Shown: one piece after another, positions 1 to 48,428 of the stretch
Position numbering within the stretch: position 1 is the first letter of the stretch
How the letters are laid out: each line of letters begins with the position of its first letter
Assembly: GCA_013822345.1 (NCBI GenBank)
Contig: PNKH01000058.1
Span: forward strand, 1-48,428
DNA from: Isosphaera sp.
Lineage (GTDB): Bacteria > Planctomycetota > Planctomycetia > Gemmatales > Gemmataceae
DNA: 48,428 nucleotides
Direction: 5' to 3'
Notes under the pieces: model-generated
Databases searched by the model: none
Told to the model about the DNA's origin: nothing
The model's input: only the letters and a program-made list of their open reading frames with translations
Position numbers and translations under genes: made by a program

Positions 1-68
1 ATGACGGCCCCTCGTAGTCAGGGGACCGTGCCACCCGGAGCGGGATGTCACTCATCGTCGACAAACTC

Positions 69-85
69 AGAGTCTACACGACTCT
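69..85. promoter_or_regulatory. Inverted repeat upstream of XRE gene
   Basis: AGAGTC (69-74) and GACTCT (80-85) form a perfect 6-bp inverted repeat around a 5-nt spacer, ending 12 nt before the XRE start codon. GACT (80-83) and AGTC (88-91) form a second overlapping short palindrome. XRE regulators commonly bind short palindromes in their own promoters, so autoregulation is plausible. No experimental support; short palindromes also arise by chance. Confidence 0.35.
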
Positions 86-97
86 ACAGTCGCCGCA

Positions 98-361
98 ATG
101 GGGAAGCGGCGATCCTCGCCCGACGTGCGCGAGCGGTTCGGCACGGCCGTGAAGTTTCGGCGCGAGGAGTTGGAACTGACGCCGGAGAACCTGGCGGACA
201 AGGTCGGCATCCGCCGGACTTACCTGAGTGACGTGGAGCGCGGGAAGCGCAACCTGAGCCTGGTCAACAACGAGAAGTTGCCGGCCGCGCCGTCGGCCAG
301 CATGTCCAAACTGCTCGAAGCGGTCGAAGCCGCGACCGACGGGAATGTCGTGGGCTGGTAG
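98..361 (+). CDS. XRE-family helix-turn-helix regulator
   Basis: This 87-residue protein is a single-domain Cro/C1-type HTH regulator. The DNA-binding fold spans about residues 10-72, with the motif order typical of the family: FGTAVKFRREELELT, then ENLADKVGI as the second helix, and RRTYLSDVERGKRNLSL as recognition helix and following turn. The third-helix region reads NNEKLPAAPSASMSKLL, where relatives usually read closer to NIEKLAxALGVSxSELL, so the C-terminal part is slightly diverged. It is the only plus-strand gene recognised here and faces away from the DUF1552 gene. No good ribosome-binding site precedes the ATG at 98, but a perfect 6-bp inverted repeat lies 13 nt upstream and could be its own operator. 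The target is unknown; a stand-alone regulator or an antitoxin-like role are both possible, but no toxin partner was seen. Confidence 0.8.
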   Translation: MGKRRSSPDVRERFGTAVKFRREELELTPENLADKVGIRRTYLSDVERGKRNLSLVNNEKLPAAPSASMSKLLEAVEAATDGNVVGW

Positions 362-718
362 GATGGAGTCGCGGTGCCGATCTCCGTGCTGCCGAGCAAC
401 CCCCGGCCGCGACTCGCGCTGGCCCGCGCGAGGATCCCGTCCCCGGGCAGTTGCTCGGTCTTGACCAGCCGCGGCGCCACCCGCATCGTGGTCACCTCCT
501 GCTCCGTCGCGACGCGGAACCCCTCCCGCCTTCTGCCCGGCCGGTTCCCCCGTCGCATCCCCTTCGCGGCGGCAAGCACTGGCCGCGCTTCTCGATGCTG
601 TGCGGCTCGGTCACCCGCCCCACCAGCCACGCCAGCGCGTCCTTCCGGCACTGGTAATCGAAGTCGCCAGCAGCACCCGGCCCCAACACAGGGTTCGCGC
701 CAAGACGCCCGGGCGGGG
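362..718. other. Gap without a confident gene
   Basis: These 357 bases separate the XRE gene from the end of the DUF1552 gene. No frame gives a recognisable protein with a plausible start. Two minus-strand stretches look mildly protein-like: one containing QCRKDALAWLVGRVTEP (about 600-655) and one containing TTMRVAPRLVKTEQLPGDG (about 435-490). They are in different frames and could be decayed gene fragments, but I cannot assign a family. Confidence 0.4.
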
Positions 719-2002
719 TCAGATGCCCGCGAGGCGCTCCTTCGCGTCGCCGAACTCGCGCAACTGCAGTCCCATCTTGTCCATCAGCGACAGGTACAGG
801 CCGCACAACTTCCGCTTGTCGTTGCCGGCCTTCAGGTAGTCGAGTGAGCGCCCGGTCTTGAGCGCGCCGCCCAGGCCGCCCGCGAGCACCAGCGGCACCC
901 GCGTCCCGTTGTGTGCGTTCCAGTGCTCCGACACGAACATGATGCACGAGTTGTCCAGCACCGAGCCTTCGCCTTCCTTCATCTTCGACAACTTGTCGAC
1001 GAGGTACGCGTACTGCTCGACGTGGAACTTCACGATCGACTGGTACTCCTTGCCCTCGTTCAAGTGCGAGTAGCTGTGGTGGTCGTCGCGGACGCCGAGG
1101 AACGGGTACACCTGCCCGGACAGGTCGCGGGACATCAGCAGCGTGGCGACCCGCGAGCGGTCCGTCTGGAACGCCAGCGCGATGATGTCGCACATCAGCC
1201 TCGCGTACTCGCGGAAGTCTTTCGGCTGGGCCGCCGCCGGGCGCCGCCCGACCGGCGCCGCGGGCGCTTCGTCCTTCGCCGTCTTGTTCAGCCGCTGCAC
1301 GCGCTGTTCCGTCTCGCGGACCGACGACAGGTACTCGTCGAGCTTCTGCTTGTCGGTCCCGCTCACCTTACCGGTGATGTCGTTCGCCTGGCCCAGCACG
1401 TCGTCGAGGATGCTGCCCTGGAGCTTACCGGCCTTGCCCCCGAACAGGCCGTCGAACGCGAGCGCCGGGTACAGTTCGATCGGCACCGGCGAGTCGGAGT
1501 TGCGCCACGAGATGTGCGACGCGTACACCATCGAGTACTGGCTCTCGTGGAACCCGCTGACCGGCTGCTCGCAGCCCAGCACCAGGCTCGGTTGCGCCGT
1601 GTCCTCCTCGTGGTGATTCGCCAGCAGTTGGTCCATGCTGACGCCGCCCTTGATGGTGCGCCCGCGGCTCAGGGCGGCGCCCGAGAGGATGTTGCCGGTA
1701 CACTTCGCGTGCCCGCCGTCGCCCTCCTTGTTCCACAGCCCGTTGATGACGTTCAGCTTGTCCCTGAACGGCGCCAGCGGCTGCAGGCTGGAACCGAGTT
1801 CCATGTCCGCGCCGTCGCCCTTGGCCCACCAGTGCGGGGGCGAGATGCCGTCGCCGATGAACAGGCACGCGAACCGCTGCGCGGCCTTCTTCGCGACGGG
1901 AGCGTTCGCGAACGCCGCAACGGATTCGAGCCACGGCAGCGCGACCGTGACGCCCAGACCCTTGAGCAGCACGCGGCGCGAGACGGTCTTTTCGGCGGTC
2001 AC
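719..2002 (-). CDS. DUF1552 secreted protein
   Basis: This 427-residue protein belongs to the DUF1552 family, abundant in planctomycetes and of unknown function. The N-terminus carries a twin-arginine-like export signal (SRRVLLKG at residues 8-15, then a hydrophobic stretch to about 33). Family landmarks are FIGDGISPPHWWAKGDG after the signal, the GGVSMDQLLANH block near residue 120, LDEYLSSVRETEQRV, ALAFQTDRSRVATLLMSRD, and DNSCIMFVSEHWNAHNGT near the C-terminus. I chose the GTG at 2002 because its first bases overlap the stop of the upstream DUF1592 gene (GTGA) and a strong GGAGGT lies 5 nt before it. It is therefore translationally coupled to that gene. The same DUF1592-then-DUF1552 order occurs twice more in the window. 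Confidence 0.93.
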   Translation of the reverse strand: MTAEKTVSRRVLLKGLGVTVALPWLESVAAFANAPVAKKAAQRFACLFIGDGISPPHWWAKGDGADMELGSSLQPLAPFRDKLNVINGLWNKEGDGGHAKCTGNILSGAALSRGRTIKGGVSMDQLLANHHEEDTAQPSLVLGCEQPVSGFHESQYSMVYASHISWRNSDSPVPIELYPALAFDGLFGGKAGKLQGSILDDVLGQANDITGKVSGTDKQKLDEYLSSVRETEQRVQRLNKTAKDEAPAAPVGRRPAAAQPKDFREYARLMCDIIALAFQTDRSRVATLLMSRDLSGQVYPFLGVRDDHHSYSHLNEGKEYQSIVKFHVEQYAYLVDKLSKMKEGEGSVLDNSCIMFVSEHWNAHNGTRVPLVLAGGLGGALKTGRSLDYLKAGNDKRKLCGLYLSLMDKMGLQLREFGDAKERLAGI

Positions 2003-4923
2003 TTTTCACCTCCGGGTTGTGGTTCGGTTCGGAACTTGGTCGGGGAAAAGTCCTTGCACCGCTGCGTGCGGAACTGTGGGCTGGTCGCCACCAGTTCGAA
2101 CACCGTGGACAGTTTGGAGTCGTCCTTCGCGAGTTCGGCTTGCATCTTCTCCAACAGCGACTGGTCGGACAGTTGCAGCGAGCGGCCGAGCGCGTAGCCC
2201 AGGAATTTGTGCGACAGCGTCTTGGCGAACTCCGCCTTGCGGTGCTTCGCGAGGTAGTCGCCGAACTCCGGCACGCCGCGCGTTTCCTTGCCGTCGGGAA
2301 GCGCGACCAGGTTATCGACCGGGCGACCGGCGAGGTCTTTCGCGCGGCCCCGGCCGATCGGGTCGAAGCCCTCCATCGCGAGGCCGACCGGGTCGAACCG
2401 CTGGTGGCACCGGGCGCACGCCGCGTCCTCGACGTGCAACTTCAGCAGTTGGCGGATCGTCTTGCCGTTGGTGTCGGTCTCCTTCGCGGGCAGCACCGCC
2501 ACGTCCGGCGGGGGCGGCGGGATGTGTTCGCCGAGCAGCTTGTGGACGACCCAGAACCCGCGCTTGACCGGGCTGGTCCGCTGCGGCTGCGAGTTCTTCG
2601 TGAGGAACACGGCCATGCCCAGAACCCCGCCGCGCCCGTTCGCGTGCAACCCGGTGACGAGCTCCCACTCGTCCGCCGTGCCCTTGAACGGCAAGCCGTA
2701 GTGCGCCGCGAGTTTCTTGTTCACGAACGTCGCGTCGCCGTTGAGCAGGTGCGTGATCGGCCCGTCGGTCCGGATCAGGTGCGTGATGAGGCGCGTCGGC
2801 TCCTCGAACATCGCGCTCCTCAGCGCGTCGTCGAACGCGGGGAACACGGCGCGGTTCACCGCCTCCTGCGCGAGGAAGTCGCGGTGCCCGAGCCACTGGC
2901 CGAAGAACTCCCGCGCGAACCGGCTCACCTTCGCGTCCGTCGCCATGCGGCGGACCTGCTCGCGCAGCACCTTCTCGTCGCGCAACTTGCCGGCCTTCGC
3001 GAGCGCCAGCAACTCGTCGTCCGGCGGGCCGGACCAGACGAAGTAGCTCAGCCGCGACGCGAGCCCGAGGTCGGAGAGCGGGGCCACCGAGTCGCCGGCG
3101 GGGGTCGCGTCGAACCGCATGGCGAAGTGCGGCGACACGAGCACGCGAACGATCGACGCCCGCACCGCGGCTTCGGTGCCGTGGTCCTTGTCGCGGCACA
3201 CGTCGGTGAAGAACGTCTCGAGCTTCCGCCGCTCCGCGTCGGTCAGCGGCCGCCGGTACGCCCTCTCCGCGAACGCGAGCAGGTCTTTGAGGTACAGCGC
3301 TTCCGCACGCTTCAGCGCCTCGGCTTGCCCCCTCAGCCCGGCGCGCACGTCCTCGAAGAACACGCTGACAGGGTGCTTCGCGAGGGCGTCCCCGGTGAGC
3401 TTGACGTTGGCGCGCCTGAGGTACGCCTCCTTGAAGCGCGCGAGGGTTTCGTCCCTCGTCAACCCCGGGTCTTCCTCCTTGAACGAGTCGAAATCGGGGT
3501 GCTTGAGGAAGTTCCGCTCGGACCGCTCGAAGAACACGAACCCGCGGAGCATCCTCTCCCAGATGCCGGTCGCGAAGTACAACTCCGCCCACAGGCGGTC
3601 GAGTTCTCGCGCCTCCGCGTCGCTCAGGACCGAGCGGCACAGCGGCACGTCGTCGCGGAAGAAGCCTTCGACGAGGTGGAACCCGGCCGACAGGCCGCGC
3701 GTGGAATCGACGTGGAAGAAGCGGTTCGGGAACAGCCGGCAGAACGCGGCCCCCGACGCGAGGACGGCCGGCCCGACCTTCTCGCCCGCGGCGGGAAGGC
3801 CGGGCACCGGGACGCTCAGTTTCACGAGCTTCGCCGGGTCGAACGTGTCGCGCGCGTCGGCCGTTTTGCGGCGCCGCGCGAGGTGGTCGATCGGCCCGTT
3901 CCCGGCGTTCGCGACGATGGCCGGTGTTTCCGTCGGGGCCAGTTCCCTGCCCAGTTTCGCGGCGTCCGCGGCCAGCGCCTTCGCCGCGCCCTGCACCTCC
4001 GCGGGGTTCGGCGCGTCGGCGTTCGTCGGCGCCGGGAACCTCGCCCACCGCCCGCGGAGCCACGCGACAAACAACTTGTCGTCCGACGGGCCCTCGAGCG
4101 CGTCCCACAGCAGGCGCGCGTACTTCGGGCTCAACCCGCGCTCGGTCGCCCAGCCCTCGACGGCGGCGTCCTTCCGCGCCGCGGGCCGGTGCTTGTACAG
4201 CCACAACGCGGCGAAACACTTCTCGTGATCGACGGCCCGCGCCTCGTAGAAGCGGATGACGGCCTGCTCGTAGAACTTCTGCCGGTCCGCGAACGTGACG
4301 ACCGCGTGCGGGGCGAACGCCAGCCCCGTCGTGGTGAGCAGCGCGTGGTCCGCGACCTGCTCGCCGGCCGCGTAGTACTTCTTGAACAGGCTCGGCGACA
4401 TCGTGAGCGCCTCGCCGGTGTTGTTGAAGCCCTCACCGGAAGCCGGGTCGACGGGGAACGCCTTCGTCGGGCGGATGTCGGCCCCGGTGAGGTCGAGAAT
4501 GGTGTAGTCGTACTCCGCGTTGGAGAGCCGCCGCGGCGGCACCGCGCCCGGGTCGCCCGCGAGCTTGCGCGCCTCGGAGAGCAGCACCCTTTCGAGGGTG
4601 GCGATCACCTCCGCGCGCGACTCGGCCGTCGGCTGCTTGGCCTTCGCGGGCGGCATCTCCTCTTTCCGGAGGAACGTGACGACGTGCTCCCACTGGCGGA
4701 AGTCTTCAAGGAGCTTCGCGGACGAGGTGAACTTGGTCAAGTCGAGGTCGCCGCTCGGCTTCTGCCTCGTGTGGCACTGCACGCAGTAGGTGTTTAGGAA
4801 CGGCACCACCTTGTCCTGAAACGGGTCGGCCGCCCGCGCCCCGGACGCCCCGAGCAGAACCAGCGCCACGAGGAACGGGCGCGCGACCGCGGACGCGGAG
4901 CGCACGGGCGGAACCACGGACAT
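1999..4923 (-). CDS. DUF1592/PSD1-type haem c protein
   Basis: This 974-residue exported protein has the planctomycete multi-DUF architecture: a CxxCH motif (CVQCH, residues 47-51) after the signal peptide, then DUF1587-like (RRLSNAEYDYTILDLTG), DUF1595-like (AERAYRRPLTDAERRKLE), DUF1592 (SRLSYFVWSGPPDDELL), DUF1588 (with PVKRGFWVVHKLLGE and a second CxxCH, CARCH, residues 836-840) and DUF1585 (HKFLGYALGRSLQLSDQ) domains. The two CxxCH motifs suggest covalent c-type haem, so a periplasmic or surface redox role is likely; the substrate is unknown. I chose the ATG at 4923 rather than upstream starts because the signal peptide (PFLVALVLLGASGARA) then begins at a normal distance. The 198-base gap to the ThiF gene probably holds its promoter, although no clear consensus is visible. 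Confidence 0.9.
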   Translation of the reverse strand: MSVVPPVRSASAVARPFLVALVLLGASGARAADPFQDKVVPFLNTYCVQCHTRQKPSGDLDLTKFTSSAKLLEDFRQWEHVVTFLRKEEMPPAKAKQPTAESRAEVIATLERVLLSEARKLAGDPGAVPPRRLSNAEYDYTILDLTGADIRPTKAFPVDPASGEGFNNTGEALTMSPSLFKKYYAAGEQVADHALLTTTGLAFAPHAVVTFADRQKFYEQAVIRFYEARAVDHEKCFAALWLYKHRPAARKDAAVEGWATERGLSPKYARLLWDALEGPSDDKLFVAWLRGRWARFPAPTNADAPNPAEVQGAAKALAADAAKLGRELAPTETPAIVANAGNGPIDHLARRRKTADARDTFDPAKLVKLSVPVPGLPAAGEKVGPAVLASGAAFCRLFPNRFFHVDSTRGLSAGFHLVEGFFRDDVPLCRSVLSDAEARELDRLWAELYFATGIWERMLRGFVFFERSERNFLKHPDFDSFKEEDPGLTRDETLARFKEAYLRRANVKLTGDALAKHPVSVFFEDVRAGLRGQAEALKRAEALYLKDLLAFAERAYRRPLTDAERRKLETFFTDVCRDKDHGTEAAVRASIVRVLVSPHFAMRFDATPAGDSVAPLSDLGLASRLSYFVWSGPPDDELLALAKAGKLRDEKVLREQVRRMATDAKVSRFAREFFGQWLGHRDFLAQEAVNRAVFPAFDDALRSAMFEEPTRLITHLIRTDGPITHLLNGDATFVNKKLAAHYGLPFKGTADEWELVTGLHANGRGGVLGMAVFLTKNSQPQRTSPVKRGFWVVHKLLGEHIPPPPPDVAVLPAKETDTNGKTIRQLLKLHVEDAACARCHQRFDPVGLAMEGFDPIGRGRAKDLAGRPVDNLVALPDGKETRGVPEFGDYLAKHRKAEFAKTLSHKFLGYALGRSLQLSDQSLLEKMQAELAKDDSKLSTVFELVATSPQFRTQRCKDFSPTKFRTEPQPGGEK

Positions 4924-5121
4924 CGGGTGCCTCGCTGAAACTGGTCGTGACTTCACAATCGGTGGCGGGGGGCTACGGGCGGGCATGACGGCGGGGCCAT
5001 TCGCGGGCGGGACTTCGTACTCTCTCATCCCCGTGAACAATGCTATCAGACGCCTTGGGTCGAAGCGCGTCCCATCCGGGGCGAACCGGCATGTTTTCCC
5101 CACCGTGCGACGGCGGCAACA

Positions 5122-5892
5122 TTATGGGTCGCGGGTAGGCGGGGCACCGGGGCCGGGGTTGCACACCGGACACCCGGGGCGCCGCCGCGTCCGGAACACC
5201 CGGAACCGCATGTCGCGCAGGTCGCACGCCAGTAAGCGGTCGGCCAGGGGTTCGCCGACGCCGGTGACGAGCTTGATGACCTCGGCGGCGGCGAAGCTAC
5301 CGGCCGCCCCGGACACCGCCCCGAACACCGGGAACCGGCGCGTCCAGTCCGCCGGCACCTCGGGCACCCGGCACGCGAGGCACGCGGTGCGGCCGGGCAG
5401 CACCGTCGTCACCTGGGCGGTCAGCTCGTACACCGCCGCCTCGACCAGCGGCTTGCCAAGGCGCACGGCCGCGGCGTTGAGCGCGAGCCGCTCCTCGAAC
5501 AGCGGGGCCGCGTCCACCACCACGTCGGCCAGGCTCACCAGCCGCGGGGCGTTCTCCGGGGTGACGTTCTCCGGTACGGCGACCACTTCGACCCGCGGGT
5601 TCAGCTCCCGCAACCGGCGCGCGGCGCACGCGACGCGCGGCGTCCCGATGGCGGCGTGGGTCATGAGCAGTTGCCGGTTCAGGTCGCCCGGCTTGATGTT
5701 TCCGGCGTGGGCCAGGATCAGCCGCCCGACCCCGGCCGCGGCGAGTTCGTAGGCCGCGACCCCGCCCAGCCCGCCGACGCGCGAAACGAGGACGGACGCG
5801 GCCTTGAGCTTCCGCTGGCCCGACTCGCCCACGCCGGGCACCGTCATCTGCCACGCGTAGGCTTCCCGCTCGTCCGCGGTGAGTTCGGTCAT
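5122..5892 (-). CDS. HesA/MoeB/ThiF-family E1-like enzyme
   Basis: This 256-residue protein has the ThiF/MoeB adenylation fold of E1-like enzymes, which activate a ubiquitin-like sulfur carrier by AMP transfer. The nucleotide loop is RVGGLGG (38-44), with R and V where MoeB has G and A. LNRQ (71-74) supplies the conserved Arg, and VVVD ends at Asp127. Two CxxC pairs (171-174 and 241-244) form the expected zinc site. The acidic strand DxD that normally precedes NRQ is replaced by AHAGNIKPGD, a variation I associate with HesA-like proteins (memory, not a search). The ATG at 5892 overlaps the ATPase stop (ATGA), so it is translationally coupled as the last gene of an ABC-transporter operon. No MoaD/ThiS-like partner ending in GG is visible in the window. 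A role in metal-cofactor or sulfur metabolism is inferred. Confidence 0.88.
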   Translation of the reverse strand: MTELTADEREAYAWQMTVPGVGESGQRKLKAASVLVSRVGGLGGVAAYELAAAGVGRLILAHAGNIKPGDLNRQLLMTHAAIGTPRVACAARRLRELNPRVEVVAVPENVTPENAPRLVSLADVVVDAAPLFEERLALNAAAVRLGKPLVEAAVYELTAQVTTVLPGRTACLACRVPEVPADWTRRFPVFGAVSGAAGSFAAAEVIKLVTGVGEPLADRLLACDLRDMRFRVFRTRRRPGCPVCNPGPGAPPTRDP

Positions 5893-6539
5893 GCGCGGTC
5901 CCCGGCGGGGGTGATCCGCCCGCCCTCGAACCGCAGGCGGCAATCCCCGAGCAGGTCTGCCTCGGCGCGGTTGTGGGTGACGTGCAGCACGGTCAGGCCC
6001 CCGTCCCGGCGCAGCCCCCGGAGCAGTTCGACGAGCCGGTCGCGGGTGTCCTCGTCCAGCGCGTTGAGCGGCTCGTCGAGGAGCAGCACCGGCGGCCGGA
6101 ACGCCAGCGCCCGCCCGAGCGCGACCCGCTGCGCCTCGCCGCCGCTCAGCCCCACCGCCCGCCGGGACAGCAGGCCGACCACCCCGAGCCGGTCGGCCAG
6201 TTCGCTCACGCGGGCGTCGACCTCGGCCCGCGGCGCCCCGCGGACTACCAGCGCGAACGCGATGTTCTCCCGCACGGTCATCGTCTTGAACAGGACCGCG
6301 TCCTGTGGGACGTACCCAACGTTCCGGGCCGCCGGCGGGAAGCCGGTCACGTCGAGCCCCGCCAGGACGACCCGCCCGGCGGTCGGCCGGCGCAGCCCGG
6401 CGACCGCCTCCAGCACGGTCGTCTTCCCGCCCCCGGTCCGGCCCATCAGCACCGCGTACGCGCCGGCCGGGACGGCGAACGACACCCCGTCGAGGGCGAA
6501 CCCGCCTTGCCGAATGCTCAGCCCCTCGACCGCGATCAC
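5889..6539 (-). CDS. ABC transporter ATPase (molybdate/sulfate-type)
   Basis: This 216-residue ATPase energises the adjacent permease. All motifs are present: Walker A GRTGGGKT (33-40), Q-loop VPQD (Q79), signature LSGGE (131-135), Walker B VLLLDE (151-156) and switch His in HVTHN (H189). It is closest in look to ModC/CysA/WtpC-type importers but ends right after the nucleotide-binding domain, lacking the C-terminal TOBE domain of full-length ModC (about 350 residues). I start at the GTG at 6539, which has GGAGG just upstream and places the first beta strand (IAVEGLSI) correctly; the longer open frame upstream is non-coding. The permease stop lies 17 nt upstream, and the stop overlaps the E1-like gene's start. 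The substrate cannot be read from the sequence; an oxyanion is most likely. Confidence 0.93.
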   Translation of the reverse strand: MIAVEGLSIRQGGFALDGVSFAVPAGAYAVLMGRTGGGKTTVLEAVAGLRRPTAGRVVLAGLDVTGFPPAARNVGYVPQDAVLFKTMTVRENIAFALVVRGAPRAEVDARVSELADRLGVVGLLSRRAVGLSGGEAQRVALGRALAFRPPVLLLDEPLNALDEDTRDRLVELLRGLRRDGGLTVLHVTHNRAEADLLGDCRLRFEGGRITPAGDRA

Positions 6540-6556
6540 GACTCCTCCAGCTCGGT

Positions 6557-7372
6557 TCAGATGAGGCCGGTGCCGCGCAGCCCGAACGCCCGCGTCACCA
6601 CCAGCACCGCCACGGCCACCACGATCATCAGCAGCGACACCGCCAGCGCCGCCTCCAGGTTGCCGATGCTCAGTTCCAGAAACACGCTCGTTGAGAGCAC
6701 CTCGGTGCGCATCCGCGTCGCCCCGCAGAACACCAGGATAGGTCCGAACTCGCCCAGCGCCCTCGCCCACGCCAGCGTGAACGCGGTCAGCACGCCCCGC
6801 CGCGCTTCGGGCAGCGTTACGCGCCAGAACGCCTGCGCCCGCGAGCAGCCGAGCGTCCGCGCGATGTCTTCCGCGCGCGGGTCGATCCCGTCGAACGTCA
6901 CCTTCATCGTGCGGACGGCGAACGCCGCGGACACCGCGAACTGCGCCACCACCACCCCCGCGACCGCGTAAGTGACGGGCAGCACGTGCCGCTGGAACCA
7001 CGCCCCCGGCGGCGTCTGGAAGAGGATCAAGAGGCTCAGCCCGACCACGAGCGGCGGGAGCACGATGGGCACGTCGAGGAGCACGTCGACGGCCGCGCTC
7101 CCCGGGAACCGCGTGCGCGACAGCAGGTAGCCGAGCGGCACCGCGACCCACACCGACATGATCGCCGCCGCCGAGCAACTCAGCAGGCTGAGCCAGACCG
7201 CGGCGCGGATCTGCGGCGACGCGAACGCCCGGGCCAGATCGCCGAACGAGGTGTGCGCGAGGTCGGCGACGAGAAGGGCGACGATCAGGCCGACGTACAG
7301 CCCGCCGAGCAGCCCGAGGCACAGGTAGAACGGCACGTCCGAGCGCGCCCCCGGCGCGACCGGCGCGGTCAC
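6557..7372 (-). CDS. ABC transporter permease (ModB/CysT type)
   Basis: This 271-residue inner-membrane permease has about six hydrophobic segments, starting with LCLGLLGGLYVGLIVALLVA near residue 18 and ending near VSLLMIVVAVAVLVV. The cytoplasmic EAA loop, which docks with the ATPase, is recognisable as ARTLGCSRAQAFWRVTLPEA followed by GVLTAFTLAWARALGEFG, a typical ModB/CysT signature. The GTG start at 7372 overlaps the stop of the solute-binding gene (GTGA), so the two are translationally coupled. It forms the membrane channel of the importer whose ATPase follows 17 nt downstream. Substrate is not determined; molybdate, tungstate or another oxyanion is the family expectation. Confidence 0.93.
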   Translation of the reverse strand: MTAPVAPGARSDVPFYLCLGLLGGLYVGLIVALLVADLAHTSFGDLARAFASPQIRAAVWLSLLSCSAAAIMSVWVAVPLGYLLSRTRFPGSAAVDVLLDVPIVLPPLVVGLSLLILFQTPPGAWFQRHVLPVTYAVAGVVVAQFAVSAAFAVRTMKVTFDGIDPRAEDIARTLGCSRAQAFWRVTLPEARRGVLTAFTLAWARALGEFGPILVFCGATRMRTEVLSTSVFLELSIGNLEAALAVSLLMIVVAVAVLVVTRAFGLRGTGLI

Positions 7373-8889
7373 TTCTTCGCCCCCCACCCGAACCCGAGGC
7401 GCTCGAACCGCGCCCTCGACTCCGCCGATTTGATCGCGTCGAACAGCCGCCCCGCGAGCTGCGGGTAGCGCGTCTCCGGGCCGACCGCGAACGGCTGGTT
7501 CGGCGCGGCGCAGTCGATCCCCGTGACCGGAACGCCCTCGATGTCGTCGTGGGGCGTGACGAAACTCGTGTAGGTGATGGCCGCGTCGAGCGTCCTGCTC
7601 CGCAGTTGGGTGACCAGCGTGCCGCCGTCGGGCGCCTCCTCCTTCACGTTCCTCCGGACCGCGGCGTAGGTGCCGCCGCCGACGAACTCCAGCGTCTCCT
7701 TCGTGATGCCGCCGAGCGCGCACCGCTGCTCGTGCCCGACGCCGACGCGCAGCCCCGGCTTGCCGAGGTCTTTGAGGGTGCGAATCCCGCGCGGGTTGCC
7801 CTTCGGGACGCCGATCACGAGCAGGTTGTTCGACACCACCTCGACCGACGCCGGCTTGCCGAACCACGGCTCGGCGTCGGTCATGAACCGCGCGTCGCAC
7901 GCGAAGAACGCGTCCGGTCGGCGCGCCCGCATCGCGGCGACGAGGTCGCCGCAGCCGCTGTACACGCGGGCCACCCTCACCCCTTCGCGGCGCTCGAACG
8001 CGGTCACCGTGTCGTCGATGGCCGGACGGAGCATCGCGCCGGCGTAGAGCACCAGTTCCGGCTCGTCGGCCCACGGGTCGGCCCGGGGCTCGACGCGGAA
8101 CTCGGACGCGCGGAAGTGGACCAGCCCGCGGTCGGCGGCCGACGCGTAACGGGCGAACTTGAGCGCCGCGGCCGGGTCGCGAGTCTGAGTGAGCACGGCC
8201 ACCTCGACGCGCCCGGTCACGGCGTCCAACTCCGGCAGCGTGAGGACCGTTTGCCCGTCGTAAGCGGGCGCGCCGGCGACCGCGTCCCACACGATCGCGG
8301 CGTCCGCGCTGCCGACCTTCGTCGCGTTCGCGGCTTCGGTGACGGTGCCGGTGTCCACGACGCGCGGTTCCAGCGCCGCCCACTTTCGCGTGTTCGTCAA
8401 GTGTTCGCGGGCCAGCTTGCCGACCGCCGCACCGGGGTTCGGCACGGCCACCGTCACGCCGTCGCGCAGCAGGTCGCCCCACCCCGCGAGGTTCTTCGGG
8501 TTGCCCTTCGCGAGCAGCACGACCGCGCGGACCCGCGCGAGCGGGATCGACTCCGCGGCCAGCCCGAGGTCGCGCGCCTGGCGCACGTAGCTGTCGTCGG
8601 CGGGGACGAACACGTCGCCGGGGTCGCCGGCCGCCGGGAAGCGCACCTTGGTGAGGATGTCCTCGGACGGGCCGAACCGCAGTTCGACGCGCTGTCCGGT
8701 CTCGCGCTCGTAGTCGGCGGCGACGGCTTCCAGCGGCAGCCGGCTCGTCGGCGCGGCGTACACGATTAGCGGGCGGTCGAGCGGGCCGGGGCGGTCCCGG
8801 TGCTCGCGCCACCACAGCCCGGCGGCGAGGCCGGCGAGGACGACCAGCGACCCGACGGCGACGGTGACCGGGGACGTGTGAAGGCTCAC
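7369..8889 (-). CDS. Tandem solute-binding protein (two PBP domains)
   Basis: This 506-residue protein is a fusion of two periplasmic binding protein domains of the ModA type. An N-terminal anchor or signal (VTVAVGSLVVLAGLAAGLWW, about 7-26) is followed by domain 1 from LIVYAAPTSRLPLEAVAADY to about residue 265, and domain 2 from ELVLYAGAMLRPAIDDTVTAF to the C-terminus. Both contain the hinge features of the family: domain 1 has LLAKGNPKNLAGWGDLL and SADAAIVWDAVAG; domain 2 has VIGVPKGNPRGIRTLKDLG and LDAAITYTSF. A usual ModA is about 250 residues, so this is double length. The GTG start at 8889 overlaps the preceding stop and has AGGAG 8 nt upstream. Domain 2 looks closer to standard ModA, with a GCGD element in place of the usual SSG; domain 1 may bind something else or serve as a pseudo-domain. 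Confidence 0.9.
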   Translation of the reverse strand: MSLHTSPVTVAVGSLVVLAGLAAGLWWREHRDRPGPLDRPLIVYAAPTSRLPLEAVAADYERETGQRVELRFGPSEDILTKVRFPAAGDPGDVFVPADDSYVRQARDLGLAAESIPLARVRAVVLLAKGNPKNLAGWGDLLRDGVTVAVPNPGAAVGKLAREHLTNTRKWAALEPRVVDTGTVTEAANATKVGSADAAIVWDAVAGAPAYDGQTVLTLPELDAVTGRVEVAVLTQTRDPAAALKFARYASAADRGLVHFRASEFRVEPRADPWADEPELVLYAGAMLRPAIDDTVTAFERREGVRVARVYSGCGDLVAAMRARRPDAFFACDARFMTDAEPWFGKPASVEVVSNNLLVIGVPKGNPRGIRTLKDLGKPGLRVGVGHEQRCALGGITKETLEFVGGGTYAAVRRNVKEEAPDGGTLVTQLRSRTLDAAITYTSFVTPHDDIEGVPVTGIDCAAPNQPFAVGPETRYPQLAGRLFDAIKSAESRARFERLGFGWGAKK

Positions 8890-9806
8890 GGGCGCGGCTC
8901 CTGCTTCGGGGCGCGGAAGATCACTTCCCAGTCGCTCGTCGTGAGCAGATCGACGCCGGGGTTCAACTCCTTGACGCGGCACGAACACGCGCCGCACAGG
9001 AACTCGGCCGCCTTCTTGAGGTTCTTCGCGTCGAGCGTCTCGCCGTGCAGCGCGCACAGCACCCGCCCGCGGCCGAACACCGCGAACACCACCGGCCCGG
9101 CTTCTTTCGCCAAGTCGTCGTCGCACGCGAGCAGCATGCGGACGAGCGCGCCCTCGCCCGGCGCGGCGCGCGACAGCCGCAGCACAGGGAACGACTTCTT
9201 CACCGGCAGCTTGGAGAGCAGTTGCGGGCCTTCTTCACTCGGCTTGGGCAGCGGCGTGTCCTTTTCGAGCTTCGGCAACTGCTCCGCGAGCAGCGCGACG
9301 GCGGCCCTGTCGGCGTCCGGCTTGCCGGATTCGAGCAGCACGAACACGACCGCGTCGCCGCCGGTCAGGTGCCTCGCGAGCGCGCGCCGCACGGGCGAGT
9401 CGAACGCCGCGGCCAGCGCGTCGGCGGTGAGCGGCCCGGCCCACACCGGCGCGGCCTTCTCCTCCGGCTCCGGCGCGCGGACCGCGACCCACGGCAGCTT
9501 CGCGTTCGCCGGGCGCGCGTCCGCGTCCCAGAGCGCCTTCAGCCGGGCAGGAATGGCGCCGGTCACGTCCACCAGTTCGACCTTCGCGTTCGCCGCGGGC
9601 TCCGCTTTCGCGACGCCGTCGAGCGCCTTCTTCTGTTCGTCGGTGAGTGCGCCGTTGTGGAAGACCACCACCTCGTAGGGCGCGGGCGCCCAGCGTTCGA
9701 GCGCGTACCGAAAGACGGGAATGGAGCACGCGGGGGCGGGCATTGCGACCGCCGCGAGCGCGACGACCGCGAGACAGAACCGGCACACGGCGCGTCTCGC
9801 GCTCAC
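8886..9806 (-). CDS. Secreted protein of unknown function
   Basis: I do not recognise a named family. The 306-residue product begins with an export signal (residues 1-26) ending at a cysteine (C27) followed by SIPVFRYALERW, which looks like a conserved motif. The rest is mixed alpha/beta with a C-terminal cysteine cluster CGACSC (C271, C274, C276), which might bind metal or form disulfides. The GTG start at 9806 is supported by GGAGAG six bases upstream. It lies 21 nt after the DUF1553 gene and overlaps the solute-binding gene by four bases, so it is part of the transporter chain. It may assist ligand capture, but that is only a contextual guess. The signal is not a clear lipobox. Confidence 0.75.
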   Translation of the reverse strand: MSARRAVCRFCLAVVALAAVAMPAPACSIPVFRYALERWAPAPYEVVVFHNGALTDEQKKALDGVAKAEPAANAKVELVDVTGAIPARLKALWDADARPANAKLPWVAVRAPEPEEKAAPVWAGPLTADALAAAFDSPVRRALARHLTGGDAVVFVLLESGKPDADRAAVALLAEQLPKLEKDTPLPKPSEEGPQLLSKLPVKKSFPVLRLSRAAPGEGALVRMLLACDDDLAKEAGPVVFAVFGRGRVLCALHGETLDAKNLKKAAEFLCGACSCRVKELNPGVDLLTTSDWEVIFRAPKQEPRP

Positions 9807-9827
9807 GGCTAACTCTCCGTCGGCGGG

Positions 9828-11417
9828 TCAGTGGTTGAAGCGGAACTCCGAACCGGCGAGCAGCGCCCAGACGAGGTCGCGGCACGACTCCTCGCGGGCG
9901 ACGCCGGGCGCGGCCAGGTAGTTCGCGACCTCGGCCGCTTCATCCGCCGTCGGCGGGCGAGAGAGTACCGCGAGGTACGCGAGGTGCGCGGCCTCGTCGT
10001 CCTTCGCCTTTGCGAGCCGGGTGACGAGCGCGCCGGCCCCCGGCTTGAGCATCGTGTGAATCACCGGGTTGTAAGTCAAGAAGAGCGCGTGCGACGCGTT
10101 CGCCTGGAACCCCTCCCCCTCCTGCTTGAACCGCGCGGCCAGCGTCGCGTAGTCGCGCTCCTTCTCGAACCGGGTGCGCAGCAAGCCGGGCGTCACGGCC
10201 CCGCCCGGCTTGTTCTTGTCGCCCCCCTGATACCGGGCGCGGAGCGCCTCCGCGTAGCCGGTCGCGTAGGCGAGCGAGAGGGCCAGTTGCGGCGGGGACA
10301 GCGGTTTGGGCGCGGCCACCGCGTAGGTGCGGTCCGCCGGCCGCGCCCCCGGCCCGACCCACCGGCTGGACCGCAGGTACGCCTCGCTGTGCAGGATCCC
10401 GCCCATCAGCCGGCGGAGGTCGAACTTGCTGGTCGCGAAGTCGGCCGCGAGCAGGTCGAGCACCTCCGGGTGCGACGCCGGGTTCGCGTCGTGGATCTGG
10501 TCGACCGGCTCGACCAGCCCTACGCCCGTCAGGTGCTTCCACACCCGGTTCGCCATCGCCCGCTTGAAGTACGGGCTGCCCGCGTTCACCCCGGCCGCGA
10601 TCAGTGCCTTGCGCCGGCCGTCCTTCGCCTCGCTCACCGTGCCGTCGAGGAACAGCAGCCGGGCCGTCGTCTCGCCGGTCTTGCGGCCGGTGAACTTCAC
10701 CTCGCCGTCCGGCTTCTCGGTCAGCGCCGTCCCGGACCCGGACTTCGCTCGGCCGGTCGCAGTGCGGGCGAAGAACGCGGCGATGCCGTAGTAGTTCTCC
10801 TGCTTCCACTTGTCTACGGTCGGGTGGTCGTGGCACTTGGCGCACTGCATCTGCACGCCGAAGAAGGTGCTCGACACCGCGACCGTCATGGCGTCGAGCT
10901 GGGCGCTGCGGTCGCCGCCGATGAGCCGGCTGGCGAGGAAGTACGAGGCTCCCTTGCCGACCGGGTCGGTCTCGTCCGGGTCGAGCATCTCGCGGGCCAT
11001 CTTATCCCACGCGGCGTTCTCCCCCAGTCGCGTCTGGAGGTACGCGAGGAACTCGTCCTCGCCCGGCCGCTTCTCGTCCAGGTTGCCGTTCAGCCAGTGG
11101 TGGAACACGCCGCGCCAGTACGCGGGCATCTCCGCACCCGCGAGCAGTTCGTCGATCAGGCGGTGGTGCTTGTCGGCGCGGTCGTCCTCGAGGTACGCGG
11201 ACGCCTCGTCGGCGGTCGGGATGCGGCCCAGCACGTCGAGGTAGATGCGCCGCACCAGTTCGGCGTGTTCGGCCCGCGGGGCCGGCTTCACGCCCTCTTT
11301 CTGAAGGGCCGCTACGATCTTCGCATCGACGGCTTTACCGAGGTCGCGCGCGTCGCCGGCACCGGCCGAAGGCGGCACCAGGAGCGCGGCGGAAACGGCG
11401 AGGACGAGGGCCCGCAT
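9828..11417 (-). CDS. DUF1549/DUF1553 protein with CxxCH
   Basis: This 529-residue exported protein carries a DUF1549 domain (about 25-205; RRIYLDVLGRIPT at 57-69) and a DUF1553 domain (about 275-515; MANRVWKHLTGVGLVEPVD, HPEVLDLLAADF). A single CAKCHDHP motif (192-199) may attach haem. The C-terminus ends in AGSEFRFNH, a shared family signature. The ATG at 11417 shares a base with the stop of the WD40 gene and has GGGAGGT six bases upstream. Compared with the other two DUF1553 proteins here, this one follows its DUF1501 partner instead of preceding it and has a WD40 gene between them. Function is unknown; DUF1549/1553 proteins are expected at the cell envelope. Confidence 0.92.
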   Translation of the reverse strand: MRALVLAVSAALLVPPSAGAGDARDLGKAVDAKIVAALQKEGVKPAPRAEHAELVRRIYLDVLGRIPTADEASAYLEDDRADKHHRLIDELLAGAEMPAYWRGVFHHWLNGNLDEKRPGEDEFLAYLQTRLGENAAWDKMAREMLDPDETDPVGKGASYFLASRLIGGDRSAQLDAMTVAVSSTFFGVQMQCAKCHDHPTVDKWKQENYYGIAAFFARTATGRAKSGSGTALTEKPDGEVKFTGRKTGETTARLLFLDGTVSEAKDGRRKALIAAGVNAGSPYFKRAMANRVWKHLTGVGLVEPVDQIHDANPASHPEVLDLLAADFATSKFDLRRLMGGILHSEAYLRSSRWVGPGARPADRTYAVAAPKPLSPPQLALSLAYATGYAEALRARYQGGDKNKPGGAVTPGLLRTRFEKERDYATLAARFKQEGEGFQANASHALFLTYNPVIHTMLKPGAGALVTRLAKAKDDEAAHLAYLAVLSRPPTADEAAEVANYLAAPGVAREESCRDLVWALLAGSEFRFNH

Positions 11418-12451
11418 CACGCCACCTCCCAGAGTTCGACCTTGCCGTCGGCCTTGCCGAAGGCGAGCAGCTTGCCGTCGGCCGAGAACCGCACCCCGAC
11501 GGCGTTGTCGCCGGGCTTGGTCTGGCCCAGTTCCCTCCCCGGCAGCGCCGCCGGGTTGCCCGGCTTGCCGTTCTTGTCCGGCTTCGCGGGCGCGAACTTG
11601 GCCGCGTCGTACGCCCACACCTTCGCGGTACTCGACCCGGTCGTTAGCACGTCGTCGGTCGGGCTGAACGCGACCTGCGTGTCGGCCTTCTCGGTCGCGA
11701 CGGCCGCGCCAGTGGCGAGGTCGTACACGTCGACCTTCTTCCCGCCGGCGGCGGCCAGCCACCGCGAATCGCGGCTCACGTGCAGGCGGTGAACGCCGCT
11801 CAGCCCGGGGCCTTGGCCGAACTGCTCGTTCGCGTCGCCGAAGGCGATTGTGCGGACCGGCTCGAACGTCTTCCCGTCCCACACGAGGAGCGTGCCGTCC
11901 TCGCCGCCGCTGACGAACACCTTGCCGTCAGGCGACCACGCGACGTCGCGCGCGAAGCGCGTGTGGCCGGGCAATACCTTGAGCGTCGACAGGTCGCCGG
12001 CGTTCCACACCTTCACCTTGAAGTCCGCGCCGGCGGTGACGAGCAACTTGCCGTCCGGCGAGAACGCGACCGCTTCGACCCATCCGTCGTGGGCGGGAAC
12101 GTCTTTCGAGGCGGTCGCGGCCGGCTTGCCGTCCGCCCACGCCCATAGCTTGAGGCGGCGGTCCGAGCCGCCGGTCGCGACCCACTTCCCGTCCGGCGAC
12201 ACGTCGAGCGCGCGGACCCAGCCGGCGTCGTGCGGGCAGGCCAGTGCGCCGACGACCGCGGTACCCAGTTTCCCTCTTTCCTCGACTGCCCCGTCCAGGT
12301 CCCACAGCGCGACGCGGCGGTCGGCGCACGCGGCCAGCAGCCGCCGCTCGGTCGGGTGGAACCGGACCTGCGCCATCGTTAGCGGTTCGCGCCTCGCGCC
12401 GTCGGCCACGGCGTACGCCTTCGCGGCCTTCACGAGCTTGGCCGGCGGCAT
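11417..12451 (-). CDS. WD40 repeat protein
   Basis: This 344-residue protein is a beta-propeller of about seven WD40 blades. Repeats are visible as VRFHPTERRLLAACADRRVALWDLD, VRALDVSPDGKWVATGGSDRRLKLW, VEAVAFSPDGKLLVTAGADFKVKVW and VAWSPDGKVFVSGGEDGTLLVWDG, then weaker blades and a final VRFSADGKLLAFGKADGKVELWE. No signal peptide is evident, so unlike its neighbours it appears cytoplasmic. The start at 12451 shares a base with the DUF1501 stop and has a near-perfect AAGGAGG seven bases upstream, so it is translationally coupled between DUF1501 and DUF1553. A scaffold role is likely for a propeller, but the partner is unknown. Confidence 0.93.
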   Translation of the reverse strand: MPPAKLVKAAKAYAVADGARREPLTMAQVRFHPTERRLLAACADRRVALWDLDGAVEERGKLGTAVVGALACPHDAGWVRALDVSPDGKWVATGGSDRRLKLWAWADGKPAATASKDVPAHDGWVEAVAFSPDGKLLVTAGADFKVKVWNAGDLSTLKVLPGHTRFARDVAWSPDGKVFVSGGEDGTLLVWDGKTFEPVRTIAFGDANEQFGQGPGLSGVHRLHVSRDSRWLAAAGGKKVDVYDLATGAAVATEKADTQVAFSPTDDVLTTGSSTAKVWAYDAAKFAPAKPDKNGKPGNPAALPGRELGQTKPGDNAVGVRFSADGKLLAFGKADGKVELWEVA

Positions 12452-13764
12452 CACAGCACCTCCTTGACCGGCTTGCCCTTGCCGTTCTCGGTGAGCGGCA
12501 TCGGGCGGCCCTCGAAGTCCAGCTCCTTCGCCGGGTCGATGCCGAGCAGCGCGTAGAAGGTGGCGAACAGGTCCGGGATCGTGACCGGTCGGTCCTTGAC
12601 CGCGGTGCCGTCGTCGTTGGTGCTGCCGACCACCACGCCCGGCTTCGCCCCGCACCCGCCGAGCGACATCGACCAGCTCTTCGTCCAGTGGTTGCGGCCC
12701 GGCGGCCCCTGGCCTTCGATCCCCGGCGTGCGGCCGAACTCGCCCATCAGCACGACGAGCGTCGTGTCCCACAGCCCGCGCCCGGTCAGGTCGTCGATCA
12801 GCGCGCCGACGGCGGTGTCGAACTCGTGCGTCAGGTTCCGCTGGCTGTCGAACGCCCGGCGGTGCTTGTCCCAGGCCAGCCCGGTCTGGTGCTGGACGCG
12901 GACGAACGGCACGCCCTTCTCGACCAGCCGTGCGGCCAGCAGGCAGTCCCTGCCCAGCGCCGTCGGGCCGTACTGCTCGACCCGCTTCGGCGGCTCCTTC
13001 GTGATGTCGAACAGGTCGCGGCTGGCGAGCAACCGGCCGACGGCGCCGAACGCGGCGTCGTGGCTCCCGACGGCGGGCACCCCGCGGCCGCGGCCGAACT
13101 CCGCGCCCAGGCCGGACCGCAGCGCCTCGCGGCGGCGGAACGCGTCGAGTTCCTTCTCCCCCGCGGCGGGCAGGTCCTCCGGCCCCTGGCCCTTGCCGGG
13201 GCAGTACAGCCCCTGGTGCCCGGCGCCGAGGAACCCCGGCCCCGGCACGGCCATGTTCCCGCCCTGCTCGGCGCCGAGGACGACGTAGGACGGCAGCCCG
13301 CCCGCGGCCGGCCGCTCGTGCGCGCACACGGACAGCCAGTGCGGGGCGGTGGCGCTGACGCTCGTCGGCTTGTGCCCGGTCTGCGCCAGGTAGTGCCCCT
13401 CCATGTGGTCGCCGAGGTCCGACGTCATCGAGCGGATCGTGGCCGTCCGGTTCGCGAGCCGCGCGAGGTTCGGCATGTACTCGTCGATGCGGAACCCGGG
13501 CACCGCGGTCTGGATGTTCATGTGGGGGCCGCCGGTGGGGCGCCCGGTCTTCGGGTCCCACGTCTCGAACTGGCTCGGCCCGCCGGACATGAACACCAGG
13601 ATGACGTGCTTCCCCTGCTTCGTCGCGGCGCCGGCGTGGTCCGCGGCGAACAGCCGGCCGAACCCGCCGAGTGCGCCGGCGCCGGCCCCTTGCAGGAACA
13701 GCCGGCGGGACAGGTGGTGTTCGACGCGGGCGCACGCGCCGGGCAACAACGGGACTTTCAGCAT
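12451..13764 (-). CDS. DUF1501 secreted protein
   Basis: This 437-residue protein is a DUF1501 member, a family placed in the alkaline-phosphatase/sulfatase-like fold. It starts with a twin-arginine signal (SRRLFLQG at 19-26). Landmarks are LVFMSGGPSQFETWDPKTG, ALIDDLTGRGLWDTTLVVLMGEFGRTP and NHWTKSWSMSLGGCG, the last two corresponding to the metal-site region in relatives. The product also ends with DLFATFYALLGIDPAKEL, a usual family close. It is the first gene of the chain running down to the E1-like enzyme. The 199-base gap upstream holds a tandem 8-bp repeat and an AT-rich stretch that may be the promoter. The enzymatic activity has not been demonstrated for this family to my knowledge. 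Confidence 0.93.
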   Translation of the reverse strand: MLKVPLLPGACARVEHHLSRRLFLQGAGAGALGGFGRLFAADHAGAATKQGKHVILVFMSGGPSQFETWDPKTGRPTGGPHMNIQTAVPGFRIDEYMPNLARLANRTATIRSMTSDLGDHMEGHYLAQTGHKPTSVSATAPHWLSVCAHERPAAGGLPSYVVLGAEQGGNMAVPGPGFLGAGHQGLYCPGKGQGPEDLPAAGEKELDAFRRREALRSGLGAEFGRGRGVPAVGSHDAAFGAVGRLLASRDLFDITKEPPKRVEQYGPTALGRDCLLAARLVEKGVPFVRVQHQTGLAWDKHRRAFDSQRNLTHEFDTAVGALIDDLTGRGLWDTTLVVLMGEFGRTPGIEGQGPPGRNHWTKSWSMSLGGCGAKPGVVVGSTNDDGTAVKDRPVTIPDLFATFYALLGIDPAKELDFEGRPMPLTENGKGKPVKEVL

Positions 13765-13810
13765 GACGGCGTTCCGGGTAGGTCGGGCGTGGTCGGTCGG
13801 GGGTCTGATT

Positions 13811-13832
13811 ATTCTATCACAAGGTCACAAGG
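13811..13832 (-). promoter_or_regulatory. Tandem CCTTGTGA repeat and AT-rich -10-like box
   Basis: On the minus strand CCTTGTGA occurs twice head-to-tail (13817-13832), directly followed by TAGAAT (13811-13816), which resembles a -10 box. It lies 47-68 nt before the DUF1501 start at 13764 in an otherwise GC-rich gap. It could be a promoter with a repeated activator or repressor site for the long operon. No good -35 sits at the usual spacing, so this remains tentative. Confidence 0.35.
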
Positions 13833-13963
13833 CGGGCGGGCAATGACGCGGGCAAAAAGCCATGGCTCCTGAATGAAAAGGGGCAACGGCTGGTTCCGCT
13901 CGTGCACCTGGGGAGGGCGCCAACGATCGGTTGCGGGGTGGACGATCCGCCCCCGGCCCGAGG

Positions 13964-14392
13964 TCACTTCCGCTCGAGCGTCAGCATCACCTTATCCGTG
14001 TCCGGGCCGACGGTGACTCGCAGGTCGGACCCGTCGTGGAGCGAGTATCGGGCTGGAAGCACTCGCTTGCGGGCGGCAGCCTGCTTGTCCTCCGCGGTGA
14101 TCGTCTGAACGATCACCGCCTTGTGCTCACCGAACAGCGCCCCGTCGCCCGGCTTGAACGTGCTCAGTCGGAACGACCCGTCGGCCTCGATCGGCCCCGA
14201 CCCGTTCGCGCCGGAGCGGGATGCCGCCGGATCGGTTGGGGTCAGGACCACGACCGCGCCGGCCAACTCGGCTGCCGGGGTGCCGTCGGCCCACACTACC
14301 TGTCCCTGGATCTGGCGGGTCTTCGGACCCTCCGCGCAACCTACCAGGGCGGCGGCGAGTGCGGCGGCGATGACCGTCCGGGTGACGAACAT
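13964..14392 (-). CDS. Small lipoprotein, carboxypeptidase-regulatory-like
   Basis: This 142-residue protein has a lipoprotein signal (AAALAAALVGC, lipid cysteine at C19). The mature part begins QIQGQVVWADGTPA and continues with GSFRLSTFKPGDGA, a beta-sandwich pattern of carboxypeptidase-regulatory-like (transthyretin-like) domains that planctomycetes often encode next to DUF1559 genes. It follows the DUF1559 gene by 26 nt, so the two are probably co-transcribed. It is expected to be tethered to a membrane facing the periplasm. Its precise function is unknown; it may bind or stabilise the pilin-like partner. Confidence 0.82.
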   Translation of the reverse strand: MFVTRTVIAAALAAALVGCAEGPKTRQIQGQVVWADGTPAAELAGAVVVLTPTDPAASRSGANGSGPIEADGSFRLSTFKPGDGALFGEHKAVIVQTITAEDKQAAARKRVLPARYSLHDGSDLRVTVGPDTDKVMLTLERK

Positions 14393-14418
14393 GGGGCTCT
14401 CGCGGGGTGGGCAGTGGC

Positions 14419-15329
14419 TCAGTTCGGGGAGTACACTTCGCCGTCGTCGCGGTTGACCATCAAGATCAGGGTGGTCGTCGGGGTCGTGTTCGAGATCGCC
14501 CGAACCGCCCCGTCCCCGAACACGAACTGGCAAATCCCCGGGTGGTAGCTCCCGAACTGCTGGAGGTGGGGCGTGGTCGGCGACAGCGCCAGCGGGATGT
14601 CGCACTGGCGGGCGTTGCGGAAAAAGTCCCTGCCGTTGAAGATCGCCGTGTCGCCGCCGTTAACGCCGATCTCCGCGTTCCCGTAGTTGTCACTCCGCAC
14701 GTGCCTCTCGCCGATCATGGCCGTGTTGCTCACCCCGTCGGTCACGTCCCCGAACTTGAGCACCCCGGGGAACTGGTCCGGCCAGGCCCGGATGACCATT
14801 CCGTTCGGGCCGTCGGAGTTCGTCCGCCGGAACCCCGTGTTGAACGTCCGGGGCGCCTGGTACTCCCAGGCGAGCGGCCCGGGGCCGGGGGCGGCGGCGT
14901 AGTCGCCGGCCGACCCGTTCAGGTTGCTGCTCTCGTTCCTCACCGTCAGGCGGGGGCTCAGCCGGGCCGGACAGAAGTACGCCGGCACGATCGCCTGCCG
15001 GGCCGCGTCGCCCCCCGGCTGGCTCGTGTAGCCCACTCTGATGTTCCACATGTCCCATAACGCCTGCTGCTCCAGGAACGGCAGCAACAGGACGGCCCAG
15101 GTGGCGTTGTTCTCGAGCGCCCGCGGGGGGAGTTTCCCGTAGACCCCGTGATACCGGTGGATGGCCAGCCCGATCTGCTTGAGGTTGTTGGCGCACTTCG
15201 TGCGCGCGGCGGCTTCGCGCACCCTCTGGACGGCCGGCAGGAGGAGGCCGACGAGGATGGCGATGATGGCGATCACCACCAGCAACTCGATCAGCGTGAA
15301 CCCGCGGCGGGGGTCGGTGGCTGTCGCAC
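14419..15329 (-). CDS. DUF1559 pilin-like protein (start frameshifted)
   Basis: This is a DUF1559 protein with a type IV pilin-like N-terminus: [20 protein letters not shown] followed by [15 protein letters not shown], and the family C-terminal block [19 protein letters not shown]. The long in-frame extension upstream (to 15573) does not look like protein. A good start is GTG at 15329, with GGAGG five bases upstream, but it is one base out of frame with the pilin helix. Restoring one base in the five-G run at 15309-15313 gives [15 protein letters not shown], a normal prepilin leader of about 304 codons. I therefore annotate from 15329 and suspect either a sequencing error or a recent 1-bp deletion. 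DUF1559 proteins are numerous in planctomycetes and of unknown role. Confidence 0.8.
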
Positions 15330-15692
15330 GGGAGCCTCCGTAGGCTCGATGCGGCGTGTCCCGCGAAGGCACCCGGCAGAAGTCTCCCCCCGGTCGCAGG
15401 GCGCAACCAGGCAGATGCCGACCGCCTTCGCGGGACGCGCCTCGATTAGGCGAGGTCGAGGGGTAGTCCGGACCGTTCGGCGGCGGACCCACCCGGCGAG
15501 TCGGTAAGGACGCATGGAGGTGAGAGGTTAGACTGGGCATCGCGACTCCAGGTGAAGGTATCCCCTGCCGCACTGGGAGAGAGGTCCGTGCCTACAGAGA
15601 TAGGCAATGCACTCGATCACACGGGGGAATTCAGTCAAGGACTTTCGAGTAAGAATGTTCCACTAGGGCAGTCAACACGGGCGACGATTCGA
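15330..15692. other. Gap between DUF1559 and PQQ genes
   Basis: These 363 bases contain no convincing gene. They hold the DUF1559 ribosome-binding site, an imperfect inverted repeat (15354-15440), and the downstream end of the PQQ operon at 15693. The apparent N-terminal extension of DUF1559 through this region has no recognisable domain. No clear T-rich terminator was found. Confidence 0.5.
15354..15440. repeat. Imperfect inverted repeat, 17-bp arms
   Basis: GCGTGTCCCGCGAAGGC (15354-15370) is the reverse complement, with one mismatch, of the segment 15424-15440, leaving a 53-nt loop. Weaker complementarity continues outward into CTCGAT. A second small palindrome CGCCT..AGGCG lies at 15438-15452. 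It could be a long hairpin in the 5' leader of the DUF1559 transcript, a terminator for the upstream neighbours, or a dispersed REP-like element. Confidence 0.5.
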
Positions 15693-18600
15693 TCACTCCC
15701 CGAAGCAGCGGACGGTTCCGTCCTCGCACGTCACGTACAGTCTGCCGCCGGCGGCGGCCAACCCCGCCTGGATCACCCCGGCGTCGAGCGGGACGACCGC
15801 CAGTTCCGTCCCGTCCGTCGTGGAGAAGACGCGGAGCTCGCCGGTCTTCGCGCCGTTCCGGTCCGGCGGGCTGCTGAGGCCGACCACCATCTTGTCGGCC
15901 GCGAGGATGACCGCCTTCGGGTACAGCCCCTTGTACTCGTTCCGCTTCGCCAGCCAGTCCGGCGGGGCGCTGGAGTTCTGCCGGCCGGGCAGGTCCTTCT
16001 CCTTCTCCTTCGTCGTGTCCCACAGGGCCCACTCGACCCCGGCCACCCGCGTCACGGCGACGCGGGTGTCGTTGAACGCGATCGTCTCGCCGTGGACTTC
16101 CAGCTTCGGCTTGGTGAGCCGGAACACCCAGCTCCCGTGGTCGGCCCCGGGGCCGCCGTACTCCTCGAGCTGCTGGTTGCGGTACGGCGGGCGGAACCCG
16201 AAGTCGAGGTAGAACGGCATCGGGTGGACCGGCAGCGGCTGCGGCTTGTCCCGCGGCTTCGGCGGCTCGGGCGGGTCGGCGCTCTTGCCCGTCTTCGCGT
16301 CCAGAATGAACCCGGTCATGCTCACCAACGTGCCGTCGCTGATGAGCACGTCGTTCAGCACCTTGTTCGCGTTGTACCCGTACCGCCGCGTCGTCTCGCC
16401 GGCGTCCGGGATCTTCTTCCCCAGCTCGCCCGGCGCGCGCTCGTGGTGGACGCGGTACTTCCACAGCAGCTTGCCGGTGCCGGGCTCGAGGCCGTAGCAG
16501 TAGATGCCGCCGTTGGACTCCGGGTGGTGACCGGCCGCGACGACCAGGGTGCCGTCCACGACCGCGGTGGAGCCGAACAGCGGCCACGACGACTCGACCT
16601 GGTTGTACGCGACCAGGTTCCGCTCGTACGGCGCCGCGAGGAACTTCCACTGGGGCGCGCCGGTGGCCGCGTCGAGGGCGTACACCCGGCCGTCGCGGCA
16701 CCCGAACAGGCACCGCCCGGCGTAGACCGTCGGCGGCGTGTCCACGCGGCCGCCGGCGGTGAACTCCCACACCTTCTTGCCGGTCGCGGCGTCGCGGCAC
16801 TCGACCCGGTGCGCCTCCGGCGCGGCGACGTACAGCCTCCCACCGGCGACCACCGGGGCGCTCGCGGGACCGTTGAAGTTACTCGACTGGAACGCGTCGG
16901 CCGGGATCGGGCCGGCGTCGCGCGCGGGCACCGGTTCAACGGCCGCCTTCCACACCTCGCGCAGTTTCGCGGGGAGCGCGTCGCTCGTAGAACTGCTTCT
17001 CTTGGGGTTCGCGAGGTACGTCGGCCACTCGCCCGCCGCGGGCCACGCCGCGGGCTTCGTCGCTTCAGTGAGCTTCGCCGCCGGAGCGACTTCGAGCCGC
17101 GTGCCGTCCGCGACCGGCTCGCGCGGTTTCTCGCGCGAGGTAGCCATGAACCCGCGGACGCTGACGAAGCACTGGCACCGGTTCGGGGAGTAGAACAGCA
17201 TGCCGTACCCGGGGGTGTGGCCGGTGCCGCAGGTGCCGCGGCTGATCTCGGCCCGCTCCAGTTGCAGCGGGTCGGTCTTCACGTCGATGAAGTTGCCCAT
17301 GCTCATCAGGAGGTAGTTCCTCGACGCCCGACTCATGTCGCACCGCGAGTTCCCCGGCATCGGGTACGCCCCGAGCTTCTTCCCGTCCGCCGCGTTGTAC
17401 ACCTCCAGGGCCAGCGACATCACGTAGATTTTTTTGTCCACGAGGACCATGTCGAGGAGTTGGCCCTTCGAATCCGGGTTGACCTTCCAAACGACCTTGC
17501 CGTCGGCCGGATCGATCCGGGCGAGCAGCAGGTCGCGGCGGCGGCCGATGAACCCCGAGAGGTTGAACGCGTACAGGGAGCCGTCCTGGTAAACCGTTTG
17601 CGAGAGCTCGTGGTCGATCGGGCAGGCCCACTTCTTCTTGCCGGTCTTCAGGTCGAGGGCGAGGATCTCCTTGGCGTCGGAGCCGGGGTAGCGGCCGGCG
17701 TCGCGGCCGCGCGCCCCCGAGGTCACGAAGACCAGGCCCTTGTCGGCGGCCACGGTCGGCAGGTCGACGAACGCCCCCTCGGCCTCCTCGTGCTTCCACC
17801 TCAGATCGCCGGCCTTCGCGTCGAGCGCGTAAACGCCCTTGCCCGCCGTTTGGAGCAACGTGCCCTCGTGCAACACCAGGTTGACGTCGGATTCACCCCC
17901 GTTCTTGAGCTTGCCGGGCCGCCCTCCCTTGTCGAACTTCGTCACGACCTCGCCGGTCGCGGCGTCGAGGCCGACGAGCGGCCCGTTCTCGTCGACGTAC
18001 GTGAAGACCCGCTCGGCCGTCATGACGATGGGCCGGGTCTTATACGGCTTGGCCGTCGTCGCCTTCGACCAGAGGACGACCCCGCTGTGCGCGTCGCGGC
18101 ACACGAGGTACGTCGTCCGCGGCGTCATCTTGCTCCCGCCCGGCGGCTCCCACTCGTACACCGCGCGGCCGCCGGAGAGCCGGAACCCGGTCGTGGGGCT
18201 GGCGCCCGTGCCGACCACCCCGGCGAGCCACTGCAGCCCGGTCGGCGGGCCGACGACCTCGTCCTGCGAGACCGGGTTGCCGTCGGGCCCGTGGTAGAAG
18301 TGCGACCAGTCGTCGCTCCCCTTCGGCAGGGGCTTGACGGTACGCGCCCACTTCCCGCCGCGCCTCAGGTACGACACGCCGTTCGGCGCGAGCACCCGCG
18401 TCACCTCGGCCGCGGGCGGTGCCTTCTCGCCCAGCGCGTCGAGGTCCGCGACGAGCAGGTTGACGAGGTTGTCGGCGTAGGGCAGTCGGTCGAAGGACGC
18501 GACGCGCTCGACCGCGGCCGGGCCGTACAGCGCGCGGTCGCGGATCAGCTTCCGCGCCGCCTCGGCGTGCTTCGCGTCGAGCGTCAGGCCGTGGACGACG

Positions 18601-18824
18601 CGCCTTCCGCCGGTCGCCGCTTCCACCTCGAACGCCCCGTCGGTGGTGCCGAGGTGGACGCTCAGCCCGGCCTCGACACCGGCGGCGCGCAGCACGTCCT
18701 TCGCGGACTCGGGTTGCTCGTCCGCGGCGGCGCTCGTGGGAACGGCGTCCGGCGCGAGGAGGAGCGCGATAGCGAGCAACCCACTCGCGAGAAGCGTCAG
18801 ACCGGCAGCGGGTGAAAGGCGCAT
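15693..18824 (-). CDS. Exported methyltransferase-like/PQQ propeller protein
   Basis: This 1043-residue protein begins with a signal peptide (about 1-33). Residues about 40-165 resemble a degenerate class I methyltransferase fold: GVEAGLSVHLGTTDGAF for the nucleotide loop, LPYADNLVNLLVADLDALG, and EVTRVLAPNGVSYLRRGGKW. The rest is a PQQ-type beta-propeller from WSHFYHGPDGNPVSQDEVVG, with repeated blades such as VYALDAATGAPQWKFLA and ALDLKTGKKKWACPI. Such fusions occur in planctomycetes; SAM would not be expected outside the cytoplasm, so the first domain is probably structural. It is the last gene of the ECF-headed run, 37 nt after the SGNH-like gene, with AGGA eight bases before the ATG. Ligand unknown. 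Confidence 0.9.
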   Translation of the reverse strand: MRLSPAAGLTLLASGLLAIALLLAPDAVPTSAAADEQPESAKDVLRAAGVEAGLSVHLGTTDGAFEVEAATGGRRVVHGLTLDAKHAEAARKLIRDRALYGPAAVERVASFDRLPYADNLVNLLVADLDALGEKAPPAAEVTRVLAPNGVSYLRRGGKWARTVKPLPKGSDDWSHFYHGPDGNPVSQDEVVGPPTGLQWLAGVVGTGASPTTGFRLSGGRAVYEWEPPGGSKMTPRTTYLVCRDAHSGVVLWSKATTAKPYKTRPIVMTAERVFTYVDENGPLVGLDAATGEVVTKFDKGGRPGKLKNGGESDVNLVLHEGTLLQTAGKGVYALDAKAGDLRWKHEEAEGAFVDLPTVAADKGLVFVTSGARGRDAGRYPGSDAKEILALDLKTGKKKWACPIDHELSQTVYQDGSLYAFNLSGFIGRRRDLLLARIDPADGKVVWKVNPDSKGQLLDMVLVDKKIYVMSLALEVYNAADGKKLGAYPMPGNSRCDMSRASRNYLLMSMGNFIDVKTDPLQLERAEISRGTCGTGHTPGYGMLFYSPNRCQCFVSVRGFMATSREKPREPVADGTRLEVAPAAKLTEATKPAAWPAAGEWPTYLANPKRSSSTSDALPAKLREVWKAAVEPVPARDAGPIPADAFQSSNFNGPASAPVVAGGRLYVAAPEAHRVECRDAATGKKVWEFTAGGRVDTPPTVYAGRCLFGCRDGRVYALDAATGAPQWKFLAAPYERNLVAYNQVESSWPLFGSTAVVDGTLVVAAGHHPESNGGIYCYGLEPGTGKLLWKYRVHHERAPGELGKKIPDAGETTRRYGYNANKVLNDVLISDGTLVSMTGFILDAKTGKSADPPEPPKPRDKPQPLPVHPMPFYLDFGFRPPYRNQQLEEYGGPGADHGSWVFRLTKPKLEVHGETIAFNDTRVAVTRVAGVEWALWDTTKEKEKDLPGRQNSSAPPDWLAKRNEYKGLYPKAVILAADKMVVGLSSPPDRNGAKTGELRVFSTTDGTELAVVPLDAGVIQAGLAAAGGRLYVTCEDGTVRCFGE

Positions 18825-18861
18825 CGTCGGCGTCCTGCGGTGGTAGCGGGTCGGGCGGTGG

Positions 18862-19674
18862 TTACGGCCTCTTCGGCGCGGCGCGGGCGTCCCTCTCCGA
18901 CTTCAGCGCGGCGTCCATCTCCTCGGCGCTCCACGCGGGCACGTCCAGCCCGTCGTGCTTCAGCAGCGCCTCGAACCACAGGTGGCTGTACACCGCGTAC
19001 CCGGCCTTCGACGGGTGGAACTCGTCGGCGCCGATGGTGAGCGGGTGGTGCTTCCTCGTCAGCGGCAGGCAGTCGATCGCGCGGTTCGCCTTCGTCTTCT
19101 CGTTGTAGGCGGCGAACACCTTCGGCGCGAACGCCTCGTCGTACTGCCCGCGGCGGTCGGCCCGGTCGTGCGTCTCGAAGTGGTGGTAGGTGCTGACGAA
19201 CACCTCGGCCGCGCCCTTCGCCTTCAGCGCCGCGACGAAGTATCCGAGGGTGTCCACGCCGAGTTTCACCGTCTCGTCGTTCACGACGACCGGCTGGCCC
19301 TTCACCGCCGGCCGCTGCAGCTCGACGCCCGACAGCGCGATGACGATCACCGGGTTGCCGGCCTCCTTCTCCTTCGCCAGCGAGAACGTGTCGAGCCACG
19401 ACCCGGCGTGAACCGCCCCGGTGCGGGCGTCCACCGGCGTTGACCAGCCGGTCGTGAACTTCACCGTGATCGGGCTGTTGCCGCCGAAGTACCGCTTCAG
19501 CTTCTGGTCGAGCTGCCGGCCGCCGGCGTGCGAGTTGGTGACGCACACGACGGTCTTCGGCTTGCCGTCGAAGATCTTCAGCGCGGCCTCGCGCGGCGCG
19601 GGGGCCGGTTCGGCCGCGGGGACGGGGACCGCGACAAAGGCCGCGAGTGCGGCGAGCAGGGATCGGAGAATCAT
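18862..19674 (-). CDS. SGNH/GDSL-like exported hydrolase
   Basis: This 270-residue protein has a signal peptide (about 1-20). The mature part reads like an SGNH-hydrolase-fold protein: VVCVTNSHAGG places a serine (S48) where the nucleophile of block I lies, although the block is NSH rather than GDS, and DEFHPSKAGYAVYSHLWF supplies the DxxH pair (D217, H220) near the C-terminus, as in block V. Middle blocks are less clear. Many SGNH enzymes deacylate lipids or carbohydrates, so ester hydrolysis on glycans is possible. It lies 24 nt after the DUF1501 gene and 37 nt before the PQQ gene. An alternative reading is a non-catalytic SGNH-fold protein. Confidence 0.65.
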   Translation of the reverse strand: MILRSLLAALAAFVAVPVPAAEPAPAPREAALKIFDGKPKTVVCVTNSHAGGRQLDQKLKRYFGGNSPITVKFTTGWSTPVDARTGAVHAGSWLDTFSLAKEKEAGNPVIVIALSGVELQRPAVKGQPVVVNDETVKLGVDTLGYFVAALKAKGAAEVFVSTYHHFETHDRADRRGQYDEAFAPKVFAAYNEKTKANRAIDCLPLTRKHHPLTIGADEFHPSKAGYAVYSHLWFEALLKHDGLDVPAWSAEEMDAALKSERDARAAPKRP

Positions 19675-19698
19675 CGGGAGTGCTCGTGCGACTGCGGG

Positions 19699-20991
19699 TC
19701 AGGTGAACAACTCGGTCAGCGGCTTCACGTGCTCGCCGTCCGCGAGCCGGAACGGGCGGCCGTCCGGGGCGGTATTCGTCTTCGTGTGGTCGACGCCGAG
19801 CCCCCGATAAATGGTCGCGTGCAAGTCCTGAACGGACACCGGGCGCTCGGTCACGTCCATCCCCTTCGCGTCGGTCTTCCCGACCACCCGGCCGCCCTTC
19901 ACCCCGCCCCCGAGGAGCAGCGCCACGCCGGACTTGCCATGGTGGTTGCTCCCGGCCTTGTCGCCCTTGCCGGGCAGCGTCCGGCCCATCTCCCCGACCC
20001 ACACGACCAGCGTCGTGTCCAGCAGCCCGCGGTCCTTCAGGTCGGTGACCAGCGCGGCTAGCGCCGGGTCGGCCGCCCCGCACAGGATCTTGTGCCGAGC
20101 CAGGTGTTCGCCGTGCGTGTCCCAGCCGGTCATCCCGACCTCGACGAACGGCACCCCGGTCTCGACCAGCCGCCGGGCGAGCAGGCAGCCCTCGCCGAAC
20201 GGCGACTTGCCGTACCCCTCGCGGACCTTGAGCGGCTCCCTGGTGAGGTCGAACGCGGCGAGGTGCTTGCTCCGCATGAGCCGCACGGCGCGGCGGGCGG
20301 TCTCCTCCTGGTCGGCCACGACGGCCGAATTCCGCCCCTTCGCGAACTCGCCGCCGAGCGCCGCCCGCAGTTCGAGCCGGTCGTTGAATTCTTTATCGCC
20401 GACCAGCGCCTTCAGGTCGTCCACACCTTTCGCCGGGTCCTTGACCGCGAGGGCCTGGTAGCGCGGGCCGAGGAACCCGGGGCCGTAAGACGTGTACCGC
20501 GACACCGCCTCGTCCCCGGTCACCCCGCCAAAGCACGGCCCGACCTGCACGAACGCGGGGAGGTCCGCGTCCGGGTCGCCGACCTCTTTCGCCACGACCG
20601 ACCCGATGCCGGGGTGGACGACGCCGGTCGTCGCCCGGTAGCCGGTGTGGGTGTAGTACCGGCCGAGGGCGTGGTCCGGCACCGGCGTCTGGAACCCGCG
20701 GACGACCCCGGCGAGGTGGACGAGTTTGGCGAACTGCGGGAACAGCTCGCTCACCTGGACGCCGGGCACCGACGTGGCGGTCGCCCTCGTCAGGCTGGTG
20801 TCCGGGGCGTCCTTCGGGTCGAACGTGTCGAGCTGGCCCGGGCCGCCGGACATGAACAGGAACACCACCTGCTTGGCGGTGGCCTTCGGCGCCGTCGCGG
20901 ACGCGGCGGGCGCGGTGCCGGCGGCCGAGGCCGCGGCACCGGCCGCGGTCGCCGCGAGGAAGTCACGCCGGGAGGGTTCAGCGGGTCGCAT
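19699..20991 (-). CDS. DUF1501 secreted protein
   Basis: This 430-residue DUF1501 protein has a twin-arginine signal (SRRDFLAATAAG at 7-18). Family blocks are FLFMSGGPGQLDTFDPKDA, DLKDRGLLDTTLVVWVGEMGRTL, and NHHGKSGVALLLGGGVKGG. The C-terminus ends with VQDLHATIYRGLGVDHTKT, common to this subgroup. It begins nine nt after the stop of a decayed DUF1553 fragment, matching the DUF1553-then-DUF1501 order seen at 37188/35764. It is followed within 24 nt by the SGNH-like gene. Only a weak ribosome-binding sequence (GGGGCG) precedes the ATG. Role unknown. Confidence 0.92.
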   Translation of the reverse strand: MRPAEPSRRDFLAATAAGAAASAAGTAPAASATAPKATAKQVVFLFMSGGPGQLDTFDPKDAPDTSLTRATATSVPGVQVSELFPQFAKLVHLAGVVRGFQTPVPDHALGRYYTHTGYRATTGVVHPGIGSVVAKEVGDPDADLPAFVQVGPCFGGVTGDEAVSRYTSYGPGFLGPRYQALAVKDPAKGVDDLKALVGDKEFNDRLELRAALGGEFAKGRNSAVVADQEETARRAVRLMRSKHLAAFDLTREPLKVREGYGKSPFGEGCLLARRLVETGVPFVEVGMTGWDTHGEHLARHKILCGAADPALAALVTDLKDRGLLDTTLVVWVGEMGRTLPGKGDKAGSNHHGKSGVALLLGGGVKGGRVVGKTDAKGMDVTERPVSVQDLHATIYRGLGVDHTKTNTAPDGRPFRLADGEHVKPLTELFT

Positions 20992-21000
20992 GGTCGCCCC

Positions 21001-21075
21001 TCAGTGGTTGACTCGGAACTCGGCGGATGTCGGCAGCACCCGGAACAGGTCGGCGCAGGCGGCCGGGCGGTCCTC
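21001..21075 (-). pseudogene. C-terminal remnant of a DUF1553 gene
   Basis: Reading the minus strand from an in-frame TAA (21076-21078) to the TGA at 21001 gives EDRPAACADLF then RVLPTSAEFRVNH, the characteristic C-terminus of DUF1553 proteins. The intact DUF1553 gene at 25084 ends AYADLFWALLTSAEFQVNH. At DNA level the first 63 bases from each stop differ at about ten positions by eye. Everything upstream of this piece is missing, and the DUF1552 gene ends 49 bases away. The piece suggests a DUF1553-DUF1501 pair once stood here and was split by insertion or deletion. Confidence 0.85.
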
Positions 21076-21123
21076 TTACAAACGCACCCGGCCGCGGCCT
21101 TCCCCTCGCCCCCGGTCGGCCCG

Positions 21124-22506
21124 TTACTGGCGGGTCAGGTCGGACAGTTCGCCGGTACTGTCGGCGAAGGCCTTCACCGGGACGCCCATCCGGTCGAGCA
21201 TCGTCACGAACAGGTTGGCGAACGGCACGTCGCCGGGCTTGAGGGGGTTGTTGCCGTCCGACTTCCCGCCCTCGAACGTCGGCGGCGGCCCGAACCGCAG
21301 GTGCCGGCCGTGCCGCAGCCCCAGGCCCCGGCCGCCGGCCACGACCAGCGGCAGGTTCTTGTAGTTGTGCGTCGTGCTGCTCCCGCTCCCGAACAGCAGC
21401 ATGGTGTGGTCGAGCACCGTCCCGTCCCCCTCCGGCGACGCCTTGAGACGCCCGACCAGGTACGCGAACTGCTCGACGAAGAACCGGTCGACCTTCGCCA
21501 GGTTCTCGTACTCCGGGTCGTCGTGCTTGACGTGGGACAGCGTGTGGTGCGTGAGCTTGGAGATGCCCACCCGGGCCGGGAAGTTCTGGAGGACGCCCCA
21601 GTCGGCCTCGCGGGAGAACATGTAGGTCGCCACGCGGGTGCTGTCGGTCCGCAGGGCCAGGACGATCAGGTCGAGCATCGTCCGGATGTAGGCCTGCGGG
21701 CCGGCCGGGTCGTCGTGGGCGGCGTCCAGGTGCAGGCCGGCGGGGTCGACCTTCGGCTTCGGCACGTCCACCCACGCCTCGGACGCGTGGACCCGCCGCT
21801 CGACCTCCCGGACGTTCGTCAGGTACTCGTCGAGCTTGCGGCGGTCGTCGGCCCCGAGCCGCCGGTGCAGCGACGACGCCTCGTCGCGCACCGCGTCGAG
21901 GATGCTGGCGTCCTCGGCGAACCGCGCCCGACGCCCGTCCCGCGTGCCGCCCGGCTCGTCGCCGAACAGCCGCTCGAAGATCAGCCGGGGCTTGGACTCC
22001 GCCGGGATCGGCTGCCCCTGCGAGTTGAACGACAGGGTGGACGCGTACCCCTGGTGGCCGACCCCGCCCTCGCTGGACAGCACCAGCGAGGGCAGCCGAG
22101 TCTCGGCCTGGAAGTGCCGGGCCGCCACCTGGTCCACGGAGATGCTGTTGCGGTAGCCCGGCGAGGCGCCGCTGCCGGCCTTCGCCCCGGTGAGCCAGAT
22201 GTCGGGCGCCTCGTGCCCGTGCCAGGCGCCGCGGTGCCACAGGTTCGTCAGGACCGTCACCTCGTCCCGGCACGCGTCCAGCGGCTTGAGCGTGGGCGAC
22301 AACTGGTAGTCGCGTCCGACGTCGGCCGGGAACCACTGCTTGACGTTCACCCCGTTCGGGAAGAAGAGGCACGCCATCCGCGCCGGCCGCTTGGCCGCGG
22401 GCGCGGCGGCGCGGGCAGCCATGGCGTCCAGGAACGGGAGCCCCATGGCGACGCCACCGGCGCCGCGGAGGAACGTCCGCCGGGACAACTGAATCGGCTT
22501 CCTCAT
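21124..22506 (-). CDS. DUF1552 secreted protein
   Basis: This 460-residue DUF1552 protein starts with a twin-arginine signal (SRRTFLRGAGG at 8-18). Landmarks are ACLFFPNGVNVKQWFPADVG, ISVDQVAARHFQAETRLPSLV, LDEYLTNVREVERRV, ALRTDSTRVATYMFSREAD and DHTMLLFGSGSSTTHNYKNLP, matching the family in order. It follows the DUF1592-type gene by 18 nt, with GGAGAG about five bases before the ATG. Its stop is followed by the DUF1553 remnant. Function unknown; it is always paired with DUF1592 here. Confidence 0.93.
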   Translation of the reverse strand: MRKPIQLSRRTFLRGAGGVAMGLPFLDAMAARAAAPAAKRPARMACLFFPNGVNVKQWFPADVGRDYQLSPTLKPLDACRDEVTVLTNLWHRGAWHGHEAPDIWLTGAKAGSGASPGYRNSISVDQVAARHFQAETRLPSLVLSSEGGVGHQGYASTLSFNSQGQPIPAESKPRLIFERLFGDEPGGTRDGRRARFAEDASILDAVRDEASSLHRRLGADDRRKLDEYLTNVREVERRVHASEAWVDVPKPKVDPAGLHLDAAHDDPAGPQAYIRTMLDLIVLALRTDSTRVATYMFSREADWGVLQNFPARVGISKLTHHTLSHVKHDDPEYENLAKVDRFFVEQFAYLVGRLKASPEGDGTVLDHTMLLFGSGSSTTHNYKNLPLVVAGGRGLGLRHGRHLRFGPPPTFEGGKSDGNNPLKPGDVPFANLFVTMLDRMGVPVKAFADSTGELSDLTRQ

Positions 22507-22524
22507 CGCATCTCTCCGGGTCGG

Positions 22525-25074
22525 TCACTTGGTTTGGAACGGCTCGCTCTTGGCGATATCGACGATCAGTTGACTCAGCTTCTCGTGCCGACCGAGGCCG
22601 GCGGACAGTTGCTCCACCACGTCGCGGTCGGCCAGGTCCAGTGACCGCCCGAGGGCGTACGCCAGCAGCTTGCGGGTCACGGCGCGCAGGAACATGGGCT
22701 TCTTGTCGGTGAGGAGGGCCTTCCGCAAGTCGTCCGGGCCGCCGAGCGACAGGCCGTTCGGTAGCTCGCCGGTGGCGTCGATCGGCCGGCCGCGGTGGTC
22801 CTTCGTCCGCCACAGGCCCAGCGCGTCGAAGTTCTCCAGCGGGAAGCCCCACGGGTCGATCTTCGCGTGGCACCCGGCGCACGCCGCGTCGTCCCGGTGG
22901 CGGGCCAACTGCTGCTTGAGGGACAGCTTGCCGGCGTCGGGACCGTCCTCCTTCAGTTCGGGCACGTCCGGCGGGGGCGGGGGCGGTGGGTCGTCCAGCA
23001 GCCGCTTGAGCACCCACGCCCCGCGCTTGATCGGCAGCGTCCGCCGGCCGTCGCCCGTGGCCGTCAGGGTCGCCGCCTGCGTGAGCAGCCCGCCGCCACG
23101 GTGGAGGTCCGGCGGCATCCGCACCCGGCGGAAGCCGTCGCCCAGCACCCCCTCGACCCCGTAGTGTCGGGCCAGCCGCTCGTTGAGCATGGCGAAGTCC
23201 GCGTCGACCAGCCGCAGGATCTTCTCGTCGCCCCGCAGCACCTCGGCGAACAGCGCCGCCGGCTCCCGCGCCATGCTCTCGCGCAGGTGCGCGTCGAACT
23301 CCCGTGACGCCGGCACGACCCGCTCGAAGGCCGCCAGGTCCAACCAGCCGGCCGTGAACGCCCGGACGAACGCCTCGGACCGGGGGTCGCGGATCATCCG
23401 CAGGACCTGGCGCTCCAGCACCTGCGGGTCCCGGAGCTTGCCCGCCGCCGCCAACGCGGCCAGTTCGTCGTCGGGCATCGTGCTCCACAGGAAGTACGAC
23501 AGCCGGGTCGCCAGCTCGAAGTCGTTCAGCCGGCGGCGCTGCGGCGGTCCGTCGGCGTCGGCGGCCTCGGTCAGGAACAGGAAGCCGGGGCTGCTGAGCA
23601 CCGCCGTCAGCGGGACCCGGATCGCCTCATCGAACGACGCCTTGCCCGGCCGCGCCTTACGGAACAGCGCTAGCATCCGGTCCACCTCGTCCGGCCGCGG
23701 CGGCCGCCGGTAGGCGCGGGACATGAACCGCTCCAGCACCTCCCGGGCGTACGCGCCCTCGTCCCCCGCGTTCTTCGACGGGAACAGAATCCGCGAGTGG
23801 CTGGCCGGCGGCCACTGGTCGAAGTACGGGCCGTCGACCTCGATCGAGTCGACGACCAACTTCGGCCCCAGCGACGGGTCGAGCCGCACCTTGTTCTTGA
23901 TCGTCGACGTGGCCCACGGCGGGAGCGTGTACACGTTGAACAGGGCGACGCGGAGCTGCCCGCGGGCGTCCCGGCGGTCGGAGAGCACTTGCCAGGGAAT
24001 CCGCAGGTCCTCCAGGGGCCGGCGGAGCTCGTACACGCCCGGCGCGTCGGTCGCGGCGGTCACCTCGACCTCGCCGAAGAACCGGTTCTCCACCAGCACC
24101 CGCAGGACCGGCGGGCCCATGCGGTCCGCCCGGACCGCGCCCACCCGGACGCGGATCCGGAGCTCGCCCGCATTCGGGAAGTCGAGCAGGCCGAGCTCGA
24201 CCCGGTCGCTCGCCTTGACGTCGAGGTCGATCGGGCGCGGCTGGTCCGGTGCCGGACGCCGCGGGGCGATCACCACGCCGGTCCCGCGCACCTCCCCTTG
24301 GCGTGCGACCTTCGCGGCACACTGCCGGATCGCCGCGTCTGAGCCCTGCTTGGCAGGGCCTTGGTCGGCCGGGCCGCCGGGAAGGATCGTGTACGTGTGG
24401 ACCGGCGGGCGGGGCCCGGTCACGACGGCCTTGGCGACGGCCGCCCGCGCCGCCGCGACGTACACCTCCAGGTGAAGCGGGGACAGGCCCAGGGCCGTGC
24501 CGTTGTTGGTGAACCCGTCGGCGGACGTCCCGTCGGGCGGCAGTTCCGCGGAGAAGTCGGCGGCGACGCCGAGCAGGTCGCGGAGGGTGTTGGCGTACTC
24601 CTGGCGGTTCAGGCGGCGGACGGCGGACCGGCCGCCGGCCTCCTTCCGGGCGGCGACCGCCTTCGCCAGCTCGGCCCGGACCCAGCCGGTGACGGGGGTC
24701 AGTTCCTCGGCGGTCGGCCGGGGCCGCTTCTTCGGCGGCATGGTGCCGTTGTCGAGCCGGTTGAGGACCTCCTGCCAGTGCTCGGCGGCCCCCTTCCCGC
24801 CGACGAGGTCCCCGCTCAGGGTGTCGAGCCGGAGTTCGCCGGCCGCCTCGTCCGGGCCGTGGCATTCGACGCAGTGCTTGGCTACAAAGGGGGCCACCAC
24901 GCCCTTGTACCGTGACAGGTCGGCGGAGGGTGGGGCGGGGCGTACGGCGGGCGGGTTCTCAGCCGCTCGCAACGCGCAAATCACCCCGAGCGCGGACGCG
25001 GCCAGCAGGCCGGCGAGTACGAGGCGGCCCGCCCGCCGCGCGGAAGACGTACTGTGAGGCGAGCCGGGACGCAT
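22525..25074 (-). CDS. DUF1592/PSD1-type haem c protein
   Basis: This 849-residue exported protein has a signal peptide (about 1-38), a first CxxCH (CVECH, 68-72), DUF1587-like (RRLNRQEYANTLRDLLG), a middle sugar-binding-like beta region, DUF1595-like (RAYRRPPRPDEVDRML), DUF1592 (TRLSYFLWSTMPDDEL), DUF1588 with a second CxxCH (CAGCH, 732-736) followed by IDPWGFPLENFD, and DUF1585 (KLLAYALGRSLDLADRD). I prefer the ATG at 25074 (AAGGA upstream) over a TTG two codons earlier. The start lies nine nt after the DUF1553 stop. The two haem motifs suggest redox or structural haem at the envelope; the substrate is unknown. Confidence 0.92.
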   Translation of the reverse strand: MRPGSPHSTSSARRAGRLVLAGLLAASALGVICALRAAENPPAVRPAPPSADLSRYKGVVAPFVAKHCVECHGPDEAAGELRLDTLSGDLVGGKGAAEHWQEVLNRLDNGTMPPKKRPRPTAEELTPVTGWVRAELAKAVAARKEAGGRSAVRRLNRQEYANTLRDLLGVAADFSAELPPDGTSADGFTNNGTALGLSPLHLEVYVAAARAAVAKAVVTGPRPPVHTYTILPGGPADQGPAKQGSDAAIRQCAAKVARQGEVRGTGVVIAPRRPAPDQPRPIDLDVKASDRVELGLLDFPNAGELRIRVRVGAVRADRMGPPVLRVLVENRFFGEVEVTAATDAPGVYELRRPLEDLRIPWQVLSDRRDARGQLRVALFNVYTLPPWATSTIKNKVRLDPSLGPKLVVDSIEVDGPYFDQWPPASHSRILFPSKNAGDEGAYAREVLERFMSRAYRRPPRPDEVDRMLALFRKARPGKASFDEAIRVPLTAVLSSPGFLFLTEAADADGPPQRRRLNDFELATRLSYFLWSTMPDDELAALAAAGKLRDPQVLERQVLRMIRDPRSEAFVRAFTAGWLDLAAFERVVPASREFDAHLRESMAREPAALFAEVLRGDEKILRLVDADFAMLNERLARHYGVEGVLGDGFRRVRMPPDLHRGGGLLTQAATLTATGDGRRTLPIKRGAWVLKRLLDDPPPPPPPDVPELKEDGPDAGKLSLKQQLARHRDDAACAGCHAKIDPWGFPLENFDALGLWRTKDHRGRPIDATGELPNGLSLGGPDDLRKALLTDKKPMFLRAVTRKLLAYALGRSLDLADRDVVEQLSAGLGRHEKLSQLIVDIAKSEPFQTK

Positions 25075-25083
25075 GGGCAATCC

Positions 25084-26598
25084 TTAGTGGTTGACTTGGA
25101 ACTCGGCGGAGGTCAACAGCGCCCAGAACAGGTCGGCGTACGCCGCCTGAGCGTCGGTCTTCTTGCGGACGTACCCGGCCGCGGTCTTCGCCTCGCCCGC
25201 GGTCGGGCGGCGGGAGAGGACGCACAAGTAGAGTGCCTCGACGTTCGCCTCGACCGGCCTGGCGGCGGCGATCAGCTTCTTGAGGGTCGCGGTGCCGTCG
25301 GCGGTCGCGGGGGCGTTGAGCAGTCGGAGCGTCTCGGGGATTGCGAGCTGCGACGAGGTCGGGTCGCGGCCGGGCGTCGGGTCGAAGCCCTTCAGGAACT
25401 CGCCCGCGTTCGCCCGGGGACCGGACGCGATCGCCTGCCGGGCCGCGAGGAGTTGCTGCGGGGTCAGCCCGCGGACCGCGGCGTGGCTGTACAACTCCGT
25501 GTCCCCGGCGTTCCTCGGCGCGACCCGGCTCGACCGCTGGTACGCCCGGCTGTTGCAGACGGCCCGGACGAGGGCTTTCTGGTCGAACCCGCCGGCCGCG
25601 AACCGGCGGGCGAGTTCCTTCAGCAGCTCCGGGTGGGTCGCCTTCCCGGTCGTCAGGTCGTCCACCGGGTTCACCAGCCCGCGGCCGAAGAAGTGCGCCC
25701 ACGTCCGGTTCACCGCCGCCCGCGCGAAGTAGGGGTTGTCGGGGGCGGTCACCCACTTCGCCAGCACCGGCCGGGCAGGGCCGTCCGCGGGCAGGACGGC
25801 GACCGCCCCGCCGAGGAACGTCGCCGGCACGGCCATGTACCCGTCGGGCTTCTCCCGCGGTTCCTTCTGCTTCGGGTCCTCGGTCGCCTTACCCGTCATG
25901 CGGGCGAAGAACGCGGCCACGCCCCAGTAGTCGGCCCGGGTGATCGGGGCGTACGGGTGGTCGTGGCACTGGGCGCACCCGAGCTGGACGCCGAGGAAGT
26001 ACCGGGCGGTCTTGTCGGTGACCTTCTCGACCGTCGCGCTCTTGGAGTCGTGCGAGAAAAAGCTGTCGGTCGGGGCGCTCTTCTTGCCGACCGCCCCCGC
26101 GGGTGGGGTGGCGGTGAGGATCTCGAACACCACCTCGTCCCACCGCCGGTTGGCGGCGAAGGCGTCCTCCAGCCACTTGCCGAACGCCGACTTGAGGTCG
26201 GTCTGCGGCCCGTTGGACACGTTGTCCCCGAGGCGGGCGGCCCACAGGGCTGCCATCTGCCGGGCGTACGCGGGCGAGGTGAGTAGTTCGTCGATCAGCT
26301 TCGCCCGCTTGCCGGCGGTCTTGTCGTCGAGGAACGCGGCGACCGTCTCGTAGGGCGGAATCGTGCCGGCCAGATCGAGGTAGACGCGGCGCAGGAACTC
26401 GGCGTCGTCGGCCGCGGGCGAGGCCGGAACCTTCGCCGACGTGAGCTTCGCGTCGATCGCGCGGTCGATCACCGCCGCCAGCTCGACCGGATCGGCGTTC
26501 GAGTCCGGCGGCGCGGCGCACGCCGCTGTGGCGACGAGCACCCAGGCGAGCAGCGCGGCGACCGTCTGGAGCGGCGGAAACCCGGCAAGCCGTTGCAT
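25084..26598 (-). CDS. DUF1549/DUF1553 protein with CxxCH
   Basis: This 504-residue exported protein has a signal peptide (about 1-29), a DUF1549 domain (RRVYLDLAGTIPPYETV at about 70-86), a CAQCHDHPY motif (208-216) and a DUF1553 domain (VNRTWAHFFGRGLVNPVDD, HPELLKELARRFAAGG), ending SAEFQVNH. It has lost no domain relative to the copy at 9828. It sits between the SUMF1-like gene (24 nt) and the DUF1592 gene (9 nt) in the ECF-headed run. Its last 63 bases are the intact counterpart of the remnant at 21001. Envelope location and unknown biochemical role are inferred from the family. Confidence 0.93.
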   Translation of the reverse strand: MQRLAGFPPLQTVAALLAWVLVATAACAAPPDSNADPVELAAVIDRAIDAKLTSAKVPASPAADDAEFLRRVYLDLAGTIPPYETVAAFLDDKTAGKRAKLIDELLTSPAYARQMAALWAARLGDNVSNGPQTDLKSAFGKWLEDAFAANRRWDEVVFEILTATPPAGAVGKKSAPTDSFFSHDSKSATVEKVTDKTARYFLGVQLGCAQCHDHPYAPITRADYWGVAAFFARMTGKATEDPKQKEPREKPDGYMAVPATFLGGAVAVLPADGPARPVLAKWVTAPDNPYFARAAVNRTWAHFFGRGLVNPVDDLTTGKATHPELLKELARRFAAGGFDQKALVRAVCNSRAYQRSSRVAPRNAGDTELYSHAAVRGLTPQQLLAARQAIASGPRANAGEFLKGFDPTPGRDPTSSQLAIPETLRLLNAPATADGTATLKKLIAAARPVEANVEALYLCVLSRRPTAGEAKTAAGYVRKKTDAQAAYADLFWALLTSAEFQVNH

Positions 26599-26622
26599 GG
26601 CGTCAACCCTCTCTCGTCCGGA

Positions 26623-27882
26623 TCACTTGCCGGTGCCGGCTTTGATCGCCTTCACCGCGGTGCGGGCCTTCCCGACCGCCTCGGTCGCCCGGGGGTTATT
26701 GTCGGCCACCGCCTTCTCCACGTCGTCCAGGAACACGACGTAGCCGTCGATCGCCGCGCGCACGTCCTTGCCCTTCGGGTCGAGTTCGGTCGCCTTGCCG
26801 AGGTACTCGGCGGCCTGGTCCCAGTCCAGATCCCACCCGCCGGCGACCTTCCCGGCCGCCAGGTGCCGGCGGACGTTGTGGACGTTGTCCATCGTCCCCG
26901 CGAGCAGGTTTGCGACGCGGTCTTTCCGGACTGTGGCCGCGAACGCCGCGGCGTCCCTCGCCGGTTCGAGGTCTGCGGCACCGATCGCGAGCCGGCAGCC
27001 GATCCGCCCGTTGCGCCACCCGTCGGTCCCCTTGATCATTCGCGAATAGCACGCCTGCCCGCCGTACCGGTAGCCGCCGCTCCGCTTGACGTGGACGGAG
27101 GTCTGGACCTTCGCGTAGTCCGGGGCGGCGGGGCAGAGCGGGTCGGTGACCGGGCCGGCCGGGTAGTCGCCGGCCCACGTCGCGGTGTACTCGATGTTGT
27201 TCCCGAGCATGTCGTACAGGCCCCACGGGTTCGGCTTCTTCAGGGCCACCGGCCGCGACCGGTCGCCGAAGCGGACCCCGGCGGTGAGGTCGTGCCCGTC
27301 GTACCACTCGAACTCGCGCATCCGGGTCCTGTCGGGGCCGAAGTAGAACGCGGTCGTCGTCCCGGCCCGGGCCGCGTACTCCCACTCGGCCTCGGTCGGC
27401 AGCCGGTACCGCCGGCCCTCCGCCCCGGACAGCCGCAGCAGGTCGTCCACGCTGTCGAAGTAGTTGACGCCCGCCTGCGCGTGCCGGTCGTCCTTCTTCC
27501 GGTCGGCCGGCTTCCGCAGCGCGTACTCGCCGGCCGTCAGCTCCGTCCGCGCGAGGTAGAACGGGCGGGTGAGCGTGACCTCGTGCGGCGTGGTGTCGCC
27601 GTGCGAGGTCGAGGCGTTCTTCTGGTCGGCCGGGCAGCCCATCGTGAACGTGCCCGGTGGGATGAGGACGAACCGCATCCCCAGGCCGTTGGTGAACGTG
27701 TTGGGCAGCTCGCCGAAGCCGGGGACCTTCGTCTTCCCGCCCGGGTCGGCGGCCGGCGCGCCCTTCGCGATCGCGGCCGCGTGCTCCGACTCCGGGATGA
27801 TCTCCGGCGGCGGGTCGGCGGCCGACAGGGGCAGCCCGACGACGCACGCGAGCGCGGCGAGAACAACACAGCGGGATCGCAT
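26623..27882 (-). CDS. SUMF1/FGE-like exported protein, one active Cys missing
   Basis: This 419-residue protein has a signal peptide (about 1-22) and a formylglycine-generating-enzyme (SUMF1) fold at about 60-305: MRFVLIPPGTFTMG (69-82), RYRLPTEAEWEYAARAG (158-174), PNPWGLYDMLGN (218-229) and a terminal IGCRLA (295-300). In true FGE two cysteines (human Cys336 and Cys341) do the oxidation. Aligning by eye, C278 matches Cys341, but Y273 replaces Cys336, so sulfatase activation is unlikely. The C-terminal 110 residues are helical and resemble one TPR-like unit. No sulfatase gene is visible nearby except the DUF1501 proteins, which share that fold superfamily. It may be a structural or ligand-binding relative. 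Confidence 0.85.
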   Translation of the reverse strand: MRSRCVVLAALACVVGLPLSAADPPPEIIPESEHAAAIAKGAPAADPGGKTKVPGFGELPNTFTNGLGMRFVLIPPGTFTMGCPADQKNASTSHGDTTPHEVTLTRPFYLARTELTAGEYALRKPADRKKDDRHAQAGVNYFDSVDDLLRLSGAEGRRYRLPTEAEWEYAARAGTTTAFYFGPDRTRMREFEWYDGHDLTAGVRFGDRSRPVALKKPNPWGLYDMLGNNIEYTATWAGDYPAGPVTDPLCPAAPDYAKVQTSVHVKRSGGYRYGGQACYSRMIKGTDGWRNGRIGCRLAIGAADLEPARDAAAFAATVRKDRVANLLAGTMDNVHNVRRHLAAGKVAGGWDLDWDQAAEYLGKATELDPKGKDVRAAIDGYVVFLDDVEKAVADNNPRATEAVGKARTAVKAIKAGTGK

Positions 27883-27910
27883 GGCGGGTCGTCCGTGGGG
27901 TGTGAGCCGA

Positions 27911-29695
27911 TTACTTCCTCGCGTCCGCGGTCTTCGCCAGCACGAGCTTCCTGCCGTCGAAGGTGACCGTCTGGCCGCCGACCACGATCTTGTCGCCGTC
28001 CACCTTCGGCACCGGGGCGTCGCCCGTCTTCTGGAGGGTCAGCACCGAGAACGGCTTGCCGCCGACCGTCAGGTCCGTCACCTTCGCCGGCCCGCCGGAC
28101 TTCGCCGCCGGCTTGCCCACGCCGGCACCGCCGAGGATCACCAGTGCCTCCGCCCCCGACGCGCCGCTGTAATCGACGGCGAGGAACGTGTCGGCCGCGG
28201 TGAGCGTGCCGGAGCCGTCCGGCAGCGCGGCGAAGTGGTCGGCCTTGCCCTTCCGCATCTGGCCGAACTTGACCCGCTCCTTCAGCCCCCACACGTGGAC
28301 CGTGCCCGGCCCGTCGTTCCGCGCCCCGAGCAGCACGCCGACGATCGTGTCGTCCGCGTCCTGCCACCGGTTGCGGAACACGTAGTACCCCATCCTCTCG
28401 TCGCCCACCGCCTTCGGGAGCAGCCCCTCGGGGCTCTTCGGCTCCACGCCGATCGGCCAGTTGGCGAGCGCCAGCACCGCCCGGTGCGGGTACACCAGCG
28501 CGTCGTAACTCCTCTCGCCCGCCTTCAGGAGCTCGTCGTACTCCTTGACCTCGGTCGGCTCGACGAAGTTCCGGTACACCCACAGCATCGCGGGCCTGTG
28601 CTTCTCGTCCACCGCCCCGAAGCCCTGCGCGTGCTGCCCGCCCTTGCTCAGCCCGGCGCGCTGGAAGTACTCGGTGCCGTACCCGCCGTTCGGGTGCGGG
28701 TTCGGGTAGAACGCCCCCTTGTCGGTCGGCAGCAGCCACAGCGCCCACTTCAGGCTGACCCACTCGGCGTTCGGCCGCGGGGTGACGAAGTCCTTCCCGC
28801 CGGCCACCCGCATCGCCTGGAGGAGCGGCACGAACGCGGTGTCCGACGCGATCTGCCCCGGCCCCGGGTGCTCGTGGAAGTACCCGTGGTCGCCGAACCC
28901 CTCGGTCACCTGGCGGACGATGTTCCTCTCGACCGCCTCGCGGTGCCCGGCGAGGAGCTTCGCGTCGGTCCCGGGGTCGCCCTCGACGGCGAGCACCGCC
29001 AGCCCCGCGCCGCCGATCTGGCAGCCCCAGTGGTTGCTCCCGGGGTTGTGCCGGGCGCCGCGGGCCATCTCGCCGAGGCTCATGTACTGGCCCTGGTTGT
29101 ACCCCTGGATCTCGCCCGCCACCTTCTTGCGGAAGTCCTCGTCCCAGCCGTCGTGGCACAGGTCGTAGGCCATCGCGACCGCGCCCAGGCTCGGCCCGGC
29201 CCGCAGCGCCCCGCCCGGCTTCACCCACGAGTACCGGTCGTCGCGGTCGCGCTGCCCGGCCAGCGCCTTCTCGACGCACTGCCGGCCGAGGTCGGCGTAC
29301 TTCCTGTCGCCGGTGAGCTGGTACAGCATGCCGTACCCGGCCCCGTGCCACAGGGTGTACGTCTTGCCCACGGGCGGCTCCTTGGTCTTCCCCTCGTACG
29401 CCTTGCCGGACTCGTTGAACACGGTCGGCATCGCCTCCCCGTCGCCGCCGTTGAGCAGGAACCGGAGCCGCGTGACGATCTCCTTGCCCTCCGGCGTCTC
29501 GGCCCGCTTCCTCATCTCCGGCACGTCGGCCTTGCGGAAGAACAGTCGCGGGTGCTCGCCCGGCTTGGGGGCGACGAAGCCCTTGACCGGGGCCGGCCAC
29601 GGCGTCTTCTCGTCGGCGGCGCGCACCGGCCCGCCGGCCGCGAGGAACAGCCCGCCGGCCAGCGACAGCAGGGCGAATGCACTTGATCGCGTCAT
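27911..29695 (-). CDS. Heparinase/alginate-lyase-like exported protein
   Basis: This 594-residue protein has a signal peptide (about 1-26) and a mature N-terminus typical of heparinase II/III-like and DUF4962 proteins: HPRLFFRKADVPEMRKRA. The central helical part contains HGAGYGMLYQLTGDRKYADLG and NHWGCQIGGAGLAVLAVEGD, consistent with an alpha/alpha-toroid, and FGDHGYFHEHPGPG supplies aromatic and histidine residues where such enzymes act. The C-terminal third is beta-rich. I infer an exported polysaccharide lyase or hydrolase acting on uronic-acid-containing glycans; the substrate cannot be deduced. GGAGAA lies five bases before the ATG. Genes on both sides are within 28 nt. Confidence 0.7.
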   Translation of the reverse strand: MTRSSAFALLSLAGGLFLAAGGPVRAADEKTPWPAPVKGFVAPKPGEHPRLFFRKADVPEMRKRAETPEGKEIVTRLRFLLNGGDGEAMPTVFNESGKAYEGKTKEPPVGKTYTLWHGAGYGMLYQLTGDRKYADLGRQCVEKALAGQRDRDDRYSWVKPGGALRAGPSLGAVAMAYDLCHDGWDEDFRKKVAGEIQGYNQGQYMSLGEMARGARHNPGSNHWGCQIGGAGLAVLAVEGDPGTDAKLLAGHREAVERNIVRQVTEGFGDHGYFHEHPGPGQIASDTAFVPLLQAMRVAGGKDFVTPRPNAEWVSLKWALWLLPTDKGAFYPNPHPNGGYGTEYFQRAGLSKGGQHAQGFGAVDEKHRPAMLWVYRNFVEPTEVKEYDELLKAGERSYDALVYPHRAVLALANWPIGVEPKSPEGLLPKAVGDERMGYYVFRNRWQDADDTIVGVLLGARNDGPGTVHVWGLKERVKFGQMRKGKADHFAALPDGSGTLTAADTFLAVDYSGASGAEALVILGGAGVGKPAAKSGGPAKVTDLTVGGKPFSVLTLQKTGDAPVPKVDGDKIVVGGQTVTFDGRKLVLAKTADARK

Positions 29696-29723
29696 CTCGG
29701 TTCTCCGTCGCGTGGCGACAACT

Positions 29724-31250
29724 TCAGTGGCTCAACATCTTCGCGGGGAGCGGGGCGAACGTCCCTTCGGTGCCGCGCAGCAGCACCTCGAACGGCTCGC
29801 GGCTCCGCGGCCAACTGTTGACGACCAGCACGCGGTGACCGCCCTTCTCGAGCGCGAGCGCCGCCTCGACGGTCTTGTCCTGCCCGCGCGTCTGGGCGAC
29901 CGGCACGAACCCGCCCTTCTCGTCCGCCAGGTACAGCCCGACGGACGAGCCGGTGAGCTGGAACTGGTACACTCCCGTTTCGGGCACGGTGACCACGCCC
30001 GCGAACCGCGCCGTGAACTCCTTGCCCGGCGCGGCCTTCGTCGCCGCCTCGGGGAGGGAGAACCCCGCCGACTCGCCCGCGTGGACAGGTTCGCCCTTCC
30101 CACCGAGTATCGCCTTCAAGAGGTCGTCCTTCCCCTTGCCGAGCGAGCCGGCGTAGAGCTTCAGTTCCAGCCCCGCGTTCGCGCCGGGTTCGGCGTCCGG
30201 CTTTCGCGCGGGCCGCACGTCGAACCGGGCGATGCTCTGGCGGGTGAACGTACCGTCGCCCGTAACACCCACCGCGCGGAAGAGGCACGACTTGTCGAGC
30301 GCGATCGGCCCCGCGTACGCCCGCTTGCCCTTCGACGGGTCGGAGCCGTCGAGCGTGTAGAGCAGCTTCACACCCTTCGGGGCGGTGAGCGTCACCTTCG
30401 TGCCAGGCACAATCACCCCGCCGGGCGGGTCGATCGTCGGCTTGTCCGGCGTGGCCGGGAGCGCGGCGTTGGTGAACGTGGTGAGGATCTCCGGCAGGTG
30501 CCGCTCGAACATCGCCCCGACGCCGTGGTCGAGGTCGCGGGCGTCGATCGTCTCCACGTCCGTCATCCCGGCCTTGCGGAACCGGCCGAGGTAGTCGCGC
30601 CCCTGCCGCCAGAACCACCCGCCCTCGATCAGCAGCACCGGCGTGTCCCTCACCGCGGCCCCGTGCTTCTCGATCTGCTGGACGTACCCGTCGCCGTCGG
30701 CGGTGTAGTCGAGGTCGCGGGTGTGCTTGTCGTACAGGGTCATCCACCCGTCGAGAGACACCACCGCGCCGAACAGGTCCGGGTACTTCAGCGCCAGGTG
30801 CATCACCCCGCCCCCGGCCTTCGAACACCCGACCAGCACCCGCCCCTTGGGGCCCGCGACCGTACGGTAGTTGGCGTCCACCCACGGGATCACCTCCCCG
30901 CGGAAGAACGACCCGGACGGCTGCCGGCGGTCGCTCCACGCGGCCGCCGCGGCGTGCTCGCCGCCCTGCGACGGGCCCTCGTAATTCACGAACAGGGCCG
31001 GCGGGAAGTGCCCGGCGGCGTACAGCGTTTCGAGCTGCCTGGTCGGTATCCCGGTGTTCTGGCAGCAGTACACGACCGGGTACCTGCGGTCCTTGTCGGC
31101 GGCGTACCCGGGCGGTGTCCACACCCGGACCGTCTCCGTCGTCTTGAGGGCCTTGCTCTCGATCTTGACCACGCGGACCGGGTCCGCGGCCCCCGCGACG
31201 GCGGGGGCGAGCGCGACGACGGCGAAGGCGAGAGCGTATCGCGGGGGCAT
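29724..31250 (-). CDS. Alpha/beta hydrolase with HEX_C and PA14-like domains
   Basis: This 508-residue exported esterase-like protein has a signal peptide (1-21). An enterochelin-esterase-like alpha/beta hydrolase (about 25-262) shows VRVWTPPGY, a nucleophile elbow GCSKAGG with Ser143, and DLDHGVG with His242. Residues about 268-345 form a chitobiase/HEX C-terminal-like domain (LLYTLDGSDPSKG). Residues about 365-490 resemble PA14, a carbohydrate-binding fold (GVVTVPETGVYQFQLTGSS and VGLYLADEKG). The set suggests ester cleavage on a glycan or glycopeptide with added binding modules. AGGA lies seven bases before the ATG. A decayed relative of this type lies at 45798. Confidence 0.8.
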   Translation of the reverse strand: MPPRYALAFAVVALAPAVAGAADPVRVVKIESKALKTTETVRVWTPPGYAADKDRRYPVVYCCQNTGIPTRQLETLYAAGHFPPALFVNYEGPSQGGEHAAAAAWSDRRQPSGSFFRGEVIPWVDANYRTVAGPKGRVLVGCSKAGGGVMHLALKYPDLFGAVVSLDGWMTLYDKHTRDLDYTADGDGYVQQIEKHGAAVRDTPVLLIEGGWFWRQGRDYLGRFRKAGMTDVETIDARDLDHGVGAMFERHLPEILTTFTNAALPATPDKPTIDPPGGVIVPGTKVTLTAPKGVKLLYTLDGSDPSKGKRAYAGPIALDKSCLFRAVGVTGDGTFTRQSIARFDVRPARKPDAEPGANAGLELKLYAGSLGKGKDDLLKAILGGKGEPVHAGESAGFSLPEAATKAAPGKEFTARFAGVVTVPETGVYQFQLTGSSVGLYLADEKGGFVPVAQTRGQDKTVEAALALEKGGHRVLVVNSWPRSREPFEVLLRGTEGTFAPLPAKMLSH

Positions 31251-31276
31251 GTCTCATTCCTGACCGGGGGGGACCG

Positions 31277-32338
31277 TCAACCGAAGTGCGAGGTCACCGG
31301 GGCCGCGGGGTCGTCGGCCACGTGGACCCAGATGTGGACGTGTGGGGTGCCCCGGAAGTACCACACGAAGGCCGGCCCTTCGAGCCGCCAGTTGTCCCAC
31401 TCCCCGTCCTTGCCGACCTGGTGTTCCTGGTAGAACGCGAGGCGGCATTTCTCCAACCCGCCCCGGGCCTTCAGACACCGCAGAACCTGCTCGCGGTACT
31501 CGGGGCGGTACGGCTCGAGCAAGGCGGCCAGGGTCTTCTCGACGGCCTCCTTCTGGTCCCGGGTCATGTCGGCCACGGGTAACCCCGGAAGGTCGCCCCC
31601 GGCCCGGAAGCGCAGGTCCGGCTCCAGCGGCTTGTCGAGCTTCGTGTCCGGGCGGATCGTCCGCCGGTCGATCTTCCCGTCGAACTCGTACCACGGCATC
31701 CCCTCGGCCACGACGGCCGCCTTCCGCTGCTTGCCGTCGAGGAGTTCGTACACCTTGTGGGCCTCCCGGGCCTGGTACCAGAAGATGTTGCCCGGGTGGC
31801 CGGGCTTCTCGTGGAACCCGCTCGGCTGGTGCCCGTGGCAGACGGCCCCGCCGAAGGCCGCCCCGTCCTTGCCGCCGCCGGCCCGGAGGGTCAGGTGGAA
31901 CCCGGTCAGCACGCACTGGCAGCCGCCCCCGCCGGGCGTGCCGAAGAGGGCGATCTTCCGGTCGGCCGTCCACTCCCGGCCGGTGTCGTCCTTCGCCTGC
32001 CGGGCCAACTTCTCGGGCCAGCCGTCGGAGAGGACGCTCTTGAGGACCTCTCCGACGAGGGTCTGCTGCTCCTTCGTCAGCGCCCCGACGGTCGTACCCG
32101 AGACGCCCCAGTTGTTGGCGGCGTGCAGCCGCAGGGGAAGCCCGGACGAGCCCTTCTTGTCCCACTCGAAGCAGAACGCCTTCTTCTGGTCGTCGGTCAG
32201 AGAGTCGTACAGGGCCTTCACGGCCCGGTCGGACTCGGACGGCTTCGGCTCGGCGGCCGGGCTCACCCCGGCCGCGGCCAGGGCGGCGGCCCCCCGGAGG
32301 AGGTCCCGCCGGGTGAGGCTGAGGTCTGGGCCCGTCAT
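31277..32338 (-). CDS. DUF3500 secreted protein
   Basis: This 353-residue protein carries a twin-arginine signal (TRRDLLRGAAALAAAG at 9-24) and the DUF3500 domain. Family features are LYDSLTDDQKKAFCFEWD near the mature N-terminus, TGFHLTLRAGG and GGAVCHGHQPSGFHE, and the C-terminal FVWYFRGTPHVHIWVHV. Function of DUF3500 is unknown; the conserved His clusters suggest metal binding. It follows DUF1501 by 22 nt and is followed by the esterase gene within 26 nt. GGGAG lies five bases before the start. Confidence 0.82.
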   Translation of the reverse strand: MTGPDLSLTRRDLLRGAAALAAAGVSPAAEPKPSESDRAVKALYDSLTDDQKKAFCFEWDKKGSSGLPLRLHAANNWGVSGTTVGALTKEQQTLVGEVLKSVLSDGWPEKLARQAKDDTGREWTADRKIALFGTPGGGGCQCVLTGFHLTLRAGGGKDGAAFGGAVCHGHQPSGFHEKPGHPGNIFWYQAREAHKVYELLDGKQRKAAVVAEGMPWYEFDGKIDRRTIRPDTKLDKPLEPDLRFRAGGDLPGLPVADMTRDQKEAVEKTLAALLEPYRPEYREQVLRCLKARGGLEKCRLAFYQEHQVGKDGEWDNWRLEGPAFVWYFRGTPHVHIWVHVADDPAAPVTSHFG

Positions 32339-32360
32339 GGCGACTCCCGGGAGGGGTGGG

Positions 32361-33755
32361 TCAGAGCAACTCGCGGATCGGCCGGCCGTCGTCGAGCAGG
32401 GGCTTCAGCTCGCGCGGGAGGTCGGTGCGGAGGCGCAGCTGCGGCACGTCGAACAGGACGTGCAGCACCGTCGCGACGAGATTGGCGGGCGTGTACGGCT
32501 CCGTCGCGGGGCGCGCACCCTGCTTGTCGGACTTGCCGACCACCTGGCCCGTCTTCAGCCCGCCGCCCGCGACCAGCAGCGGCGTCAGGTCGCCCCAGTG
32601 GTCGCGCCCGCCCTGCTTGTTCACCCTCGGGCTGCGGCCCATCTCGCCGGTCACGACCAGCAGCACCTTGTCCTCCAGCCCGCGCTCCTTCAGGTCGTCG
32701 AGGAACGCCGCGACGGCGTGGTCCACCTGCCGGCCGAGGACCTCCATCGCGGTCATGCCCTTCGCGCTGTTCCCGTCGGCGTGGAGGTCCCACCCGCAGT
32801 CGCTCACCGTCACGAACCCGACCCCTCGCTCGACCAGCCGGCGGGCCAACAGCATCTGCTTGCCGAGCAGGTTCGTCGTGCGGTTCATGTTCACGTACTT
32901 CGTCCACTCCTCCATCCTGAACAGCTTCGAGGTGTCGTACCGCTCGACCGCCGTCGGGTCCTCCCGCGACACGTCGAACGCCTCGCCGACGCCGCGGGCG
33001 ATGATGTCGAACGCCTGCCGCCGGAACTTGTCCGCGCGGGCGAACCCCGGCTCGGCCGCCCGCCGGGCGTCGTCGAACGCGGCGAGCAGCTGCTTGCGGT
33101 CCTCGAACTGCTCGGTCGGTATGCGCAGCTCCATCGCCCGCTTCAGCGCCGCCCCGCCGACCGGGTTGAACGCCTCGTACTGGGGGCCGAGGGCGCCCGG
33201 CGCGGTGAGCGTCGGCAGCGCGCCCGTCTCGAAGTTCCCCTTCAGCTTCAGGCCGTCCTGCACCGCCTCCGGCAGCACCACCACGTTGCCCGGGATGCCG
33301 CTGACGGCGCCCGCCGGCCCGCCGAGGTACGCCGCGATGCTGCCCACGGTGGCCTTCGCCGCGTTGCCGCCGCTGAGCACCTCGGCGTAGGAGTGCCCGC
33401 CGTTGCGGGACTGGTACGACCGCACGACGGCGAGCCGGTCGGCCATCGCGGCGAGCTTCGGGAACGTGCCGCCGAACGTGACGCCCGGCAGCGCCGTCTT
33501 CACCTCCCCGGTGGCGCTGCGGTACTCCTCGGCGGCGTCCACGTGCGGGTCGAACGTCTCGTGCTGCGGCGGCCCGCCCTGGAGGAACAGCAGCACCACG
33601 GCCTTGTCGCGCGCGGCGGCCGGGGCCGCGGCTTTCGCGGCCAGCAGGTTCGGGAGCGTGAGCGCGCCGAGCCCGAGGGCGCCGACTCGCAGGAAGTCGC
33701 GCCGCGACGCGCCGGCGCAGGTGCGGGCCGGCTTGCGGTCGGAGATGGTGAGCAT
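32361..33755 (-). CDS. DUF1501 secreted protein
   Basis: This 464-residue DUF1501 protein is the second gene of the ECF-headed run, 52 nt after the sigma gene. A twin-arginine signal (SRRDFLRVGALGLGALTLP, from about 18) precedes the family core: LFLQGGPPQHETFDPH, LARRLVERGVGFVTVSDCGWDLHA, FLDDLKERGLEDKVLLVVTGEMGRSPRVN and RDHWGDLTPLLVAGGGLKTG. GGAG lies five bases before the ATG at 33755. Its sulfatase/phosphatase-like fold makes it a candidate hydrolase, though the activity is unproven. It sits far from a DUF1553 partner, unlike the other copies. Confidence 0.93.
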   Translation of the reverse strand: MLTISDRKPARTCAGASRRDFLRVGALGLGALTLPNLLAAKAAAPAAARDKAVVLLFLQGGPPQHETFDPHVDAAEEYRSATGEVKTALPGVTFGGTFPKLAAMADRLAVVRSYQSRNGGHSYAEVLSGGNAAKATVGSIAAYLGGPAGAVSGIPGNVVVLPEAVQDGLKLKGNFETGALPTLTAPGALGPQYEAFNPVGGAALKRAMELRIPTEQFEDRKQLLAAFDDARRAAEPGFARADKFRRQAFDIIARGVGEAFDVSREDPTAVERYDTSKLFRMEEWTKYVNMNRTTNLLGKQMLLARRLVERGVGFVTVSDCGWDLHADGNSAKGMTAMEVLGRQVDHAVAAFLDDLKERGLEDKVLLVVTGEMGRSPRVNKQGGRDHWGDLTPLLVAGGGLKTGQVVGKSDKQGARPATEPYTPANLVATVLHVLFDVPQLRLRTDLPRELKPLLDDGRPIRELL

Positions 33756-33807
33756 GGTCGCTCCGGGAAGGCACTCGGTCCGACCGAGCGGTTTGGGGTG
33801 GGCACGC

Positions 33808-35634
33808 TCAGTTCGCGGTCACGTCCCAGAGCCGGAGGACGCCGTCCGCGCCGCCGGCGATCAGCACCGCCCCGTCGGGCGAGAAGGCGAGGGCCGTCAC
33901 CCCCTTCGGGTCGGCGGCCGCGGTCGACAGCTCGGCCCCGGTCGTCAGGTCCCACAACTTCACGGTGCCGTCCCCGTTCCCGGTGGCCAGCGTCCGCCGG
34001 TCCGGGGAGAAGGCGAGGCGGACCTCGGGCCGGGTGTGCCCGCGGAACGACAGCCGCTCGCGGCCGGTGTCGCAGTCCCACACCCGGAACACGTTGTCCT
34101 GCCCGGCGGTGACGAGCGCCCGCCCGTCGGCGGCGAACCCGACCGCGGCGAGCCGGGCGGCTTCGCCCGACCCGTGCCGGGGGAGTTTGAGCCGCTCCGC
34201 CCCCGTCGCCGGGTCGCGGAGGACGACGGCGGTGTCGCGGCAGGCGGTCGCCAGCGTCCGCCCGTCCGGAGCCAGGCACGCGAACCGCACGTCCCCGGCG
34301 TCGGCCAGCCGCACCTCGTCCCCGGTTCCGACGTCCCACGCCTTCAGGCACAACCGGCCCTTGTAATCGGCGGCGGCCGCGACCCGCTTCCCGTCGGCCG
34401 AGAACGCGACCTCCAGCACGTTGAACGGCTCGGGGTGGAGCCGCCCGAGATCCGCACCGGTGGTCGCGTCCCGAAGACGCACGTTGTCGCGGTCCCCGCC
34501 GACGGCCAGCGTCCGCCCGTCGGGCGACACCGCCAGGCACGTCAGATTCCGGCCCTCGTTCACGACCGCCTGCCGCGCCCCCGCCGCCCGGTCCCAGAAG
34601 ACCAGGCCGCCGTCTCCGCCGGCGGTGACGACGCGGTCCCCGGCGAGGAAGGCCACCGCCTGGACGCGGGTGCGGGGGCCGACCCACGCGCTCCGGGGGG
34701 TGAGGCCGGGCGTCCGAGCAGTGGGCCCGACCGGCGCCGGGGTCGCGGGCGTGAGCGAGGCACCCGGCGGGGGGTCGGGGGGAACCGGACGTTGACCGCC
34801 GCCCGCGAGAACCACCGACAGCACGCCCCCGGCGGCGAGGAGCGCCGCGGCGGCGACCCCGAGCGCGACCTTGACCCCGACCGCCGGAGGTGTCGCCGCG
34901 GCCACCAGGCGGGCGACGGACGCACCCGCGGCGGCCGCGACCGGGGCTCCCGCCACCTGGAGGGCGACCGCCCGGGCCGTCGCGGCCAGCAGGGCCGGCG
35001 GCACGGTCGCCGCGGCGGCCCCCTCGGCCAGCGCCGGCGCGACGGCCGCCGCCGCGAGGGTGTAACCCCGCCGGGCGGCCCGCCTGCGGAGCATCTCCAG
35101 GCCCCGCGCCACCCGGGTGCGGACCGTCCCGGCCGGCCAGCCCAGCTCGCGGGCCGCCTCGTCCTGGGTCTTCCCCTCCAGGAAGCACAGGACGAGCGGC
35201 GTGTGGTACTTGGCCGGCAGCTGGTGCAGCTCGTGCTCGAGGGCGGCGCGCAGGTCGGCGGCGGGGGCGGGCGGCGCCGGGCGGTCGGGAACCTCGGCCA
35301 TCGACACCTCGAGGAGTCGGCGGGTGGCGCCGGCGGCCCGGGCCGCCAGCGCCACCCGGTGGGCGACCCGGGCGAGCCACCCGGCGAGGGAACTCTCGGA
35401 CCGGACCGAGCGGGCCTTGCGGGCCAGGATCAGGAAGGAGGCCTGGAACGCGTCCTCGGCCGCGTGCGTGTCCCCGACCACCCGCCGGCAGACGCCCCAC
35501 ACGAGCGGGCCGTGCCGCCGCATCAGTGCGGCGAACGCGGCCTCGTCGCCCCGCTCGGCGAACGCGGCGAGTAACGGGGCGTCGGGGAGTTCCTCCCCGG
35601 CCCCGAGCCGTTGGATCAGTTGCAGCAGGTTCAC
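33808..35634 (-). CDS. ECF sigma factor fused to membrane segment and WD40 propeller
   Basis: This 608-residue protein is an ECF-type RNA polymerase sigma factor with a C-terminal sensor. Sigma region 2 lies at about 23-100 (DTHAAEDAFQASFLILARKA at 55-73, WLARVAHRVALAARA) and region 4 at about 125-190 (LEHELHQLPAKYHTPLVLCF, DEAARELGWPAGTVRTRVARG). An Ala-rich region leads to one probable membrane segment (about 254-277, VKVALGVAAAALLAAGGVLS). A long WD40 propeller follows, with blades such as VAFSADGKRVAAAADYKGRLCL and LAFSPDGAVLIAGGADGVLRLW. WD40-extended ECFs are known in planctomycetes. With one membrane pass the propeller would sit outside and could sense envelope events. The GTG at 35634 has GGGGGA upstream. 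It heads the run down to 15693. Confidence 0.92.
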   Translation of the reverse strand: MNLLQLIQRLGAGEELPDAPLLAAFAERGDEAAFAALMRRHGPLVWGVCRRVVGDTHAAEDAFQASFLILARKARSVRSESSLAGWLARVAHRVALAARAAGATRRLLEVSMAEVPDRPAPPAPAADLRAALEHELHQLPAKYHTPLVLCFLEGKTQDEAARELGWPAGTVRTRVARGLEMLRRRAARRGYTLAAAAVAPALAEGAAAATVPPALLAATARAVALQVAGAPVAAAAGASVARLVAAATPPAVGVKVALGVAAAALLAAGGVLSVVLAGGGQRPVPPDPPPGASLTPATPAPVGPTARTPGLTPRSAWVGPRTRVQAVAFLAGDRVVTAGGDGGLVFWDRAAGARQAVVNEGRNLTCLAVSPDGRTLAVGGDRDNVRLRDATTGADLGRLHPEPFNVLEVAFSADGKRVAAAADYKGRLCLKAWDVGTGDEVRLADAGDVRFACLAPDGRTLATACRDTAVVLRDPATGAERLKLPRHGSGEAARLAAVGFAADGRALVTAGQDNVFRVWDCDTGRERLSFRGHTRPEVRLAFSPDRRTLATGNGDGTVKLWDLTTGAELSTAAADPKGVTALAFSPDGAVLIAGGADGVLRLWDVTAN

Positions 35635-35643
35635 GAATCCCCC

Positions 35644-35673
35644 GGAGGCCCCCGCGACCTTCCCCGGGCCTCC
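35644..35673. promoter_or_regulatory. Inverted repeat upstream of ECF sigma gene
   Basis: GGAGGCCC (35644-35651) and GGGCCTCC (35666-35673) are perfect 8-bp inverted repeats with a 14-nt loop, in the 129-base gap between the DUF1501 stop at 35764 and the sigma start at 35634. An overlapping CCTCCTCAAGGAGG palindrome lies at 35669-35682. These could form a leader hairpin, a terminator of the upstream quartet or an operator. No T-run follows on the minus strand. Confidence 0.4.
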
Positions 35674-35763
35674 TCAAGGAGGAAGAGGGGCCGAGACCGC
35701 ACGGCGACTTCACTTTTCTCCGGATTGCGACCGCCGATCGAACTCCGGGCACCGCGGCCGGGG

Positions 35764-37170
35764 TCACCCCGCGGTCAGCCGGTCGGCGATGTCGTGGTCC
35801 CCGAACACGTCGGTCAGCCGCTGCGGCCGGCCCTGGTGGAAGTACGTCAGCCTCCGGTGGTCGAGCCCGAGCAGCCTGAGCAGGGTGGCGTGCAGGTCGT
35901 GGACGTGCAGCGGGTCGCGGACCGCCTTGAACCCGAGGTCGTCCGTCCCGCCGACGGCCCGCCCGCCCTTCACGCCGCCGCCGGCCAGCCACATCGAGAA
36001 CCCGTACGGGTTGTGGTCCCGGCCGTCGCCGCCCTCGGTCGTCGGGGTCCGCCCGAACTCCCCGCCCCAGACCACGAGGGTGCTCTCGAGGAGCCCGCGG
36101 GCCTTCAGGTCCTTGAGCAGCCCGGCGCACCCGCGGTCGATGCTCCGGATCAGCTTCAGGTGGCCGCCGTAGTTGCCCCCGTGGGTGTCCCACCCGCCGC
36201 CCCCGCACCCGTGGTAGATCTGGACGAACCGCACCCCCCGCTCGACCAGCCGGCGGGCGATCAGGCACTGCTCCCCGAACCCGCCCCCGTACAGGTCGCG
36301 GACCCTCCGCGGCTCCCGCGCCAGGTCGGTCGCCTCCGGGGCCGCGGCCTGCATCCGGAAGGCCAGCTCGTAGGACGCGATCCGGGCCTCCAGCTGGGCG
36401 TCGCCGTCCCGCTCGTCGGCGTGCCGGCGGTTGAGCCGCTGGGCGAGGTCGAGCGCCCGCCGCTGGTCCGCCCCGGCCAGCTCGGGCGGCGGGGCGAGGT
36501 TCGGGATCGGGGCTTTCCCCGGCCGCAGGTTCGTCCCCTGGTGCGCCGCCGGCAGGTACCCGCTGCCCCACACCCCGGCCCCGGGCTTGAGCGGCCCGTC
36601 GTTCATGACCACGAACGCCGGCAGGTCGTCCGCCTCGCACCCCAGCCCGTAGGTGACCCACGCCCCCGTGGCCGGGCGGCCCATCCGGTCGTGCCCGGTG
36701 TTCATCAGGTAGATGCCGGGGGTGTGGTTGAAGACGCCGTGGTGGACGCCCCGCAGGACCGCCACGTCGTCGGCGCAGCCGCGGAACGCCTCGAAGGCGT
36801 CGGCCATCTCCAGCCCGGACCGGCCGCACCTCACGAACCCCATCCTGCTCGCCATCAGCTTCTGCCTGGCCGGGTCGGTGAACTGGAGTTTGAGCCCGTG
36901 GTACTCGGCCGGCGGCGGCTGGCCGTCGAACTTCGCCAGCGCCGGCTTGGGGTCGAACGTGTCCACCTGGCTCGGCCCGCCGTGCATGAACAGCCAGATG
37001 ACGCTCCTGGCCTTCGCCGGGAAGTGCGGCTTCTTCGGGGCGAGCGGGTCCGGCGGGGCGGCGGCGAGCCGGCCGTCGCGGGCCAGCAAGTCGGCCAGGG
37101 CGACGGCCCCGAACCCCAGCCCGGTGCGGGCGAGCATCTGGCGGCGGGAGAGGACGGCGGGTGCGGTCAT
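35764..37170 (-). CDS. DUF1501 secreted protein
   Basis: This 468-residue DUF1501 protein has a twin-arginine signal (SRRQMLARTGLGFGAVALA, from about residue 8). Family blocks are IWLFMHGGPSQVDTFDPKP, GGGWDTHGGNYGGHLKLI, GLLESTLVVWGGEFGRTP and RDHNPYGFSMWLAGGGVKGG; the DTHG and GEFGRT elements correspond to conserved metal-site regions. The start at 37170 was chosen because it places the signal at the N-terminus, although the ribosome-binding site is weak. It follows the DUF1553 gene by 17 nt and ends the quartet operon. Confidence 0.93.
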   Translation of the reverse strand: MTAPAVLSRRQMLARTGLGFGAVALADLLARDGRLAAAPPDPLAPKKPHFPAKARSVIWLFMHGGPSQVDTFDPKPALAKFDGQPPPAEYHGLKLQFTDPARQKLMASRMGFVRCGRSGLEMADAFEAFRGCADDVAVLRGVHHGVFNHTPGIYLMNTGHDRMGRPATGAWVTYGLGCEADDLPAFVVMNDGPLKPGAGVWGSGYLPAAHQGTNLRPGKAPIPNLAPPPELAGADQRRALDLAQRLNRRHADERDGDAQLEARIASYELAFRMQAAAPEATDLAREPRRVRDLYGGGFGEQCLIARRLVERGVRFVQIYHGCGGGGWDTHGGNYGGHLKLIRSIDRGCAGLLKDLKARGLLESTLVVWGGEFGRTPTTEGGDGRDHNPYGFSMWLAGGGVKGGRAVGGTDDLGFKAVRDPLHVHDLHATLLRLLGLDHRRLTYFHQGRPQRLTDVFGDHDIADRLTAG

Positions 37171-37187
37171 GGCGAACTCACGGGAGG

Positions 37188-39383
37188 TCAATCCACGTAC
37201 ACGAACTCGTTCGCGTTCATCAGGGCGAGGGCGCACTCGACGACCCCGGCCGCGAACCCCGGGTCGACGGCCGCGTCCGCCGGCAGCCCGAGGGGGGTCG
37301 GCCGCTTGCCCGCCGGCCGCTCGACCTTCAGGAACGCCACCACGTCCGCCCGCTCGTCCGGGCGGATCGGGCGGCCGTACGCCAGCACCCACGCCCGGTC
37401 GGCGATCTTCGCCGGGTCGGTCCCGCACTCCCGCAGGAGCCGGCCGGCGAACGCCCGCGCCTGCCCGACGGCGACCGGGCCGTTGAGCAGCTCCAGCGCC
37501 TGCGGGGCGACGACCGTGCGGTCCCGCGTGCCCGCGCTCGCCACCGGCAGGGCGACGTTGAACGCCTCGGCGAACGGCAGGACCAGCGACCGCCGGTTCA
37601 CCAGGTACACGGCCCGCCGCGTCCACTGGTCCTTGTACTTGTCGCTCTCCCACTTCACGTTCAGCTTGTTCCCCAGCGCCTCCCTGCTCACCGGCGGGTA
37701 GACTGGGGGGCCGCCGGCGGTGAGGTCGATGGTCCCGGCGGTCGCGTGCAGGTGGTCCCAGATCGCCTCGGCCTCCAGCCGGCGGCGGGGGAAGCGGGCG
37801 AGCAGGCGGTTCTCCGGGTCCTTCGCGGACGCGGCCCCGCGGCCGGCCCGGCGGTACGTCGCCGAAGCCATGATCACCCGGTGCAGGTGCTTGAGGCTCC
37901 AGCCGTGGTCGCGGAGTTCGGACGCCAGCCAGTCGAGCAGCTCCGGGTGGGTCGGGGCCTCGCCCTGGGTGCCGAGGTCGTTCGGGGTGCGGACCAGCCC
38001 GGCCCCGAAGTGCCACTGCCAGACGCGGTTGGCGATCACCCGGGCGGTGAGCGGGTTGTCCGCGGCCGTCACCCAGGTGGCCAGGGCGGCCCGCCGTCGC
38101 TTCGGGTCGGCGGCGACCTCCCCGCCGCCGGGCAGCGCCCGCGGCACGGCCGGCGGGGCGACCCCGAGCGGGGCGTCCAGCTCGCCCCTCCGGAGCTGGC
38201 GGACGGCCGGCGGGGCGGCGACGTGGGTCAGGGTCATGGCCGGCCCGTCGGCCGCCGCGTTCTTCGCCGCCTTCGGCTTGCTCGCCGCGAACACCGCCTG
38301 GAGGCCGAAGTAGTCGAGGTGCGAGATGGGGTCGAACTTGTGGTTGTGGCACCGGGCGCACCCGACGGTCAGCCCCAGGAACGCCTCCCCGGTGGTGTCC
38401 GCCAGGTCGGTCCGCCGCTGGTACTCGACCACGTCCGCCCGGCCGATCCCGCCCTCGAACGCGAACGGCCCGACGGCGAGGAAGCCGGTCGCCGTCGCCG
38501 CCTCCGCCGAGTCCGGCCAGAGCTCGTCGCCGGCGAGCTGCTCCTTGACGAACCGGTCGAACGGCTTGTCGGCGTTGAGGCTGGCGATGACGTAGTCGCG
38601 GTACCGCCACGCGGTCGGGTACGGGTCGTCGGTCTCGTACCCGGCGCTGTCGGCGTACCGGACCACGTCCAGCCAGTGGCGGCCGTACCGCTCGCCGTGC
38701 CGCGGGCTGGCGAGGAGCCGGTCCACCACCCCGGCGTAGGCGTCCTTGCCGTCGTCCTTCAGGAAGGCGTCCACCTCGTCGGGCGTCGGCGGCAGGCCGG
38801 TGAGGTCGAACGTCGCGCGGCGGAGAAGGGTGGCGCGGTCGGCCGGTGGGGCGGGGGCGAGGCCGGCGGCCTCGAGCTTCGCCAGCACGAACGCGTCGAC
38901 CGGGTTCAGAACCCCGTCCTTCCCCTTGACGGCCGGCACGGGCGGCCGGACGATCGGCCGGAACGCCCAGTGGGTCTTCGGGTCGCGGGCCGGTGCGGCG
39001 TCGGCCGCCCGCGGGTCGGGCGCCCCCATCGCCACCCACGCCTCGAAGTCGGCGACCACCGCCGCCGGCAGCTTCGCCGCGGGCATCTTCAGGTCGCCGT
39101 CGTGGCGGATCGCTTTGAGCAGCAGACTGTCGCCGTCCTTCGCCACGACCGCCGGGCCGGAGTCGCCGCCGCCCCGGAGCCCGTCCCGGGTGTCCAGCCG
39201 CAACCCGCCCTTGAGCTTGCCGGCCTTCTGGGCGTCGGCCGAGTGGCACCGGAAACAGTGCTCGACGAGCACGGGGCGGATCTTCGCCTCGAAGAACGCG
39301 GCCCCCTTCGGATCGGGCTTCGGGTCGGAGGCTTCCGCCCGTGCGGCGACCAGGGCACCGAGGGCCAACAGGAGGCGGGTCAT
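37188..39383 (-). CDS. DUF1549/DUF1553 protein with N-terminal PSCyt1 haem domain
   Basis: This 731-residue exported protein has a short signal (1-19) and a cytochrome-like PSCyt1 domain with CFRCH (43-47) followed by LKGGLRLDTRDGLRGGG (about 57-73). DUF1549 comes next (PVDAFVLAKLEAAGLAPAP, RRATFDLTGLPPTPDEV at 189-204) with a second motif CARCHNHKFDPI (342-353). DUF1553 (about 420-715) contains ANRVWQWHFGAGLVRTPND and ends MNANEFVYVD. The larger PSCyt1-DUF1549-DUF1553 type differs from the two shorter copies at 9828 and 25084. I chose the ATG at 39383 because the signal starts there. It lies 47 nt after the DUF1552 stop. Two haem motifs suggest a redox-active envelope protein. Confidence 0.93.
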   Translation of the reverse strand: MTRLLLALGALVAARAEASDPKPDPKGAAFFEAKIRPVLVEHCFRCHSADAQKAGKLKGGLRLDTRDGLRGGGDSGPAVVAKDGDSLLLKAIRHDGDLKMPAAKLPAAVVADFEAWVAMGAPDPRAADAAPARDPKTHWAFRPIVRPPVPAVKGKDGVLNPVDAFVLAKLEAAGLAPAPPADRATLLRRATFDLTGLPPTPDEVDAFLKDDGKDAYAGVVDRLLASPRHGERYGRHWLDVVRYADSAGYETDDPYPTAWRYRDYVIASLNADKPFDRFVKEQLAGDELWPDSAEAATATGFLAVGPFAFEGGIGRADVVEYQRRTDLADTTGEAFLGLTVGCARCHNHKFDPISHLDYFGLQAVFAASKPKAAKNAAADGPAMTLTHVAAPPAVRQLRRGELDAPLGVAPPAVPRALPGGGEVAADPKRRRAALATWVTAADNPLTARVIANRVWQWHFGAGLVRTPNDLGTQGEAPTHPELLDWLASELRDHGWSLKHLHRVIMASATYRRAGRGAASAKDPENRLLARFPRRRLEAEAIWDHLHATAGTIDLTAGGPPVYPPVSREALGNKLNVKWESDKYKDQWTRRAVYLVNRRSLVLPFAEAFNVALPVASAGTRDRTVVAPQALELLNGPVAVGQARAFAGRLLRECGTDPAKIADRAWVLAYGRPIRPDERADVVAFLKVERPAGKRPTPLGLPADAAVDPGFAAGVVECALALMNANEFVYVD

Positions 39384-39430
39384 GAACGAGTCCAGGGTCT
39401 GGGCGTCGGCGAGCCGTCCGTCGGCGGAGA

Positions 39431-40762
39431 TTACGCCAGCACTTCGGACAGCGGGCCGGTGCTCTCTTTGAACGCCTTCACCGGGCAGCCGAGCTGTTGG
39501 AGGATCGTCAGGTACAGGTCCGACATCGGCTTCCTGTCGCCGTCCCACTTCACGTGCTGGCCGTGCCTGAACCCGAGCTTGCGCCCGCCCGCGAGGAGCG
39601 TCGGGAAACTCTTCCCCGGGTGGCTGCTGATCTGCGCCCCGCCGAACAGCAGCACCGTGTGGTCGAGCAGGTTGCCCTCGGCCGCGCGCACCCCCTTCAG
39701 CCGGTCCATGAGCCGCGCCAGGCACGCGCACAGCATCTCGTCGCGGGCCGCCAGCACGCCCCCGTCCGGGGAGTCGGCGGCCGCCTGCCCGCCCTTGTGG
39801 TGGACGTCGTGCGCGCCGCGCACCGGGGCCCCGGCCTTCTGCGCCCAGTCCTTGTACTCGTCGTAGTTCGGCCCGCCCTCGCCGCCCAGGCTGTGCGTCA
39901 CCACCCGCGTCATGTCCGTCTGGAACGCCAGCGCGATCAGGTCCGTCATCAGCTCGATGTGCTCCTGCATCTTGTTCTTGCCCTGCGGCTCCAGCTTCAC
40001 CGCGGCCTCGTCGAACTTGGGCCGCCCGCGTTCGAGAACGTCCTTGCTGTCGTCCAGCCGCTTCTCCACCTCGCGGATCGAGTCGAGGTACTGATCCAGG
40101 CGCCTCTGATCATCCGCGCCGAGCTGTTTCTGGACGTCCTTCACCCCGCCGGCCGCGGTGTCGAGGATGCTGTGGTTGAGCGCGAGGCGCGCCTGCGCCT
40201 CCTTCAGTTGGTCCTTGTCGGCGGGCGGGAACAGGCGCTCGAACACGGCCCGGTAGTTGGCGGTCGCGGGGACGTCCACGCCCATCGCGTTACGCGACAG
40301 CGTCGCGGTGCCGACGCCGTCGGCGAACGACAGCGCGAGCGACGGCACCCACGTCGGCCCGAGGTGCTTCGCCGCCACCTGGTCCATCGACACGGTGTTG
40401 GTGATGGTGCCGGGGTTGAGGTTGATGTTGTGCCCGGTCAGCCAGTTGTACGGGTGCACGTGCCCGCTGATCCGCCCCTGGACGTGGGACAGGTTCGTGA
40501 GCACGGTGAACTCGTCCCGCAGGTGCGCGAGCGGCTTGTGCGCGACGGCGAGCGTGTAGTCGCGGCCGGTGTCCTTCGGGAACCAGGTGTGCCGGTTGAT
40601 CGCGCCGGGGATGTAGAAGCACGCCAGCCGGCGCGGCTCCCTGGCGCCGGACGCGGCCGACGCGGTCGCGCCGCCCATGACCTCCAGGTACGGCAGCGCG
40701 AGGGTCGCGCCGAACCCGCGGAGGAGTGTGCGGCGGGTGACCGAGTGAGTCTTCGGGTTCAT
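39431..40762 (-). CDS. DUF1552 secreted protein
   Basis: This 443-residue DUF1552 protein has a twin-arginine signal (TRRTLLRGFGATLALPYLE at 9-27). Family blocks include CFYIPGAINRHTWFPKDTG, VSMDQVAAKHLGPTWVPSL, LDQYLDSIREVEKRLD, ALAFQTDMTRVVTHSLGGE and DHTVLLFGGAQISSHPGKSFP. Its start shares one base with the stop of the DUF1592 gene, so translation is probably coupled, with AGGAAG five bases upstream. The order DUF1592 then DUF1552 repeats the pairs at 4923/2002 and 25074/22506. Function unknown. Confidence 0.93.
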   Translation of the reverse strand: MNPKTHSVTRRTLLRGFGATLALPYLEVMGGATASAASGAREPRRLACFYIPGAINRHTWFPKDTGRDYTLAVAHKPLAHLRDEFTVLTNLSHVQGRISGHVHPYNWLTGHNINLNPGTITNTVSMDQVAAKHLGPTWVPSLALSFADGVGTATLSRNAMGVDVPATANYRAVFERLFPPADKDQLKEAQARLALNHSILDTAAGGVKDVQKQLGADDQRRLDQYLDSIREVEKRLDDSKDVLERGRPKFDEAAVKLEPQGKNKMQEHIELMTDLIALAFQTDMTRVVTHSLGGEGGPNYDEYKDWAQKAGAPVRGAHDVHHKGGQAAADSPDGGVLAARDEMLCACLARLMDRLKGVRAAEGNLLDHTVLLFGGAQISSHPGKSFPTLLAGGRKLGFRHGQHVKWDGDRKPMSDLYLTILQQLGCPVKAFKESTGPLSEVLA

Positions 40763-43293
40763 TACGGCTTCCTGTGGGCGGGGGGTTGGGGAGGGATGAC
40801 CAGATCGTACTGTTCGAGGAACGCCCGCGACCGCACGACCGCTTTTAGCAGGTCGCGGAGCGGGTAGTCTTTAGGCTTCAGGCCCTTCATGATCGCGGCG
40901 ATTTCGGCCGTGTCGTCGATGCCGGGCACGCGCCCGGTGCCGTACACGAACAGGTTCTTCATTAGACCGCGCGTCAGGTCGTCGCGGTAGTGCTTCGCGA
41001 GCAGGCCCTTGAACTCGGCGAACGTCTTGAACGCCTCGCCGCGCGGCAGGTTGCCGGTCGCGTCCACCGGCCGCGTACTGCCCTCGCCGGCCCAGACGAT
41101 GACCCCGTCCAGCCCGCCGCGCTTGTAGCCCTCGTGCTCGACGTCGCGCCAGCGGCCGCTCAGGTCGAAGTTCTGGAACGCGAACCCGACCGGGTCCATG
41201 TGCTTGTGGCACACCGCGCACCTGGCGTCCTCCTGGTGCTGCTTGAGCAGCTCGCGGAACGGCTTGCCCCTGTTCTTGCCCTCCGACGGGTTGAGTTCCG
41301 GCACCTCGAGCGGCGGGGGCGGGGGCGGCAGGTCGAGGATGTGGCGCAGGGCCCACGCGCCGCGGTAGATGACCCAGTTGTCGCCCATCCAGGTGAGCAT
41401 CGACTGGATCCCGGCGTGGCCCAGGATGCCGCCGCCCCGCGGGTCGGTCGCGCGGAGCTTCACCTTGCGCATCTCGCCCCCTTCGACGCCGTCGTACCCG
41501 TAGTGCCGCGCGAGCGCGTCGTTCATCATCGTCCAGTCGCTGTGGACCAGTTCGCCCGCGGGCCGGTTGTCCTTCAACAGTTGTGCGACGTAGGAGATCG
41601 TCTCGTCGCGCATCGATACCTTCATGTACCGCGCGAACCGGAAGTCCTGCTTCTGGCTGTGGTCCTGCGCGATCGTAATGGGCTGCTCCATCTCCAGCCA
41701 CTGCACCACGAACGGGCGCACGAACCCGTCGCTCCGCGGGTCCGCGAGGAGCCGGTCCACCTGCGCGTCGAGCGCCTTCGGGTCGCGGAGCTGGCCCGCC
41801 TTCGCGAGCGCCCGCAACTCGGCGTCCGGCGGCGCGCCCCACAGCATGAAGCTCAGGCGCGACGCGACCGCGTGCTGGGCAACGGCCGCGTCCGGGTGCG
41901 CCGGCGACGCCAGGTAGCGGAACGGCGCGCTCATCAGCACCGACTGGAACGCGGCCCGCAGCGCGTCGTCGAACGACCTCCCGTCGGCGCGGAGCTTCTC
42001 GTACAGCTTCACGAATGGGGCGCGCTCGGCGTCGCTCGCCGGGCGCCGCCACGCGCGCTCGGTCCAGAGGGCGAGCAGGCGCTTCGCGGAGTCGGTGTCG
42101 TCCTTGATCTCACCGACGGCCGCCTTCCACCCGGCCGGCGGCCACGCGGCCACCACGTCCGGCTCGATCTCGACCCGTTGGAGCACCACGAACGGGACCG
42201 GCTGCTCGTCGAGCGGCACCGCCCGGCGGTCGAACGCGGGGCGGAACAGCCCGGTCCCGCCCGGCACCGGCGGCTGGTCGTTGCGGCTGTGGTCCTCGTT
42301 CTCGAACCCCTTCACCGCGTACGGGATCTCCACCTTGCTGCCGAGCGACACCGTCAGCCCCTTCGACGGGATGGCGAGGTCGCCGAGGTGGACCTGGTAG
42401 ACTAGGTGCTGGGGCTTGTCGGGCATGCCGGTTACCTCGCGGAAGTCGATGTCCAGGCCGCCGACGCGCACCCACAGGCGCGGGTTGGGTATGCCGGCCA
42501 CTGGCTTCATCGCGGACACGGCGAGCGACAGCCGCAGCACCCCGCGGCGCTCGGGAGGAGGGACGACGAAGACCATCTCGTCGCGGTCGCCGACGGCCCG
42601 CGCTTCCAGGAGCAGCCCCGCACCCGGCCGGGGCACGTTCGACCCGCGGGCCTGCCCCCCGTCCGCCTTCCACGCGTCGAACGCCTTGCGCGGGTCCTTC
42701 GACTCGCGCAGGTCCGCGGAGAAGGTCTTCCCCTTCGGCACGTCCAGAAAGCCGATGCCGTCGACGGCGCGGCGGGTGACGACCAGCCACTGCGCGACCG
42801 CGTCGGACGCCTCCGTCAGCCCGTCGGCGCCGGTGTCGAACCCGGCCACGGTGCCGTCGCCCGGCAGCGCTTGTACGAAGTCCACCGCCAGCCCGGTCGC
42901 GTCGCGGAGGGCCGCCGCGAGTTCGCGCCGGTTGAGGCGCCGCGTGCCGCCGGCCCCGAGCGCCCGCTGCCGGTCCGCGACCCACGTCAACACCTTCTTG
43001 CGGTCGGCGTCGGCCGGTTGCGGCGTGCCCTTCGGCGACATCTCGCCGGACGACAGTTGCCCGTGAACCATCGTCCACAGGTTCCGGTTGCCCGCGTTCA
43101 TGCCGTCGACCTGGTCGAACCGCACGCCGGCTTCCTGCTTCTTCGCGCCATGACACGCGGAGCAGTGCTGCTTGAGGAACGGGGCGACGGCCCTCTCGAA
43201 CGGCTCGTCGGCGGCCGCGCCCGGCCCCGCGCCGAAGCCCAGGCACACGAGCGCCGCGACCCACCGCCGGAACGTTGCGTACTGACGCTGCAT
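40762..43293 (-). CDS. DUF1592/PSD1-type haem c protein
   Basis: This 843-residue exported protein has a signal (about 10-28), CSACH (44-48), a DUF1587-like segment (RRLNRRELAAALRDATGL), a beta-rich middle region, DUF1595-like (RAWRRPASDAERAPFV), DUF1592 (SRLSFMLWGAPPDAEL), DUF1588 with CAVCH (692-696) and MDPVGFAFQNFD, and DUF1585-like (FVYGTGRVPGIDD). I use the ATG at 43293 with GAGGT eight bases upstream; an ATG five codons earlier is possible. It heads the quartet DUF1592, DUF1552, DUF1553, DUF1501. The C-terminus is longer than in the other two copies. Confidence 0.92.
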   Translation of the reverse strand: MQRQYATFRRWVAALVCLGFGAGPGAAADEPFERAVAPFLKQHCSACHGAKKQEAGVRFDQVDGMNAGNRNLWTMVHGQLSSGEMSPKGTPQPADADRKKVLTWVADRQRALGAGGTRRLNRRELAAALRDATGLAVDFVQALPGDGTVAGFDTGADGLTEASDAVAQWLVVTRRAVDGIGFLDVPKGKTFSADLRESKDPRKAFDAWKADGGQARGSNVPRPGAGLLLEARAVGDRDEMVFVVPPPERRGVLRLSLAVSAMKPVAGIPNPRLWVRVGGLDIDFREVTGMPDKPQHLVYQVHLGDLAIPSKGLTVSLGSKVEIPYAVKGFENEDHSRNDQPPVPGGTGLFRPAFDRRAVPLDEQPVPFVVLQRVEIEPDVVAAWPPAGWKAAVGEIKDDTDSAKRLLALWTERAWRRPASDAERAPFVKLYEKLRADGRSFDDALRAAFQSVLMSAPFRYLASPAHPDAAVAQHAVASRLSFMLWGAPPDAELRALAKAGQLRDPKALDAQVDRLLADPRSDGFVRPFVVQWLEMEQPITIAQDHSQKQDFRFARYMKVSMRDETISYVAQLLKDNRPAGELVHSDWTMMNDALARHYGYDGVEGGEMRKVKLRATDPRGGGILGHAGIQSMLTWMGDNWVIYRGAWALRHILDLPPPPPPLEVPELNPSEGKNRGKPFRELLKQHQEDARCAVCHKHMDPVGFAFQNFDLSGRWRDVEHEGYKRGGLDGVIVWAGEGSTRPVDATGNLPRGEAFKTFAEFKGLLAKHYRDDLTRGLMKNLFVYGTGRVPGIDDTAEIAAIMKGLKPKDYPLRDLLKAVVRSRAFLEQYDLVIPPQPPAHRKP

Positions 43294-43334
43294 TGGCACT
43301 GACCTCATTTGCTGCCGTCCCAAAGTGTGCGGTA

Positions 43335-45319
43335 CTACGGACGGGCCTGGAACAGGACCGTGACCGGGCGGGAGATTTCCGTCGTCCCGCCCAGGGTGGT
43401 GACGGCGTAGACCGCGTGCAGCCCCGGCTCCAGCCCCTCCAGCATGACCCGGTAGTCGGTCCCCTTGAGTACCTTCAGCTTCCGCGTCCCGGCGAAGTAC
43501 TCGACCCGCAGGCCGTCGCCGACGGCCCCCGACGCGACCAGCTCGAACGGCCGGTCCGCCTCCAGGAACGAGTTGTGCCACCCGTGCGGCGCGGGGTGCC
43601 CGAACGTGTCGTGCCCCTCGAAGCTCGGGAAGTGGATTACCGTCTTCGGGTTCTCGGACACGAACGCCTACCACACCCGCGCGACCGTCTCGCTCGGCAG
43701 CCACGCCACGTTCTTCGACTCGCCCCTGTACTCGCGGGCCGGGACCGCCCGCGGGGCGTTCGTCTCCCAGGTGTCGGCCAGCCCGAGCCACCCGTCCTGC
43801 TCCTTCAGCGCGGTCAGGGTGACCGGCCCGTTCGTGGGATCGGCCCCGGCCGGCAGCCGCAGGCGCATCGCCTCCAGGAAGAACGGGAAGATCAGGGCGT
43901 TCGACTTGTGCTGCCGGTGGTACACCCGCCACATCGGGGCCGCCCCCCACAGGGCGTGCTTCTCCCGCAGTGCGGGCAGCGCCTTCTCGACCTGCGCGAG
44001 GTGGACGCCGTCGCGCGACCCGATGACGTGCAGGTGCGGGACCGCCAGCACCTCCGCGTCGGCCGTGTCCGCCCCGGCCGCCCCGATGATGACCGGCGCC
44101 GCGGCGATGGTCTTTTCCGGGTACAACTGGGCGGCCCGGGCCGAGTACCCGCCGGCGAACGACGCCCCGGTCACCAGGAACGGGACGTCCGGCAGGTGCG
44201 CGATCCCGGACACGCGGGCGAGCTGCCGCACCGCCTCGGCGTACTGCTCGGGCGCGAAGTACCCGCCGACCCGCACCACCCCGTAGTGGACGAGAATCTG
44301 CGTGGACGGGTCGAGGCCGTCGACGTCGAGCGCCCCCTCCCAGTCGGCCATCGCGGTCGGCTTCCGCAACCCGCCCGTGCCCTTGTCCCACGGGAACAGT
44401 TTCCCCTCGACCGTGATCTCCTTCGACCCGGCCGTGTACAGGATCGCCCGGATGGCCGCCGGTTTCATGCCCTTCGGCAGGAGCAGGAACGGGGAGAAGA
44501 ATCGGTCGTCGCCCTTCCTCCCGGCGGCCTCCGCCTTCGCCAGGTAGAGGCGGTGGGTCTCGACCGGCGGGTGGTACTCGCGGAATGCCTTGGCCGTCTC
44601 GCCCCCGGGTCCGGCCGCTTCGATCGTGAGCGCGACCCGATCGAAGGTGACCGACACGGGCGTCTTCCCGTCCCCGCCGCCCATGACCTTCAGCCCGACC
44701 CAGACCTTGTGGGGGAGGAGCACCTTCCGGTGGTCGGCCCCGACCTGTGCCACGCGGCCCCGTCGGGGCTGGTGTACAGGGCGACGTGCGGGTACCGGCG
44801 GACGACCTTCATCCACCGGGCCTTGTCGGCCGTGACCGCCGGGTCGTAGCCGAGGTGGTACGAGCGGTTGCTGCCGTCGTGGGTGCTCGGGGTGACGTGG
44901 TACCGCATGAACCAGCCGGCGCACCGGCGGGCCTCCCGGCCGTCGTACCGGAGGGTGACGGCCTTCTCGGTGCCGGCGAGTCCGGCCAGGACGGTCAGGC
45001 CGTATTGGGGGTCGGGGGTGCCCTCGGGCGCCTTGGCGACCCGGGCGACGAATGTGAAGTCCGGGGCGTCCGTCTCGACCCCGGCGAACGACCCCTGCTC
45101 GGCGTTGTCGGGGGTGTCGCGGCCGGCCCCGGTGAGAACGTAGGAGCCGTCCTTGTCGGCCCGCCCGACGGGCATCTCCTGCGCGCCCTTACCGAGTACG
45201 ACTGCGGTCAACTCGGGCGGCTTCGTCGGGTCGGCGGCACGCGCACCTGCGTGCCCACACCACGATACCACCGCCCACGCGGCCAGCACGGGCCACCTGT
45301 TCCAGGGGCGGGTACGCAT
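43335..45319 (-). pseudogene. Broken exported alpha/beta-hydrolase-like gene (frameshift and stop)
   Basis: Three pieces read as one gene of about 660 codons. The N-terminus (45319 to about 44744) has a signal peptide (PVLAAWAVVSWCGHAGARA) and a concanavalin-like region ending HVALYTSPDGAAWHR. There the frame changes: adding one base at about 44743/44744 joins it to VGADHRKVLLPHKVWVGLKV. The middle carries a hydrolase-like core with a GASFAGGYSARAA elbow. It meets an in-frame TAG at 43668-43670 after SETVARVW; the same frame continues AFVSENPKTVIHFPSFEGHD to the true stop at 43335. AGGAG precedes the ATG at 45319. Either the gene is decaying or the assembly has errors. Readers should not treat the pieces as separate genes. 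Confidence 0.85.
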
Positions 45320-45797
45320 CGACCGGACTCCTACCAGGGTGCTGAGCGCGGCCTATCGCACCCTGTTAAGAGGGGAGAGGAAGCCCAACGACTTCACTTT
45401 CCGCAGGCGAACTTGAAAACGCCCCTGCCGCTCGGGTCAGATAGATACATTCCGCTAAGATGGGTTGTCCCGCCGGTAGGGGTCCAGATCGGTAGTTATG
45501 CTCGCGGCCCCAGGCGGCGTAGCCGGACCGACTGTGAGGCCGGCCCTTTCCCAACGTCGCTGAAAAGTTCGTCCGCAGGGCCGCTGCGGGAACTGGTCTC
45601 ACAGATACCCGCGAGGGAGCCCGGCTTCCGCCGCTTGGGCAGTTGTACGCCCCGTGCGAGCCAGTCGGTGAGGACTGGACGCAGGTGTCGTGTGGTGGTC
45701 GCCGGTATGGGTCGGATGGACTGTCGTCCGGGGCGCATGGCGGATCCGGGGATGGCGGCGTGGCCACCACCATCGACCGAAAAACCCATGCGCCCCG
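45320..45797. other. Gap without a confident gene
   Basis: These 478 bases lie between two broken genes. Several minus-strand and plus-strand open frames cross it, but none shows a recognisable domain or a good ribosome-binding site. A minus-strand stretch with RHLRPVLTDWLARGVQLPKRRK (split across 45600-45700) is the most protein-like piece and might be a transposase or regulator relic, but I cannot assign it. It also holds the promoter region for the gene at 45319. Confidence 0.4.
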
Positions 45798-47409
45798 CTA
45801 CTCATAAATCGCCCAACTTGAAACTACTGGACTCGCCTTGCCGAAACCCGTTTTGGATGGAGTCCTTGTCAGGGGTTCGATCACGAGCAGGCACGTTCGC
45901 GAGTCGGCGACCAGTCCGGCTCCGAAATGGTAGGCCTGCACCTGGAGCACATACGCCCCGGCCCGCTTCGGCGTGCCGTGGAGACGGCCGGTCTCCGGGT
46001 CGATGCTCAGGCCGACGTAGTTCGCGAACCCCTTGTCCTCTTTCGGGGCGTTCGGGCCGCCCGCGTTGCGGTGCTGGCCCTGAAGCAACCACCGGACCGG
46101 CTTCACGGCACCGGCGGCAGGCTCGGCCGCGAAATCAACCGAATACACCTGGCCCACTTTACCCCGCGGCAGCGGCTTCGGCTCCGTGATGGTGGGCGGC
46201 CCGTGCGCCGCGTCGGCAATGTAGACCGCGGTCGTCACGCCGCTGGATCGGCCGTCGGCGCCGATCGCGATGGCCTTGACCGTCGTCGTCTTCGTGAGGG
46301 GGACCGGCCCCTTGTACGCCGGCGACGCCGCCGTCGGCTCACTTCCGTCGGTCGTGTAATGCATCGAGGTGTCCGCCGCCGCGGCCACCAACTCGACCTC
46401 CACCCGCATAACGAACGTGCGGCGGTTCGGCCGGACCTCCGGGGCGACGGTCCGCTTCTCGGCCGACGCCTGCTCGCGGAAGAACTCCAGGACGCGGTCG
46501 CGTACCACGCTCGGCGTCTTTCCGTCCGCGGCCAGGGTCTTGCCGGTCACGGGTGGGACGTGGATCGAGTTGGCACCCTTCCAACCGGCCCCCTCGACCA
46601 CGATCGCCACGCCGTCGATGCCCGCCTTCTTCCAACGCGGTTCCAACTCACTCGTGCCCCCCTCGCCGACGTAGGTGAGCAGCGCCGGGTCGTCCGCCGA
46701 AAGAAGCACCTCGTTGTGGACCCAGTCGACGGCCATGCCCTTGAGCCGGCTGGAGAACTTTGAGTAGAAGGGCCGCGGGTCGTCCATCGGCACGGGGGCC
46801 CGCGAACCGTTCCGGAAGTGCCCGGCGAGCGTGGCGCGCCCGCGCGGATCCAGGAGAGAGGAGGTCGGCAGGGCCGTGTGCGCCGAAACCATAAGGTCCC
46901 CCGCGTCGCTCCAGCCCGCGCTGGAACTGCGCCATCCGCCGGCCACCACCCCCAGGCGAAGATGTTTTCCGGGTCGATCTGGTACTTGTCCGCGTTCTTG
47001 CGGAGGAAGCGCACGGCCGCCTTGTAGTCCCAGAAAACCTGGGGAGAGATCTCGTCGCCGAGAATGTAGTTGAAGTTGGCGGCGACGAACCCGTTCCGGA
47101 CGCAGTGGGCGGACAGTTCCTGGAACCCCGCTTCATCCTTGTCCCCGCCGCCGTACCCGCCGCCGTGCACGATGAGAACGCAGGGGTGCCGATTGCCGTC
47201 CTCGGGCCAATGGACGTTCATCGTGACGAGCGCATCGGCGCCGTGCCGGAGAGCCGCTCGGCCGGCAGGTACGCCACCGCCAGATCGTTGCCCGCCATTG
47301 GGACAGCCTTCGGCACCGCCGCCGGTCGCTTCGGCTGCGCCGCGGCCGCGGTTACGAACCACAGGACGGCGACACACGCCAGGCCGCATTGCACAGGCCC
47401 CAACATCAT
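45798..47409 (-). pseudogene. Broken carboxylesterase-like gene with HEX_C and Ig-like domains
   Basis: The pieces form one gene of about 537 codons starting at ATG 47409 (AAAGGG five bases upstream; signal peptide ending VTAAAAQ). A one-base lesion near 47255 separates AVAYLPAERLS from RHGADALVTMNVHWPEDG. The esterase part then runs through LIVHGGGYGGGDKDEAGF to ENIFAWGW, where the frame is lost again. Adding one base at 46944/46945 restores GWSAGGWRSSSAGWSDAGD, so the missing base falls in the catalytic serine codon. Downstream come a chitobiase/HEX_C-like domain (MHYTTDGSEPTAASP) and a putative Ig-like region (GKVGQVYSVDFAAEP), ending WAIYE. The family is BD-FAE-like carboxylesterase, probably acting on glycan esters when intact. 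Confidence 0.85.
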
Positions 47410-47512
47410 AAACGCCCTTTCAAGGTGACTCGGACCGACGCTCCCCGCGGGGCTTCGGTAACAGGTTCAAGGTCCAGCCCACCGTCGATTGAGTCGATGG
47501 GGACATCGTGAT

Positions 47513-48428
47513 TTACGGTACCGAGACTTGATACAGGCCGAACTTGCCTTTGCGCTCGCCGATGAAGACGAGCGAGCGGCCGTCGGTCGTCCAGCAGGCG
47601 TAGTCATCGCGTTCCGGGTGGTTCGTCACCCGGCGGACGTTCGTACCGTCGGCATTCATCACGTAGATCTCGTAGTTGAGGTCGCGGTTGCTCGTGAAGG
47701 CGATCTGCTTGCCGTCAGGTGAGAAGGCGGGCTGACCGTCGATGCCCGGGCTTTTGGTGAGCCGGCGAATGTCCCCGCCGTCGGGCGACATGGCATAGAT
47801 CTCGAAGTCGTCGTCGCGCCGCGAACCGAATACGATCGTCTTGCCGTCGGGCGAGAAGTGCGGGGCGTAATCGCCTTGCCCGCCGGCTGGCGTGAGCCGC
47901 TTGACACCGGGGGGCTCGAGCAGGTTCCCTTGGCATCTTTCTTTAGCTCCACCTGAATGGCGCCCTTCTTGGTATCCTTGGTTTCCTTGGTTTCGATCGC
48001 ATCAAGATCGACCAGGTACATAAGTCCGAACTCCGCGACCACGACGACGTGGCGGCCGTCGGGCGACATTGCCGGACCGCTGACAAACGCGCCGCGGATG
48101 CTGACCTTTCTGTCACGCCGCTGGTCGGCGATCTCGACGCTGCATTCGAGGCCGTCGCCCGTGGTGTGGGCGACCAATTTGCCATCGCTTGAGAAGGAGA
48201 TCTCGCGCCCGGACTTCTGAAAGAGCGCCACCGACTTGTCAGAAAGTTTGACGACTCGAAGCTGCGGGCTGGCCCCGCTGACCACCTCGGCGAAGACGAT
48301 GCCCGTGCCGTCGGGCGTGGCGCACGTGTCGCGTTTCAGAAGCCCGGGCGGCACCAACTCAACGGGCTCGGGGGCACATGCGGTACCGATCATCAGCGCG
48401 AATGCCGCAAGGGCGCTGGCCGGACGTC
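47513..48428 (-). pseudogene. TolB/PD40-like propeller protein, partial and frameshifted
   Basis: The gene runs off the right edge: the open frame continues upstream of the first ATG (48393) as a signal peptide (ALAAFALMIGTACAPEP) whose start is outside the window. The propeller has PD40/TolB-like blades: REISFSSDGKLVAHTTGDG, PAMSPDGRHVVVVAEFG, and after a frame change PHFSPDGKTIVFGSRRDDDFEIYAM, PAFSPDGKQIAFTSNRDLNYEIYVM and CWTTDGRSLVFIGERKGKFGLY. The frame breaks after KKDAKG; adding one base to the three-C run at 47927-47929 rejoins it to NLLEPPGVKRLTPAG. It ends at 47513. It may be an exported WD40-like sensor or a TolB-type accessory. As given, the product would be truncated. Confidence 0.85.

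Follow-up and report, generated by a model that had tools for sequence, protein, structure and literature searches.

A candidate operon for exported glycan processing in Isosphaera sp., with a predicted one-protein transmembrane sigma factor at its head

Related systems and layout of the run

In the available part of PMC11131199, the quoted rule for a CAZyme gene cluster is a CAZyme accompanied by another CAZyme or an auxiliary gene with at most two other genes between them, and none of the clusters of Planctomycetota is functionally characterised to the knowledge of its authors. The available part of PMC5615132 states for the PSCyt and PSD genes of Planctomycetes and Verrucomicrobia that PSCyt2 and PSCyt3 genes usually adjoin unknown genes of two families and often lie close to sulfatases, that some contain carbohydrate-binding modules, that in freshwater Verrucomicrobia the density of PSCyt genes is inversely related to that of glycoside hydrolases, and that the function of PSCyt genes is entirely unknown. 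ECF57 sigma factors, as described in the available part of PMC8999054, have two conserved cysteines and WD40-like extensions.

The run analysed here is located on the minus strand at positions 15693-35634 of the window, which is the whole stretch of 48,428 nt that was analysed. It consists of an ECF-WD40 sigma gene (33808-35634) and 11 further genes, 12 in total, and not of twelve genes after the sigma gene as counted in the initial annotation; its coordinates, strand, sigma gene position and gap sizes agree with that annotation when the gene positions are re-measured. Like the clusters in the available part of PMC11131199, the run joins candidate carbohydrate-active genes and a regulator. Unlike them, its lyase is not called by Pfam and its genes mostly encode DUF families. 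The glycan-active candidates are a lyase fold, an esterase and a weak SGNH match; two genes separate the sigma gene from the esterase gene, and three separate it from the lyase gene. As among the PSCyt/PSD genes in the available part of PMC5615132, DUF1553 is paired with DUF1501 and DUF1592 with DUF1552, but the run adds a polysaccharide-lyase-fold protein, an esterase and a membrane-anchored sigma factor in one tight stretch.

The intergenic gaps are, in order, 52, 22, 26, 28, 28, 24, 3, 18, 132, 24 and 37 nt. Ten of these 11 junctions are 52 nt or shorter, and the sole exception, already recognised as such in the initial annotation, contains a remnant (20992-21123, minus strand), a decayed duplicate of about 125 nt of a DUF1553 gene 3' end. 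Across 12 further stretches of this genome, which were picked for holding ECF paralogues and two of which (L029 and L177) overlap, 29 of 80 same-strand gaps are 55 nt or shorter. Because the corresponding count in the run is 10/11 (binomial P about 3e-4), the run is packed beyond the norm of the genome, in accordance with the operon-like packing that had been proposed. The 11 same-strand steps, with a chance of about 0.01, are weaker evidence than the gaps: one comparison stretch also contains a run of 12. In the window, 24 of the 26 frames passing the coding filter are on the minus strand.

The 129-nt gap before the sigma gene (35635-35763) contains neither a sigma-70-like nor an AAC-N14-19-CGT match. 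Strong internal promoters, a check suggested in the initial annotation, are not found at 18000-37500 by scans for selected promoter types; one sigma-70-like match (9/12) lies within the PQQ gene.

The sigma factor and the exported proteins

The sigma protein contains sigma2 (37-97) and sigma4 (130-182) domains, with PF04542 and PF08281 above their cut-offs, one hydrophobic membrane helix from about 258, and a WD40 C-terminal extension at about 320-606 (PF00400, E 5.7e-37). Cys49 and Cys150, one in each sigma domain, are both kept in 47 of 51 aligned paralogues. By these features alone, sigma2, sigma4, the WD40 C-terminus and two cysteines, it is likened to ECF57, but a membrane helix sits between the sigma and WD40 parts, unlike in ECF57 as described in the available part of PMC8999054. 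This arrangement argues for a sensor outside the cell. A membrane helix after the sigma part is present in 22 of the 23 ECF rows of this genome.

All 11 products after the sigma gene, and not only most of them as initially noted, have an export-like start, read from sequence as either a twin-arginine motif (four) or a hydrophobic N-terminus (seven). Pfam tables for all 12 products list no TonB-receptor (SusC-like) or SusD family (for the sigma protein, among the best 25 of 38 families), nor do these tables contain a transporter or an intracellular sugar pathway. Without a Sus-like transport pair, the run is therefore not a polysaccharide-utilisation locus in the strict sense, although it had been likened to one. 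It resembles the Bacteroidota loci of this type and ECF-FecR-TonB surface signalling in that an ECF-type gene lies at exported glycan enzymes, and one Verrucomicrobia record (L097) presents a row of ECF, FecR, TonB receptor and SUMF1-fused lyase. The run differs from them in having neither SusC/SusD nor FecR, and in that sigma, anchor and sensor are one protein.

The protein initially called lyase-like (27911-29695) gives no Pfam match above the cut-off, and its structure model (mean pLDDT 68, pTM 0.71) is full-length a uronate-lyase fold, with a helical toroid and a beta-sandwich. Foldseek gives 37 PDB matches at E<=0.001, each of them to a polysaccharide lyase or to dermatan-sulfate epimerase. 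VIA aligns at least 400 residues with lyases and dermatan-sulfate epimerase at Z 13-21, the epimerase at Z 21, whereas sugar 2-epimerases align with the toroid alone (Z about 12). The predicted fold is common to PL17 Alg17c, heparinase II, GAGase II and PL40 ulvan lyase over the full length, but identity to them is only about 9-16%. Asn221, His222, Tyr177, Tyr339, Glu275 and His117 are invariant where filled in a 39-row alignment, and the candidate catalytic His/Tyr residues, with Asn, are N221, H222, Y177 and Y339, by conservation and not by superposition on known sites.

The gene for a SUMF1/PvdO-like protein (26623-27882; PF03781) adjoins the lyase gene. In two Verrucomicrobia records, L097 and L103, a SUMF1 domain is fused to the lyase (E 2.4e-49 and 1.1e-47), and these domains are 38-39% identical to that of the run. 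The motif of the formylglycine-generating enzyme presumably has two active-site cysteines in the region where this protein has only Cys278. Maturation of a sulfatase by this protein therefore seems unlikely from its sequence.

The remaining families named in the initial annotation are recovered, with PA14 and SGNH as weak matches. DUF1501 proteins with twin-arginine starts are encoded at 32361-33755 and 19699-20991, the first being sulfatase-like by profile; the DUF1501 profile matches GalNAc-6-sulfatase (E 1.9e-5). A DUF3500 protein (31277-32338) also has a twin-arginine start. The esterase (29724-31250; PF00756 with CHB_HEX_C_1 and a weak PA14) resembles ferulic-acid/CE1 esterases. A DUF1549/DUF1553 protein (25084-26598) has one c-type haem motif, CxxCH, and no PSCyt1 match, and a PSCyt1-DUF1587-DUF1595-DUF1592-DUF1588-DUF1585 cytochrome (22525-25080) has two. 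The DUF1552 protein (HXXSHH; 21124-22506), with the fourth twin-arginine start, is modelled (pLDDT 77, pTM 0.79) with an alkaline-phosphatase/sulfatase superfamily fold: Foldseek gives only one match at E<=0.001 (best E 8.5e-4), and VIA gives 50/50 rows at Z 14-16, which we take to represent this one superfamily. The SGNH-like protein (18862-19674), with a Pfam match below the cut-off, has an orthologue in one other genome, and the final gene (15693-18824) encodes a large exported PQQ_2 beta-propeller protein.

Comparison with other genomes

The full gene set is found in none of the 94 other family genomes searched. The lyase is present in six of these, SGNH in one (E<=1e-10) and the esterase in none (E<=1e-40); SGNH is also absent from 391 other genomes of the phylum at E<=1e-20, and the best DUF1592 match is 44% when 10 candidates are scored per genome. 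In one genome of another genus (G029), ECF-WD40, lyase, SGNH and PQQ have the order and strand of the run, with 59-65% identity for the last three. The ECF-WD40 gene directly precedes the lyase gene there, where WD40 is present in five of the 21 ECFs examined, in one of them weakly. The ECF of the run pairs in the tree with another ECF of that genome, G029_C1376 (97/91), the neighbourhood of which contains no such cluster. Orthology of the two lyase-linked ECFs is rejected, with p-AU 0.015 for the tree that joins them. The lyase stretches fetched for three congeners give no match to the ECF domain; WD40 is present in them. In this genome, a DUF1592/DUF1552 set is found in only one of 11 other ECF stretches fetched. 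These results do not support a sigma factor dedicated by descent, and the conservation of the sigma gene with its downstream set, which the initial annotation proposed to check, is largely absent. Its view of a sigma-headed set holds to the extent that the same kind of gene precedes part of the set in G029, and ECF, FecR and TonB receptor precede the fused lyase in L097.

The lyase gene precedes DUF1553-DUF1501 in a congener (G018) and another genus (G034), and DUF3500-DUF1592-DUF1552-DUF1501 in G066; DUF1592-DUF1552-lyase occurs three times in L108. PQQ_2 proteins adjoin lyase homologues in L082, L089 and L106, the first of which also has an alpha/beta hydrolase carrying CHB_HEX_C_1. Neighbours of lyase homologues are mixed, with two GH-type families among the best 25 of 40 families (27 neighbours).

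The remnant aligns to the final ~125 nt of the DUF1553 gene at 25084-26598 with a local score of 77, as compared with at most 23 in 300 shuffles and 27 against another DUF1553 of the window. It forms with the end of that gene a direct repeat bracketing the DUF1592-DUF1552 pair, which points to insertion or duplication.

Proposed function and its alternatives

We consider it somewhat more probable than otherwise that the run forms an operon-like locus whose exported proteins process a glycan containing uronic acids, with a one-protein transmembrane sigma factor at its head. The exported products look suited, by prediction, to processing an acidic polysaccharide. Of the glycan degradation or surface remodelling initially suggested, glycan processing as such is supported by the lyase fold, the CE1-like esterase and the SUMF1-lyase fusions. 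The ECF57-type factor would span the membrane, the sigma domain facing the cell interior and the WD40 propeller the exterior, where a fragment of the glycan or a partnering protein may release or reshape the sigma part for transcription of its own operon. Chain cleavage would fall to the lyase, partnered by the SUMF1-like protein, the esterase and SGNH protein would remove acyl groups, and the phosphatase/sulfatase-like DUF1501/DUF1552, DUF1549/1553 and PSCyt cytochrome proteins may perform hydrolytic or redox steps. The gene set is a mosaic, seemingly pieced together rather than inherited whole. The lyase-DUF1553-DUF1501 adjacency is probably older, because it is found in a congener and another genus; the ECF-WD40/lyase/SGNH/PQQ order is common to one other genus only, and the DUF1592-DUF1552 pair would have entered between DUF1553 and DUF1501, with the remnant left behind as one copy of a direct repeat.

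It is possible, but not probable, that this mosaic has no joint function, such that PSCyt/DUF1501/DUF1552 sets and accessory enzymes were gathered codirectionally by insertion and duplication and a sigma gene, one of a large family, landed there by chance. The remnant with its direct repeats, the 23 ECF rows and the single other ECF stretch with a DUF1592/DUF1552 set fit this explanation, as do the concentration on this contig of three DUF1552 matches out of 13 in the genome, the position of the lyase outside the clade of the congeners' lyases, and the flanking genes (D1592up, D1552up, D1501dn, D1553dn), which congeners retain with 69-83% identity around a middle that differs. The short gaps, the placement of an ECF-WD40 gene immediately ahead of the lyase gene in another genus where few ECFs carry WD40, the SUMF1-lyase fusions and the repeated adjacency of lyase and DUF1553/1592/1552 argue against it. 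It is unlikely that the locus remodels a surface or matrix glycan of the cell itself and not a food polysaccharide. The uniform export-like starts, the lack of genes for transport or for intracellular sugar metabolism among those of the run, and the presence of a tailoring enzyme, dermatan-sulfate epimerase, among the lyase's structural neighbours are consistent with such remodelling, but the patchy distribution of the lyase fits an accessory catabolic trait better, and the L097 homologue comes after a TonB receptor. Least probable, and very doubtful, is an envelope electron-transfer or oxidase unit of PSCyt/DUF1501/DUF1552 proteins with the lyase and esterase as passengers. The haem motifs and the inverse density relation in the available part of PMC5615132 speak for it. 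Against it stand the similarity of DUF1501 and DUF1552 to a hydrolase superfamily and, according to the same part, the position of PSCyt genes beside sulfatases and with carbohydrate-binding modules.

A wider and rather speculative extension is that planctomycete glycan loci are run by one-protein transmembrane sigma factors, with a WD40 sensor outside for glycan or enzyme and no anti-sigma factor, that uronate-lyase operons of two genera acquired different ECF-WD40 paralogues by independent recruitment, and that the widespread PSCyt/DUF1501/DUF1552 proteins form a hydrolytic-oxidative glycan toolkit replacing classic sulfatases and Sus proteins. PSCyt, DUF1501, DUF1552 and DUF1553 proteins are numerous in these genomes (each of 10 genomes has between 6 and 30 DUF1552 matches), and the lyase-fold enzyme in the same run and the DUF1552 fold offer them a testable substrate class, uronic-acid glycans, and enzyme class, the alkaline-phosphatase/sulfatase superfamily. 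The sigma gene provides a testable model of how a bacterium that has membrane-anchored ECF factors by the dozen could sense its surroundings without anti-sigma proteins.

The run does not stand alone. A second DUF1592-DUF1552-DUF1553-DUF1501 set, absent from the initial annotation, is located directly upstream on the same strand. It comprises a PSCyt1/DUF1592 cytochrome (40762-43308), DUF1552 (39431-40762), a PSCyt1-DUF1549-DUF1553 open frame with its real start inside (37188-39731), and DUF1501 (35764-37170), which ends 129 nt before the sigma gene.

Organization of the gene run and its surroundings

The ECF-WD40 sigma gene (33808-35634) is first in transcription order of a run lying entirely on the minus strand. 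It is followed by the genes for a first DUF1501 protein (32361-33755, second in this order), a DUF3500 protein (31277-32338), an esterase with CHB_HEX_C and weak PA14 matches (29724-31250), a lyase-like protein (27911-29695), a SUMF1-like protein (26623-27882), a DUF1549/1553 protein (25084-26598), a PSCyt1-DUF1587-1595-1592-1588-1585 cytochrome (22525-25080) and a DUF1552 protein (21124-22506), then by a remnant (20992-21123) and by the genes for a second DUF1501 protein (19699-20991), an SGNH-like protein (18862-19674) and, as the last, a PQQ_2 propeller protein (15693-18824). The initial annotation described a sigma-headed run, which is right in outline, and counted twelve genes after the sigma gene; the run and the remnant are real, and the number of these genes is 11. 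The tight packing that it reported is borne out, with ten of the 11 junctions at 3-52 nt and the remnant junction (132 nt) as the exception. Export-like N-termini, which it assigned to most products, are detected in all 11, with twin-arginine motifs in four; CxxCH motifs occur twice in the DUF1592 protein and once in the DUF1553 protein.

This packing is unusual (P ~3e-4): in 12 other stretches of the source genome, which were picked for ECF paralogues and two of which overlap, a gap of at most 55 nt is seen at only 29 of 80 same-strand junctions. The one-strand character is less unusual, a run of 12 being present in one comparison stretch as well. At the downstream edge, the PQQ gene and a DUF1559 pilin-like gene are 119 nt apart. 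Upstream, a second set in the same direction (PSCyt/DUF1592, DUF1552, PSCyt1-DUF1549-DUF1553 and DUF1501) stops 129 nt short of the sigma gene. More DUF1501, DUF1553, DUF1592-like and DUF1552 genes are located at 0.7-13.8 kb of the window. The sigma gene thus lies inside a long co-directional stretch. The contig holds three of the 13 DUF1552 matches of the whole genome.

A repeated promoter motif upstream of sigma-dependent genes, as proposed in the initial annotation, was sought, and a promoter common to such genes is rejected because the gap before the sigma gene contains no match. GGAAC-N-CGT gives one match, inside a gene, and the sigma-70-like pattern gives one, inside the PQQ gene. Terminator-like sites are not enriched over shuffles (5 vs 7.0; 1 vs 3.1).

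Elsewhere in the window, the upstream PSCyt/DUF1592 gene is immediately preceded by pieces of one exported protein that do not share a frame (43335-45319), either a broken gene or an assembly error. Alpha/beta-hydrolase-like and propeller-like pieces with changing frames, recognized by reading, lie at the contig end (46547-48426) and are probably assembly errors or pseudogenes. A single protein at 7369-9126 contains two stretches matching the SBP_bac_11 solute-binding family.

The lyase-like protein and other enzymes

The lyase has no Pfam name. It gives a weak N-terminal HepB match in NCBIfam (20.7 bits, cut-off 600) and matches heparinase II among PDB sequences with an E of 0.004 across 31 residues. 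Its structure model (mean pLDDT 68, pTM 0.71), built on an alignment of six relatives only, has 37 Foldseek matches in the PDB at E<=0.001, and all 37 are polysaccharide lyases or dermatan-sulfate epimerase. The VIA Z is 13-21 for those lyases and the epimerase when aligned over at least 400 residues; sugar 2-epimerases match the toroid alone, with a VIA Z of ~12. Asn221, His222, Tyr177, Tyr339, Glu275 and His117 are invariant wherever filled in 39 rows, which comprise the window protein and the relatives from L072-L107, with L108 and the cyanobacteria left out. The model suggests that uronic-acid glycans are the likely substrate class, because the lyases that it matches act on them, as known for these enzymes and as given in their PDB titles.

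The Verrucomicrobia records L097 and L103 each encode a fusion protein with an N-terminal SUMF1 domain (PF03781, E 2.4e-49 and 1.1e-47) and a C-terminal lyase. The SUMF1 parts are 38-39% identical to the SUMF1-like protein of the window, the gene of which is separate from and adjacent to the lyase gene, 28 nt apart. These fusions link two window neighbours and therefore slightly raise the confidence, which is moderate, that the run is a glycan-processing operon-like locus. Together with the lyase fold, they support the glycan-like character originally assigned to the run, which is right in outline. It seems unlikely that the SUMF1-like protein is a sulfatase maturase. In L097 (3094-11656) and L103 (1808-9583), a TonB receptor precedes the fusion, the likely start of which is ~0.8 kb past the receptor end; the order ahead of the fusion in L097 is ECF sigma gene, FecR gene and TonB receptor. 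This arrangement would amount to surface-signalling control of a glycan enzyme.

Among PDB sequences, the esterase comes closest to an entry filed as an isoamylase protein; ferulic-acid and CE1 esterases rank next. For the SGNH-like protein, GDSL is matched below the cut-off (E 0.065), and its relative in G029, a genome of another genus, gives E 0.0011. DUF1501 gives a profile match to GalNAc-6-sulfatase (E 1.9e-5). The DUF1552 model (pLDDT 77, pTM 0.79) has a best Foldseek E of only 8.5e-4; all 50 VIA rows (Z 14-16) belong to the alkaline-phosphatase/sulfatase superfamily. As modelled, DUF1552 resembles this superfamily. No fold for DUF1552 was found in the available parts of the literature on these families.

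Conservation and history of the gene set

A whole inherited operon is rejected, as the set is not conserved in the genomes searched. Among 94 other genomes of the family, the lyase is present in six, the SGNH protein in one, a PQQ protein with at least 59% identity in two, and the esterase at E<=1e-40 in none; the best DUF1592 match is 44%. In these searches at most 8 (PQQ), 10 (DUF1592) and 16 (esterase) candidates were scored per genome. The SGNH protein was not found in 391 other genomes of the phylum at E<=1e-20. DUF3500 relatives are common in other family genomes, and a conserved cluster centred on DUF3500 is rejected because those with at least 58% identity sit in varied contexts.

In G029, the ECF-WD40, lyase, SGNH and PQQ genes, with two small frames between lyase and SGNH, have the same order and strand as in the window. 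The piece between the lyase and SGNH in the fetched stretch L017 was considered as a polysaccharide deacetylase, and this assignment was dropped, as Pfam gave no match. In a quick lyase tree with SH-aLRT only, from which pieces covering fewer than 330 query residues (and thus L106) are excluded, the lyases from G016, G018 and G024 (congeners) and from G034 (another genus) fall into one clade (100), outside which lie those of the window and G029; the latter two are both within another starred set (28 rows, 97). In the congeners the lyase adjoins relatives of DUF genes flanking the run (D1501dn 79-81%, D1552up 83%, D1592up 71-74%), and the lyase stretches fetched from them give WD40 matches and no ECF match. 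Synteny in related genomes, which the initial annotation named as a check, fails for the full set.

The remnant, which lies in the gap preceding the second DUF1501 gene, matches the 3' end of the DUF1553 gene of this run in an alignment of ~125 nt with a score of 77 (300 shuffles, <=23; another DUF1553 gene of the window, 27), so that the DUF1592-DUF1552 pair is bracketed by direct repeats. The lyase-DUF1553-DUF1501 adjacency is present in G018 and G034. The simplest history, inferred from these repeats and this adjacency, would be insertion of the DUF1592-DUF1552 pair between DUF1553 and DUF1501.

Among the named genomes scanned, 60 loci have a lyase relative, in Planctomycetota, Verrucomicrobiota, Kiritimatiellota, one archaeon-filed record and Cyanobacteria (~23-30% identity); a GC-based gene picker recovered the lyase frame in 42 of them. 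DUF1592 or DUF1552 is present in the fetched stretch of six (L073, L076, L087, L089, L102 and L108), four of which are in the window's family. PQQ_2 proteins adjoin the lyase in L082, L089 and L106, and L082 also has an alpha/beta hydrolase bearing CHB_HEX_C_1, a mix much like that of the window. The neighbours are otherwise mixed: among the 25 families listed, out of 40, for 27 neighbours, two are GH-type, with one protein each (53 genes were listed, 10 + 27 scanned, and four more proteins of these loci scanned later). L108 (3-18392), a Planctomycetota record, contains three tandem copies of DUF1592-DUF1552-lyase-like. The distant cyanobacterial homologues, several from Microcystis, are in L109, L110, L112-L114, L116-L124, L127, L128, L130 and L131. 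The L080 contig, filed under a methanogenic archaeon, encodes a 46% identical lyase adjoining an Ig-like protein, and this filing is probably a binning error.

The sigma factor and its link to the run

The sigma protein has sigma2 and sigma4 above cut-offs, a single hydrophobic helix from ~258, and then WD40 repeats. Its paralogous family is large, with 23 source-genome rows in the tree, including its own; 22 of these have a hydrophobic peak of at least 1.6 after the sigma part, and four have a WD40 part matching that of the window (blastp, E<=1e-3, a criterion that may overlook other propellers). PMC8999054, in the portion available, reports two cysteines for ECF57 factors; the sigma protein has both, as do 47 of the 51 paralogues aligned. 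The same portion describes proteolytic activation of membrane-anchor-fused ECF factors in one studied case and expects it in others, and WD40-bearing ECF factors of a planctomycete are among the SDS-soluble-fraction proteins in an excerpt of PMC8567305. A plasmid search with the sigma protein gives 315 records, none covering 80% of the query; the five matches listed are all to the WD40 part only.

The window ECF pairs with G029_C1376 (97/91), a gene without a lyase-type cluster beside it. The hypothesis that the lyase-linked ECF genes of the window and of G029 are orthologues preceded the trees and is rejected, since their forced joining gives a p-AU of 0.015 in a test carried out once the first tree was known. 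The lyase-linked G029 protein lies at a contig end, where ~66 residues of its N-terminus are missing, the trees omit G000_C80 (no membrane helix) and G000_C5b_1 (a fragment), bootstrap values in the 51-row tree had not converged, and the 22-row tree is a chosen subset. That the same lyase-SGNH-PQQ genes follow two different ECF-WD40 genes could reflect independent recruitment, which would be interesting if true, or a coincidence, such genes being numerous in these genomes. The terms "dedicated sigma factor" and "PUL" of the initial annotation are too strong, since the link of the sigma gene is not inherited, the set lacks conservation and the run has no transport genes.

PSCyt genes adjoin two gene families of unknown function, often near sulfatases, and their suggested role mirrors that of glycoside hydrolases, as stated in the part of PMC5615132 available. 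DUF1501 and sigma-70 genes are frequent neighbours of planctomycete WD40 genes in what is accessible of PMC5587647. Planctomycete CAZyme clusters exist, and the authors of PMC11131199, in an excerpt, know of none functionally characterised. Thus, this kind of locus is already known; its present combination and mosaic history were not found in these partial texts. Separate ECF and FecR/Laminin_G anti-sigma-like genes adjoin DUF1501 genes in two other stretches, fetched from relatives, L057 (7477-9578, called by Pfam), which also has DUF3500, and L069 (9849-11962, called by likeness).
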